Positions 1 to 64,000 of a stretch of 64,000 nucleotides of DNA are shown piece by piece (positions within the stretch are counted from its first letter, which is position 1; each line of letters starts with the position of its first letter). The position numbers were made by a program, and so were the translations under genes. The notes beneath the pieces were generated by a model that saw only the letters and a program-made list of their open reading frames with translations, ran no database searches and was not told the origin of the DNA. The DNA is from Mesostigma viride (lineage: Eukaryota > Streptophyta > Mesostigmatophyceae > Mesostigmatales > Mesostigmataceae): positions 7,501 through 71,500 of the forward strand of contig RPFO01000535.1 of NCBI GenBank assembly GCA_009746045.1, written 5' to 3'.

Positions 1-120
1 CGCCGTGAACATGTCGCGTTGTACCGTAGAAGATACGAACAAAAAACAAAACACGAAAAAAGAGAGGCGGACCGCATATGACAGGGACGAAAAAAAGTCA
101 GACACACAGCCTGTGTTATC

Positions 121-3024
121 TGGCATGCATAAATACATGTGGTGTGGTGCTGGCATGCGTGGATGGGTGTCATGGGGTGCTGGCATGCATGGATGGGTGT
201 AATGGGGTGCTGGCATGCATGGATGGGTGTAATGGGGTGTTGGCATGCATGGATGGGTGTCATGGGGTGCTGGCATGCATGGATGGGTGTAGTGGGGTGC
301 TGGCATGCATGGATGGGTGTCATGGGGTGCTGGCATGCATGGATGGGTGTCATGGGGTGCTGGCATGCATGGATGGGTGTCATGGGGCGCTGGCATGCAT
401 GGATGGGTGTCATGGGGTGCTGGCATGCATGGATGGGTGTCATGGGGTGCTGGCATGCATGGATGGGTGTAGTGGGGTGCTGGCATGCATGGATGGGTGT
501 CATGGGGCGCTGGCATGCATGGATGGGTGTAGTGGGGTGCTGGCATGCATGGATGGGTGTCATGGGGCGCTGGCATGCATGGATGGGTGTCATGGGGTGC
601 TGGCATGCATGGATGGGTGTCATGGGGTGCTGGCATGCATGGATGGGTGTAGTGGGGTGCTGGCATGCATGGATGGGTGTCATGGGGTGCTGGCATGCAT
701 GGATGGGTGTAGTGGGGTGCTGGCATGCATGGATGGGTGTAGTGGGGTGCTGGCATGCATGGATGGGTGTCATGGGGTGCTGGCATGCATGGATGGGTGT
801 AGTGGGGTGCTGGCATGCATGGATGGGTGTAGTGGGGTGCTGGCATGCATGGATGGGTGTCATGGGGTGCTGGCATGCATGGATGGGTGTAGTGGGGTGC
901 TGGCATGCATGGATGGGTGTAGTGGGGTGCTGGCATGCATGGATGGGTGTATGGGGTGCTGGCATGCATGGATGGGTGTCATGGGGTGCTGGCATGCATG
1001 GATGGGTGTCATGGGGTGCTGGCATGCATGGATGGGTGTATGGGGTGCTGGCATGCATGGATGGGTGTCATGGGGTGCTGGCATGCATGGATGGGTGTCA
1101 TGGGGTGCTGGCATGCATGGATGGGTGTCATGGGGTGCTGGCATGCATGGATGGGTGTCATGGGGTGCTGGCATGCATGGATGGGTGTCATGGGGTGCTG
1201 GCATGCATGGATGGGTGTCATGGGGTGCTGGCATGCATGGATGGGTGTATGGGGTGCTGGCATGCATGGATGGGTGTATGGGGTGCTGGCATGCATGGAT
1301 GGGTGTAGTGGGGTGCTGGCATGCATGGATGGGTGTCATGGGGTGCTGGCATGCATGGATGGGTGTAGTGGGGTGCTGGCATGCATGGATGGGTGTCATG
1401 GGGTGCTGGCATGCATGGATGGGTGTCATGGGGTGCTGGCATGCATGGATGGGTGTAGTCAGGGGTGCTGGCATGCATGGATGGGTGTCATGGGGTGCTG
1501 GCATGCATGGATGGGTGTAGTGGGGTGCTGGCATGCATGGATGGGTGTCATGGGGTGCTGGCATGCATGGATGGGTGTCATGGGGTGCTGGCATGCATGG
1601 ATGGGTGTCATGGGGTGCTGGCATGCATGGATGGGTGTCATGGGGTGCTGGCATGCATGGATGGGTGTCATGGGGTGCTGGCATGCATGGATGGGTGTAG
1701 TGGGGTGCTGGCATGCATGGATGGGTGTCATGGGGCGCTGGCATGCATGGATGGGTGTAGTGGGGTGCTGGCATGCATGGATGGGTGTCATGGGGTGCTG
1801 GCATGCATGGATGGGTGTCATGGGGTGCTGGCATGCATGGATGGGTGTCATGGGGTGCTGGCATGCATGGATGGGTGTAGTGGGGTGCTGGCATGCATGG
1901 ATGGGTGTCATGGGGTGCTGGCATGCATGGATGGGTGTAGTGGGGTGCTGGCATGCATGGATGGGTGTAGTGGGGTGCTGGCATGCATGGATGGGTGTCA
2001 TGGGGTGCTGGCATGCATGGATGGGTGTATGGGGTGCTGGCATGCATGGATGGGTGTATGGGGTGCTGGCATGCATGGATGGGTGTCATGGGGTGCTGGC
2101 ATGCATGGATGGGTGTAGTGGGGTGCTGGCATGCATGGATGGGTGTATGGGGTGCTGGCATGCATGGATGGGTGTCATGGGGTGCTGGCATGCATGGATG
2201 GGTGTCATGGGGTGCTGGCATGCATGGATGGGTGTCATGGGGTGCTGGCATGCATGGATGGGTGTCATGGGGTGCTGGCATGCATGGATGGGTGTAATGG
2301 GGTGCTGGCATGCATGGATGGGTGTCATGGGGTGCTGGCATGCATGGATGGGTGTCATGGGGTGCTGGCATGCATGGATGGGTGTCATGGGGTGCTGGCA
2401 TGCATGGATGGGTGTAGTGGGGTGCTGGCATGCATGGATGGGTGTCATGGGGTGCTGGCATGCATGGATGGGTGTCATGGGGTGCTGGCATGCATGGATG
2501 GGTGTAGTGGGGTGCTGGCATGCATGGATGGGTGTCATGGGGTGCTGGCATGCATGGATGGGTGTAGTGGGGTGCTGGCATGCGTGGATGGGTGTCATGG
2601 GGTGCTGGCATGCATGGATGGGTGTCATGGGGCGCTGGCATGCATGGATGGGTGTCATGGGGCGCTGGCATGCATGGATGGGTGTCATGGGGTGCTGGCA
2701 TGCATGGATGGGTGTCATGGGGTGCTGGCATGCATGGATGGGTGTCATGGGGTGCTGGCATGCATGGATGGGTGTAGTGGGGTGCTGGCATGCATGGATG
2801 GGTGTCATGGGGTGCTGGCATGCATGGATGGGTGTCATGGGGTGCTGGCATGCATGGATGGGTGTCATGGGGTGCTGGCATGCATGGATGGGTGTCATGG
2901 GGTGCTGGCATGCATGGATGGGTGTCATGGGGTGCTGGCATGCATGGATGGGTGTCATGGGGTGCTGGCATGCATGGATGGGTGTCATGGGGTGCTGGCA
3001 TGCATGGATGGGTGTAGTGGGGTG
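121..3024. repeat. 30-bp minisatellite array, about 97 units
   Basis: The unit begins TGGCATGCATGGATGGGTGT and ends in C/A-A/G-TGGGGTGC. The variable dinucleotide after GGGTGT is CA, AG or AA. A few units are 29 bp (one base lost, for example near 950, 1038 and 1250) and one is 32 bp (near 1456). Each unit has GGG and GGGG runs on the + strand and the overlapping palindromes GCATGC and ATGCAT. Long ORFs run on both strands because 30 is a multiple of 3 and the unit lacks stops. I treat them as artefacts. Confidence 0.96.
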
Positions 3025-3270
3025 AACCATGAAAAAAAGCACGCAACACACCACGCGTCGTACCTTTTTATAGATGTTTCTTTTTTTTATTGTCGGGTGC
3101 AAGCGGCGGTGGCGGCGGTGGCGGCAAAACTGAAGCTAGTGACAACGCGCAGATGACGCCGTGAACATGTCGCGTTGTACCGTAGAAGATACGAACAAAA
3201 TGCAAAACACGAAAAAAGAGAGGCGGACCGCATATGACAGGGACGGGTCAGACACACAGCCTGTGTTATC

Positions 3271-4889
3271 TGGCATGCATGGATACATGTGGTGTGGTGC
3301 TGGCATGCGTGGATGGGTGTCATGGGGTGCTGGCATGCATGGATGGGTGTAATGGGGTGCTGGCATGCATGGATGGGTGTAATGGGGTGTTGGCATGCAT
3401 GGATGGGTGTCATGGGGTGCTGGCATGCATGGATGGGTGTAGTGGGGTGCTGGCATGCGTGGATGGGTGTCATGGGGTGCTGGCATGCATGGATGGGTGT
3501 CATGGGGTGCTGGCATGCATGGATGGGTGTCATGGGGCGCTGGCATGCATGGATGGGTGTCATGGGGTGCTGGCATGCATGGATGGGTGTCATGGGGTGC
3601 TGGCATGCATGGATGGGTGTAGTGGGGTGCTGGCATGCATGGATGGGTGTCATGGGGCGCTGGCATGCATGGATGGGTGTAGTGGGGTGCTGGCATGCAT
3701 GGATGGGTGTAGTGGGGTGCTGGCATGCATGGATGGGTGTCATGGGGTGCTGGCATGCATGGATGGGTGTAGTGGGGTGCTGGCATGCATGGATGGGTGT
3801 CATGGGGTGCTGGCATGCATGGATGGGTGTCATGGGGTGCTGGCATGCATGGATGGGTGTCATGGGGTGCTGGCATGCATGGATGGGTGTCATGGGGTGC
3901 TGGCATGCATGGATGGGTGTCATGGGGTGCTGGCATGCATGGATGGGTGTCATGGGGTGCTGGCATGCATGGATGGGTGTCATGGGGTGCTGGCATGCAT
4001 GGATGGGTGTAGTGGGGTGCTGGCATGCATGGATGGGTGTCATGGGGTGCTGGCATGCATGGATGGGTGTAGTGGGGTGCTGGCATGCATGGATGGGTGT
4101 AGTGGGGTGCTGGCATGCATGGATGGGTGTCATGGGGTGCTGGCATGCATGGATGGGTGTAGTGGGGTGCTGGCATGCATGGATGGGTGTCATGGGGTGC
4201 TGGCATGCATGGATGGGTGTCATGGGGTGCTGGCATGCATGGATGGGTGTAGTAGGGTGCTGGCATGCATGGATGGGTGTAATGGGGCGCTGGCATGCAT
4301 GGATGGGTGTCATGGGGTGCTGGCATGCATGGATGGGTGTCATGGGGTGCTGGCATGCATGGATGGGTGTAATGGGGTGCTGGCATGCATGGATGGGTGT
4401 AATGGGGTGCTGGCATGCATGGATGGGTGTAATGGGGCGCTGGCATGCATGGATGGGTGTAATGGGGTGCTGGCATGCATGGATGGGTGTCATGGGGTGC
4501 TGGCATGCATGGATGGGTGTCATGGGGTGCTGGCATGCATGGATGGGTGTCATGGGGTGCTGGCATGCATGGATGGGTGTCATGGGGTGCTGGCATGCAT
4601 GGATGGGTGTAATGGGGTGCTGGCATGCATGGATGGGTGTAGTGGGGTGCTGGCATGCGTGGATGGGTGTCATGGGGTGCTGGCATGCATGGATGGGTGT
4701 CATGGGGTGCTGGCATGCATGGATGGGTGTCATGGGGTGCTGGCATGCATGGATGGGTGTCATGGGGTGCTGGCATGCATGGATGGATGTCATGGGGTGC
4801 TGGCATGCATGGATGGGTGTCATGGGGTGCTGGCATGCGTGGATGGGTGTCATGGGGTGCTGGCATGCATGGATGGGTGTAGTGGGGTG
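3271..4889. repeat. 30-bp minisatellite array, about 54 units
   Basis: Same unit as the upstream array, here with almost no length variation: nearly all units are exactly 30 bp. The first unit still reads GGATACATGT, intermediate between the ancestral AAATACATGT and the expanded GGATGGGTGT form. The array sits at the same position in macrosatellite copy 2 as the larger array does in copy 1. Confidence 0.96.
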
Positions 4890-5965
4890 AACCATGAAAA
4901 AAAGCACGCAACACACCACGCGTCGTACCTTTTTATAGATGTTTCTTTTTTTTTTATGGGGCCGGCCGGGGGCGGCGGTGGCGGCAAAACTGAAGCTAGT
5001 GACACCGCGCAGATGACGCCGTGAACATGTCGCGTTGTACCGTAGAAGATACGAACAAAAAACAAAACACGAAAAAAGAGAGGCGGACCGCATATGACAG
5101 GGACAAAAAAAAGTCAGACACACAGCCTGTGATATCTGGCATGCATAAATACATGTGGTGTGGTGCCGGCATGCATAAATACATGTGCCAGCAAACCTGA
5201 GCTGCAAGGGAGCGAGAAAACCAAGAAAAAAAGCACGCAACACACCACGCGTCGTACCTTTTATAGATCGATGTTTCTTTTTTTTAATGGGGGCGGCCGG
5301 GGGCGGCGGTGGCGGCAAAAATGAAGCTAGTGACACCGCGCAGATGACGCCGTGAACATGTCGCGTTGTACCGTAGAAGATACGAACAAAAAACAAAACA
5401 CGAAAAAAGAGAGGCGGACCGCATGTGACAGGGAAGAAAAAAAGTCAGACACACAGCCTGTGTTATCTGGCATGCATAAATACATGTGGTGTGGTGCCGG
5501 CATGCAAAAATACATGTGCCAGCAAACCTGAGCTGCAAGGGAGCGAGAAAACCAAGAAAAAAAGCACGCAACACACCACGCGTCGTACCTTTTATAGATA
5601 GATGTTTCTTTTTTTTAATGGGGCCGGCCGGGGGCGGCGGTGGCGGCAAAAATGAAGCTAGTGACACCGCGCAGATGACGCCGTGAACATGTCGCGTTGT
5701 ACCGTAGAAGATACGAACAAAAAACAAAACACGAAAAAAGAGAGGCGGACCGCATATGACAGGGAAGAAAAAAAGTCAGACACACAGCCTGTGTTATCTG
5801 GCATGCATAAATACATGTGCCAGCAAACCTGAGCTGCAAGGGAGCGAGAAAACCAAGAAAAAAAGCACGCAACACACCACGCGTCGTACCTTTTTATAGA
5901 TGTTTCTTATTTTTTATCCTTGTCCTTCGGGGGCAGCGGTGGCGGCAAAAAGAAAACTGATAGCA

Positions 5966-6360
5966 AACGAGAACCCTGCAACCAAACGAGAACCACCAAA
6001 AAAACCCATTCATTTCCCCGTCAGCGACCGGCACCACGACACCAAAAAAGCGACAAAATTATCTGGCCGATTACGCCAATCATAAAACCACTATCTGTCA
6101 AAAGCATCCATGTACATCCACCGCCATTGCTCACCTCTTTCTTAACCGTGTGTGTCGACAATGGCGTTGCTCAGTTGAATATGGCTGTCGGGTTGCTAAT
6201 ATCGTTGTCACTTTCGGCCGATGTCGCGAATACCCGCCGTTGATGCTCGGGTGCAAGGTGCATCCACGGTGTCGGTCTTCCAGGGAGGCTGGAAAGCGCC
6301 AACGCAGCACCTGCAAATTCAAATTCCCTGGTGCTGGTATGCCGACGCGCAAATGGAATG
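5966..6360. other. Unique spacer, no gene recognised
   Basis: After the last decayed macrosatellite copy the sequence becomes unique. Short ORFs on both strands (up to about 140 codons, 6171-6593) lack recognisable motifs and overlap hairpin DNA. I see no convincing gene. Confidence 0.5.
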
Positions 6361-6442
6361 GCGCGGCGCCTAAAAGGCGCCGCGCGCGGGAAAAAAATTG
6401 ACGCGCCAAACGATATGGCGCGGCGCCGGGACGGCGCCGCGC
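6361..6442. repeat. Two adjacent perfect GC-rich hairpins
   Basis: Hairpin 1 is at 6361-6385, with 11-bp arms starting GCGCGGCGCC and a loop of AAA. Hairpin 2 is at 6418-6442, with arms starting GCGCGGCGCC and a loop of GGA. The two differ only at the loop and the adjacent base pair. Both are preceded by ATGG. Further GGCGCC and GGCGCCA words lie downstream to about 6570. Their role is unknown; they could be extruding DNA or folded RNA. Confidence 0.8.
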
Positions 6443-6665
6443 TGAAAAATACTTGCAGTCGCAACTGTGACGTGGCGCTGCAGACCACACGGTAGGGAAT
6501 TCGCAGCGCCATATATGGCGCCACGCCGACTCCTGACGCCGTGTGGCGCCACATGGACGCGGCGCTGCACACAGCTCGAGCCCATTTTTTCACATTCCTG
6601 CTACCTGATTGGACGCCTGGCGGAGGAAGCTTTTCACGGCGCGACGCCGAGGGGCTTCAAAAACG

Positions 6666-6673
6666 TATATAAG
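6666..6673 (+). promoter_or_regulatory. TATA-like box
   Basis: TATATAAG lies in a locally AT-rich stretch downstream of GC-rich palindromic DNA, about 40-60 bp before the first downstream ATGs. No clear coding region follows, so this is only a candidate core promoter. Confidence 0.3.
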
Positions 6674-7333
6674 CAGGCAAAATTTCTCCGAAATTTAATG
6701 AACGAGCGCGACGCGGAGACCATGCTAGTGTGCGGAACTGGTGAACCACACCGGTACGGGACAGATTCTTGGCTGATCCTCGTAGTACCTCGTGAACACG
6801 TCTAGTAGGCCCGGGTTCAACTCCCGTCGTAACATTTTTTTTTGGGTTGGTGTGGCAAGCCTATAAAGCAATCCGCAAACCACTACACGGCTGGTAAGAT
6901 TTAATATAATAAGCAACCTAATAGCTATATCAAAAATGTTTATGGGCATGGAAATTTTTAATATGTTGATATTAGACTGCAATGAAACGAATATGCAACC
7001 TGCCCCCCTATGTTTAATACAATTATTATTATTATTTGTGGCATGAATATAATAATTGTGTGAAATACAATGCTATGTGCAATATATTGCTGGTATGCCA
7101 TGCAATTGTAACCAACAGGTGCAAGACCAAAAGGCGTCTTCAGGGCCCACCTGCTGCGAACAAGAGCTATGGCGGCAAGAGGTGCGTGCAGGGTTACGGA
7201 TTTACGGGGTTGTTGACCACCAAATTTGTTGTTACGTGTGTTATGGAAACATTTCAGTCGAATTTCTGGGTTCCAACGGTCGTTAAGGTTATAAAAAGTG
7301 CGTTGGGATTCGGAAATTCACATCCTGGCGTGT
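6674..7333. other. AT-rich non-coding stretch, possible upstream exon not resolved
   Basis: The stretch contains an isolated Pol III B-box-like word (GGTTCAACTCC, 6814-6824) followed by a T9 run at 6835-6843. It also has AT-rich sequence and, around 7120-7195, a short GC-balanced part that could be an upstream exon of the gene starting near 7959. I cannot prove the exon. Confidence 0.35.
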
Positions 7334-7888
7334 AAAAAATGCAGGTGTTGGCGAGTTTTCGGCCCGCTTTCAGGGGTCCAACGGCCGTTGGGTGTCTAAA
7401 ATGCATGCGTTAGCGTGTTTCCGGCCCGCTTTCAGGGGCCCAACGGCCGTTGGACGTCGAAAATGCATGTGTTGGCGTGTTTTCGGCCCGCTTTCAGGGG
7501 TCCAACGGCCGTTGGGTGTCGAAAATGCATGTAAAGGGCGTGTTTCAGGCCCACTTTCAGGGGTCCAACGGCCGTTGGGTGTAGAAAATGCATGTGTTGG
7601 CGTGTTTTCGGCCCGCTTTCAGGGGTCCAACGGCCGTTGGGTGTCGAAAATGCATGTGTTGGCGTGTTTCAGGCCCACTTTCAGGGGTCCAACGGCCGTT
7701 GGGTGTCGAAAATGCATGTGTTGGCGTGTTTTCGGCCCGCTTTCAGGGGTCCAACGGCCGTTGGGTGTCGAAAATGCATGTGTTGGCGTGTTTCAGGCCC
7801 ACTTTCGGGGGTCCAACGGCCGTTGGGTGTCGAAAATGCATGTGTTGGCGTGTTTCAGGCGTACTTTCAGGGGTCCAACGGCCGTTGG
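7334..7888. repeat. 62-bp tandem array, nine units centred on CCAACGGCCGTTGG
   Basis: The perfect palindrome CCAACGGCCGTTGG starts at 7378, 7440, 7502, 7565, 7627, 7689, 7751, 7813 and 7875, so the period is 62 bp with one 63. The rest of the unit reads roughly AAATGCATGTGTTGGCGTGT, then TTCGGCCCGCTTTCAGGGGT. One unit has lost its TGTTGG part and gained AAAGG near 7530. The array ends about 70 bp before the gene below. ORFs through it are shadows of the repeat. Confidence 0.95.
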
Positions 7889-7958
7889 GACCTACAAATT
7901 GGGTAATTGTTGGAAAGCAATAATTTGATAAAAAGTCAAAACTTCGTCTGGATTCTGT

Positions 7959-10900
7959 ATGCGCGCGGATGCAGGTGAAGCGCACAACAAAGACCTAAGT
8001 CTCAAGTACGTCGAGATCAAGGGCAACCAACTTGCCCTCGACATGGCCAGCGCAATGGAATACTTGCTGAAGGACAACAATCACAAGACTGAAAACACGA
8101 AAACTGCAGTAGGCTTGAGGGCGCTTGAGCGGCTGCCAGGTGCGGTTGTGAAGGTTATGGGGAAACAGTACCGCCCTGCGCTGAAAAGAAAGGCGTCGGA
8201 GTCCTTCGCTCAGGAGGTTGTCGCTAATATCGTGCAAGGTTTCCAGGAATTGGGCAAGTCGGATGAGCACAGGAACGCGAAGTGCGCTGTGCTGTCAATG
8301 TGCTTGGGAAAGGACGGCATGAACAATCAAGGGCATTGCACTCTCGCGCGGCTGCTTCACGTCACGCCCAAGGATATCCAGACCGCAAGGGGAATGAGGA
8401 TGGGGGGCGACCTTCCCGCCCTGAAGGCGCCCCCTCGTGCTTTACGGTCGGACAAGTTTCCGGAGGAGGTCAAAGACATCGTCGGGAGTTACTGGTTGTC
8501 AGACCTAAACACGAGGGCGTCTCCCAACCATAAGGACGTGGTCAATGAGTTCGAAAGGAAGGGAAACGCCAGGATCCTCATTTCCTCCCAGGGCGGAAGG
8601 TACTATTTGGACTCGCTTGAAACGATTTACAAGCGGTTCTGTTCTGACGCGTCGCCGTACAAGGGAGGTATCGTGACGACTGCGGACGGGACAAGGTACA
8701 AGGTGGGGTACACGAAGTTCGTGGAGTTCATGCCCAAGTGCGTAAAGGGCGTGTGGAAGGACCGGGACTTGTGCGCATGCGAAAAGCACGTCGTCTTCGA
8801 GTCTCTGCTCTCTGCCTTCGCCAAAGGCGTCAAGGAGTTGAAGAGCACGCTGGAGATCGAGGAGAGGGAGGGTATCCCTTCCGTGCCTGACAATGCCCAT
8901 GATTTCGTTCGACGTTTCACCTGCCACAGGGCTGAGAGGGGGGAGGGGGGGCAAGGAGGGGGGAGGACGGGCGGCCCGTTCGTTAACGTCCCAATGAACT
9001 GCTTGGAAGGGACGTGCAACGAGTGTGGGATTTCCGAGTTCATCGTGACGGACCAGATGAAGGGGTGGACAAAGAAGTACACGTGGTTCGACTTCATAAA
9101 GGAGGGCACAGCGCCCCGTGGGACGGTAAGCATGTATATTTGCATCGTTGAATATATATATGTAGACTTTCATACTTCCAACGGCCGTTGGCGTTGGGAA
9201 ATTCCCAGCTGCTGACTTCCATTCTTCGGTCAATCCATGGTGCGCGGGCATGTATATTTGCATCGTTGAATATATATATGTAGACTTTCATACTTCCAAC
9301 GGCCGTTGGCGTTGGGAAATTCCCAGCTGCTGACTTCCATTCTTCGGTCAATCCATGGTGCGCGGGTGTGTTGTGTTGCAGGAGGAGGATGTGGCGCCGC
9401 AAATGAACCTGCAGCAAAAACTCATCAAGTCAACCCTCTCGGAGCTCCATGAACTCATTACGGCGCGCTTCCCGGAATTCGCCATTCACGTCCATACATG
9501 GGCCTGGCAGCACCACGCTTACAAGGAGTGCATTGACGTGATGCCGCTGGGAACGGTGGTGGTCCTGATGGACTACTCGGAGAACTATTCGGACCACCTG
9601 CAGAAACAGTTGCAGGCGCAGTACTGGTACCCAAGTAGTTACGTCCTGATGCCGGTGATCGTGATGTACCGTGATCCCGTATCGCTGGAAATCAAAAGGG
9701 TGAAGCACGATTACATGGGGAAGGACGTACCGAGGAATGCCCAGACCCTGGAGTTCGTGATGAAGAATACCCTTAACGTGCTGAGGGAGGAGGGGGTGGA
9801 GGTGAGGAACTGGATCAGTTGGTCCGACAACTGTAAGGAGCAGTTCCAATCCCGGTATGTGTTGGCGATGGCTGCGGACCTGCTCGAGGCCGACCCCGAC
9901 TTGGAATCATTGGAGTGGAACTACTCGTGTGCAGGACATGGGAAGGGGGAGTCGGACGGGGAGGGGGGACGGTCAAAAGCATCCTCAAAAGAGCGCAGAT
10001 GCAGGAGGACAATCGGAACCTGAATACGGTGGAGGCACTGGTGGCCTACCTGAACCGGGATTGGAGAACCGGCAAAGACTCGAGTCGACCATCGGCACAA
10101 TCGGACGTGGTTCGACGGGCATTTCTTCTCGATAACGTAAGTAAAGACAGTTGCTTTCTGGTGGTCAAGTGCAGTTCTATAATTTGTCTCTGGTTACACT
10201 TTACAGAGGACAGCTTCCTTGATGCAGTTTGAAGTTTCATAAGGCCAACGGCCGTTGGAGCTGGAAAATCGTATAATTGTTGAGTGCCAACGGCCGTTGG
10301 AGTTGAGAAATGTACTTATATAAAGTTTCCAAGGGCCAACGGCCGTTGGAGTTGGGAAATCTTATAATTGTTGAGTGCCAACGGCCGTTGGAGTTGGGAA
10401 ATGTGCTGTGATGTTGTTTCATGGATTTACAATTGCAGATTCTCACGTCCGGTAAGGAGCGAGGCCCGATCCGAGATATCTCCACGGCACACCAGTGGCG
10501 ACTGGACAAAAAGGGCGAGCGGGTCGAGGTGGTAAAGCTCAGGCGTTTTTCATGCTTCAGTTGTGCGGAGTGCCGAGAGGGCAAGTGGACGACATGCCCA
10601 AACGATTGGAGCAGCTCGTCGTGGACTGTAAAACTCCAGGCGAGTAAGTCGCGGAACCCCACGCGATATCCGGGAACCCGCCTGAACCACGTTCAAACGG
10701 CAAGAAACGAGTTGGGGCGTGGTTTGCAGGAGGGGGAGGCCGTCGCAGTCGCATCTGAGAGGGGGCACAAGGACCATGTGCCCGACCACCCGTACTGGTT
10801 GGCGAAAGTTGTTCGAGTCGCCCACCAACTCGACAAGGATGAGTGTTTAAACAAACATACAGGGGGGGGGGCGAGGTTTTTAAGAAAGGCAACTGGGTAA

Positions 10901-11223
10901 TGTACGTAAAATACTTCGAGAGGTGCTCCTCCTCCGGATCGGACGCCCGACGCTTCTTCTGGAACCCAGACGACCGAGAACCCTTAACTGCAATCGTGTG
11001 CTACCTGAGCGTCGCAAAGGTCACGAAGGGCAAGTGGGAAGGACATCCGGACAACACGCGACAGGGCTGGTTCACAATTGCGAAGAAGGTGGACGCCGAA
11101 ATTACGGTACGTCATTCCAAACATTACTGTGTAAAATTGGTGTTTGTATGTCGCATGTGTTTTTTTGTCGACGGTCGTTCACCTTACTAATGTTACATAC
11201 AGGGCAATCAGCCTATACTTTAG
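7959..11223 (+). CDS. Four-exon gene, uncharacterised protein with possible DDE/RNase-H-like core
   Basis: Proposed exons are 7959-9125, 9382-10136, 10439-11106 and 11203-11223 (stop TAG). All introns begin GT, end AG and fall between codons. Exon 1 has a cysteine group (C-x4-C-x2-C near codons 348-355). Exon 2 holds the most distinctive blocks: MDYSENYS, SWSDNCKEQFQSRY and GHGKGESDGEGG. Three spaced aspartates in these blocks suggest an RNase-H-fold catalytic core, which is inference; similar block patterns occur in uncharacterised invertebrate proteins that I recall but cannot check. Exon 3 has a CxxCxxC group and a PYWLAKV-type stretch reminiscent of chromatin-reader folds. Two frame changes occur at G homopolymers (near 9962 and 10861), so this is either decayed or affected by assembly indels. 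The start is uncertain; an upstream exon is possible. Confidence 0.6.
9131..9366. repeat. 118-bp tandem duplication inside intron 1
   Basis: Two copies (9131-9248 and 9249-9366) look identical by eye. Each contains CCAACGGCCGTTGG (9178-9191 and 9296-9309) followed by CGTTGGGAAATTCCCAGC, itself with an inverted GGGAATTTCCC-like part. The duplication nearly fills the 256-bp intron (9126-9381). Confidence 0.95.
10245..10391. repeat. Four CCAACGGCCGTTGG palindromes in intron 2
   Basis: Perfect copies lie at 10245-10258, 10287-10300, 10336-10349 and 10378-10391. Each is followed by AG-T/C-TGG-A/G-AAAT-like sequence. They occupy the 302-bp intron 10137-10438. Confidence 0.93.
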
Positions 11224-11265
11224 CTTGGCTGCATGGCGCATGTCGCATATCTTAATTTCTCAAAG

Positions 11266-11279
11266 CCAACGGCCGTTGG
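11266..11279. repeat. Dispersed CCAACGGCCGTTGG palindrome downstream of the gene
   Basis: The copy sits in a longer shared context, ATTTCTC-nn-AGCC... and ...GGACT-n-CGAAACTG. That context is also seen at 50355, 50508 and 58937, so the dispersed unit is about 40 bp long. The rest of 11224-11426 holds nothing recognisable. Confidence 0.9.
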
Positions 11280-11426
11280 ACTTACGAAACTGGACAAGTG
11301 CCAAGTGCGGATTGGGTACTAAAATGGGCATTCTTGTTGAGGATGACCAGTTGTGTTTATATATTTTTGCATGGTGGCGGATGACTTGGCGTGTTGTTGC
11401 ATTTTTACATACGGGTGTATGGTAGG

Positions 11427-11458
11427 CCTTAAACCCTAAACCCCTACACTCCTAAACC
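11427..11458. repeat. Short interstitial telomere-like motif
   Basis: The sequence reads CCTTAAACCCTAAACCCC then TACACTCCTAAACC. It contains two CCCTAAA-like units matching the plant/algal telomere type. It borders a long GT-rich tract. Confidence 0.5.
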
Positions 11459-11472
11459 ATATTTACCCTTAT

Positions 11473-13252
11473 ATGTTGGGTGTGTTGTGTGAATGTTGGG
11501 TATGTGTGTTGGGGCGTGTGTGTTGTGTGTGTGTGTTGGGTGCATTCATGAAGGTGCGGGGGCGTGTAGGGTGTGTGCAAAGTGTCTTGTGTGTTGATGT
11601 TGGGTGTGGGGGGGGGGAGGTACATGTGTGTTGTGTGTGTGACTTAGTAGGTGTGTTGTGTGTGTGACTTAGGTGTGTGTGTTGTTTGTGTTGGATATGT
11701 GTTGTGTGTGTGTGTGTTGTGTGTGTGTAGGGTGTCTTGTGTGTTGGTTTCTTGTTTTTAGTAGGTGTTGGGTGTGTGTATGTCGGGTGCAAACATAGTG
11801 TGTGTGTGTGTGTGTTCGGTATGTGTGTTGGGTGTCTTGTGTGTGTGTGTTCGGTATGTGTGTTGAGGCGTGTGTGTGTGCTCTGTGTATGTATGTTGTG
11901 TGTGTGTGTGTTGGGGCGTGTGCGTGTGTGTGTTGTGTGCATGTTAATTGTCATGTATTGGTGTTGAGTGTGAGGGGGGGATGGACGTGTGTGTTGTGTG
12001 TGACTTAGGTGTGTTATGTGTGTGTTGTGTGTGACTTAAGTGTGTAGTGTGTGTGTTGTGTGTGTTGGATGTGTGGTGTGGGTGTGGGTGTGGGTGTGTG
12101 GGTGGGTGGGGGGGGGCCAAGTGTCTTGTGTGTTGGTATTGGGTTTGTGTGGGGGGGTGTACGTGTGTGTTGTGTGTGACTTAGGTGTGTTTTGTGTGTG
12201 TTGTGTGTGATCGACCTAGGTGTGTGTTGCGTGTGTGTGTTGGGTGTACATGTGTTCATAAAGGGTGTGGGTGTGTGTAGGGTGTGTGCAAAGTGTCTTG
12301 TGTGTTGGTGTTGGGTGTGGGGGGGGGGAAAGTACGTGTGTGTTGTGTGTGTGACTTAGGTGTGTTGTGTGTGTGTTGTTTGCATGTTATTGTTGGTGTT
12401 GTGGGGGGGGGGATGTACGTGTACGTGTGTTGTGTGTTGGTGTCTTATTTTTAGGTGTTGGTGTGTGTGTCGTGGGTGCAAACATTGTGTGTGTGTGTGT
12501 GTTGGGTGTGTGTTGGGTGTCTTGTGTGTTTGGTGTTTTTGGTAGGTGTTGTGTGTGCGTGTTTTCGGTATGTGTGTTGGGTGTCTTGTGTGTGTGTGGT
12601 ATGTGTTTGGGTGTTGTTGTGTGTGCAGTGTTGGGGCATGTGTGTGTGTGTGTTGGGGCATGTGTGTGTGTTGTGGCATGTTAATTGTCATGTGTTGGTG
12701 TTGTGTGTGTGGGGGGGGGGGATGTACGTGTGTGTTGTGTGTTACTTAGGTGTGTTATGTGTGTGTTGGGTGTGGGTGTCGTGGGCCGACCGGTGCAAAC
12801 ATTGTGTGTGTGTGTGTGTGTTGGGTGTGTGTTGGGTGTCTTGTGTGTTGGTGTCTTGTTTTTAGTAGGTGTTGTGTGTGCGTGTTTTCGGTATGTGTGT
12901 TGGGTGTCTTTTGTGTGTGTGGTGTGTGTTTGGGTGTTGTTGTGTGTGCAGTGTTGGGGCATGTGTGTGTGTGTTGGGGCATGTGTGTGTGTGTGTTGGG
13001 GCATGTGTGTCAGTGTGTGTGTTGTGGCCTGTTAATTGTCATGTGTTGGTGTTGTGTGTGGGGGGGGCGGGATGTACCTATGTGTTGTGTGTTATAACAA
13101 CTATACTTAGGTGTGTTATGTGTGTGTTGCGTGTGTGTGTTGGGTGTGTGTTGCATGGCTGTCTTGTGTGTTGGTGTCTTGTTTTTAGGTGTTGGTGTGT
13201 GTCTTGGGTGCAAACATAGTGTGTGTGTGTGTTGGGTGTGTTGTTCGTGTGT
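11473..13252. repeat. GT-rich low-complexity tract with degenerate tandem units
   Basis: About 1.8 kb is composed almost entirely of GTGTGTGTTGGGTGT-like words with G runs of 7-10. Blocks of roughly 200-330 bp recur (for example GGTGCAAACATTGTGTG at 12474 and 12792). No stop-free coding signal other than compositional ORFs is present. Bases 13253-13380 are AT-rich with no gene. Confidence 0.9.
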
Positions 13253-13380
13253 GTATGAAAATATAGAAAATTGTTATATTTGACGATAGTCATAGTGTAC
13301 TACTAAAAACTTGTACATACATATGCTGGAATGATTTTCTTTTTACTATTTCATTCACTATTGCTTATTTCTTCACACAT

Positions 13381-15094
13381 GTACATGCACGCAAGGGGCG
13401 GCTGCACATACACGTACACACACCGCGCACGCAAGGGGCGGCTGCACACACACGTACATCCACCGCGCACGCAAGGGGCAACTGCACACACACGTACATA
13501 CACCGCGCACGCAAGGGGCGAGTGCGCACACACGTACATACACCGCGCACGCAAGGGGCGGCTGCACACACACGTACACACACCATGCACGCAAGGGCCG
13601 GCTGCACTCACATGTACATACACCATGCACGCAAGGGGCGGCTGCACACACACGTACACACACCATGCACGCAAGGGCCGGCTGCACTCACATGTACATC
13701 CACCGCGCACGCAAGGGCCGGCTGCACACACACGTACATACACCGCGCACGCAAGGGGCAACTGCACACACATGTACATACACCGCGCAACCACGGGGCG
13801 GCTGCACACACACGTACATACACCGCGCACGCAAGGGGCGGCTGCACACATACGTACCTACACCGCGCACGCAAGGGGCGACTGCACACACATGTACATC
13901 CACCGCGCACGCAAGGGCCGGCTGCACACACACGTACACACACCATGCACGCAAGGGCCGGCTGCACACACACGTACATACACCGCGCACGCAAGGGGCG
14001 GCTGCACACACACGTACCTACACCGCGCACGCAAGGGGCGGCTGCACACACACGTACACACACCATGCACGCAAGGAGCGACTTCACGCACAGGTACACA
14101 CACCATGCACGCAAGGTTCGGCTGCACACACATGTACATCCACCGCGCACGCAAGGGGCGAGTGCAAACACATGTACATACACCGCGCACGCAAGGGGCA
14201 ACTGCCCACACATGTACATCCACCGCGCACGCAAGGGCCGGCTGCACTCACATGTACACACACCGCGCACGCAAGGGCCGGCTGCACACACACGTACATA
14301 CACCGCGCACGCAAGGGGCAACTGCACACACACGTACACACCATGCACGCAAGGGGCTGCTGCACACACACTTACACTCACCATGCACGCGAGGGGCGGC
14401 TGCACACACACGTACACACACCGCGCACGCAAGGGACGGCTGCACACACACGTACATACACCGCGCACGCAAGGGGCGGCTGCACTTACATGTACACACA
14501 CCACGCACGCAAGGGGCGGCTGCACACACACGTACATACACCGCGCACGCAAGGACCGGCTCCACTCACATGTACATCCACCGCGCAACCACGGGGCGGC
14601 TGCACACACACGTACATACACCGCGCACGCAAGGGGCTGCTGCACACACACTTACACACAAAATGCACGCTTGGGGCGACGGCACTCACATGTACATACA
14701 CCGCGCACGAAAGGGGTGGCTGCACACACACGTACATCCACCGCGCACGCAAGGGGCGGCTGCACACACACATACATACATGCACCATGCACGCAAGGGG
14801 CGAGTGCACACACATGTACATACACCGCGCACGCAAGGGGCAACTGCCCACACATGGACATACACCGCGCACGCAAGGGGCGGCTGCACACACACGTACC
14901 TACACCGCGCACGCAAGGGGCGAGTGCACACACACGTACACACACCGCGCACGCAAGGGGCTGCTGCACACACACGTACACACACCATGCACGCAATTGC
15001 CGGCATGCACACACACGTACATCCACCGCGCACGCAAGGGGCAACTGCACACACACGTACACACACCGCGCACGCTTGGGGCAGCTGCACTCAC
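13381..15094. repeat. 40-bp satellite array, left part
   Basis: The 40-bp unit has an AAGGGGC core, then GGCTGCACACACACGTACAT and ACACCGCGCACGC. Variants include GGGCAACTGC, GGGCGAGTGC, GGGCCGGCTGC and the CTTGGGG form. The array stops at TSD base 15094, where a retrotransposon begins, and resumes in phase at 22750. Compositional ORFs of several hundred codons on both strands are not genes. Confidence 0.95.
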
Positions 15095-15567
15095 AGTTAG
15101 AATGCGGTGGGATATATTGCTTGAGAACACTGAAGGCTTGGAGCAATGAATTGCTTGGTTCATTAGAAAATAGGTTTACCCTTTATCAACGTTCCTCTCA
15201 CCGGCTGCGCCGCCAGTGACCGTTGGGTGCAGACCGTTGGCCCGAGGCCGCACGATGACAGGTAGCTGCCTAGTCACTGCATCGTGCGATCACAAATCAA
15301 TGCACGCTGCAGTACGGTCCCTATCTAGGATACTCTAGTACCGTCCAATGACAGGACACTACGTATACTGGGTACTGACATCTGTCACGTACCTCAGTAC
15401 CCAAAGTACCTATCTAGGGAAACGTATGCGACTCGACTAGCATCCCTATCTGCATAGCCCACGTGGTATTTATATTCACATACCAACGTGGGTTTACAAG
15501 GCTTATTCATACGTTGTATTCACAATGCCTTTGAGACTTAGTCTACAGCAAAGCATGGAGACTAACT
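15095..15567 (-). repeat. 3' LTR of element 1
   Basis: 473 bp, matching 22277-22749. It contains a long inverted repeat, GGGTACTGA...TCAGTACCC (about 15378-15410), and a G-box CCACGTGG next to TATAAATA on the minus strand. Confidence 0.95.
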
Positions 15568-15941
15568 CCAGTATTGTTTTATTATTTATTTCTTAATGCA
15601 GGTCTGCACCCCCAACATTATTGTTATTGTTTTTAAGTTGATTAGGGGTACAAAAGAGACATGGCTGGTTGAGCCAGGTTGGTTACAGCTGGCTGTTCTG
15701 GCCAGGTGTTATATTGCACATTAAATAAGGTGTACACAGCTGGCTGGTTTGGCCAGGTACTGAAGCACACATTAAGTAAATGGATACAAAGCTTGTGTCC
15801 TCAAGCTGCAAATGGATACAAATCTGACCTAGCCAGCACTCACACCCCACAACGAATGTGTTGAATTTTATGGCGCCCAGCAGCTATCGCTGTGGTAAGG
15901 GGGTGTGGTGGTTGTGTACTGTGCTATGGCCAGTCATTTAT
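15568..15941 (-). other. 3' untranslated region of element 1
   Basis: Non-coding stretch between the pol stop and the 3' LTR. The base preceding the LTR on the coding strand is part of ACAATACTGG. No strong polypurine tract directly abuts the LTR; a GTTGGGGGTG run lies about 45 bp away. Confidence 0.6.
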
Positions 15942-18900
15942 TCAAACACTGACTCTGATATCATAGGGGTTCATGTTCTGAAAGAGGAGCTGGTACTGTT
16001 GGCCAGCAGCATCCCGCAGCTTCGTGAGAGCGTCTGCTGGGTTGTCCTCATCATCCACATGAGTCCAGCTGGAAAAATAGGTGGCCTCCTGTTTGAGGAT
16101 CACCCAATCCAAGTCAGTGTGGACAGCAGCAGAGACAGATTTCTTGGTTAGAAAACTGATCACAGATTGGCTGTCAGTATAGAGATGTGAGATGACATTG
16201 CATGTGCTGCCTGCCTGGGTTTGTAGCCAGGTGAGCATGTGCTGCAGGGAACGAGCATGCAATGCAGCAGACACCACAGCACGACATTCAGCTGAGTTGC
16301 TGCTGCCAGGTTTTCTGCGGTGTAGCCTGCTGTACCAGGAAGTGAGGGACATGTAATCTGACCTGTTGGTGAGAAAAAACAGCCCTGATTCCCGTGCCCC
16401 CATCTGATTGATTGTTCTGCTCTCCATGGAGCTGTCCATGACACATTGGATGTGGATGTCTTCCATCAGATTCAGGCCATGGAGGATGAGGGGGGGACAG
16501 TCATTGACCAACTTCCTGATGTGACTGCATTTGATCTTGACTAGAACATCATGGGTGACCCTGCTGATGACAGCTAAGGGAGCCCCACAGATGGCTGACC
16601 ACCACCCCAGTTTGCCCTGAACAGTGGCACACATATGTAAGGGGAGGTAGTTGTCCTGCAGCAGATCTAGACAATCTTGGATATATTCTGCAGGAGGGGA
16701 GAGAGAGCAGACCCACTGATCTGGCTGCCTATGCAGCTGCAACATGATGCCACAGAACTGGATGGGGGTTGTGCTCAATTCCACCTGTTTGCCAATCTCA
16801 TATGATTCCTGGACCTGCTGAATAAAGGTTTCCACCTCAGCTCTAGGCCCACAAATGAGTTGGTCATCTCCATGCCACACAAAGAACAGCAGTCCAGAGG
16901 GGGTGGGTACAACAAAAAAGCATGGGTCCAGGTCATCATACGTGGCCTTGAGCTTTTTGAATACTTCCTCTGCTGAGTCTCTGAAAATTTTTGGGGCACT
17001 GACAAGCCCTTCCACCCCAATGTTGATGATAAGGTGGGGCTCATCAATATAAGGTTTCCACACAGCTGGGGTGTCTACCACGTACACCTTCCCTTTCCAC
17101 ACAGATTCAGCCTTTTCTGGGTCCCCCCTGAGGAAGGCCCTTTTAATATCAGTGGCTTTGCAGACATAGTCTTGGCCTGCATTGAGGTTGTGGAGGAAGA
17201 GGGAGAGCATGATCCTGAGTGAGGTTTGTTGCAGCCCAGGTGTGTATGTTTCCCCTTTTGGCAGTGTGGAGGTCCCCTTTAATTCTGTGACACATGGTCT
17301 GGCATGGAAGATTGGGGAGCCCACTTTTTGTGGTTTTTGTTTGAGAACAAATTTTAATCTGAGCTTTTTGGCTCCCTCTGGCACGTCCCATGAAGGGGTG
17401 ACAGGCGGTTTGTATTGAGGGTTTTTGGGGTTGGGCAGGACCCATTCCTGCCTGGCTTGGTGGACAATGGCCATCAGCCACTTGGTAAACCCTTTTTGTG
17501 TTTTGCATTCTTGTATGACGTGGGAGATTTGGTGGGGTGAGTGCATGGCTATGTCCCACTTACCCAGCCCAAAGGCTGAGGGATGGAGGAACTGGCTGTG
17601 CACTAACTTGTCCAGATCAGGGATCTCCCCTGGTGCATACTGAGTGTTGACTGCCTTGATGACAGCATCCATACCAGGGACAATACTGGAGAGAGGGATT
17701 TTAAAGTGGTCCAGAGGAACTGCACCCACCCCTGTGACACTGAGCTCATTAGCTGAGATAAGCACCCCAGGATAGGATACAAAAGGTTCCCCCAACAAGG
17801 TGTTACCAGAGTACCCCTCCACCACCTGGAAGGGTGTCTGAATACCAAGTATAGGGAGCATCACTTGTCCCACTACATCCAGTGAGCTTTGGCCTGAGAA
17901 ATCCTGCACCCGTGCCCAAAATGAAGGTGCAATCTCAAGACCAGGGATGGCTTGTGCACTGATCACACTGACCTGTGCCTGAGTGTCTATTGCCAGGGTC
18001 CAGGGGTCCTGACTAGTGCACACAGCTGAGACTTTTGCCAACCCTGCGGCCACAGCAGCTTGTTGCTTATGTGACCTGTGTAATGCTTGCAAGGCGACTG
18101 CCAATCTTGACCTCAGAGCGGGAGGGTTGGCAGACAATTTGGTGCCTTGGGGCTGAGCTAATGCTTCCAACCCAGCTACCTCGTGCCTGGTTAAGCAATC
18201 CCCAGGTTGTGAAGTGGGCCTGGCTTCACTGAGGGTGGAAGGGTTCACAGAGGGTGCTGTGGTGCTGTCAACAGCAGTAATTGGTGGCTCAGAGCTACTG
18301 CTGGGCATGCTGGAGTTGCCAGATAGAAGTAGTGAGTCCATGCTTAAAGACTCTTCCCCAGGCACGTCTGCCATGGGAGAATAATACTTCTTAATTCTAT
18401 GACAGCTCACCCTGTGACGCTTCCCATTGATATTGTGCTTGACCTCCACGGTCTTGCTGTTTTTGGTAAATCCACGGATGGTAACTGGACCTAGCCAAGT
18501 TCCAACCTTACCAAAGCTGTTTTCCTTGTAATAGAGAACTTGATCACCTTTTTGGAATACTGGCCTGGAATGGGTTTTATCTTTTTCTGCCAGTTTTGCT
18601 GAGGTTTGTGCACGTGCAGTGTTGTACAGTGCTATCACCTCTGGGGGATATACACCTGCCTGCAGGCCTGCTGGGATTACTTCACCCCACGTGGCATGCA
18701 AGACAGGTCTCATGTTTAGGGTTGTGCACATTTCATGACACCAGAGTGCCCTGTCACAATAGACCCCTGAAGTAGCATCCTTGGAAGGATTTTTGGCTAG
18801 TAGGGTTTTGACAGATCTGATGGTTCTTTCAATGACCCCCTGACCCTCATGATCTTCCAGCCCAGCAATCTCTATTGCTTCACACCCTTCCAGGTCAGTC

Positions 18901-19556
18901 AGACAAGAAAATTGTTGATCAAGCAAAATTCTGTCAACTGGGTAGAATCTGGGTAAAGCAATCATGAGTGCAACACGTAGCTGCCCTGCAGACATGCCAG
19001 GTAGGGGTTCCATTACTGTGAACCTGGACCATGAGTCTTTTAGGATCAGGTAGGGTTGGACATCTTTGTTGATGTGCATCACATCCCCCACTATCATGCC
19101 CCTATTGGTGGAAGGAGTTGCAGTATGCCATTTTTGAGGTTTGGGGCTATTGAACTGACATTCTTGACAGTGTTGTCTAGCCAGTTTTACTGCATTCCTG
19201 AGTTGTTTTCCCATGCTACTACCCCCCAGCCGTCTGGCCAGTTCCTCAGCCACTGTTTCATGACCCATGGCTAGGTGCAGCTGATGAGCAAGCTCCTTGA
19301 TATCTATGGAGTTGTCAACAGTAGGGGTTAGTGCTTTTATGTAAGGTTCCAGAACAGGGTGTTGGGAGGACAGTAAGGTTGCTGCCTCAAAATCAATTAT
19401 GCCCTGGTTGCCATCCCCAATGGTAATGAGATCATCATCCTCAGAGTACATAAGGTGAGTGAACTCACATTGATTTGGGTAGCGAGGCCTGTTGCAACGG
19501 CTGCCTGGAGGCCCCAGGGGATGACGTGCGTGCCAGCAGCCCGGGCAGAGATCCAC
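15942..19556 (-). CDS. pol: Pol of element 1: zinc knuckle end, integrase, protease, RT, RNase H
   Basis: One open frame of about 1204 codons from the first ATG. It continues upstream in frame through a CCHC zinc knuckle (C-LR-C-FQRG-H-ARHN-C, around 19600). In order: HHCC-like integrase N-domain (H..H near residue 95, HCQECQ near 128); integrase core with D at VGDVMH, D at LLDQQF and E at GVIERTIR; a retropepsin-like domain with IDTQAQVSVIS (about 525) and LLGEPF; RT with DIKRAFLRGD (about 800) and FVWHGDDQLICG (about 893); RNase H with MDSSMES, AECRAV, TDSQSV and DNPADALTK. The protease lies after the integrase, which is not the copia order. The protease triad lacks glycine and the RT box is HGDD. 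The reading frame is intact, so the copy may be functional. Confidence 0.93.
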   Translation of the reverse strand: MDLCPGCWHARHPLGPPGSRCNRPRYPNQCEFTHLMYSEDDDLITIGDGNQGIIDFEAATLLSSQHPVLEPYIKALTPTVDNSIDIKELAHQLHLAMGHETVAEELARRLGGSSMGKQLRNAVKLARQHCQECQFNSPKPQKWHTATPSTNRGMIVGDVMHINKDVQPYLILKDSWSRFTVMEPLPGMSAGQLRVALMIALPRFYPVDRILLDQQFSCLTDLEGCEAIEIAGLEDHEGQGVIERTIRSVKTLLAKNPSKDATSGVYCDRALWCHEMCTTLNMRPVLHATWGEVIPAGLQAGVYPPEVIALYNTARAQTSAKLAEKDKTHSRPVFQKGDQVLYYKENSFGKVGTWLGPVTIRGFTKNSKTVEVKHNINGKRHRVSCHRIKKYYSPMADVPGEESLSMDSLLLSGNSSMPSSSSEPPITAVDSTTAPSVNPSTLSEARPTSQPGDCLTRHEVAGLEALAQPQGTKLSANPPALRSRLAVALQALHRSHKQQAAVAAGLAKVSAVCTSQDPWTLAIDTQAQVSVISAQAIPGLEIAPSFWARVQDFSGQSSLDVVGQVMLPILGIQTPFQVVEGYSGNTLLGEPFVSYPGVLISANELSVTGVGAVPLDHFKIPLSSIVPGMDAVIKAVNTQYAPGEIPDLDKLVHSQFLHPSAFGLGKWDIAMHSPHQISHVIQECKTQKGFTKWLMAIVHQARQEWVLPNPKNPQYKPPVTPSWDVPEGAKKLRLKFVLKQKPQKVGSPIFHARPCVTELKGTSTLPKGETYTPGLQQTSLRIMLSLFLHNLNAGQDYVCKATDIKRAFLRGDPEKAESVWKGKVYVVDTPAVWKPYIDEPHLIINIGVEGLVSAPKIFRDSAEEVFKKLKATYDDLDPCFFVVPTPSGLLFFVWHGDDQLICGPRAEVETFIQQVQESYEIGKQVELSTTPIQFCGIMLQLHRQPDQWVCSLSPPAEYIQDCLDLLQDNYLPLHMCATVQGKLGWWSAICGAPLAVISRVTHDVLVKIKCSHIRKLVNDCPPLILHGLNLMEDIHIQCVMDSSMESRTINQMGARESGLFFLTNRSDYMSLTSWYSRLHRRKPGSSNSAECRAVVSAALHARSLQHMLTWLQTQAGSTCNVISHLYTDSQSVISFLTKKSVSAAVHTDLDWVILKQEATYFSSWTHVDDEDNPADALTKLRDAAGQQYQLLFQNMNPYDIRVSV

Positions 19557-19559
19557 CCC

Positions 19560-22258
19560 GTTGGCCAGGGAGTCGTTGTTGGGGCAGTTGTGCCGTGCGT
19601 GCCCTCGTTGGAAGCACCTCAGGCACCTTATGGACCCCCCAGGGTTGCCAGGCTGGTTGTTGTTGTGTTGTTGTTGTTGTTGTTTCCCTGCTGGGACCGG
19701 TTCTGGCCCTGCTGGGACCTGTTGTTGTTGTTGTTTTGGCCCTGTTGGGACCTGTTGTTATTGTTGCCCTGCTGGGACCTGTTGTTGTTGTTGTTGTTGT
19801 TGTTGTTGGGGTTGCCATGCAGGGGCACACGGTGCCACGTGTTGCCACGCCCCTGAGAGCCACTGCCCCCTTGGTGGGAGGACTTGTGGGTCTTGGGTGC
19901 CCCCCCTGGCTGGCCTGCCCCTTGCGTTTGTGGCCTTGGACACCCTGGACCTTGGGGTCCTGGGCCTGGTTGTTGCCAGTACCCAGGGGGTCCACTGCCT
20001 CCTCGATATAGAGCATGGCAGCTCTGAAGTTGTCCCAGAGGGACTTGAGGCCTGTAAGCAGGGTAGCCAGGACAGAAGGTTGCAAATTAGCTTTTGTTAG
20101 CCAGGTGTGGATGAGATACCTTGGTTGGAGCTTGAGAAGCTCAAGGTCTTTCTCAATCATTACCCTGTATGTTTTTGCATCCCCAGAGAGGTTATTCTTG
20201 TTCACCTTATATGCAGCAAGCCAGTTGAAACGTTCTACTGCTTCCATGTGGTTATTGGTAAGCACTAGCTGTTTCAGATCAGTGATAAAGGTAGGCCACT
20301 GTTCAATGGCTGCTTCAGGTGTCAGGGTACGTTCCTGATAGGTTTGAATCAATGCTCTGATTGCAGGAGATGATTGATGGAATGTGGAGGAGGCCCTGAG
20401 AGCCTTAAACTGATGTCTAAGGTTAAGACCTTCCATCCCATACTCCAAAGCAAAAACAAATTGCTTAGCTTGTTCAACAGTGTGACCCTCAGGCAAGCCA
20501 GCAATATTGATTTTGGATTCCTTTTTATGAGGGTTAAACACACCTGTGAGAGGGGGGTTGGCCCTCAAGAAGCTGTCGGTTGCTTGTTGCAGGCGGGTGG
20601 GGTCCAGGTTGATGGTCCCCCGCTCATACCGCGACATCAGGGCGCGCAGGCCCTCGACAGTTTGCAGCTGGTTAGCTGTTAACTGCTGATCTTGCAACGA
20701 GGCCAGCTGGGCCTGGAGAATGGCGAGCTGTTCCAGGACATCCCCGCTCCTTGGGGGGGCCTCAGCAGGCCTGTTGGGTGCCTGTGGCACCTCTGCACCT
20801 CCCCCCAGGGCCTCCTGGGGTCCTGGCCACCCCCCCTGGTTTGGGAGGGGGCCCCAACCCACAGGGCGAACCTGGGGTGGTGGGGGAGGGGGAGGGGGGT
20901 CATGGTGGCCCTGGGGGAGCCCGGGGGTGTCCGGGTAACCCCACTGGGTCCAGCCCCATCGGTGGAGGGGCGGGCAGGGGTGTCTGCCTCTGCTCTCCTC
21001 CTGGCCTCCTCCCGCATGAGACGCTTCATCTCCTTGCGTACCTCATGCTCCCGGAGGGCTGCCTGAAAGCAGCCTCATCCTCGGGTATGTCAGGGAGTGG
21101 TTCTCCCATGATCATAGCAGGCCGGACTGGACAGTCCGCCTCTTTGCCCTTCCTCGCGCCCAGGGCCAGCAGTCCCTCCTTGTACTGCAGGGGTTGGGGG
21201 GGAGAGGGTTTCTTGCTGGTGGTTTCCAGCGGGGGGGCTTCTTCAGCTACCACCCCATGTTTGGCCAAGATGGCCTCCGTGACCCTGGCTTGGGTGATGG
21301 AGGACATGGTTTTAAAGTGTGCTGACCGAGCAAGCTCGGCCAGGTCTTGACTGTCCGCATAGTGCATGGGATAGTCAGCATTTTTTAAGAGGTCACGTAA
21401 CCGCTGGGTGGCCTCGCGGTACGCGTCCGCCATCGCCTGGTGGGTAGCCAGGCGACGGGCGGCTTCCTCTTCATATTCTTGCCGCTTAGCGGCGAGCCGA
21501 AAAGCCGCCTCTCGGCGGACCTCTCGGTCCCGCTGCCGCGCTCGGCGTTCTTCATTTGCCACCAGCGCGGCCTGCTCGACCGCCAGGAGCGCTGGGGTAA
21601 GATTGATCTCAGTCTCCCCATCGGGGAGACTGGCAGTGTCGGATACCTCATCGTCGGACATTGGTTGTCCGGCGATGGGTTCCACAGGTTTTCGCACCAC
21701 CCGTGCGAGTTTAATACTCTCCATGTCCTTCTTCTTGCGAAGAAGGGACGCAGAGGGTCGCCCAAACGTTAGCTCAATGTGGTTATGTCCCTGGGCGAAA
21801 GGGACATTAAGGTTTGATGTGGCGGGACGAAAGGTAATCGTCCCGTCCGGTGCCACCGAGGCCGTCTGACGGGGCATACGCTCCCGAAGAGATGGCAACG
21901 TGGGGCCGGACTGTGGAGCCTCAGTGGGGTTTACCACCGAGGTCTCCGCAGCCATGGCCGCGCCAGCCGTGGTTGCGGCTGGGGCGGCCGCCGGAGTCGA
22001 GGGTAAGCCGGTCTCCCCGGGGGGAGCCGTCTCGGCCTCCGGCCTCGCAGGGGAGGGGGGTAGGTCGGTCGGCTTTGCAGCCGCCGTCCCCTCGTCCTGG
22101 CAACCATTGTGAGTCTTTTTGTTCTTTTTCTTTTTCTTGGAAATGGCCGCATCGCCAGCCGGCTTCTTGTTGTTGTCTCTGGGCATCCGCCGATCCTGCC
22201 CATCATCATCCTCGTTGTAGGTAAGCTTCTTAGCGACATTCTTGTTCGTGATAGCCAT
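19560..22258 (-). CDS. gag: Gag region of element 1, frame-disrupted
   Basis: The ATG at 22258 lies 18 bp inside the 5' LTR. The first frame (410 codons to 21026) is acidic/Ala-Pro rich and then a charged coiled-coil-like helix (about residues 225-300). Homology to element 2 resumes in other frames: FNPHKKESKINIAGLPEGHT corresponds to RFDPKKKEDKLVFPGLPEGH, followed by a helical capsid-like part. An Asn/Gln-rich linker (19628-19828) precedes the zinc knuckle. At least four changes of frame are needed between 21060 and 19640. Most are at G/C runs or short repeats, so this may reflect indels, assembly errors or recoding. Confidence 0.75.
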
Positions 22259-22276
22259 GGTAGCAAATAAAATTCA

Positions 22277-22749
22277 AGTTAGAATGCGGTGGGATATATT
22301 GCTTGAGAACACTGAAGGCTTGGAGCAATGAATTGCTTGGTTCATTAGAAAATAGGTTTACCCTTTATCAACGTTCCTCTCACCGGCTGCGCCGCCAGTG
22401 ACCGTTGGGTGCAGACCGTTGGCCCGAGGCCGCACGATGACAGGTAGCTGCCTAGTCACTGCATCGTGCGATCACAAATCAATGCACGCTGCAGTACGGT
22501 CCCTATCTAGGATACTCTAGTACCGTCCAATGACAGGACACTACGTATACTGGGTACTGACATCTGTCACGTACCTCAGTACCCAAAGTACCTATCTAGG
22601 GAAACGTATGCGACTCGACTAGCATCCCTATCTGCATAGCCCACGTGGTATTTATATTCACATACCAACGTGGGTTTACAAGGCTTATTCATACGTTGTA
22701 TTCACAATGCCTTTGAGACTTAGTCTGCAGCAAAGCATGGAGACTAACT
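22277..22749 (-). repeat. 5' LTR of element 1
   Basis: 473 bp. On the minus strand it starts AGTTAGTCTCC and ends CATTCTAACT. It is followed by TGAATTTTATTTGC, which I could not match to a tRNA 3' end as primer site. Confidence 0.95.
22649..22656 (-). promoter_or_regulatory. TATA box in the 5' LTR of element 1, beside a G-box
   Basis: TATAAATA reads on the minus strand, immediately next to CCACGTGG (22641-22648). The spacing and location in the 5' LTR fit the element promoter. Confidence 0.5.
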
Positions 22750-22754
22750 CTCAC

Positions 22755-25700
22755 ATGTACACACACCGCGCACGCTTGGGGCGGCTGCACACACACGTAC
22801 CTACACCGCGCACGCAAGGGGCGGCTGCACACACACGTACATACACCGCGCACGCAAGGGGCGGCTGCACACATACGTACACACACCGTGCACGCAAGGG
22901 GCGGCTGCACACACACGTACATACACCATGCACGCAAGGGGCTGCACACACACTTACACACACCATGCACGCAAGGGCCGGCATGCACACACACTGGCAT
23001 ACACCGCGCACGCAAGGGGCGGCTGCACACACGTACATACACCGCGCACGCAAGGGGCGAGTGCACACACACGTACACACACCGCGCACGAAAGGGGCGG
23101 CTGCACACACACGTACACACACCATGCATGCAATTGCCGGCATGCACACACACGTACATCCACTGCGCACGCAAGGGGCAACTGCACACACATGTACACA
23201 CGCTCGGGGCGGCTGCACACACACTTACACACACCATGCACGCAAGGGCCGGCATGCACACACACTGGCATACACCGCGCACGCAAGGGGCGGCTGCACC
23301 CACATGTACATACACCATGCACGCAAGGACAAGGATTCACACACACGTACACACACCGCGCACGCAAGGGGCGGCTGCACACAAACGTACACACACCATG
23401 CACGCAATTGCCGGCATGCACACACACGTACATCCACCGCGCACGCAAGGGGCAACTGCACACACATGTACACACGCTTGGGGCGGCTGCACTCACATGT
23501 ACACACACCGCGCACGCAAGGGCCGGCTGCACACACACGTACATACACCGCGCACGCAAGGGGCAACTGCACACACACGTACATCCACCGCGCACGCAAG
23601 GGGCAACTGCACACACATGTACACACACCGCGCACGCTTGGGGCAGCTGCACTCACATGTACACACACCGCGCACGCTTGGGGCGGCTGCACACACATGT
23701 ACATCCACCGCGCACGCAAGGGGCGAGTGCAAACACATGTACATACACCGCGCACGCAAGGGGCAACTGCCCACACATGTACATCCACCGCGCACGCAAG
23801 GGCCGGCTGCACTCAATTGTACATACACCGCCCATGCAAGGGGCGGCTGCACACACACGTACACACACCATGCACGCAAGGGCCGGCATGCACACACAGT
23901 ACACACACCGCGCACGCAAGGGGCGGCTGCACACACACGTACATACACTGCGCACGCAAGGGGCTGCTGCACACACACTTACACTCACCATGCACGCAAG
24001 GGGCGGCTGCACACACACGTACACACACCGCGCACGCAAGGGGCGGCTGCACACACACGTACATACACCGCGCACGCAAGGGGCGGCTGCACTTACATGT
24101 ACACACACCACGCACGCAAGGGGCGGCTGCACACACACGTACATACACCGCGCACGCAAGGACCGGCTCCACTCACATGTACATCCACCGCGCAACCACG
24201 GGGCGGCTGCACACACACGTACATACACCGCGCACGCAAGGGGCTGCTGCACACACACTTACACACAAAATGCACGCTTGGGGCGACGGCACTCACATGT
24301 ACATACACCGCGCACGAAAGGGGTGGCTGCACACACACGTACATCCACCGCGCACGCAAGGGGCGGCTGCACACACACATACATACACCGCGCACGCTTG
24401 GGGCGGCTGCACACACACGTACCTACACCGCGCACGCAAGGGGCGGCTGCACACACACGTACATACACCGCGCACGCAAGGGGCGAGTGCACACACACGT
24501 ACACACACCGCGCACGCAAGGGGCGGCTGCACACACACGTACACACACCATGCACGCAATTGCCGGCATGCACACACACGTACATCCACCGCGCACGCAA
24601 GGGGCAACTGCACACACATGTACACACACCGCGCACGCTTGGGGCAGCTGCACTCACATGTACACACACCGCGCACGCTTGGGGCGGCTGCACACACACG
24701 TACACACACCGCGCACGCTTGGGGCGGCTGCACACACACGTACCTACACCGCGCACGCAAGGGGCGGCTGCACACACACTTACACACAAAATGCACCCTT
24801 GGGGCGACGGCACTCACATGTACACACACCGCGCACGCAAGGGGCGGCTGCACACACACGTACACACACCATGCACGCAATTGCCGGCATGCACACACAC
24901 GTACATCCACCGCGCACGCAAGGGGCAACTGCACACACATGTACACACACCGCGCACGCTTGGGGCAGCTGCACTCACATGTACACACACCGCGCACGCT
25001 TGGGGCGGCTGCACACACACGTACATACACCGCGCACGCAAGGGGCGGCTGCACACATACGTACCTACACCGCGCACGCAAGGGGCGGCTGCACACACAC
25101 GTACATACACCGCGCACGCAAGGACCGGCTCCACTCACATGTACATCCACCGCGCAACCACGGGGCGGCTGCACACACACGTACATACACCGCGCACGCA
25201 AGGGGCTGCTGCACACACACTTACACACAAAATGCACGCTTGGGGCGACGGCACTCACATGTACATACACCGCGCACGAAAGGGGTGGCTGCACACACAC
25301 GTACATCCACCGCGCACGCAAGGGGCGGCTGCACACACACATACATACACCATGCACGCAAGGGGCGAGTGCAAAAACATGTACATACACCGCGCACGCA
25401 AGGGGCAACTGCCCACACATGGACATACACCATGCACGCAAGGGGCGGCTGCACACACATGTACATCCACCGCGCACGCAAGGGGCGAGTGCACACACAC
25501 GTACACACACCGCGCACGCAAGGGGCGGCTGCACACACACGTACACACACCATGCACGCAATTGCCGGCATGCACACACACGTACATCCACCGCGCACGC
25601 AAGGGGCAACTGCACACACATGTACACACACCGCGCACGCTTGGGGCAGCTGCACTCACATGTACACACACCGCGCACGCTTGGGGCGGCTGCACACACA

Positions 25701-28700
25701 CGTACATACACCGCGCACGCTTGGGGCGGCTGCACACACACGTACCTACACCGCGCACGCAAGGGGCGGCTGCACACACACTTACACACAAAATGCACGC
25801 TTGGGGCGACGGCACTCACATGTACACACACCGCGCACGCAAGGGGCGGCTGCACACACACGTACACACACCATGCACGCAATTGCCGGCATGCACACAC
25901 ACGTACATCCACCGCGCACGCAAGGGGCAACTGCACACACATGTACACACACCGCGCACGCTTGGGGCAGCTGCACTCACATGTACATCCACCGCGCACG
26001 CTTGGAGCGGCTGCACACACACGTACATACACCGCGCACGCAAGGGGCGGCTGCACACATACGTACCTACACCGCGCACGCAAGGGGCGGCTGCACACAC
26101 ACGTACATACACCGCGCACGCAAGGACCGGCTCCACTCACATGTACATCCACCGCGCAACCACGGGGCGGCTGCACACACACGTACATACACCGCGCACG
26201 CAAGGGGCTGCTGCACACACACTTACACACAAAATGCACGCTTGGGGCGACGGCACTCACATGTACATACACCGCGCACGAAAGGGGTGGCTGCACACAC
26301 ACGTACATCCACCGCGCACGCAAGGGGCGGCTGCACACACACATACATACACCATGCACGCAAGGGGCGAGTGCAAAAACATGTACATACGCCGCGCACG
26401 CAAGGGGCAACTGCCCACACATGGACATACACCATGCACGCAAGGGGCGGCTGCACACACATGTACATCCACCGCGCACGCAAGGGGCGAGTGCACACAC
26501 ACGTACACACACCGCGCACGCAAGGGGCGGCTGCACACACACGTACACACACCATGCACGCAATTGCCGGCATGCACACACACGTACATCCACCGCGCAC
26601 GCAAGGGGCAACTGCACACACATGTACACACACCGCGCACGCTTGGGGCAGCTGCACTCACATGTACACACACCGCGCACGCTTGGGGCGGCTGCACACA
26701 CACGTACATACACCGCGCACGCAAGGGGCGGCTGCACTTACATGTACACACACCACGCACGCAAGGGGCGGCTGCACACACACGTACATACACCGCGCAC
26801 GCAAGGACCGGCTGCACACACATGTACATCCACCGCGCAACCACGGGGCGGCTGCACACACACGTACATACACCGCGCACGCAAGGGGCTGCTGCACACA
26901 CACTTACACACAAAATGCACGCTTGGGGCGACGGCACTCACATGTACATACACCGCGCACGAAAGGGGTGGCTGCACACACACGTACATCCACCGCGCAC
27001 GCAAGGGGCGGCTGCACACACACATACATACACCATGCACGCAAGGGGCGAGTGCAAAAACATGTACATACACCGCGCACGCAAGGGGCAACTGCCCACA
27101 CATGGACATACACCATGCACGCAAGGGGCGGCTGCACACACATGTACATCCACCGCGCACGCAAGGGCGAGTGCACACACACGTACACACACCGCGCACG
27201 CTTGGGGCGGCTGCACACACACGTACCTACACCGCGCACGCAAGGGGCGGCTGCACACACACGTACATCCACCGCGCACGCAAGGGGCAACTGCACACAC
27301 ATGTACACACACCGCGCACGCTTGGGGCAGCTGCACTCACATGTACACACACCGCGCACGCAAGGGCCGGCTGCACACACACGTACATCCACCGCGCACG
27401 CAAGGGGCAACTGCACACACACGTACATACACCGCGCACGCAAGGGGCGGCTGCACACACACGTACACACACCGCGCACGCAAGGGGCAACTGCACACAC
27501 ATGTACACACACCGCGCACGCTTGGGGCGGCTGCACACACACGTACCTACACCGCGCACGCAAGGGGCGGCTGCACACACACGTACATACACCGCGCACG
27601 CAAGGGGCAACTGCACACACATGTACATACACCGCGCAACCACGGGGCGGCTGCACACACACGTACATACACCGCGCACGCAAGGGGCGGCTGCACACAT
27701 ACGTACCTACACCGCGCACCCAAGGGGCGACTGCACACACATGTACATCCACCGCGCACGCAAGGGCCGGCTGCACACACACGTACACACACCATGCACG
27801 CAAGGGCCGGCTGCACACACACGTACATACACCGCGCACGCTTGGGGCGGCTGCACACACACGTACCTACACCGCGCACGCAAGGGGCGGCTGCACACAT
27901 ACGTATACCTACACCGCGCACGCAAGGGGCGACTGCACACACATGTACATCCACCGCGCACGCAAGGGCCGGCTGCACACACACGTACACACACCATGCA
28001 CGCAAGGGCCGGCTGCACACACACGTACATACACCGCGCACGCTTGGGGCGGCTGCACACACACGTACACACACCGCGCACGCAAGGGGCAGCTGCACAC
28101 ACACGTACATACACCATGCACGCAAGGGGCTGCACACACACTTACACACACCTTGCACGCAAGGGCCGGCATGCACACACACGTACATCCACCGCGCACG
28201 CAAGGGGCGGCTGCACACACACATACATACACCGCGCACGCTTGGGGCGGCTGCACACACACGTACACACACCATGCACGCAAGGGCCGGCTGCACTCAC
28301 ATGTACACACACCATGCACGCAAGGGCCGGCTGCACACACACTTACACACACAATGCACGCTTGGGGCAACGGCACTCACATGTACACACGCTTGGGGCG
28401 GCTGCACTCACATGTACACACACCGCGCACGCAAGGGCCGGCTGCACACACACGTACATACACCGCGCACGCAAGGGGCAACTGCACACACACGTACACA
28501 CACCATGCACGCAAGGGCCGGCTGCACTCACATGTACACACACCATGCACGCAAGGGCCGGCTGCACACACACTTACACACACAATGCACGCTTGGGGCA
28601 ACGGCACTCACATGTACATACACCATGCACGCAAGGGGCGGCTGCACACACACGTACACACACCATGCACGCAAGGAGCGACTTCACGCACAGGTACACT

Positions 28701-31700
28701 CACCATGCACGCAAGGGGCGGCTGCACACACACGTACACACACCGCGCACGCAATTAAGGGACGGCTGCACACACACGTACATACACCGCGCACGCAAGG
28801 GGCAACAGCACTCACATGTACATACACCATGCACGCAAGGGGCGGCTGCACACACACGTACACACACCATGCACGCAAGGAGCGACTTCACGCACAGGTA
28901 CACACACCATGCACGCAAGGTTCGGCTGCACACACATGTGCATCCACCGCGCACGCAAGGGGCGAGTGCAAACACATGTACATACACCATGCACGCAAGG
29001 GGCGGCTGCACACACATGTACATCCACCGCGCACGCAAGGGGCGAGTGCACACACACGTACACACACCGCGCACGCAAGGGGCGGCTGCACACACACGTA
29101 CACACACCATGCACGCAATTGCCGGCATGCACACACACGTACATCCACCGCGCACGCAAGGGGCAACTGCACACACATGTACACACACCGCGCACGCTTG
29201 GGGCAGCTGCACTCACATGTACACACACCGCGCACGCAAGGGCCGGCTGCACACACACGTACACACACCATGCACGCAATTGCCGGCATGCACACACACG
29301 TACACACACCGCGCACGCAAGGGGCGGCTGCACACACACGTACACACACCATGCACGCAATTGCCGGCATGCACACACACGTACGTCCACCGCGCACGCA
29401 AGGGGCAACTGCACACACATGTACACACACCGCGCACGCTTGGGGCAGCTGCACACACACGTACCTACACCGCGCACGCAAGGGCCGGCTGCACACACAC
29501 GTACATACACCGCGCACGCAAGGGGCGGCTGCACACACATGTACCTACACCGCGCACGCAAGGGGCGGCTGCACACACACGTACATCCACCGCGCACGCA
29601 AGGGGCAACTGCACACACATGTACACACACCGCGCACGCTTGGGGCAGCTGCACTCACATGTACACACACCGCACACGCAAGGGCCGGCTGCACACACAC
29701 GTACATCCACCGCGCACGCAAGGGGCAACTGCACACACACGTACATACACCGCGCACGCAAGGGGCGGCTGCACACACACGTACACACACCATGCACGCA
29801 ATTGCCGGCATGCACACACACGTACGTCAACCGCGCACGCAAGGGGCAACTGCACACACATGTACACACACCGCGCACGCTTGGGGCAGCTGCACACACA
29901 CGTACCTACACCGCGCACGCAAGGGGCGGCTGCACACACATGTACACACACCGCTCACGCTTGGGGCGGCTGCACACACATGTACCTACACCGCGCACGC
30001 AAGGGGCGGCTGCACACACACGTACATCCACCGCGCACGCAAGGGGCAACTGCACACACATGTACACACACCGCGCACGCTTGGGGCAGCTGCACTCACA
30101 TGTACACACACCGCACACGCAAGGGCCGGCTGCACACACACGTACATCCACCGCGCACGCAAGGGGCAACTGCACACACACGTACATACACCGCGCACGC
30201 AAGGGGCGGCTGCACACACACGTACACACACCGCGCACGCAAGGGGCAACTGCACACACATGTACACACACCGCGCACGCTTGGGGCGGCTGCACACACA
30301 CGTACCTACACCGCGCACGCAAGGGGCGGCTGCACACACACGTACATCCACCGCGCACGCAAGGGGCAACTGCACACACATGTACACACACCGCGCACGC
30401 TTGGGCAGCTGCACTCACATGTACACACACCGCACACGCAAGGGCCGGCTGCACACACACGTACATCCACCGCGCACGCAAGGGGCAACTGCACACACAC
30501 GTACATACACCGCGCACGCAAGGGGCGGCTGCACACACACGTACATACACCGCGCACGCAAGGGGCAACTGCACACACATGTACATACACCGCGCAACCA
30601 CGGGGCGGCTGCACACACACGTACATACACCGCGCACGCAAGGGCGGCTGCACACATACGTACCTACACCGCGCACGCAAGGGGCGACTGCACACCCATG
30701 TACATCCACCGCGCACGCAAGGGCCGGCTGCACACACACGTACACACACCATGCACGCAAGGGCCGGCTGCACACACACGTACATCCACCGCGCACGCAA
30801 GGGGCGGCTGCACACACACGTACACACACCGCGCACGCAAGGGGCAACTGCACACACATGTACACACACCGCGCACGCTTGGGGCGGCTGCACACACACG
30901 TACCTACACCGCGCACGCAAGGGCCGGCTGCACACACACGTACATACACCGCGCACGCAAGGGGCAACTGCACACACATGTACATACACCGCGCAACCAC
31001 GGGGCGGCTGCACACACACGTACATACACCGCGCACGCTTGGGGCAGCTGCACTCACATGTACACACACCGCGCACGCAAGGGGCGACTGCACACACATG
31101 TACATCCACCGCGCACGCAAGGGCCGGCTGCACACACACGTACACACACCATGCACGCAAGGGCCGGCTGCACACACACGTACATCCACCGCGCACGCAA
31201 GGGCCGGCTGCACACACACGTACATACACCGCGCACGCAAGGGGCAACTGCACACACATGTACACACACCGCGCACGCAAGGGGCAACTGCACACACACG
31301 TACACACACCGCGCACGCTTGGGGCGGCTGCACACACACGTACCTACACCGCGCACGCAAGGGGCGGCTGCACACACACGTACATCCACCGCGCACGCAA
31401 GGGGCAACTGCACACACATGTACACACACCGCGCACGCTTGGGGCAGCTGCACTCACATGTACACACACCGCGCACGCAAGGGGCGGCTGCACACACACG
31501 TACATCCACCGCGCACGCAAGGGGCAACTGCACACACACGTACATCCACCGCGCACGCAAGGGGCGGCTGCACACACACGTACACACACCGCGCACGCAA
31601 GGGGCAACTGCACACACATGTACACACACCGCGCACGCTTGGGGCGGCTGCACACACACGTACCTACACCGCGCACGCAAGGGGCGGCTGCACACACACG

Positions 31701-34700
31701 TACATACACCGCGCACGCAAGGGGCAACTGCACACACACGTACATCCACCGCGCACGCAAGGGGCAACTGCACACACATGTACACACACCGCGCACGCTT
31801 GGGGCGGCTGCACACATACGTACCTACACCGCGCACGCAAGGGGCGGCTGCACACACACGTACATACACCGCGCACGCAAGGGGCAACTGCACACACATG
31901 TACATACACCGCGCACGCAAGGGGCAACTGCACACACATGTACACACACCGCGCACGCAAGGGGCAACTGCACACACACGTACACACACCGCGCACGCTT
32001 GGGGCGGCTGCACACACACGTACCTACACCGCGCACGCAAGGGGCGGCTGCACACACACGTACATCCACCGCGCACGCAAGGGGCAACTGCACACACATG
32101 TACACACACCGCGCACGCTTGGGGCAGCTGCACTCACATGTACACACACCGCGCACGCAAGGGCCGGCTGCACACACACGAAAAACCACCGCGCACGCAA
32201 GGGGCAACTGCACACACACGTAAATCCACCGCGCACGCAAGGGGCGGCTGCACACACACGTACACACACCGCGCACGCAAGGGGCAACTGCACACACATG
32301 TACACACACCGCGCACGCTTGGGGCGGCTGCACACACACGTACCTACACCGCGCACGCAAGGGGCGGCTGCACACACACGTACATACACCGCGCACGCAA
32401 GGGGCAACTGCACACACATGTACATACACCGCGCAACCACGGGGCGGCTGCACACACACGTACATACACCGCGCACGCAAGGGGCAACTGCACACACATG
32501 TACACACACCGCGCACGCTTGGGGCGGCTGCACACACACGTACCTACACCGCGCACGCAAGGGGCGGCTGCACACACACGTACATACACCGCGCACGCAA
32601 GGGGCAACTGCACACACATGTACATACACCGCGCAACCACGGGGCGGCTGCACACACACGTACACACACCGCGCACGCAAGGGGCAGCTGCACACACACG
32701 TACATACACCATGCACGCAAGGGGCTGCACACACACTTACACACACCTTGCACGCAAGGGCCGGCATGCACACACACTGGCATACACCGCGCACGCAAGG
32801 GGCAACTGCACACACGTACATACACCGCGCACGCAAGGGGCGAGTGCACACACACGTACACACACCGCGCACGCAATTAAGGGACGGCTGCACACACACG
32901 TACATACACCGCGCACGCAAGGGGCAACGGCACTCACATGTACATACACCATGCACGCAAGGGGCGGCTGCACACACACGTACACACACCATGCACGCAA
33001 GGAGCGACTTCACGCACAGGTACACACACCATGCACGCAAGGTTCGGCTGCACACACATGTACATCCACCGCGCACGCAAGGGGCGGCTGCACACACATG
33101 TACATACACCATGCACGCAAGGGGCGGCTGCACACACCTGTACATCCACCGCGCACGCAAGGGGCGAGTGCACACACACGTACACACACCGCGCACGCAA
33201 GGGGCGGCTGCACACACACGTACACACACCATGCACGCAATTGCCGGCATGCACACACACGTACATCCACCGCGCACGCAAGGGGCAACTGCACACACAT
33301 GTACACACACCGCGCACGCTTGGGGCAGCTGCACTCACATGTACACACACCGCGCACGCAAGGGCCGGCTGCACACACACGTACATACACCGCGCACGCA
33401 AGGGGCAACTGCACACACATGTACACACACCGCGCACGCAAGGGGCAACTGCACACACACGTACACACACCGCGCACGCTTGGGGCGGCTGCACACACAT
33501 GTACCTACACCGCGCACGCAAGGGGCGGCTGCACACACACGTACATCCACCGCGCACGCAAGGGGCAACTGCACACACATGTACACACACCGCGCACGCT
33601 TGGGGCAGCTGCACACACACGTACACACACCATGCACGCAATTGCCGGCATGCACACACACGTACATCCACCGCGCACGCAAGGGGCGGCTGCACACACA
33701 CGTACACACACCATGCACGCAAGGGGCGGCTGCACACACACGTACACACACCGCGCACGCAAGGGGCAACTGCACACACATGTACACACACCGCGCACGC
33801 TTGGGGCGGCTGCACACACACGTACCTACACCGCGCACGCAAGGGGCAACTGCACACACATGTACACACACCGCGCACGCTTGGGGCGGCTGCACACACA
33901 TGTACCTACACCGCGCACGCAAGGGGCGGCTGCACACACACGTACATCCACCGCGCACGCAAGGGGCAACTGCACACACATGTACACACACCGCGCACGC
34001 TTGGGGCAGCTGCACTCACATGTACACACACCGCACACGCAAGGGCCGGCTGCACACACACGTACATCCACCGCGCACGCAAGGGGCAACTGCACACACA
34101 CGTACATACACCGCGCACGCAAGGGGCGGCTGCACACACACGTACACACACCGCGCACGCAAGGGGCAACTGCACACACATGTACACACACCGCGCACGC
34201 TTGGGGCGGCTGCACACACACGTACCTACACCGCGCACGCAAGGGGCGGCTGCACACACACGTACATCCACCGCGCACGCAAGGGGCAACTGCACACACA
34301 TGTACACACACCGCGCACGCTTGGGGCAGCTGCACTCACATGTACACACACCGCACACGCAAGGGCCGGCTGCACACACACGTACATCCACCGCGCACGC
34401 AAGGGGCAACTGCACACACACGTACATACACCGCGCACGCAAGGGGCGGCTGCACACACACGTACATACACCGCGCACGCAAGGGGCAACTGCACACACA
34501 TGTACATACACCGCGCAACCACGGGGCGGCTGCACACACACGTACATACACCGCGCACGCAAGGGGCGGCTGCACACATACGTACCTACACCGCGCACGC
34601 AAGGGGCGACTGCACACCCATGTACATCCACCGCGCACGCAAGGGCCGGCTGCACACACACGTACACACACCATGCACGCAAGGGCCGGCTGCACACACA

Positions 34701-36146
34701 CGTACATCCACCGCGCACGCAAGGGCGGCTGCACACACACGTACACACACCGCGCACGCAAGGGGCAACTGCACACACATGTACACACACCGCGCACGCT
34801 TGGGGCGGCTGCACACACACGTACCTACACCGCGCACGCAAGGGCCGGCTGCACACACACGTACATACACCGCGCACGCAAGGGGCAACTGCACACACAT
34901 GTACATACACCGCGCAACCACGGGGCGGCTGCACACACACGTACATACACCGCGCACGCTTGGGGCAGCTGCACTCACATGTACACACACCGCGCACGCA
35001 AGGGGCGACTGCACACACATGTACATCCACCGCGCACGCAAGGGCCGGCTGCACACACACGTACACACACCATGCACGCAAGGGCCGGCTGCACACACAC
35101 GTACATCCACCGCGCACGCAAGGGCCGGCTGCACACACACGTACATACACCGCGCACGCAAGGGGCAACTGCACACACATGTACACACACCGCGCACGCA
35201 AGGGGCAACTGCACACACACGTACACACACCGCGCACGCTTGGGGCGGCTGCACACACACGTACCTACACCGCGCACGCAAGGGGCGGCTGCACACACAC
35301 GTACATCCACCGCGCACGCAAGGGGCAACTGCACACACATGTACACACACCGCGCACGCTTGGGGCAGCTGCACTCACATGTACACACACCGCGCACGCA
35401 AGGGGCGGCTGCACACACACGTACATCCACCGCGCACGCAAGGGGCAACTGCACACACACGTACATCCACCGCGCACGCAAGGGGCGGCTGCACACACAC
35501 GTACACACACCGCGCACGCAAGGGGCAACTGCACACACATGTACACACACCGCGCACGCTTGGGGCGGCTGCACACACACGTACCTACACCGCGCACGCA
35601 AGGGGCGGCTGCACACACACGTACATACACCGCGCACGCAAGGGGCAACTGCACACACATGTACATACACCGCGCACGCAAGGGGCAACTGCACACACAT
35701 GTACACACACCGCGCACGCAAGGGGCAACTGCACACACACGTACACACACCGCGCACGCTTGGGGCGGCTGCACACACACGTACCTACACCGCGCACGCA
35801 AGGGGCGGCTGCACACACACGTACATCCACCGCGCACGCAAGGGGCAACTGCACACACATGTACACACACCGCGCACGCTTGGGGCAGCTGCACTCACAT
35901 GTACACACACCGCGCACGCAAGGGCCGGCTGCACACACACGAAAAACCACCGCGCACGCAAGGAGCAACTGCACACACACGTACATCCACCGCGCACGCA
36001 AGGGGCGGCTGCACACACACGTACACACACCGCGCACGCAAGGGGCAACTGCACACACATGTACACACACCGCGCACGCTTGGGGCGGCTGCACACACAC
36101 GTACCTACACCGCGCACGCAAGGGGCGGCTGCACACACACGTACAT
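22755..36146. repeat. 40-bp satellite array, central part, with higher-order repeats
   Basis: About 335 units. Marker variants recur at long intervals. AAAATGCACGCTTGGGG, followed by GCACGAAAGGGGTGG, occurs near 24267, 25228, 26231 and 26911, giving higher-order units of about 0.7-1.0 kb. A block around 31021-32200 is repeated around 34942-36140, about 3.8-3.9 kb later, including the rare word ACGAAAAACCACC (32179 and 35940). Giant ORFs on the + strand (up to 4489 codons) and Cys-rich ORFs on the minus strand reflect lack of stops in the unit. Confidence 0.95.
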
Positions 36147-38165
36147 CCAATTGCTGCTTTAGTTCCATTGGAGTGAGGGGCTGCCAGAGAAACATGTTTA
36201 TTACAAATGCGTGTTAGGCACACGTCCAAGCCATTAGCTAACCTAAGAATCTGCAGTTTCTAAGCTAACTAGGCCACACAACAGGGGCCGAAACATCATA
36301 CCAGTCATAAGGACCTGGGCCAGTCAAGAGGACCTGGGCTTTGTAACATCCTCATGGCAGCAAGGGTGGGTGGGTGGGAGCTGCAAAGAGGAGTGGTTGT
36401 TGCCCCGCCACAACCCTAAATATCCACCGTCTACCTAGTCGTAGGTGGGGTGGCGGACGCCAGCCCACTGACCAACAGGCCAGTGGCGCCGCGCCGCCCC
36501 CGGTCCACAGGACTGCCCCCGGTCCACAAAACAAATTGGACCCGGTCCGCAGTACCGTCCCCGGTTACCCCCCCCCACATCACCGTACCCCCCCCCCCTA
36601 GTACTGGCTACCAAGTCAGACCTGTCTACTGCGGCCTCCCCTCCCCCTTTGAGACTTCCGCAGGTCATAGATAGAACGAGCGTGAGCTCACAAAATCCAA
36701 TTGCTGCTTTAGTTCCATTGGAGTGAGGGGCTGCCAGAGAAACATGTTTATTACAAATGCGTGTTAGGCACACGTCCAAGCCATTAGCTAACCTAAGAAT
36801 CTGCAGTTTCTAAGCTAACTAGGCCACACAACAGGGGCCGAAACATCATACCAGTCATAAGGACCTGGGCCAGTCAAGAGGACCTGGGCTTTGTAACATC
36901 CCGCACCCACTACCTGGCCACTTGGCCGCAAGCTGTCGTATGGCCCAGACTTCTCGTCGCCCCCCTTGTCCCCTGCCGCTACCAGTGCTTCCATTAAACC
37001 AGGCGGCAATACAAGAGGAGAGCCAATCGTATCCCGGGACCCCCCACTATGGGGGGGGTTCTCACCCATGTGGGCACTGCCCTCGGCAGCCGCCCCTGCG
37101 GGTTCTGTCCGGCGATTCTTTGTACACCTTTCTTCACAGGCATAGCACCCCCGGCACCCCAATGACGCAGCTGCGTCTGGGATCCGCTATCGCCCCGCCC
37201 TAACATCCTTCCCCTTCCCCGCTGTGCACCGCCAGTCCCAACAACTCGTCCCCGCTTAAATTACGCGGCAACGACCCCGCCATTCCGCCCTGGCCGCCGG
37301 CCGCTGTCGCCTCACTTAATACGAAGAAATGTTAGGCTGTTTAGGATGCTGCCCCCCCTGGCGCTGGGGCTGCAGCCCTCCCGCTCCTGCGCTGGCCTGG
37401 GGGCTCGATTCCCCCTTCTTCCCATGCTCGTATAGCGCGCTCATGCACTATTCTTGACGATATTCATTAGCCAGGCCCAGCGCACGTGATCCACAACGAA
37501 ACTTGCCTGGGACGTAATTCCCCTCCGCCTGTAGCTGTTACCACCCGAGCACCACTATTGCCCCGCCTTAGCTGTCCGATCAAGAGTCACTCCCGCGTCT
37601 ATCCAGACCCCTCCCGCGAGCTCGGGGTGGCGAGTACAACGGGCGGGAAAAAGTAAAACAATCTGGCACTGGCAGCTACCGCCCGCACTTCGAATGGCAG
37701 TTTCTTGGGGTGCTGCCGACCCCCGTCGCGCAGCCGTCATAACCTTAAATTATCCAGGCCCCCGAATGATAATTCGGAGGCCGGTAGCTGTGATTTACAT
37801 TCGGCACCGCCATAGCAGTGCACACACGCCGTCAGTGGGCCGTCGACACAGCTGCAAAGAGGAGTGGTTGTTGCCCCGCCACAACCCTAAATATCCACCG
37901 TCTACCTAGTCGTAGGTGGGGTGGCGGACGCCAGCCCACTGACCAACAGGCCAGTGGCGCCGCGCCGCCCCCGGTCCACAGGACTGCCCCGGTCCACAAA
38001 ACAAATTGGACCCGGTCCGCAGTACCGTCCCCGGTTACCCCCCCCCACATCACCGTACCCCCCCCCCTAGTACTGGCTACCAAGTCAGACCTGTCTACTG
38101 CGGCCTCCCCTCCCCCTTTGAGACTTCCGCAGGTCATAGATAGAACGAGCGTGAGCTCACAAAAT
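36147..38165. mobile_element. Composite duplicated segment interrupting the satellite
   Basis: Block A (36147-36351, starting CCAATTGCTGC) recurs at 36697-36901. Block B (about 36381-36696, starting AGCTGCAAAGAGGAG and ending CTCACAAAAT) recurs at about 37850-38165. The layout is A-B-A-C-B, i.e. two tandem copies of a 1469-bp A-C-B unit, the first lacking about 950 bp of C. TGTAACATCC ends A and CTCACA ends B, so an LTR from TGTAAC to CTCACA of a TRIM/LARD-like element is possible. Excising 36147-38165 restores the satellite word GTACAT-ACACCGCG. No protein is recognised. Confidence 0.7.
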
Positions 38166-40103
38166 ACACCGCGCACGCAAGGGGCAACTGCACACACATG
38201 TACATACACCGCGCAACCACGGGGCGGCTGCACACACACGTACATACACCGCGCACGCAAGGGGCAACTGCACACACATGTACACACACCGCGCACGCTT
38301 GGGGCGGCTGCACACACACGTACCTACACCGCGCACGCAAGGGGCGGCTGCACACACACGTACATACACCGCGCACGCAAGGGGCAACTGCACACACATG
38401 TACATACACCGCGCAACCACGGGGCGGCTGCACACACACGTACACACACCGCGCACGCAAGGGGCAGCTGCACACACACGTACATACACCATGCACGCAA
38501 GGGGCTGCACACACACTTACACACACCTTGCACGCAAGGGCCGGCATGCACACACACTGGCATACACCGCGCACGCAAGGGGCGGCTGCACACACGTACA
38601 TACACCGCGCACGCAAGGGGCGAGTGCACACACACGTACACACACCGCGCACGCAATTAAGGGACGGCTGCACACACACGTACATACACCGCGCACGCAA
38701 GGGGCAACGGCACTCACATGTACATACACCATGCACGCAAGGGGCGGCTGCACACACACGTACACACACCATGCACGCAAGGAGCGACTTCACGCACAGG
38801 TACACACACCATGCACGCAAGGTTCGGCTGCACACACATGTACATCCACCGCGCACGCAAGGGGCGGCTGCACACACATGTACATACACCATGCACGCAA
38901 GGGGCGGCTGCACACACCTGTACATCCACCGCGCACGCAAGGGGCGAGTGCACACACACGTACACACACCGCGCACGCAAGGGGCGGCTGCACACACATG
39001 TACACACACCATGCACGCAAGGGCCGGCATGCACACACAGTATACACACACCGCGCACGCAAGGGGCGGCTGCACACACACGTACATACACTGCGCACGC
39101 AAGGGGCTGCTGCACACACACTTACACTCACCATGCACGCAAGGGGCGGCTGCACACACACGTACATACACCGCGCACGCAAGGGACGGCTGCACACACA
39201 CGTACATACACCGCGCACGCAAGGGGCAACTGCCCGCACATGTACATCCACCGCGCACGCAATTAAGGGACGGCTGCACACACACGTACATACACCGCGC
39301 ACGCAAGGGGCAACGGCACTCACATGTACATACACCATGCACGCAAGGGGCGGCTGCACACACACGTACATACACCGCGCACGCAAGGGGCTGCTGCACA
39401 CACACTTACACACACAATGCACGCAATTAGGGGCGACGGCACTCACATGTACATACTCTTGGGCGGCTGCACTCACATGTACATACACCGCGCATGCAAG
39501 GGGCAACTGCACACACACGTACACACACCATGCACGCAAGGGCCGGCATGCACACACACGTACATACACTGCGCACGCAAGGGGCAACTGCACACACACG
39601 TACACACACCATGCAGGAAAGGGACGGCTGCACTCACATGTACACACACCATGCACGCAAGGGCCGGCTGCACACACACGTACATACACCATGCACGCAA
39701 GGGGCTGCACACACACTTACACACCACCTTGCACGCAAGGGCCGGCATGCACACACACTGGCATACACCGCGCACGCAAGGGGCGGCTGCACACACGTAC
39801 ATACACCGCGCACGCAAGGGGCGAGTGCACACACACGTACACACACCGCGCACGCAATTAAGGGACGGCTGCACACACACGTACATACACCGCGCACGCA
39901 AGGGGCAACGGCACTCACATGTACATCCACCATGCACGCAAGGGGCGGCTGCACACACACGTACACACACCATGCACGCAAGGACAAGGATTCACACACA
40001 TGTACACACACAAAGCACGCAAGGGGCTGCTGCACACACACGTACATACACCGCGCACGCAAGGGGCGGCTGCACTCACATGTACACACACCACGCACGC
40101 AAG
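38166..40103. repeat. 40-bp satellite array, third part
   Basis: About 48 units. Several units repeat combinations also found at 32640-33180, such as CGCACGCAATTAAGGGACGG and CTTGCACGCAAGGGCCGGC, so this is a diverged duplicate. It ends in the target duplication GCAAG (40099-40103). Confidence 0.95.
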
Positions 40104-40481
40104 AGTTAGTCTAAGTCTCCCGCCTGTAGCCTAAGTGGACACGTGCCAGCACCGCCGGCGCCCAATTGGGTACTGGGACGGTGCTGGACTAGAGTAGTCG
40201 TGGCATGGACACGTGGCTGTACTCAGTATGTGATGAGCCGGTACCTCAGTACCGGGACTGTAGTTGTCATGTTAGGACTGACTAGATCAGGTTGTAACTG
40301 ATAGGTTAGTCCGTCCAGGATCAGTAAGTTAGTTTAACTTACGCAAAGTCTGGCCAGCCATCGTTGACGGCTGGCCAGCAGTATATGTGCCACATTATCC
40401 TAATGCCAAGGTGTCTCGTCGTTCACGCACACACACGCCATTTGGCAGTGCCCGAGCATTCCAGCTTTGTGTTGCATAACT
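40104..40481 (+). repeat. 5' LTR of element 2
   Basis: 378 bp. It contains two GGACACGTG words (about 40137 and 40207), a perfect hairpin at 40350-40378 (10-bp arms starting CTGGCCAGCC, 9-nt loop) and a second inverted repeat GGTAC-ctca-GTACC. Internal sequence starts TGCATTAAAAACTCC. Confidence 0.95.
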
Positions 40482-40589
40482 TGCATTAAAAACTCCAAAA
40501 ACATACACACAACAAGACGACGAGCGTTCGTCTTTCGCGAACAAAACAACCCATTCCATTTTTCGACCTCCAGTTTTTTTTGAAAAAAA

Positions 40590-43019
40590 ATGTCTAACCC
40601 CAACAGCAACAAGGGTAAGGCTCCAATGCGCCCTAGGAGCCGGTCGAGCTCCCGACGTCCTCATCGTCGGGGACGTCAGACTCGGAGCTTGCCGCCCAGG
40701 CAGAGATTGAGCGGGCGGCGAGGAGCTTTAACCAGTCCATGGAGGCTGATCCGACGACGTCGGACACGTCGTCGTCGGGACACTTGTCCGAGGGTTCGTA
40801 CAGCAGTGCGGTGCTGCGAGTTCCCCTGTATCCGCAGGGGAGGGGGTCCACGCCTGTGGTCAACAGGCCGAGGGGGCCTCCTTACGCCCCGACAGCTGCA
40901 GCGGCGGGGGTTGGACCGTCGGCACCTCCTGCAGAGGAGGAGTCCATGGAGCTGTATGGGCTCCAGCCTGGTTCCTCAGCCGAGGAGCAGGACGACGCAC
41001 GCTCGCGACAGGTGGCTGCGGATGAAGGCCTCGCTAGGGCGATGGCTGAGCGCGAGGAGCGGGAGCTTCGGCGCGCGGACACGCACGCACGTGCTCGCGC
41101 CCAGCAGAGGGCGGATGCTGAGAACGTGCGCCGGGCGTTGTTTCAGAGCAGTGAGCTGGCTTCTGGCGAGGAGCAGTTTGAGGTGATGCGTCGGGGGGAC
41201 CTTGCATGTTTTAAAAGTTTGCGTCGGTCTCGTGAGCCGAAGGTACACCTAGGTGTGCATCAGGAGTCGGAGTTCTCTTTGACAGGTCCGTCGGGGGCAT
41301 CTGCTGAGGACGAGATCCTCATGACCCCAGCCATGACGGCGCGGGAGCGTGAGGCGCAGAAGCGCATGGCGACGTTCATCGCCGACAAGCAGCGTCGGCA
41401 GGCGCGGAGGGCCGCGGCAGAGGCCAAGAAGGAGCGCGAGCATGCGGAGAGGGTGAGGCAAATCGCGCTGACGGAGCGCATCAAGCTCAAAATGTCGATC
41501 ACCCAGGTGCGCCGGGACCGGATGGTCCGCGAACTCAGGGTGTGGAAAAAGGCGCAGGCGATGAAGCTGCAGCATATGGCTGAGCTGGAGGCGCCTGGCA
41601 GGCCGGAGGCGCAGGAACGGTACAGACGCTCGCTGGCAAGGTGGGAAGCCAATGTGGGAAGGATGGAGCAGCGCATCCTGAAGCAGCGACGACGCATGCT
41701 CAAGCATGCACGTAAGTCAGCGGTGAGGGGACCGCTTGGTGAAGCGGTGAGAGTCGAGTTTGGCCTTGGGCCGGATGAGGATGTTTCTGCAAGCCAAATG
41801 TTTTATTATTTGTCGCAGCCTAAGAAGACCATCACCAACCGTGATGGCACTGCCGCACGCACGCGTGTTTACAGGCAGCCTGGTGAAGCCGGACCGTCTA
41901 ACCTGTCCAACAGGGAGGACCTCATTGATCAGCTTCAGCTGGCGCAAGCCATGCTGGAAGCAGATACCCCGCTGTCTCCAGGCGAGCAGGCGACGTTGGC
42001 CGACACGGTGGCCAGGCTAGTGGCATCGCTGAAGCCGGCCAAGCGAAGGGCGCAGGCAGAGGCATGCGCACCCCAGCCAAAGCGGAGGAGGGACGAGGGG
42101 GCGGATGACGGGGAGAGGGGGGAAACCAGGGCGGGGGTGGACATGGCACCCAGGAGTCTGCACCAACACGGCACGCGGGCGGGGAGCGGCAGCAGCAGCA
42201 GCAACAGCAACAGCAGCAGCAGCAGCCACCAACTGCAGGAACGACAACAACCTCCAACATGGCCTTGCTAGGCCCAGGTTTGATCCAAAAAAGAAAGAGG
42301 ACAAGCTAGTGTTTCCGGGTTTGCCAGAGGGCCACACCCAGGACGAAGCTAGGGAGTGGTTGTTTAAGTTGTCACATGCATATGCTAGCGACAATGTCCG
42401 TGATTGGTTTGCCTCTCTACGTGCGTCCACACCCATCCATCAATCTGCCAAGCCTATCCAGCAGTTGGTACAATTGTACCAAAAGCGTGCCAGCAGCGGG
42501 GTAGACGTGGCAGAAAATGTGTTGTGGGCGCAGTTCATGGTTGATCTTAGGGCACTTGTTACCACGGGGGAGCACTTAGAAGTGCTTAAGGGCTTCCAGT
42601 GGATAGAGGCCTATAAGGTCAATAAGCGTGACTATGTGAGTGACAACAAAAAATATGTCATGTACATAGAGGGAGATGAGGAGCTGAAGAAGCTCAATGC
42701 CAAGTACCTAGTACACCTATGGCTACAAAAGGCAGAACTGGACCCCACCACCCTGTCAGTAATCCTGGCAGGTCTAAAGGATAAGTGGGAGGACTTTAGG
42801 AAGGCAATGGCCTATGTGCAGCAATGCCTAGAGCCGTTTGCTGCTGCAGCCAAGGAGGGAAAGGTGAAGCAGGTAAAGGGGGAGGAAGCCTCAGGTACGG
42901 GGCTCTCCAAGAAGCAGATGCAGTCGCTGGTAGCCCAGGTAAAGGCGGTAATGGGGGGGATAAAAACAAAAACAACAAAAGTGGGGGAGGTGGAAACAAG
43001 GGGGGGGAAAGAACAATAA
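40590..43019 (+). CDS. gag: Gag region of element 2, frame-disrupted
   Basis: The ATG at 40590 (MSNPNSNKG) opens a frame that needs one change near 40632 to join the 40739-42271 frame. That frame is Ser/Ala rich, then a long Arg/Glu-rich coiled-coil-like helix (about 41300-41710). A second change falls in the CAG/CAA repeat (42187-42235). It leads into the 42105-43019 frame with RFDPKKKEDKLVFPGLPEGH and a helical capsid-like domain. The frame ends at TAA just after an eight-G run (42999-43006), where another change is needed to enter the Asn-rich linker and zinc knuckle of pol. The gag/pol order matches element 1. Confidence 0.75.
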
Positions 43020-43092
43020 CAATAAAAACAGAAAACAAAGTGGGGGAGCTAGCAAGCCAGGGGGTGCTAAGCCAGCAGGGGGGGACAAGAGG

Positions 43093-46000
43093 TTGCCTCA
43101 TGACCCCACCAAGCATTGCACTAGGTGCCTTTGTAAGGGGCACCTAAAAGATGACTGCTGGAAAGGCAAACCCGACTATGGTTCTGACGTTGATGTTTGT
43201 CCTGGATGCTGGAAAACACGTCACCCCATTGCAGCAGGAGCGCGCTGCACGGCACCCAGGCACAACAAGACCACGCCAGGGCGCTACAACCGCGCGGGGG
43301 CGGCAGACCAGGGCGACACCTGTAAGCTACCCTCACCATTTTTCACAAATGGTTTCCTGTTACCTTCTGTCTGCCAAGTGTTGCCTGAGTGTGATGATGT
43401 GGATTGGGAAGTGGCATATGACATGACACTGTCACACATGATGCGTGACCCCACCATAGCTTCCCTTAGTGCAGCAGCAGAAAAGGTAATCACGTATGGT
43501 GCTCTAGCAGAGCAACTGCACAAGGTTATGGGCCATGAGGCTGTGGCTGAAAGGCTAGCCAATAAAATACAAGGCCATGATCTGGAACAGATGTGCAGGC
43601 ACGTACGTAAGCACTGTGAGCAATGTCAGCTATATGCTCCTAAGCCCAGAAAATGGCATGTGGCCACACCACCACTGGCTAGAGGCAAACTGGTTGGGGA
43701 TGTTATACACGTGGTGAAGGACACGGTATACTACCTAGTCATAAAGGATGCCTGGTCAAGGTTTGTGGTAGTGGAGCCCCTGCCTGGGATGGATAAAGAG
43801 CAGCTGCACAGAGCTTTACAGATAGCCTTGGCACGTTTTCACCCCATTGAAAAAGTAATGCTGGATCAGCAGTTTCTCTGCATCCAGGACAGGAATGACC
43901 TGCCCAAGATAGAAGTGTCTGGGGCTCAAGATCATGAACGTCAGGGGTTGGTAGAACGTACCATGAGAGCCATCAGGGATGTGATAAGAAAAATGCCATC
44001 CAGGTTGGCTGACTCTGGTAGCTATGCTGACAGGGCATCTTGGGCAGCAGGGGTGACTACCCAGCTAAACGCCAAACCAATAATGTCCTCACCTTTTGGG
44101 GAAATCACCCCAACTGGCCTTCAGTCAGGCAGCTATGCTTCAGAGGTACACACTCACTACAACACACAAAGGCAGCACTTAGCCAAGTTGCTGGCAAAGA
44201 AAGACAAAAACAATGCCAGGCCTGTGTTTGAAGTGGGGGACCATGTGTTATTTTTCAGAGAGGGTGACAGAGGAAGAGCACACTCTGCCAGATGGCACGG
44301 TCCAGCTGTAGTCACCAAAATTCATGAAGAAGGGACTGCAGTCACTATACAACATGACAGAGAGCGTGTGGTCAGCAAGCATAGACTCAAGCTTTATTAC
44401 CCACCACTGGCAGACGTGTCAGGGGTAGAATTCTTGGACATGGATTCAGAGCAGGAGTCTGGTGGATTGATCTCACCCAATGAATTGGCTAAGGACGTCA
44501 TTGATGCAAGCACTAGCACCACAGTAGAAGCTCCTGTGTTCCTCAGTAGTGCAGCCCCACTACAACCCAATAGTCCACCTGGGCAGGAGGACGGTGCACA
44601 GGGTGAGCAGCAGGTAGCACCTCCCTCACACCTGGAGGAGTCACAAAACAGAGCAGATCCTGTCGTTCCCAGGAAGTCATTTGCTGAGATTCTTAAGGCC
44701 TTGCACAAGGCACACAACACTAAAGCAGTTGTGGCAACAGGTACAGCACAGGTCAATGCTGTAGGGGATGCAGGTCAAGATCCTAGTATTTTGGCTGTAG
44801 ACACCCAAGCACAGGTGAGTATCATCAGTGCAGAAGCTGTATCTGGTCTGAAAATGAAGGCCTCACCATGGGCTAGAGTGTCAGATTTTTCAGGCAAAAC
44901 CAAAATGCAGGTCAAAGGTCAGGTGAGCATTCAAATCTTGGGTATGCCCACTCCATTTCAGGTGGTTGAGGGCTACTCAGGGAATGCCCTGTTAGGGGAA
45001 CCTTTTGTATCTTACCCTGGTGTTGTCATCTCAGCTGGGAGGTTGAGTGTGGCAGGGGTAGGACAGGTGCCTCTAGATCATTTTAAAATCCCTTTGAGCC
45101 AGATTAGCACTGGGTTGGATGCTGCCATCAATGCAGTTAAGCCCAAGTACCTCCCAGGTCAGGAACCGTGTGTGGAGGACCTCATACACTCTCAAAAGCT
45201 ACACCCTTCAGCGTTTGGGCTTGGTAGATGGGATGTTGCATCCATGTCTCCCCTGTCCTATGATGATATTGTACGGGACTGCCAGACGCAGATTGGGTTT
45301 CTTAAGTGGCTTGAGGCTTTTACCAAAGCCAGGGAGGAGTGGGTTGTTCCAGATGCACGTAGTCCCACACACACACCACCTGTGACTCCTCTTGATGCTA
45401 TGCCAGCTGGGGCCAAGAAGCTAAGGTTAAAGTTTGTGTGCAAGCATAAACCTCAGGCTGATGGGGGACCACCCATTTTCCATGCTAGGCCATGTGTTAC
45501 TGAGTTCAGGGGCTCTACAGAGCTGACAGAGGCTGAGCTTTATACTCCTGGTATTCAGCAAACGTCTCTCAAGGTGTTGCTTTCCTTGTTTTTGCATCAG
45601 CTTAATACAGGGAAGGATTATGTGTGTAAAGCCACAGATATCAAAAGAGCCTTTCTAAAGGGGGACCCTGCCATAGCACAGCAGGTCTGGAGAGGTCAGG
45701 TATACGTGGTGAATACTCCTAAGGTGTGGCACAGGGATATTGTTCAACCCTTGTTGAGGCCAAACCTGGGGGTTGAAGGGTTGCAGTCAGCTCCAAAAAT
45801 TTTTAGGCTGTCTGCACAGGAGGTATTCATGAAGCTAGGGGCCACCTATGATGACATTGACCCTTGCCTGTTTGTCATCCCACACCCTGATGGAATGATG
45901 ATGTTTGTCTGGCATGGGGATGATCAGTTAATCTCAGGTCCTAGAGCTGCAGTGGATGCTTTCATAGCTCAGGTGTCTGCCAGTTTTGAGATTGGCAAGC

Positions 46001-46827
46001 AGCTAGAGCTGGGCAAGGAGCCAGTCAAGTTCTGTGGCATGATGCTTGAGTTGCTGCAGCAGCAGGGCAGCTGGGTTTGTTCCATGCAGGCCTCTGCTGA
46101 ATACATTAAGTCTTGTCTGGATGTCCTGCCTGTTCACATCACCCCTGACATGTGCCCTACCATTAGAGGCAAGCTTGGTTGGCTATGTGCTACATGTGCA
46201 CCCCACCTGGCTTTTGTGAGCAGGGTAGATGATGAGGTACTACAGGAGGTAGGAGCACGGGCAATCAAGCAGTTGTTGCATGATGGTCCACCTTTGATGC
46301 TTCACTCACTGGACCTGTTTACTCCCATTCACATCACGTGCATGATGGATAGTTCAATGGAGTCCAGGGTAGTTACCAAGGTTCAAGCCAGAGAGGCTGG
46401 ATTGTTTTTCCTGCATAACCAAGGTGGGAAGAAGTCACTAGTCTCCTGGTTCAGTAGATTGCACAAGAGGAAAGCTGTGAGTAGCAATGTAGCTGAATGC
46501 AGGGCTGTGGTATCTTCTGTCTTGCATGCAAGGTATCTCAATCACTTGCTGGTCTGGCTTCAACACCAGGCTGGTAGCTCTGCAGGAGTGAAAGCACATT
46601 TGCTGACTGACTCTCAATCTATCATCTCTTTCCTTGCCAATCCTTTGGCTGTACACTCGGACCTGGATTGGATTGTGCTAAAACAGGAATGCAAGTACCT
46701 GGAGTCTAAAGCCCACGTCAGGGACAAAGACAATGCTGCAGATGCACTGACCAAGGTGCCACAAGCAGCAGGACCACAATACCAGGTCTTGTATGGGTTG
46801 ATGAACCCTGGTTACAGTCTGAAGTGA
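43093..46827 (+). CDS. pol: Pol of element 2: zinc knuckle, integrase, protease, RT, RNase H
   Basis: An intact frame of 1244 codons. A CCHC knuckle (C-TR-C-LCKG-H-LKDD-C) is at residues 9-22. Integrase: H-x4-H near 143, HCEQCQ, D at GDVIHV (about 202), D at MLDQQF (about 257), E at GLVERTMR (about 287). An integrase C-part with VGDHVLFF and RWHGPAVV follows. The retropepsin-like domain has VDTQAQVSIIS (about 569) and ALLGEPF. RT has DIKRAFLKGD (about 848) and FVWHGDDQLISG (about 939). RNase H has MDSSMES, AECRAV, TDSQSI and DNAADALTK. The protease again follows the integrase and there is no second protease upstream. A long, Ser/Pro-rich spacer separates integrase and protease. Likely still capable of transposition. 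Confidence 0.94.
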   Translation: MPHDPTKHCTRCLCKGHLKDDCWKGKPDYGSDVDVCPGCWKTRHPIAAGARCTAPRHNKTTPGRYNRAGAADQGDTCKLPSPFFTNGFLLPSVCQVLPECDDVDWEVAYDMTLSHMMRDPTIASLSAAAEKVITYGALAEQLHKVMGHEAVAERLANKIQGHDLEQMCRHVRKHCEQCQLYAPKPRKWHVATPPLARGKLVGDVIHVVKDTVYYLVIKDAWSRFVVVEPLPGMDKEQLHRALQIALARFHPIEKVMLDQQFLCIQDRNDLPKIEVSGAQDHERQGLVERTMRAIRDVIRKMPSRLADSGSYADRASWAAGVTTQLNAKPIMSSPFGEITPTGLQSGSYASEVHTHYNTQRQHLAKLLAKKDKNNARPVFEVGDHVLFFREGDRGRAHSARWHGPAVVTKIHEEGTAVTIQHDRERVVSKHRLKLYYPPLADVSGVEFLDMDSEQESGGLISPNELAKDVIDASTSTTVEAPVFLSSAAPLQPNSPPGQEDGAQGEQQVAPPSHLEESQNRADPVVPRKSFAEILKALHKAHNTKAVVATGTAQVNAVGDAGQDPSILAVDTQAQVSIISAEAVSGLKMKASPWARVSDFSGKTKMQVKGQVSIQILGMPTPFQVVEGYSGNALLGEPFVSYPGVVISAGRLSVAGVGQVPLDHFKIPLSQISTGLDAAINAVKPKYLPGQEPCVEDLIHSQKLHPSAFGLGRWDVASMSPLSYDDIVRDCQTQIGFLKWLEAFTKAREEWVVPDARSPTHTPPVTPLDAMPAGAKKLRLKFVCKHKPQADGGPPIFHARPCVTEFRGSTELTEAELYTPGIQQTSLKVLLSLFLHQLNTGKDYVCKATDIKRAFLKGDPAIAQQVWRGQVYVVNTPKVWHRDIVQPLLRPNLGVEGLQSAPKIFRLSAQEVFMKLGATYDDIDPCLFVIPHPDGMMMFVWHGDDQLISGPRAAVDAFIAQVSASFEIGKQLELGKEPVKFCGMMLELLQQQGSWVCSMQASAEYIKSCLDVLPVHITPDMCPTIRGKLGWLCATCAPHLAFVSRVDDEVLQEVGARAIKQLLHDGPPLMLHSLDLFTPIHITCMMDSSMESRVVTKVQAREAGLFFLHNQGGKKSLVSWFSRLHKRKAVSSNVAECRAVVSSVLHARYLNHLLVWLQHQAGSSAGVKAHLLTDSQSIISFLANPLAVHSDLDWIVLKQECKYLESKAHVRDKDNAADALTKVPQAAGPQYQVLYGLMNPGYSLK

Positions 46828-47210
46828 CTGGCACATTGTACATGTTAGCCCATGACCCCCTGCCTAATACTGCAGCTGAAAGGCTGCAGTGGCAGCTGGG
46901 TAGTTTTCTGACAGTGAGAAGCACTGGTCTAGAAAGTTGGGACATGATGAATGTGTTATTTATTGAATAAAATTTTGTGAGACACTTGTTTGGATGACCA
47001 TGACATGCTGGGGCCTGGAGCACCCATCTCACTCAGTTAAGAAACCATGCTTGAGACATGGGGCCTTTTTAATGCATCTCTTGTACATGTGTGAGGTGAC
47101 CTTTGGGTCCTAGTAGGTTATCTGACAGTTTTTTAAGGCATTGGGAATGGCTGCGTCCATTTGATGGCTATGTGTGTTTCTGTTGAAACCCAAAGAAAAC
47201 TTAAAGTGGG
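46828..47210 (+). other. 3' untranslated region and polypurine tract of element 2
   Basis: Non-coding, ends AAAGAAAACTTAAAGTGGG directly before the 3' LTR. That purine-rich end is the probable plus-strand primer. GAATAAAATTTTG near 46964 could be a poly(A) signal. Confidence 0.65.
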
Positions 47211-47588
47211 AGTTAGTCTAAGTCTCCCGCCTGTAGCCTAAGTGGACACGTGCCAGCACCGCCGGCGCCCAATTGGGTACTGGGACGGTGCTGGACTAGA
47301 GTAGTCGTGGCATGGACACGTGGCTGTACTCAGTATGTGATGAGCCGGTACCTCAGTACCGGGACTGTAGTTGTCATGTTAGGACTGACTAGATCAGGTT
47401 GTAACTGATAGGTTAGTCCGTCCAGGATCAGTAAGTTAGTTTAACTTACGCAAAGTCTGGCCAGCCATCGTTGACGGCTGGCCAGCAGTATATGTGCCAC
47501 ATTATCCTAATGCCAAGGTGTCTCGTCGTTCACGCACACACACGCCATTTGGCAGTGCCCGAGCATTCCAGCTTTGTGTTGCATAACT
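47211..47588 (+). repeat. 3' LTR of element 2
   Basis: 378 bp, identical by eye to 40104-40481, and followed by the target duplication GCAAG. Confidence 0.96.
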
Positions 47589-47593
47589 GCAAG

Positions 47594-49438
47594 GGGCGGC
47601 TGCACACACACGTACATACACTGCGCACGCACGGGGCGACTGCACACACATGTACATAAACCATGCACGCAAGGGGCGGCTGCACACACATGTACATACA
47701 CCGCGCACGCAAGGGGCGAGTGCAAACACATGTACATACACCGCGCACGCAAGGACAAGGATGCACACACATGTACATACACCGCGCACGCAAGGGGCGG
47801 CTGCACACACACGTACATACACCGCGCACGCAAGGGGCGAGTGCGCACACACGTACATACACCGCGCACGCAAGGGGCGGCTGCACACACACGTACATAC
47901 ACCGCGCACGCACGGGGCCAGTGCAAGCACATGTACATACACCATGCACGCAAGGGGCGGCTGCACACACATGTACATACACCGCGCACGCAAGGGGCGA
48001 GTGCAAACACATGTACATACACCGCGCACGCAAGGGGCAACTGCCCGCACATGTACATCCACCGCACACGCAAGGGGCGGCTGCACACACATGTACATAC
48101 ACCGCGCACGCAAGGGGCGGCTGCACACACACGTACATACACCGCGCACGCAAGGGGCGAGTGCGCACACACGTACATACACCGCGCACGCAAGGGGGGC
48201 TGCACACACACGTACATACACCGCGCACGCAAGGGGCCAGTGCAAGCACATGTACATACACCATGCACGCAAGGGCCGGCATGCACAGAAACGTACATAC
48301 ACCGCGCACGCAAGGGGCTGCTGCACACACACGTACACACACCATGCACGCACGGGGCGGCTGCACACACACGTACATCCACTGCGCACGCACGGGGCCG
48401 GCGACTGCACACACATGTACATAAACCATGCACGCAAGGGGCGGCTGCACACACATGTACATCCACCGCGCACGCAAGGGGCGAGTGCAAACACATGTAC
48501 ATACACCGCGCACGCAAGGACAAGGATGCACACACATGTACATACACCGCGCACGCAAGGGGCGGCTGCACACGCACGTACATACACCGCGCACGCAAGG
48601 GGCGGCTGCACACACACGTACATACACCGCGCACGCACGGGGCCAGTGCAAGCACATGTACATACACCATGCACGCAAGGGGCGGCTGCACACACATGTA
48701 CATACACCGCGCACGCAAGGGGCGAGTGCAAACACATGTACATACACCGCGCACGCAAGGGGCAACTGCCCGCACATGTACATCCACCGCGCACGCAAGG
48801 GGCGGCTGCACACACATGTACACACACCATGCACGCAAGGACAAGGATGCACACACATGTACACACACCATGCACGCAAGGGGCGGCTGCACACACACGT
48901 ACACACACCGCGCACGCAAGGGGCGAGTGCAAACACATGTACATACACCATGCACGCAAGGACAAGGATGCACACACATGTACACACACCATGCACGCAA
49001 GGGGCGGCTGCACACACACGTACATACACAATGCACGGTTGGGGCGACGGCACTCACATGTACATACACCATGCACGCAAGGACAAGGATGCACACACAT
49101 GTACATACACCGCGCACGCAAGGGGCGGCTGCACACACACGTACATACACCGCGCACGCAAGGGGCGAGTGCGCACACACGTACATCCACCGCGCACGCA
49201 AGGGGCGGCTGCACACACACGTACATACACCGCGCACGCAATGGGCGAGTGCAAACACATGTACATACACCGCGCACGCAAGGGGCGGCTGCACACACAC
49301 GTACACACACCATGCACGCAAGGGCCGGCATGCACACACACGTACATACACCGCGCACGCAAGGGGCGGCTGCACAGAAACGTACACACACCGCGCACGC
49401 AAGGGCCGGCTGCACACACATGTACATACACCTTGCAC
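47594..49438. repeat. 40-bp satellite array, right end
   Basis: About 46 units in phase with 38166-40103 once element 2 is removed. The variants GCACGGGGCCAGTGCAAGC and AAGGACAAGGATGC are enriched here. The array decays into CA repeats after 49438. Confidence 0.95.
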
Positions 49439-49440
49439 GT

Positions 49441-49604
49441 ACAACACACAACACACACACACAACAAAAAATTATATACACACACACACGCACACGCACA
49501 CGCACACGCACACGCACACGCACACGCACACGCACACGCACACGCACAACACACACAACACACACAACACACACACGCACACGTGAACAACACACACACA
49601 CAAC
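49441..49604. repeat. CA and CACACG microsatellite
   Basis: ACAACACACA-type repeats are followed by about eight CACACG/CGCACA hexamer units (49492-49546) and more CA repeats. This is almost pure alternating purine-pyrimidine sequence. Confidence 0.95.
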
Positions 49605-49712
49605 AATTATAATATTAGTGTAGTATATCAAACAAAATAGTAATAAAGTATTTGCAAGCGTACTTCGTGTGAATTATGTGTAGACGAGAATAGAAGCTAA
49701 ACAAAACTCTAA

Positions 49713-49781
49713 TGGAGAAAGAGGGATTCGAACCCTTGGGAAAGTTACCCCATACATAGCATTCCACTCGGACATTTCTCC
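49713..49781 (-). pseudogene. tRNA-Ser-like remnant, truncated
   Basis: On the minus strand a 7-bp acceptor stem pairs perfectly (GGAGAAA with TTTCTCC). It is followed by TG and a TCCGAGTGG start of a D arm. Near the 3' end is a T arm with GGGTTCGAATCCC. A GGGG..CCC stem could be a class II variable arm. The total is only 69 nt. A full D arm and anticodon arm do not both fit, so a deletion is likely. The acceptor and D-arm start resemble organellar or nuclear serine tRNAs. The anticodon is not assignable. Confidence 0.45.
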
Positions 49782-49802
49782 GAAAAAAAGGTCACGTAAG
49801 CT

Positions 49803-49874
49803 AAGGGTGGAGAGTTAAGGGTGTAGGTTGTAGGATGTATGGTGTAGGGTGTAGGGTGTAGGGTGTAGGGTGTC
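49803..49874. repeat. Degenerate telomere-like GTGTAGG repeats
   Basis: Units of TGTAGGG/GTAGGT/TATGGTG run for about 70 bp, ending in five nearly perfect GTGTAGG units. They resemble the complement of the motif at 11427 but with TGTAGGG instead of TTTAGGG. Confidence 0.6.
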
Positions 49875-50215
49875 TTGAGCTTTCTTTTTTGAGATCAATA
49901 GAGTCCCCTTCCATGATCATGTGCGTGATCTGGTTATGATTTTCATCTATGGCGTGTGTGGCCACATCGTGTATTTACAACTTTCTAGCCATGGATAACT
50001 AGGTAACCATAAATTGGTTACCATGATAACTAGGTAAAAACGTGTTGGTTTCAGAATACATGTGATCGCTGCATTGTCATCTACAATGTACAAATCAATC
50101 ACGGATTTCGGGGCTACGGATTTCGGGGCTAAGTTTTTGTGGGTAGAGATTGGCAAGGGTGTCTTTATCTTGCCACTTGGTCACTTGGTGTGCATTACGT
50201 CTGTTCTTGCGTTGG

Positions 50216-50521
50216 AGTCAAAAAACTGTCCGTGTGTGGTGGTGGACTTTTCCTCACGGGCAGTCGCCATATGTCATACAAGCACTTGTTCGGCGTACCA
50301 CTAGCTCATGTATGTCACCATTGTAATTTTGCGTTGTAACAGCATTTCTCGGAGCCAACGGCCGTTGGACTCAAAAAACTGACCGTGTGTGGTGGTGGAC
50401 TTTTCCTCACGGGCAGTCGCCATATGTCATACAAGCACTTGTTCGGCGTACCACTAGCTCGTGGATGTCACCATTGTAATTTTGAGTTGTAACAGCATTT
50501 CTCGGAGCCAACGGCCGTTGG
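50216..50521. repeat. 153-bp tandem duplication carrying the dispersed palindrome
   Basis: The two copies are offset by 153 bp (CGTGTGTGGTGGTGG at 50231 and 50384). Each ends in TTTCTCGGAG followed by CCAACGGCCGTTGG (50355-50368 and 50508-50521). They differ at a few bases. Bases 49875-50215 before it hold no recognisable gene; a short GGATTTCGGGGCTA duplication lies near 50103. Confidence 0.9.
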
Positions 50522-50565
50522 ACTTCGAAAAACTGATAGCCTTGTCTGAAGGTGTGTGCGTGAAT

Positions 50566-51209
50566 ATTTAGATGAACGCGGATCAGTGAGTTTCTGGTCT
50601 TCCCAAGATGTGATGAATGGAGCCATGGTTTCAACCAGCGGCTTTTAACCTTTACCACAGTTGCCTCACTACCCTGTGGTCACTAGCCTGAGGCGGCAGC
50701 ACCCACGGACGGTGTTGGGAAAAGACGCTTGGCCACTGCTGTGTCCGAGCCTTTCTAGGTCTCACCATTGCTGCCAGGCCTCGCACGCCTTGGCAGGTCC
50801 GCCACTGTCAATTTCCTTGGTTGCATCAATCCAGGACGTCTGTCCTTCCATGAATGACAGTAACGCTCTGGATTTATCCGTCATGACAAGTACCCGTCCA
50901 TCCCAGGCCTGCAGGACTGCCAGTCCTGAAGTCCTGTGACATTCTTGGTACCATCAACCAATATTGACCACAGTACCTCCTAGTGACAGTCGGTCCTGTG
51001 ACACGTAACTTGTGATGGTTCACCCAACACTGCCACGTGCCCTGTCCCTCACGTGTCCTTAGTCCTGGTACTGCTGTAGCGTCCGGCGGCATTACTTCGG
51101 GACTTGATAACTCTCAAGTTCCTTGTCCAAATGAGGCGTTTAGCACGGCGTTGGAAAGGCCACTTCAAGTATGATATGCTTAGCATATTGCATCACCAAT
51201 ATGCTAACT
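50566..51209 (-). repeat. 3' LTR of element 3
   Basis: 644 bp, matching 58088-58731 except near 50780 (C versus T) and near 51168 (A versus G). It contains CACGTG twice (about 51033 and 51051). Confidence 0.95.
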
Positions 51210-52171
51210 CCAACCCTTTCTTGTTTTGGAGCTGCAAGCTTCACACCATGACCAACCCATTCCTTGCTGCCTTGTGAAATGGACACCTGGTTACCCTGGA
51301 CTTATAATAAGCCTCATGAGCACCCCTTTTGCCACCTTAATGGTATCCTTCTTAGGGATCTATGGTTCAACCCTGCCATCTGATCATTAACTTGACCTGC
51401 AGGTCATCCCCAACCCTTTCTTTTGCAACTGTACCTTGGCTTGGGCTTAAAGGAGGATATTGAATATTCCTTAGGCAACATATCCTGGATATCTGAATGA
51501 GAGGCCCTGACTACAGGAAACGTATTACAGTGAGTTCCTGGTCTTCCCAGTTATCACTGGCGCCCGTTTCATGGCGCCCGCCCCGAGCGTTCCAGGCATC
51601 ATCCATCCAAATGTTCACCAATGGAAACCACTTCAACACCACTGTGCCACTGCTTGATGGGGAGCCCATGTCATCACTGGGTGTTAAAGCCCAGGAGTCA
51701 TACATACCAGGCTGTGGCTCAACTAGGGAATCGAACCCTACCCCAGAACCCCAGGTTAAACTTAACCTGGTCACATGACAGACAACAAGAGAGATTGGCA
51801 TACAACATGATTATGTTTATTATAGAATATCCACCAAAACCAATGTTGAGTGTTCCCAGTGGACCAGCCTGCACCAGCAAGGCCCAACTGTCAGGTTACA
51901 ACACCATAATATCCAAGGTTGTCACTTATTCACAGCTAAAGAAAACTAAACAAGAGAGATATATACAAACAACCTGGAAGAACTCTCAACATGGCCTGCC
52001 CTGTCATGGCCTAACTGCCCGAGGCCAAAGGCATCCCACTGTGCTAATCCTTTACAGGAAGAGCTTGCTCCTGTTGAGCCTTCTACCTGCTTGGTGACAG
52101 GTAGGCTACCTGTTGCCCTCCCCCCTGGGGACAACAGCACTGGTCAGCCACCAACTGGCAAAGGCTGGACT
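51210..52171 (-). other. 3' non-coding region of element 3
   Basis: About 960 bp without a convincing ORF. On the minus strand it holds an isolated tRNA-type T arm (TAGGGTTCGATTCCCTA, 51724-51740) whose B box matches GGTTCGANTCC exactly. Next to it is a near-perfect 20-bp inverted repeat (CCAGGTTAA/TTAACCTGG, 51751-51770). A SINE-like insertion is possible but unproven. Confidence 0.5.
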
Positions 52172-55100
52172 TCAAGTCCCACCAGAAAAGGGGTCCATGA
52201 GCCCTTTGAGCACAGGGTATTGTAGCTCAGCCTTGCTCTCCAGCTTGGTGAGGGCGTCTGCTGGGTTGTCAACACCAGGCACATGTTCAAGATGAGCAAG
52301 GTAAGACATCTCCTTCAGCAACAAATAATCCAGATCCCTGCTCCTGGCGAGCTGTCTGTGCACAAACTGCACCATGCCCATGCTGTCTGTCTTGACCAGT
52401 GTGTGCAGCTGCAAGCTACAGGAAGCTACCTGACAGAGCTGGTAGAATAACTCCCTGAGGTAAAGAGCAGTGTGTAGCCCCTCACATATTGCCCTGCACT
52501 CAGCAATGTCACTGCTGGGCGTCACCCTGTTCTGTAACCTACTGTACCAGCTGACCAGAGAAGTGTGCTCCTGTTGTAGTGTAATGAGTGCTGCTGCCCT
52601 ACCCCTGACATCCGTCACCTTCCTGCTGTCCATGGAACTGTCCACAAAAAGCACCATGTTGAGTGGTTTGTACAAGTCCACAGCTGCCAGTATGAGTGGA
52701 GGTGAGCTCCTGACAGACTCAACCACCTGCTCTGCCCCTACCTCAACCAGCTGAGCATCTGTGAGCCTACTCAGCACCAACAAATCTGGGGCACAAATGC
52801 TAGCTAGCCAAGCCAACATTCCCCTGATTGTGGCACACCTGGCCTGGGTAATGGGCTGCTGGAGGGCATCAATGATCTGCTGAGGATAGTTGTTGCCACC
52901 CTCCATCTTGATAAACCAAGTACCTGCCCTCTTGATCAGCGTGGCCTGCATTCCACAAAACACCATGGGCTCATCCTGCTTCATGTGCTGGACCTTTCCT
53001 AACTCAAACCTCTTCTGGATCTTGGACAGTACTGAATCCACCCACTCAGGAGGCCCTAAAAGGTGCAGGTCATCTCCATGCAGAGATGCAAACACAGGCA
53101 ACCCTTCATGAGTACTCTGGAACAAGCAAGGATCAACTGGAGACACAGTAAAGCCACAGTGAGTTTTCAGAAACTTTTCCAGGCTCTTTCTCCAGATGAT
53201 AGGGCTGGACCTGAGACCCTCCAAACCCTTGAGTATTCTGAGATATTTTGACTTGATCTCTGCTCTCCACACCTTGGGCACTGTTACAAAGAAGGGAGGG
53301 ATATCACGCCACGTCTCCTTGGCCTGCTCCACATCACCTTAAGAAAAGCCCTCTTGAAATCAATCAGCACAGAGCTGTACGCAATGCCCTTGACCAGGAA
53401 AGACAGATATATACACAGAACAATCCTCCAGGTATCATGCAGCATCCCAGGCGTATACAACTCCTCATCTGTCAGCTCCCCCGTGCCATGGTACTCAGTC
53501 ACAACTGGCCTCACATGTGGCACCTGCACACCGTCTATCTCCTTCAGCTTGAGCACAAACAAGAGCCTTAGCAACTGATGCTCCCTGGGCAACTCATCCA
53601 CAGGCTCAGCACAGTTAGACACTATCCAGTCATGCCCACTGGAGACAAACCCTAGAATCCATGCCTTAGCCATCTTGGGGCTTTGCATCAACTCTACCAA
53701 CTGGTGCCAGGAAATAGGACTGTGACCAGCAATCTGGTACTTGTGCACCCCCAAGTCCCGTGGATCTAGGGTGGTTGGGATGATCAACAAGTCCTCAGCA
53801 ATGGGCTCCTTGCCTTCAGGCCCCACACTCTGCTGCCCCTTCACAGCCTTGACTGCCACAGCTAGACCCTTGGAGTAGTGATATCTCTGGAGGGGCAAAC
53901 TGCCATGACCTTCTAGTGCAAGCTCATCTGCTGACAGAGTCACTCCTGGCATGCACAAGAAATTCTGGCCCAAAATGGCAGGCCCCTGGTACCCTTCCAC
54001 CACACAGAACGCAGTGGGGACACCCAGGATAGGCACAGTCACTTCCCCTAGGATCTTCATTGTTACAGTGCCCGTAAAGTCACTCACTGCCCTGCAGCCA
54101 GCCTTATTCACCTTCAGGCCCTGAGCATCCTCCACCCTGATGATAGACACCTCTGAGTTAGTATCCACTTCTAGGGTAGCAGCCCAGCAAGAACCCCATT
54201 CAGTCAACTTAGATACCTTGGGATCCTTGTGCTTGTTGAACATGAGCGACCGGACAATGTCTGCCATGAGTGGCCTCTTGGACCCTGGTGCAGGCCCAGC
54301 CCCCGTTGGCTCCACCACAGGTGATGCAGTTGCCTCCTGCACCTCATCATCATCAGAGGGATAGCCACCTCCCACGTCAGTGACAGGCACATCAACTACC
54401 TGGTCCTTAACCTGGCCCTCCAGCCAACACTGGGGTCCAGGCCCGTCTGCAGGCCAGATTGCATGTGGCTTGCGTTCCTTGACGTTGGCCCAGCTCAACC
54501 TGTAAACATGCCTGGGATTACTCTCCAAGGCCACAAGGCAGGAACGATTGGCATCTTCCACACAGGTCACCACCCCGTTCTGCCACTTGCCCCTCTTGCC
54601 CTGCATTGATGGCTCCTTCCACATTCTGACCTTCAGCCCCACCTGAGGCCTCAGCACATTCCAGCCCCTATCCTTGCGTCTCAACTGAGCAAACACCCTG
54701 TCTGCTTTCCTCAAGCATGCCTGGACCACTTCCTGGGCTAGCATCCAAACTGCAGTGCTACAGGATTGACAGCCACCCCGTCATAATAGTAGTTTATTCT
54801 GAGGTTCAACTGTTCTTCCACCTGCCTGGTCCACACTGCCCTCTCCAAAGCAGATGCTACCAGTGGCACCTTAGGTTCTGCCAGCACTACGGTCTTGACC
54901 TCCCTGATGGATCTCTCCACAGCACCTTGCTGTCCATGGCTCTCCCTGGGCGTGACCAGCAGCTTGCATGGCAGTTGCTCCTGCTGTGACAGTAGGCACT
55001 CAAACTGAATATCAGCCTGTACTGTCTTGTACACCCCAAAGCCTGGTAAGAGAGTCTGCAAGCCCAGCAGCAGGGTATTCCCCTTCATATCTGGCAGAAT

Positions 55101-55709
55101 CTGGAGCAGCCTGTACCTGCTAAATCTGTCCACTGCCACCAAAATGTATAAGCCCCTGATATGCTGGACGTCTACCTGGATGTCCCCCTTCTCCCTGGCA
55201 GGCTCCCTAGCATGGGACCTTGGCTTCTTGGCAGCATTCTCCTTACAAGCACATTGCTCAGCTGCAGCCCTGCATGCTTCCCTCAGTGGCTCATCTCCAA
55301 TCTTCCAACCAAACATCTCAGCCATGGCTGTGTGACCAAAGATATTGTGCAGCCTGCGTCCAGCATCCGTGTAGCTCAGTTGCCTAGCCAGATTACGCAC
55401 CTGGGAAGACGCCTGGACGGGCCCTGCGTGTGAGGACGCAACATCCACCTTCTGCATCTTGGATCCAGAGGACCCAGCAGACCCTCCCAGCAGAGCATCT
55501 AGGCTCCCAGAGCCAACCCTGTCTGGGGACCCTCCACCTGTTGACAGTTGAGGGGATTGTTGTGCTGCAGCATGCATGCAATCTTGTGGAATGAGAACAT
55601 CAGTACACCCCTGGTGCTGATCAGAGGTGGCACCCTGCCCAGATTTATTTACATGTGAAGCTGTGTCCCCACAGGGTGTCTCACTATGTACACGGGACTG
55701 CTTCACTAG
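52172..55709 (-). CDS. pol: Pol of element 3: integrase, protease, RT, RNase H, two frame breaks
   Basis: Three overlapping frames: 55706-54738, 54744-53284 and 53332-52172. Integrase: GHTAMAEMFGW, C-rich CACKENAAKK, D at VDVQHI, D at QADIQF, E at GAVERSIREV. The protease-like part has VDTNSEVSII (about 54140-54165) and AILGQNFL. RT has IDFKRAFLK then HGDD (about 53070-53085). RNase H has VDSSMDS, AECRAI, KTDSMG and DNPADALTK. The first break overlaps TTTGGATGCTAG near 54745. The second lies in the FLKGD motif near 53338, where one G of a run is missing relative to elements 1 and 2. The domain order is again integrase-protease-RT. It follows gag in frame after a TGA. Confidence 0.85.
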
Positions 55710-57031
55710 TCACTTCTGATCAGACTGCCCCTTCTTCTTGTTTGGGCAATCCCTCTTCCAGTGACCTTCCTTGCCACAAGCAAAACACTTGCTCTTGCCA
55801 GACCCTCCCCCTGGGGCCTTGCTGTCCTGCTTGTTCTGGTTGCCTGAGGCCTGATTGTTATTCTGCCCCTGGCCACCACCCTTACCCTGCTGATGGCTGT
55901 TACGGTTGCCAGACTGGTTCCCCTGATTCTGGTTCCCCTGCTGACCCCTCCACCACCCTGGTTCTGCTCCTTCTGGGCCTGCTTCCTTCTCCTGCTACCA
56001 TACCGTGTCCCAGATGGGGTACGGTTCTTGCCCTGGCTAGCCTGAGACGCTGACCCTCCCTGAGAACTGATACCCTTGCAGGTAGGGACCCGGGTCCTGA
56101 AGTTTAGTATCACACGCTTCAGAGCCCCCCAGGTGCCATCAGTGAGATCACAGAGCTGCCTAGCAGTAGCCCTACCTTCCTCTGACAAGCCCATCTTATC
56201 AAAGAAGTGGTCTGCTGCTGCCCTGACTGTCACACTGAAGCCCTGCTTCTTGCCTGCCTCCACGATCAACTCAAACCTGGCCAGCTCAGCAGCCACCTCA
56301 CCCTTGATCTCAAACTCATCAAATTCTCTCTTCTTTTCCATGGTGAGATTGTGAACCCTGTCAGAAAACTCCTCCTTGATGTCATCCAGGAACTGCAGCC
56401 AAGTGTGCCCCTCTTCAGAGCATGCCTAGCCATGTCATTGACCCTTTCAGACGACCCCTTGTTTGCGGTGGAAGAGTGAAACACCCTGACAATATCCACA
56501 CCTGCTGCGACAGAGCCCACAACTAGCTTCATGTCATCAAGCCATTTATCCAGGTTGTCTTGCTTCAGGGAGGGTTGAGCGCTTTCTGCCCATTCATGAC
56601 TGTCACAGCATCAGAAAATGGACGGGTGCCAGGCAACACACTCCCCACACGCACTGGTGGTGCCTGGGGAGGGTCAATCCTAGCCTCCAAACGCTCGGGC
56701 AACATACCAGACACCCTATCGTGAACAGCAGCTTGCTTTGCAGCACGCACACCTGGGGTGACGATGGCGTCCTCCTCACCAGGCGTTGTGAGCACCACTG
56801 CATCCGTAGGTCGCCTGGCACGCTTGACTTTCTCCGCCTCAGCTTGCCCATCACGCCACCGCTTGTGTGTTCTCCCGGCCTGGGGTCCATCTCTGGGATA
56901 GGTTGCCCAGCTGGCGCCTCCACGCCCCTCTCCTCCATCGCCTCCCCTTCCTCTCTGGCGATGTCCTCCTCTGCCGTTCGCTCCCGTTGCTCCTCGAATG
57001 TCGCCGCACCCCGGCTTGCCCTCCTAGGCAT
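55710..57031 (-). CDS. gag: Gag of element 3, frame-disrupted, ends UGA-CUA
   Basis: The ATG at 57031 (MPRRASRGAAT) opens an acidic N-part. The central helical part is in other frames (56532-56266; 56341-55940, MEKKREFDEFEIKGE). The C-terminal Gln/Asn/Gly-rich linker leads to a CCHC knuckle (C-FA-C-GKEG-H-WKRD-C, about 55730-55775). The frame then reads to TGA at 55712-55710, followed by CTA and the pol frame without further shift. Changes of frame are needed near 56800, 56570, 56350 and 55955; the last is at a GGGG run. Confidence 0.7.
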
Positions 57032-57278
57032 TATATACAATGGCTGCGACCAACTTTGCAACAAGAAAACAGCAAACTCTCCACCTATCCTCCACCCCCT
57101 CAAGCCTCGTTTTCAGACGAAGCTTCTCCTGCAACCGGTGCAGGTGCTGGCTCGTGGAACGGTCCCTCCACCGGATTCAATGGCTGCCCCTGGTCGTCGT
57201 GAGTAGGCACAGGCCTAATAACCACCGGAAGCCTCAAACCATACGCGTAATCACGTATCCAGCGAGAACGCCCCCACC

Positions 57279-58063
57279 TCAGCAAATGGCCTCACCTAAA
57301 CCAACGTTGTCGTCAATGTGGTAGCGATTAAGCTCGTCCCGCTGCGCCTGCTCACGGCCCTCCTGAGAGCCGTCGCCCTCGTGACGCCTCTGGGCCGGCT
57401 GTACTACCGCCCCTGCTGGCTGATCTACGAAGTCGTAGAAGGCGTCGTCGGCTGAGACCTCTCGACCGCCAACCACGTCGACAGTCAAACTTAGCTGGTT
57501 TAACTCTCGGCGAGAATGTGGAGTATCCCGACTAGTGTAGATGGAGAAGGGATTAAGAGTAATGAAGACACGATCAGCAGCGCCTCTGGTCAACTCTAAG
57601 ACAGAGTGCGCCAGATTCTGGCACTCTGCCACCAACGCCTGCGTACTGCCACGAACGATGGCCTCCCGCCTGTCCCGGGCGACCTGCACCACGTTTGGCA
57701 CGCCGGTGTAGTCGTCCCCAAGGCGGAGATTGGCGACAAGGTCGTTTATCTCTCGGGCACCCCCGAGGCTTATGGCAATTATCTGCAAAAGCAGAGTGAC
57801 CACCTGCTCAAACGCGAATGCGTTTGTGTGGCCAGCCCGCCAAGACGCTGGCAGCCTTCTGATGATTTCCGCGAGGTCCTCGCGAAATCTCAGCAGCTGC
57901 TCGGCTGCTCCTCGGACGTACTCGCCCGGCGCCGACACCGCACGAATATTTCGGCGCACTTCCCCGAGTCCTCGTGCCCTCCTGCGGGTACTGGACTGGA
58001 CGCCGCTACCGTTGCTGCACGCGCAAAGGTGTTTGTCCTAGCTTCAGAGTCCGAATTCGACAT
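57279..58063 (-). CDS. Extra ORF upstream of gag in element 3, unknown function
   Basis: The ATG at 58063 (MSNSDSEART) lies about 25 bp inside the 5' LTR. After one frame change near 57965 it continues for about 225 codons to a stop at 57279. The predicted protein is largely helical and Leu/Ala/Arg rich, with a hydrophobic VVTLLLQIIAISLGG stretch. It shows no capsid, zinc-knuckle or enzyme motif. Elements 1 and 2 have a long coiled-coil gag N-part at the same place, so this could be a diverged equivalent. Confidence 0.5.
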
Positions 58064-58087
58064 ATCCGTCGACCAGACTGTAATACG

Positions 58088-58731
58088 ATTTAGATGAACG
58101 CGGATCAGTGAGTTTCTGGTCTTCCCAAGATGTGATGAATGGAGCCATGGTTTCAACCAGCGGCTTTTAACCTTTACCACAGTTGCCTCACTACCCTGTG
58201 GTCACTAGCCTGAGGCGGCAGCACCCACGGACGGTGTTGGGAAAAGACGCTTGGCCACTGCTGTGTCCGAGCCTTTCTAGGTCTCACCATTGCTGCCAGG
58301 CCTTGCACGCCTTGGCAGGTCCGCCACTGTCAATTTCCTTGGTTGCATCAATCCAGGACGTCTGTCCTTCCATGAATGACAGTAACGCTCTGGATTTATC
58401 CGTCATGACAAGTACCCGTCCATCCCAGGCCTGCAGGACTGCCAGTCCTGAAGTCCTGTGACATTCTTGGTACCATCAACCAATATTGACCACAGTACCT
58501 CCTAGTGACAGTCGGTCCTGTGACACGTAACTTGTGATGGTTCACCCAACACTGCCACGTGCCCTGTCCCTCACGTGTCCTTAGTCCTGGTACTGCTGTA
58601 GCGTCCGGCGGCATTACTTCGGGACTTGATAACTCTCAAGTTCCTTGTCCAAATGAGGCGTTTAGCACGGCGTTGGAAAGGCCACTTCAGGTATGATATG
58701 CTTAGCATATTGCATCACCAATATGCTAACT
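58088..58731 (-). repeat. 5' LTR of element 3
   Basis: 644 bp, pair of 50566-51209. The internal sequence after it on the coding strand starts CGTATTACAGTCTGG; I could not assign a tRNA primer site. Confidence 0.95.
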
Positions 58732-58736
58732 TGAAT

Positions 58737-60550
58737 GGCACATGTGCATCGTCGGGGGGAGTTTTCTCAAGAGCCACATGTGGTAGTGTAAGGTGGGCAT
58801 GCTTAGTGCGTACGGGTGGGAGGGACAAGAGGTGCAGAAGTTGACGGCTTTTGACCTTGGGAAATGACACGGCACACATAAGACAACAAAGTGATAATTT
58901 TAATGTCTTTACTGGTGTACTGTCAATTTCTCCGAGCCAACGGCCGTTGGACTCTCGAAACTCTCCTGTCTACAAAGTGTGTGCGTGCGATGGCACTTGT
59001 TCCATGTGCCGGGGGGGGGTGAGAAATTTGTCGTTCATTAATTTGTGCCTCGTCGGGGTGGGCATGCATGAATTTGTGCCTCGTCGGGGTGGACATGCAT
59101 GAAAGCATTTTCATTGGTACTCGGGGTTCAATATTTTTGTCTTGCTGTTGAAACGTCGACGTGCTCTTCTCCTGCTCTTTTTTTTTCCTACTCAACGGCC
59201 GTTGGTGCTTTTAAACTTGCCCAGCGTTATGACTAGGATGCCCTTCTTTACTGCTAGCCACCGCCCCTTGTGTACAATGCTAGAATTAGGCCGGGGTAAT
59301 GGTACACGTCCACCGCGTCCCCAGTGCAAGGTTCGTGAATGCGCTGGTTCGTAAAAAATTCGGCACTTGGAAGGTTCGAACACCTGACCCCACTTTCGTT
59401 ATTTCAACATGCCCTGAACGAAAAAGCTGCGTAAAGGATACATTAACCGTTCCCTGTTATTCTTGATTATATTATTGCGATATCATGGACGTACACACGC
59501 GGTTGGTGGTCCGTACTTGCCAACTGCACTTGCAAACTGACTGACTGACTGCCTCCGTTACGCACTTGCGTGTGTTTCCGTACTTGCCAACTGAACTTGC
59601 AAACTGACTGAATGACTGCCTCCGTTACGACTAACAAGTGAACGACGAGTGAGCTACTAAAGTTTTGTTCAGTTCATTGTGTCTATATGTATGTACATAG
59701 CCGTTTCTTCAAAACCGTTGCGTGGATACCTTGATTCTGGGTTCGCTGATACTTGTTTCCCATTTTAAATCTCCCGTCCATAATTGGATACATGTAATGT
59801 AGGAGGATACCCACTTGCCCGAAATCCGCGTAACGGGTGATTAGTACTGCTGTAAGCGGAACCACAGACAAATCTGTCTAACGGGCTAACATTATTGTCC
59901 TTCATGTACTGGTTTTTGCACGCAGGACGCCATTCGCAACACCGCCTGACGGAGTCGGATGGACCGGACGTGCGTGAGGCTGCTGTTCACAGTCGTGAAG
60001 TTGGCAGACATTAATATCAACACGGTCACGAGAATTCGTCCAGAGAATAATTGATGCTTGTGACGTGCTCGACGGCTGCGATGACCGAGATGATGCGTGT
60101 AGTGCACAGCGTCCGAGACGTCGCGACACCCGTGGCTGTCCTGTTGATGCGAACGCACGGTGACGAGACGGAGCCCATTATATAGGTGGATTACAAGTTA
60201 GAACGGCCCTCGCGGTTGCACTGTTTAATCGCGAACGTGGATTTTGCGGAGCCGACGGCCGTTGGGGATTGGAAATCTGATGATATCGGGGCTGCGCACG
60301 ACATCGAGGAACTGGGGATCGACGTAGGTCTACAGGCTCACTTGTCCGTCAACATGTATGGCCTCGCTTGACTGTCATCATCTTGACATGTACATAACTA
60401 GTTCATATACCATGCATTTGACACTGCCTGCACGTGGATTTTCCAGACATACATTGAGGGTAATTATAACTCGAAAGCACTACGTACGATTGAGACGTCC
60501 GGTCGTAGAGCAGATGCACTGGAGCTTTCTGATCTTCCAATTGATGGGTC
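58737..60550. other. Gene-poor region with palindrome copies and small duplications
   Basis: CCAACGGCCGTTGG is at 58937-58950, with a 12-bp core copy at 59193-59204 and a one-mismatch copy at 60252-60265. A 67-bp tandem duplication starts at 59512 and 59579 (CGTACTTGCC...). A roughly 33-bp duplication (GTGCCTCGTCGGGGTGG) lies at 59043-59100. A lone GGTTCGAAC B-box-like word is near 59372. Short ORFs, such as 59892-60158 on the minus strand, have no motifs I recognise. Confidence 0.6.
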
Positions 60551-60742
60551 TGTAATTATGTAAGATATTCAGATATCGCGATGACTCGAGCATCGATGCA
60601 TGGAATGTAATAATGTATTTCATTCAATTATACATCCAATTTAACTCCGCAATTGAGGGGCACACATGTCCATCAGCCCGAGACAACATTTCCCAAGTAA
60701 TTTTCGATTAGTGATTTAGTGTGGGCCTTCCCGGTTGTTACA
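60551..60742 (-). repeat. Probable 3' LTR of a fourth LTR element
   Basis: 192 bp with ends TGTAATTATG and CGGTTGTTACA, i.e. canonical TG..CA with 5-bp inverted ends TGTAA/TTACA. On the minus strand it is directly preceded by a polypurine tract, GAGGGGGAGATA. The 5' LTR would lie beyond the window, so no target duplication can be checked. Confidence 0.6.
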
Positions 60743-61194
60743 TATCTCCCCCTCAAGACAGGAACTCCCAGTTCCTAGAAGCCAAGAAGAATAAAACAAC
60801 AACCTCCACAAAACAACACAACAATAAACAGGAAGTCCACCACCTCTTGGGACAAGCAAGTGGGTTTTTACATCCCCAAAGGGCCTCCTATCTCAGTATC
60901 ATCTGATCATGTCAACCCTGAATAAGACAAATTCACCCACAGATGAAATGTCATCAAGTGACTAACACACAGGCAACCATGCCTGGATAATACAACTGCA
61001 AAGCTACCATGAACTCAGAACTGTCATTGCTGGAAATCTGGACTGGACATCAGAACTGGTCGCCTCCATTCTGGATCCCCACCTCACTCCACAGCCCATC
61101 TCCAACCATCCTGGAACCCTTCACAGAGTGAACCAATCCCCCTTCTTCATATCCTTCCCCCTCGTTCCAAACACTGGTGTCCATCTTCCCAGTA

Positions 61195-62934
61195 AAAGTC
61201 CTAAATTTAGGACCAAGTGGAATTAAAAAATATATATGCAAACATTAAAATTTGACCCTGGCATTCGTGCCCATGACAGATAACACACTTTTTTAGTTTC
61301 TATCAAAAACCTGGGGTCAAATAATTACATTTAGTGCATGAATGGGCCCTGCCACCTGCCAGACCTCAAAGCGCGAATTTGGCCAAAATGTGGGTTTTAG
61401 GACCATTAGGACCAATTATTGTCAACGCATGACCATGCTATCCACACGGTCCCTTGAGCATCTTACAAGCGCTAGGGGACCCTACGAGGCCTTGGGATGG
61501 CGGGGCAGCGTATAACAAGGCCATACCCTGCTGTGGCTGCCTCTATACATACGCGTGATTAACGGTGTCACAGATGGTGCAGGTAATGCAATATAGGGTT
61601 GCATGGTTGCTGAGGTTGCCCGGCTTGAACATGGCCCACCCCTTGCGGTAAACTTTCTCTAAGCATATGCCAAACCTTCTTTGACATCACGGACATGCTG
61701 GCCACCACCCAGCGATGAAAAAACATTGCATTTGCATTGCAACTAACACATGAATGCAGCCAAATCAAGTTACAAAACAACGTTGTGCTAACATGCAACG
61801 CTTTGTGAGCGAATTCAGGGTGCATGTAACACGTAAACCATACTGTATATACTGTCTGAGAACACCCTGAACGACTGCAGGCCATAGGACCATGGTTTAT
61901 AACTAACACATGAGTAAAACTGCTCTTACGCATGTGTGTTTTAGCTGCAGCGGACGACGAAGATAGAGACGTAAAAAATTGTATGACGTAAATCAACTAT
62001 GTGTGACAGTTATGTGCACAGAGAGCGTTCCCTCTTTTTAGGCATAGCTGGCTGACTCAAAACACCACGACAGCGTTGCCAGTTACACTCATGATCTAGG
62101 ACAACCCGGCACTTACCTGCTACTTACGTCGCCTCATTCCAGATGGTTGCAAAAAAGTCGCTGAAATCCGCAGCGAGGTCAGCTTTCCGAGAGCTGAGCG
62201 CACCAAAGCTGGCCAACCGGTTCGACAATGATATAAACCACGCTTGTGCTGCGTTCTAGGTCCAAGAAATACCGAAAGTGAAGACCTATAAGGTGCGCTC
62301 GCTGCCCAGCCTGAACGTCCCTAAAACATGGTCGACAATGGAAATCGGGCAAGAATATCACGGCCCAGGCGCTCCCATGTCAAATACTCCGTTTCTAAAC
62401 TCCAGACTATAATAAAAATCGTCCACAAAAATTTCCTGGCTTGATTCGCACCACCATTGCTAATACACTAACATGTTTGTGCCAAAATCGACCCTCCGCG
62501 AGCAGGCGATCTGCGACCCATTTGTGTTGTGCCGCTGTGATACAGCGCTACACATAAAAACTTGCGCAGAAGATATTCACAGCCTTTAAGCATAACTAAC
62601 AACCTTTCGTTTTTGCTACTGGGCGCCCGAAATGATAAACGCACGTGAAAACGCCGGCCACGATTGTCAGGTCGCCATATCCACCTCACTTCATTCCCGC
62701 ACCCACTTTTTCGCTCCAAAATCGGTTATATTTTTGGTCGAGGTACCTACTTTCCCGCCATTATACCCGGTACCCGGGTACGGAATCCGGGTACCATGTG
62801 CCGGTACCACGGGTCGGGTACATCATGCCGGGTACGGTCCACATGGGGTACGGTCCATATAGTGACCCCCCCCCCGGTACCTCGGTTATAGTGACCACTA
62901 GGACGATTTAGGACAAAGTCCTAAATTTAGGACC
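61195..62934. mobile_element. Unclassified 1.7-kb insertion flanked by 20-bp direct repeats
   Basis: AAAGTCCTAAATTTAGGACC occurs at 61195-61214 and 62915-62934. Each includes the perfect 16-bp palindrome GTCCTAAATTTAGGAC. The segment between is AT-rich on its left, gene-less, and on its right (62760-62880) rich in GGGTACCGG-like words. The 20-bp repeats could be a long target duplication or element termini. The word GGACGATTTAGGAC near the right end repeats part of the flank. Confidence 0.5.
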
Positions 62935-63988
62935 GTGGGAGGCTTAACACTGGGAAATGCTCCACCATGGACACCAGATCTGGCCAGTTCCTGCTGACCT
63001 GAATATCCAAGCAGGTCTCAGCAGCCTTGCCCAACTCAGCTGAAAACCTACTGCACTGGGCAGGGTAGGACAGAGTGACCACAGCCTGTCGGAGGGGATC
63101 GAAGACCCAGCCACTGGCAGTCTTATGGCGACATAGCCAGCTGCTATAGGCCCACCACAGCTGTAGAAAGGCCTTGATAGGCCCCCACCTGGCGCCCAAG
63201 ATGGGTACCAGCACCCTCAAAGGTGTGAGCCTGGCCCTCAGCTCGTTAGGGAACTTTGGTAACTGCAGCCCCACAAAGACTGTGCTGTCCTTGTGTGGAA
63301 AACAAGACATCACAGAGCAGTTGGACGACGGAGTAAGGTCAAACTCTCCCTGCTTGACAGCCTGCTCAAGTAGCTCAGTGTAGGTCTGGGAATATCCAAC
63401 TGGCTTGAGCCCTGCAAAGGCGAGTCTCAGGTCACTGGGCAGAGCCTCCATCAAGTCCTGGCCCTCCACCGGCCTCATGTCAAACGAAGGCCACGGGTAC
63501 ACTGCAAAGACGGTGTGCATAATGTAAGCCACCATAGGTGACCCAATCTCACAGAGACTGGGGGGCAGACAGTCAAGGGCCAACTCTACCATACCCTCAG
63601 GTACTAGTTCACCCTCCTCCACCACTGTCTGATCCAATGCCTGCATGGCTGTGTACAAGGATTTACACCACTCGCACTGTCCAGGAGCACAATTACGGTG
63701 GTCCAAGAACTGCTCCACCTGTCTGGTTGGGACAGCTGACCTGGGCAAGTGTACCACCACCTTAGGGGGTGGAGGAGCCTCCGTAGGAGAGGGGACTGAG
63801 ACCACCGGGGTGGGGATAGCCCCCTGAGCTACTGGAGCCTCAGAAAGTGCAGGCACAGCAGAACCCACAGTTGGAATGTGCCCAGCCCTCAAGTGTTCTG
63901 CCATCTGAGTAACCAGACCCTCCACATTAATCAACCTGGTTATCAAGGCCCCGTGACGCTGCTCGTGCCGTTGCTGATCATGTACCAT
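62927..63988 (-). CDS. Uncharacterised ORF of element 4, open to the window edge
   Basis: 353 codons from an ATG at 63988, and the frame stays open upstream to the window end, so the protein may be longer. The N-part is His/Arg then Pro/Val rich (residues about 45-95). A short Cys/His group follows (C-APGQ-C-EW-C, about 117-125). The rest is a mixed, probably globular helical domain. The stop codon lies inside the 20-bp direct repeat. It could be a gag or an additional 3' ORF of an LTR element. I do not recognise a family. Confidence 0.5.
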   Translation of the reverse strand: MVHDQQRHEQRHGALITRLINVEGLVTQMAEHLRAGHIPTVGSAVPALSEAPVAQGAIPTPVVSVPSPTEAPPPPKVVVHLPRSAVPTRQVEQFLDHRNCAPGQCEWCKSLYTAMQALDQTVVEEGELVPEGMVELALDCLPPSLCEIGSPMVAYIMHTVFAVYPWPSFDMRPVEGQDLMEALPSDLRLAFAGLKPVGYSQTYTELLEQAVKQGEFDLTPSSNCSVMSCFPHKDSTVFVGLQLPKFPNELRARLTPLRVLVPILGARWGPIKAFLQLWWAYSSWLCRHKTASGWVFDPLRQAVVTLSYPAQCSRFSAELGKAAETCLDIQVSRNWPDLVSMVEHFPVLSLPRS

Positions 63989-64000
63989 GTACGCTGGAAC

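Follow-up and report, generated by a model that had tools for sequence, protein, structure and literature searches.

The order of domains in pol defines the families of LTR retrotransposons. In Ty1/copia elements (Pseudoviridae) this order is protease-integrase-RT-RNase H, and in Ty3/gypsy elements (Metaviridae) and the Belpaoviridae it is protease-RT-RNase H-integrase; Gmr1-type Ty3/gypsy elements place integrase before RT. Retropepsins are aspartic proteases (MEROPS A2/A11). In the passages available, the ICTV profile of the Pseudoviridae gives the order protease, integrase, RT-RNase H (PMC8515867), and two further papers place the copia integrase between protease and RT (PMC3248453; PMC6317226). 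One sentence in the available part of the ICTV profile of the Belpaoviridae places the Pseudoviridae integrase upstream of the protease (PMC8742986). This sentence was rejected as a precedent and treated as a slip because the available passages of the other three papers put the protease first, as do three ordinary copia controls from the genome studied here (a protease stretch, Pol_BBD, lies before integrase in 3/3 loci).

The window, the whole 64,000-nucleotide stretch of Mesostigma viride DNA that was analyzed, contains three elements (E1, E2, and E3; Table 1). As the first-pass annotation had proposed, and as Pfam matches and alignment bear out, in 3/3 elements an integrase is followed by a retropepsin-like block, a copia-type RT, and RNase H. 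Outside the window, the genome holds a fourth family with this order in a single frame, and none of the four families has the Ty1/copia or the Ty3/gypsy and Belpaoviridae order. The four families are probably a copia-related LTR retrotransposon lineage of Mesostigma viride whose pol reads integrase, retropepsin-like domain, RT, RNase H; a lineage with the integrase-protease-RT order is real and apparently unpublished. Judged from the sequences compared, the order is ancestral to the group because it is common to four divergent families, in agreement with the initial view that it is not the rearrangement of one copy.

Near-identical direct LTRs and 5-bp target duplications identify all three window elements as LTR retrotransposons and show them to be longer than first delimited. 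In E2, Pfam profiles detect rve and then RVT_2, as anticipated, with weak retropepsin-type matches in between (Peptidase_A2_2, E 0.049, and gag-asp_proteas, E 0.16, in the whole protein), all of these scoring under the curated cut-offs. RVT_2 is the sole Pfam match of E1 by itself at E<=1, and the E1 integrase and protease-like blocks were located through alignment to E2. The integrases carry the D, D, E residues and the GxxER motif reported for them, the latter as GVIER, GLVER, and GAVER. A zinc knuckle had been attributed to all three elements; the CCHC motif is present in E1 and E2, and none was seen in the E3 frames read. The E3 pol, initially described as one protein, is split over three frames in the window copy, and an intact E3-family copy (L046) has the domain order in one frame.

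Table 1. Positions of the three elements and their parts in the window (position 1 is its first letter).
Feature	Positions	Strand	Remarks
E1, whole element	15095..22749	-	LTRs 15095-15568 and 22277-22749, 1 difference in 474; target duplication CTCAC
E1 pol open frame	15942..19757	-	zinc knuckle, integrase, protease-like block, RT, RNase H
E1 RNase H	15972..16484	-	approximate; by alignment
E1 reverse transcriptase	16662..17489	-	RVT_2 E 1.1e-4; HGDD active-site box; approximate
E1 retropepsin-like core	17700..18017	-	triad DTQ, D = pol residue 524
E1 integrase	18372..19298	-	approximate; by alignment to E2
E1 ORF2	19468..21042	-	gag-like, homologous to E2 ORF2
E1 ORF1	21029..22273	-	no Pfam match at E<=1
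E2, whole element	40104..47588	+	LTRs 40104-40481 and 47210-47588, identical; target duplication GCAAG
E2 ORF1	40637..42268	+	no Pfam match at E<=1
E2 ORF2	42033..43016	+	gag-like
E2 pol open frame	42964..46827	+	zinc knuckle, integrase, protease-like block, RT, RNase H
E2 integrase	43504..44400	+	HHCC, D203, D258, E288, C-terminal module; rve = pol residues 198-259; approximate
E2 retropepsin-like core	44770..45087	+	triad DTQ, D = pol residue 570
E2 reverse transcriptase	45298..46122	+	RVT_2 E 9.4e-7; HGDD box; approximate
E2 RNase H	46300..46812	+	by alignment with ordinary copia; approximate
E3, whole element	50566..58731	-	LTRs 50566-51209 and 58088-58731, 2 differences in 644; target duplication TGAAT; pol frame interrupted in the window copy
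E3 RT second part and RNase H	52172..53338	-	RVT_2 E 3.8e-4, RVT_3 E 0.078
E3 middle open piece	53284..54780	-	integrase end, retropepsin-like block, RT start
E3 retropepsin-like core	53878..54189	-	triad DTN
E3 integrase open piece	54738..55709	-	rve E 0.0038

The RT and RNase H are of the RVT_2/copia type. RVT_2 matches E2 (E 9.4e-7), E1 (E 1.1e-4), and the E3 family (E 8.6e-7), all under the 31.6-bit cut-off, and the fourth family has no RVT_2 match at E<=1. With an ordinary Tanacetum copia, the E2 RT-RNase H aligns by BLAST over residues 780-1221 (E 7e-17). RT-RNase H identity is 35-60% among the four families, and BLAST alignments with ordinary copia give 22-28%; the fourth family, which has no BLAST match at E<=1e-3 to four copia elements, is tied in via E1-E3. 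An RT-RNase H tree, made in answer to the RT phylogeny proposed at the outset, and an integrase tree beside it (FastTree, four new and four ordinary copia sequences, without an outgroup or broad copia sampling), each separate new from canonical elements in 100/100 bootstrap replicates.

At the D-T-G site of aspartic proteases, the block reads D-T-Q, D-T-Q, D-T-N, and D-T-M in the four families in place of the catalytic D-[TS]-G. The triad is constant in the loci sampled: DTQ in 8/8 for E2, DTN in 16/16 for the E3 family, and DTM in 22/22 for the fourth family (20 distinct copies). The third residue is glycine in a gypsy protease used as a control, and the three copia controls from the Mesostigma genome have glycine or alanine there. 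Because none of the four families retains the catalytic glycine, the word protease is used here by homology and not for a competent active site. Between E1 and E2 the block is the most conserved domain (69% identity, vs 64% for RT, 62% for RNase H, and 50% for the integrase core), with a dN/dS of about 0.13. A protease upstream in gag had been suggested as a check; a scan of the three forward frames of E1, E2, E3, one fourth-family copy, and one E3-family copy found no canonical motif (the patterns covered were hD[ST]G[ASTCV] and D[ST]GAxx[HYR], not D[ST]A) apart from LADSGS inside the E2 integrase.

Whether the block still cuts is finely balanced. To its action as an atypical dimeric aspartic protease we assign nearly an even chance, slightly preferring it to a non-cutting fold. 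A real but lesser possibility is that the block is a pseudoprotease, derived from a retropepsin, that has lost catalysis and serves dimerization or spacing, with processing performed by a host protease or unneeded. Such a loss would fit the Q, Q, N, or M where the controls have glycine or alanine and the lack of a second protease motif in the forward frames, but it sits less easily with a D-T dyad retained in 4/4 families and with strong purifying selection on the domain between E1 and E2. An active block would mean that aspartic proteases can function without their near-invariant glycine, and an inactive one that a domain thought to be needed for maturation has turned structural.

Several comparisons bear on the fold itself. 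Searched alone against Pfam at E<=10, the E2 block matches only three models, all retropepsin-type (E 0.0033 and 0.0064, both below curated cut-offs, and 0.083) and all covering the entire D-to-LLG span; no retropepsin-type Pfam match was found for the E1 and E3 blocks. A four-family block profile run against all PDB chains gave four matches at E<=10, three of them to chains named protease, which are weak (E 0.82-1.0) and rank behind an unrelated chain at E 0.7. In these three the LLGEPFVSYPGVVIS stretch is aligned on IIGRNLLTQIGMTLN, and two of them are tethered dimers, presumably of the HIV-1 type. The first block profile had matched one unrelated fimbrial chain only (E 0.53), and E2 pol had no match in the PDB. 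Against one gypsy protease the block profile was not significant, with the motifs aligned. In a shuffle test (500 shuffles per protein), a PS00141-type pattern was used that allowed any residue at the G and required two hydrophobic residues and G 40-75 residues on. Its strict form occurs once each in E1 and E2 (0 per shuffle) and has no match in the E3 and fourth families; a looser version matches all four pol proteins, once per protein (0.004-0.016 per shuffle). No match to Pol_BBD was found in the new elements at E<=1. Two AlphaFold2 models of the block are poor (best pLDDT 53.6), and no retropepsin is among the structural matches listed. Since the structure prediction is of low confidence, we infer the homology of the block to retropepsins from weak sequence scores, motif, and position. 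It is unlikely that the block is another beta-rich domain, such as an SH3/Tudor-like barrel, with fortuitous DTx and LLG motifs, given the exclusively retropepsin-type Pfam matches of the E2 block, the in-register though weak protease matches in the PDB (3/4), and the presence in four families of both motifs at a protease spacing that is rare in shuffles. That the block is a dUTPase is provisionally discounted, on motifs only.

Relatives outside Mesostigma were not found by the protein searches with E2 pol, block, and RT, although divergent ones may have escaped. With E2 pol (8000 candidates scored), the matches listed include only a Mesostigma gene model carrying an RNase H fragment that is 84% identical; the block returned nothing among 796 candidates; and the RT (1050 candidates) returned a Mesostigma relative, P0013, and three Tanacetum copia proteins (E 0.06-0.6). 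Among viral contigs, E2 pol had no match, and a three-family profile gave pattern matches at 141 stretches, none confirmed. The lineage could already be catalogued in a repeat database or subscription paper and simply be an early-diverging copia clade; the literature covered was open-licence full texts, with Repbase and GyDB outside it. This we consider improbable: apart from the ICTV sentence discussed above, the first-pass statement that no described family has this order holds in those texts (none of 5.39 million papers states the order in the wordings tried, whereas 20 state the canonical order, taken as a control), and the available passages of the two Mesostigma genome papers describe no LTR family.

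An artefact, whether an assembly error or the spread of a single rearranged copy, has a negligible chance of explaining the order: the E3 window copy is frame-broken, but three of the four families have many near-identical copies on different contigs, which argues against both versions, stop-free copies are frequent (12/38 genomic matches of E2 pol, window copy included, span residues 1 or 2 to 1244; 15/71 of the fourth family span the whole query; 32/88 scored matches of the 486-aa E3 middle piece lie within an unbroken 1179-aa frame), and RT-RNase H identity across the four families is just 35-60%.

The elements presumably move by ordinary copy-and-paste. A transcript would yield gag and gag-pol, through two +1 frame steps in E1 and E2 and, in the fourth family, by reading past a single in-frame stop; the products would be packaged and reverse transcribed, and the DNA inserted by an integrase using the AGTT...AACT ends. 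Upstream of integrase, the ancestral protease site was presumably lost, and between integrase and RT there is now a retropepsin domain in which the D-T dyad is retained and Q, N, or M replaces the usual glycine. As a tentative overall account, the elements could be an undescribed reverse-transcribing lineage, outside the Pseudoviridae by gene order, in which the protease, relocated or gained anew, lies between integrase and RT and works with a D-T-Q/N/M site, and in which the integrase acts on AGTT...AACT ends and has, in one family, D-D-D as its catalytic residues. That a lineage with another order has been successful and recently active shows that pol order can be rebuilt. According to the available passages of a large plant survey, elements with an odd order, repeated domains, or a chimeric look were always discarded as probable mispredictions (PMC6317226), so lineages of this kind may be lost to routine filtering.

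Like Ty1/copia elements (Pseudoviridae), the new elements have LTRs, a gag-like ORF, a 5-bp target duplication, a zinc knuckle (E1 and E2), an integrase upstream of RT, an RVT_2-type RT, and a copia-type RNase H ending in ADALTK. Unlike them, they carry the protease-like block between integrase and RT rather than before integrase, neither Pol_BBD nor a protease of the D[ST][GA]AxxH type was found upstream (in a scan that did not include D[ST]A), and the LTR ends are AGTT...AACT (AGTT...AAAT in E3). The RT box is HGDD, in contrast to YVDD in the Tanacetum copia and HVDD in the three Mesostigma copia controls, and RVT_2 scores are 21-29 bits where matched, compared with 146-178 bits in ordinary Mesostigma copia. 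The block motif (hDTxxxVSII ... hLGxxF) gives the impression of being nearer the gypsy/A2 than the copia type, and the integrase C-terminal module, as in Ty3/gypsy elements (Metaviridae), has a GP-containing segment that we take to be GPY/F-like; unlike in Ty3/gypsy, the RT and RNase H are copia-type, the protease is not first, and the integrase is not last in pol. With retropepsins the block shares the register of hydrophobic-D-T-x-A/S, a flap-like glycine, and hydrophobic-hydrophobic-G-x-x-F, and it differs from them in all four families by Q, N, or M at the catalytic glycine.

Elements 1, 2 and 3, together with a fourth family of related elements elsewhere in the Mesostigma viride genome, form a real, distinct, copia-related lineage of LTR retrotransposons with the pol order integrase, protease, reverse transcriptase (RT). 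The order integrase, retropepsin-like block, RT and RNase H, as read in all three elements by the first-pass annotation, is confirmed by Pfam and by alignment, and it extends to the fourth family. In the pol protein of element 2, Pfam places rve at residues 198-259, Peptidase_A2_2 at 569-632 (E 0.049) and RVT_2 at 770-969; the pol of element 1 aligns along it at 54%. The window copy of element 3 is broken and has the same domains in the same order spread over three frames, and an unbroken genomic copy of its family (L046) holds them within one 1179-aa frame. In the fourth family (gene model P0013) a gag frame and one stop codon are followed, in the same frame, by a 1249-aa pol of the same order; its domains were placed by alignment, and its pol gave no Pfam match at E<=1. 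P0013 runs colinear with element 2 through the block, RT and RNase H (41% over 699 aligned positions). This Mesostigma gene model, retrieved by protein search, is encoded in the genome with 100% identity over all 699 residues. Another gene model, P0012, is long and of low complexity, with a C-terminal RNase H fragment 84% identical to element 2; its annotation probably extends into an element.

The protease-like domain is the part of the lineage most worth an experiment. It is a putative protease: D-T is kept and the block is well conserved between elements 1 and 2, but the catalytic glycine following D-T is absent in all four families. Among the loci fetched, a subset of all copies, the triad is DTQ in the element 2 family (8/8), DTN in the element 3 family (16/16, window copy included) and DTM in the fourth (22/22, representing 20 copies, two of them seen twice). 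The block is the best conserved of eight regions compared between elements 1 and 2 (69% identity), with a dN/dS of about 0.13 that is rough, dS being near saturation. Two of three ordinary copia controls from the same genome (L047, L048) carry D-S-A in an otherwise typical copia protease, so the third triad position varies in the neighbourhood. A scan of the forward frames found no further protease motif. The fourth-family integrase has D instead of E as its third catalytic residue (LGLIDRH) at 19 of 22 loci; at the remaining 3, no such motif was found.

RVT_2 has 150 scored matches in the genome at 148-178 bits; elements 1 and 2, the unbroken element 3-family copy and the RT piece of element 3 score 21-29 bits, and the fourth family has no RVT_2 match at E<=1. 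The ordinary elements read (3/3 loci, of the 150) have Pol_BBD, gag_pre-integrs, rve, SH3 and RVT_2 in this order, and a DSAASSHM or DTGATYHM motif lies within the Pol_BBD stretch, which is taken for the copia protease. RT-RNase H identity is 35-60% among the new families and 22-28% between these and ordinary copia (7 BLAST pairs at E<=1e-3, a threshold at which the fourth family had no match); ordinary Mesostigma and Tanacetum copia share 32-34%. The split between new and ordinary elements has 100/100 bootstraps in the RT-RNase H and integrase trees alike. With 8 sequences and no outgroup, these trees establish that the cluster is distinct but do not show at what rank. In the integrase tree the internal branching of the two groups has poor support or is odd, with Tanacetum copia placed inside the Mesostigma controls.

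The 5-bp target duplications of elements 1-3 are clean. Their LTRs begin with AGTTAG and end with TAACT (TAAAT in element 3), unlike TG...CA; in the two fourth-family copies inspected the ends are AGTTG...CAACT and the duplications ACGCT and AACAT. Elements 1 and 2 hold ORF1, ORF2 and pol in successive +1 frames (three frames). The two elements share a homologous ORF2 (42% identity, E 3e-56); for ORF1, homology was not detectable in this comparison. The single stop codon parting fourth-family gag from pol (L029:4228-4230; likewise in L030) suggests readthrough of the stop, in contrast to elements 1 and 2 with their +1 steps. In the element 3 family (L046:2963-2971) the gag-frame stop overlaps the pol-frame opening within a few bases, which makes an ordinary overlapping frameshift hard to place; stop-and-restart is possible.

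Retroelements and tandem repeats in the window
Feature	Window position	Strand	Repeats or copies	Other
Element 1	15095-22749	-	LTRs 474 bp, 1 difference	duplication CTCAC
Element 2	40104-47588	+	LTRs 379 bp, 0 differences	duplication GCAAG
Element 3	50566-58731	-	LTRs 644 bp, 2 differences	duplication TGAAT
Small element (1.8 kb)	36379-38168		terminal repeats 321/319 bp, 99% alike	adjoins satellite
40-bp satellite array	13387-15095, 22752-36146, 38164-40103, 47589-49439		about 335 copies in largest block	
30-bp tandem array	146-4889		about 158 copies	several open frames, both strands
Three tandem arrays	7330-7889, 9130-9366, 10232-10404			different periods

Elements 1 and 2 are both embedded in the 40-bp satellite and flanked by its blocks, in which long frames are open on both strands. 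The small element has no frame >126 aa on the + strand and looks like a non-autonomous LTR element. The position of all three in or beside the satellite suggests a safe haven or targeted insertion. The consensus units of the three tandem arrays of different periods have the palindrome CCAACGGCCGTTGG in common.

Further copies were sought in a genome of 440 Mb in 2243 contigs (442 Mb as published; PMC6947507). The counts are lower bounds from the best candidates scored in the element 2, element 3 and fourth families. At least 12 of 38 scored matches to element 2 pol, the window copy included, are stop-free and whole or one residue short; at least 15 of 71 in the fourth family span the whole query without stops; and at least 32 of 88 in the element 3 family lie within a 1179-aa open frame. 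The youth and success of the lineage speak for a working gene order.

LTR retroelements in Mesostigma number 60339 (27.9%; PMC6947507), and the portions available of the two genome papers (PMC6947507, PMC7027972) describe no LTR family. Phrasings of the integrase-protease-RT order had no match in the literature searched, in which phrasings of the canonical order occur in 20 papers. Further searches, as far as the retrieved texts extend, gave no published description except a sentence in the ICTV Belpaoviridae profile (PMC8742986) that sets integrase upstream of protease in Pseudoviridae and is taken for a slip. The new lineage works like a copia element. The pol order that defines the Pseudoviridae was tested, and the new lineage has a different one; for this reason it is not filed in that family.
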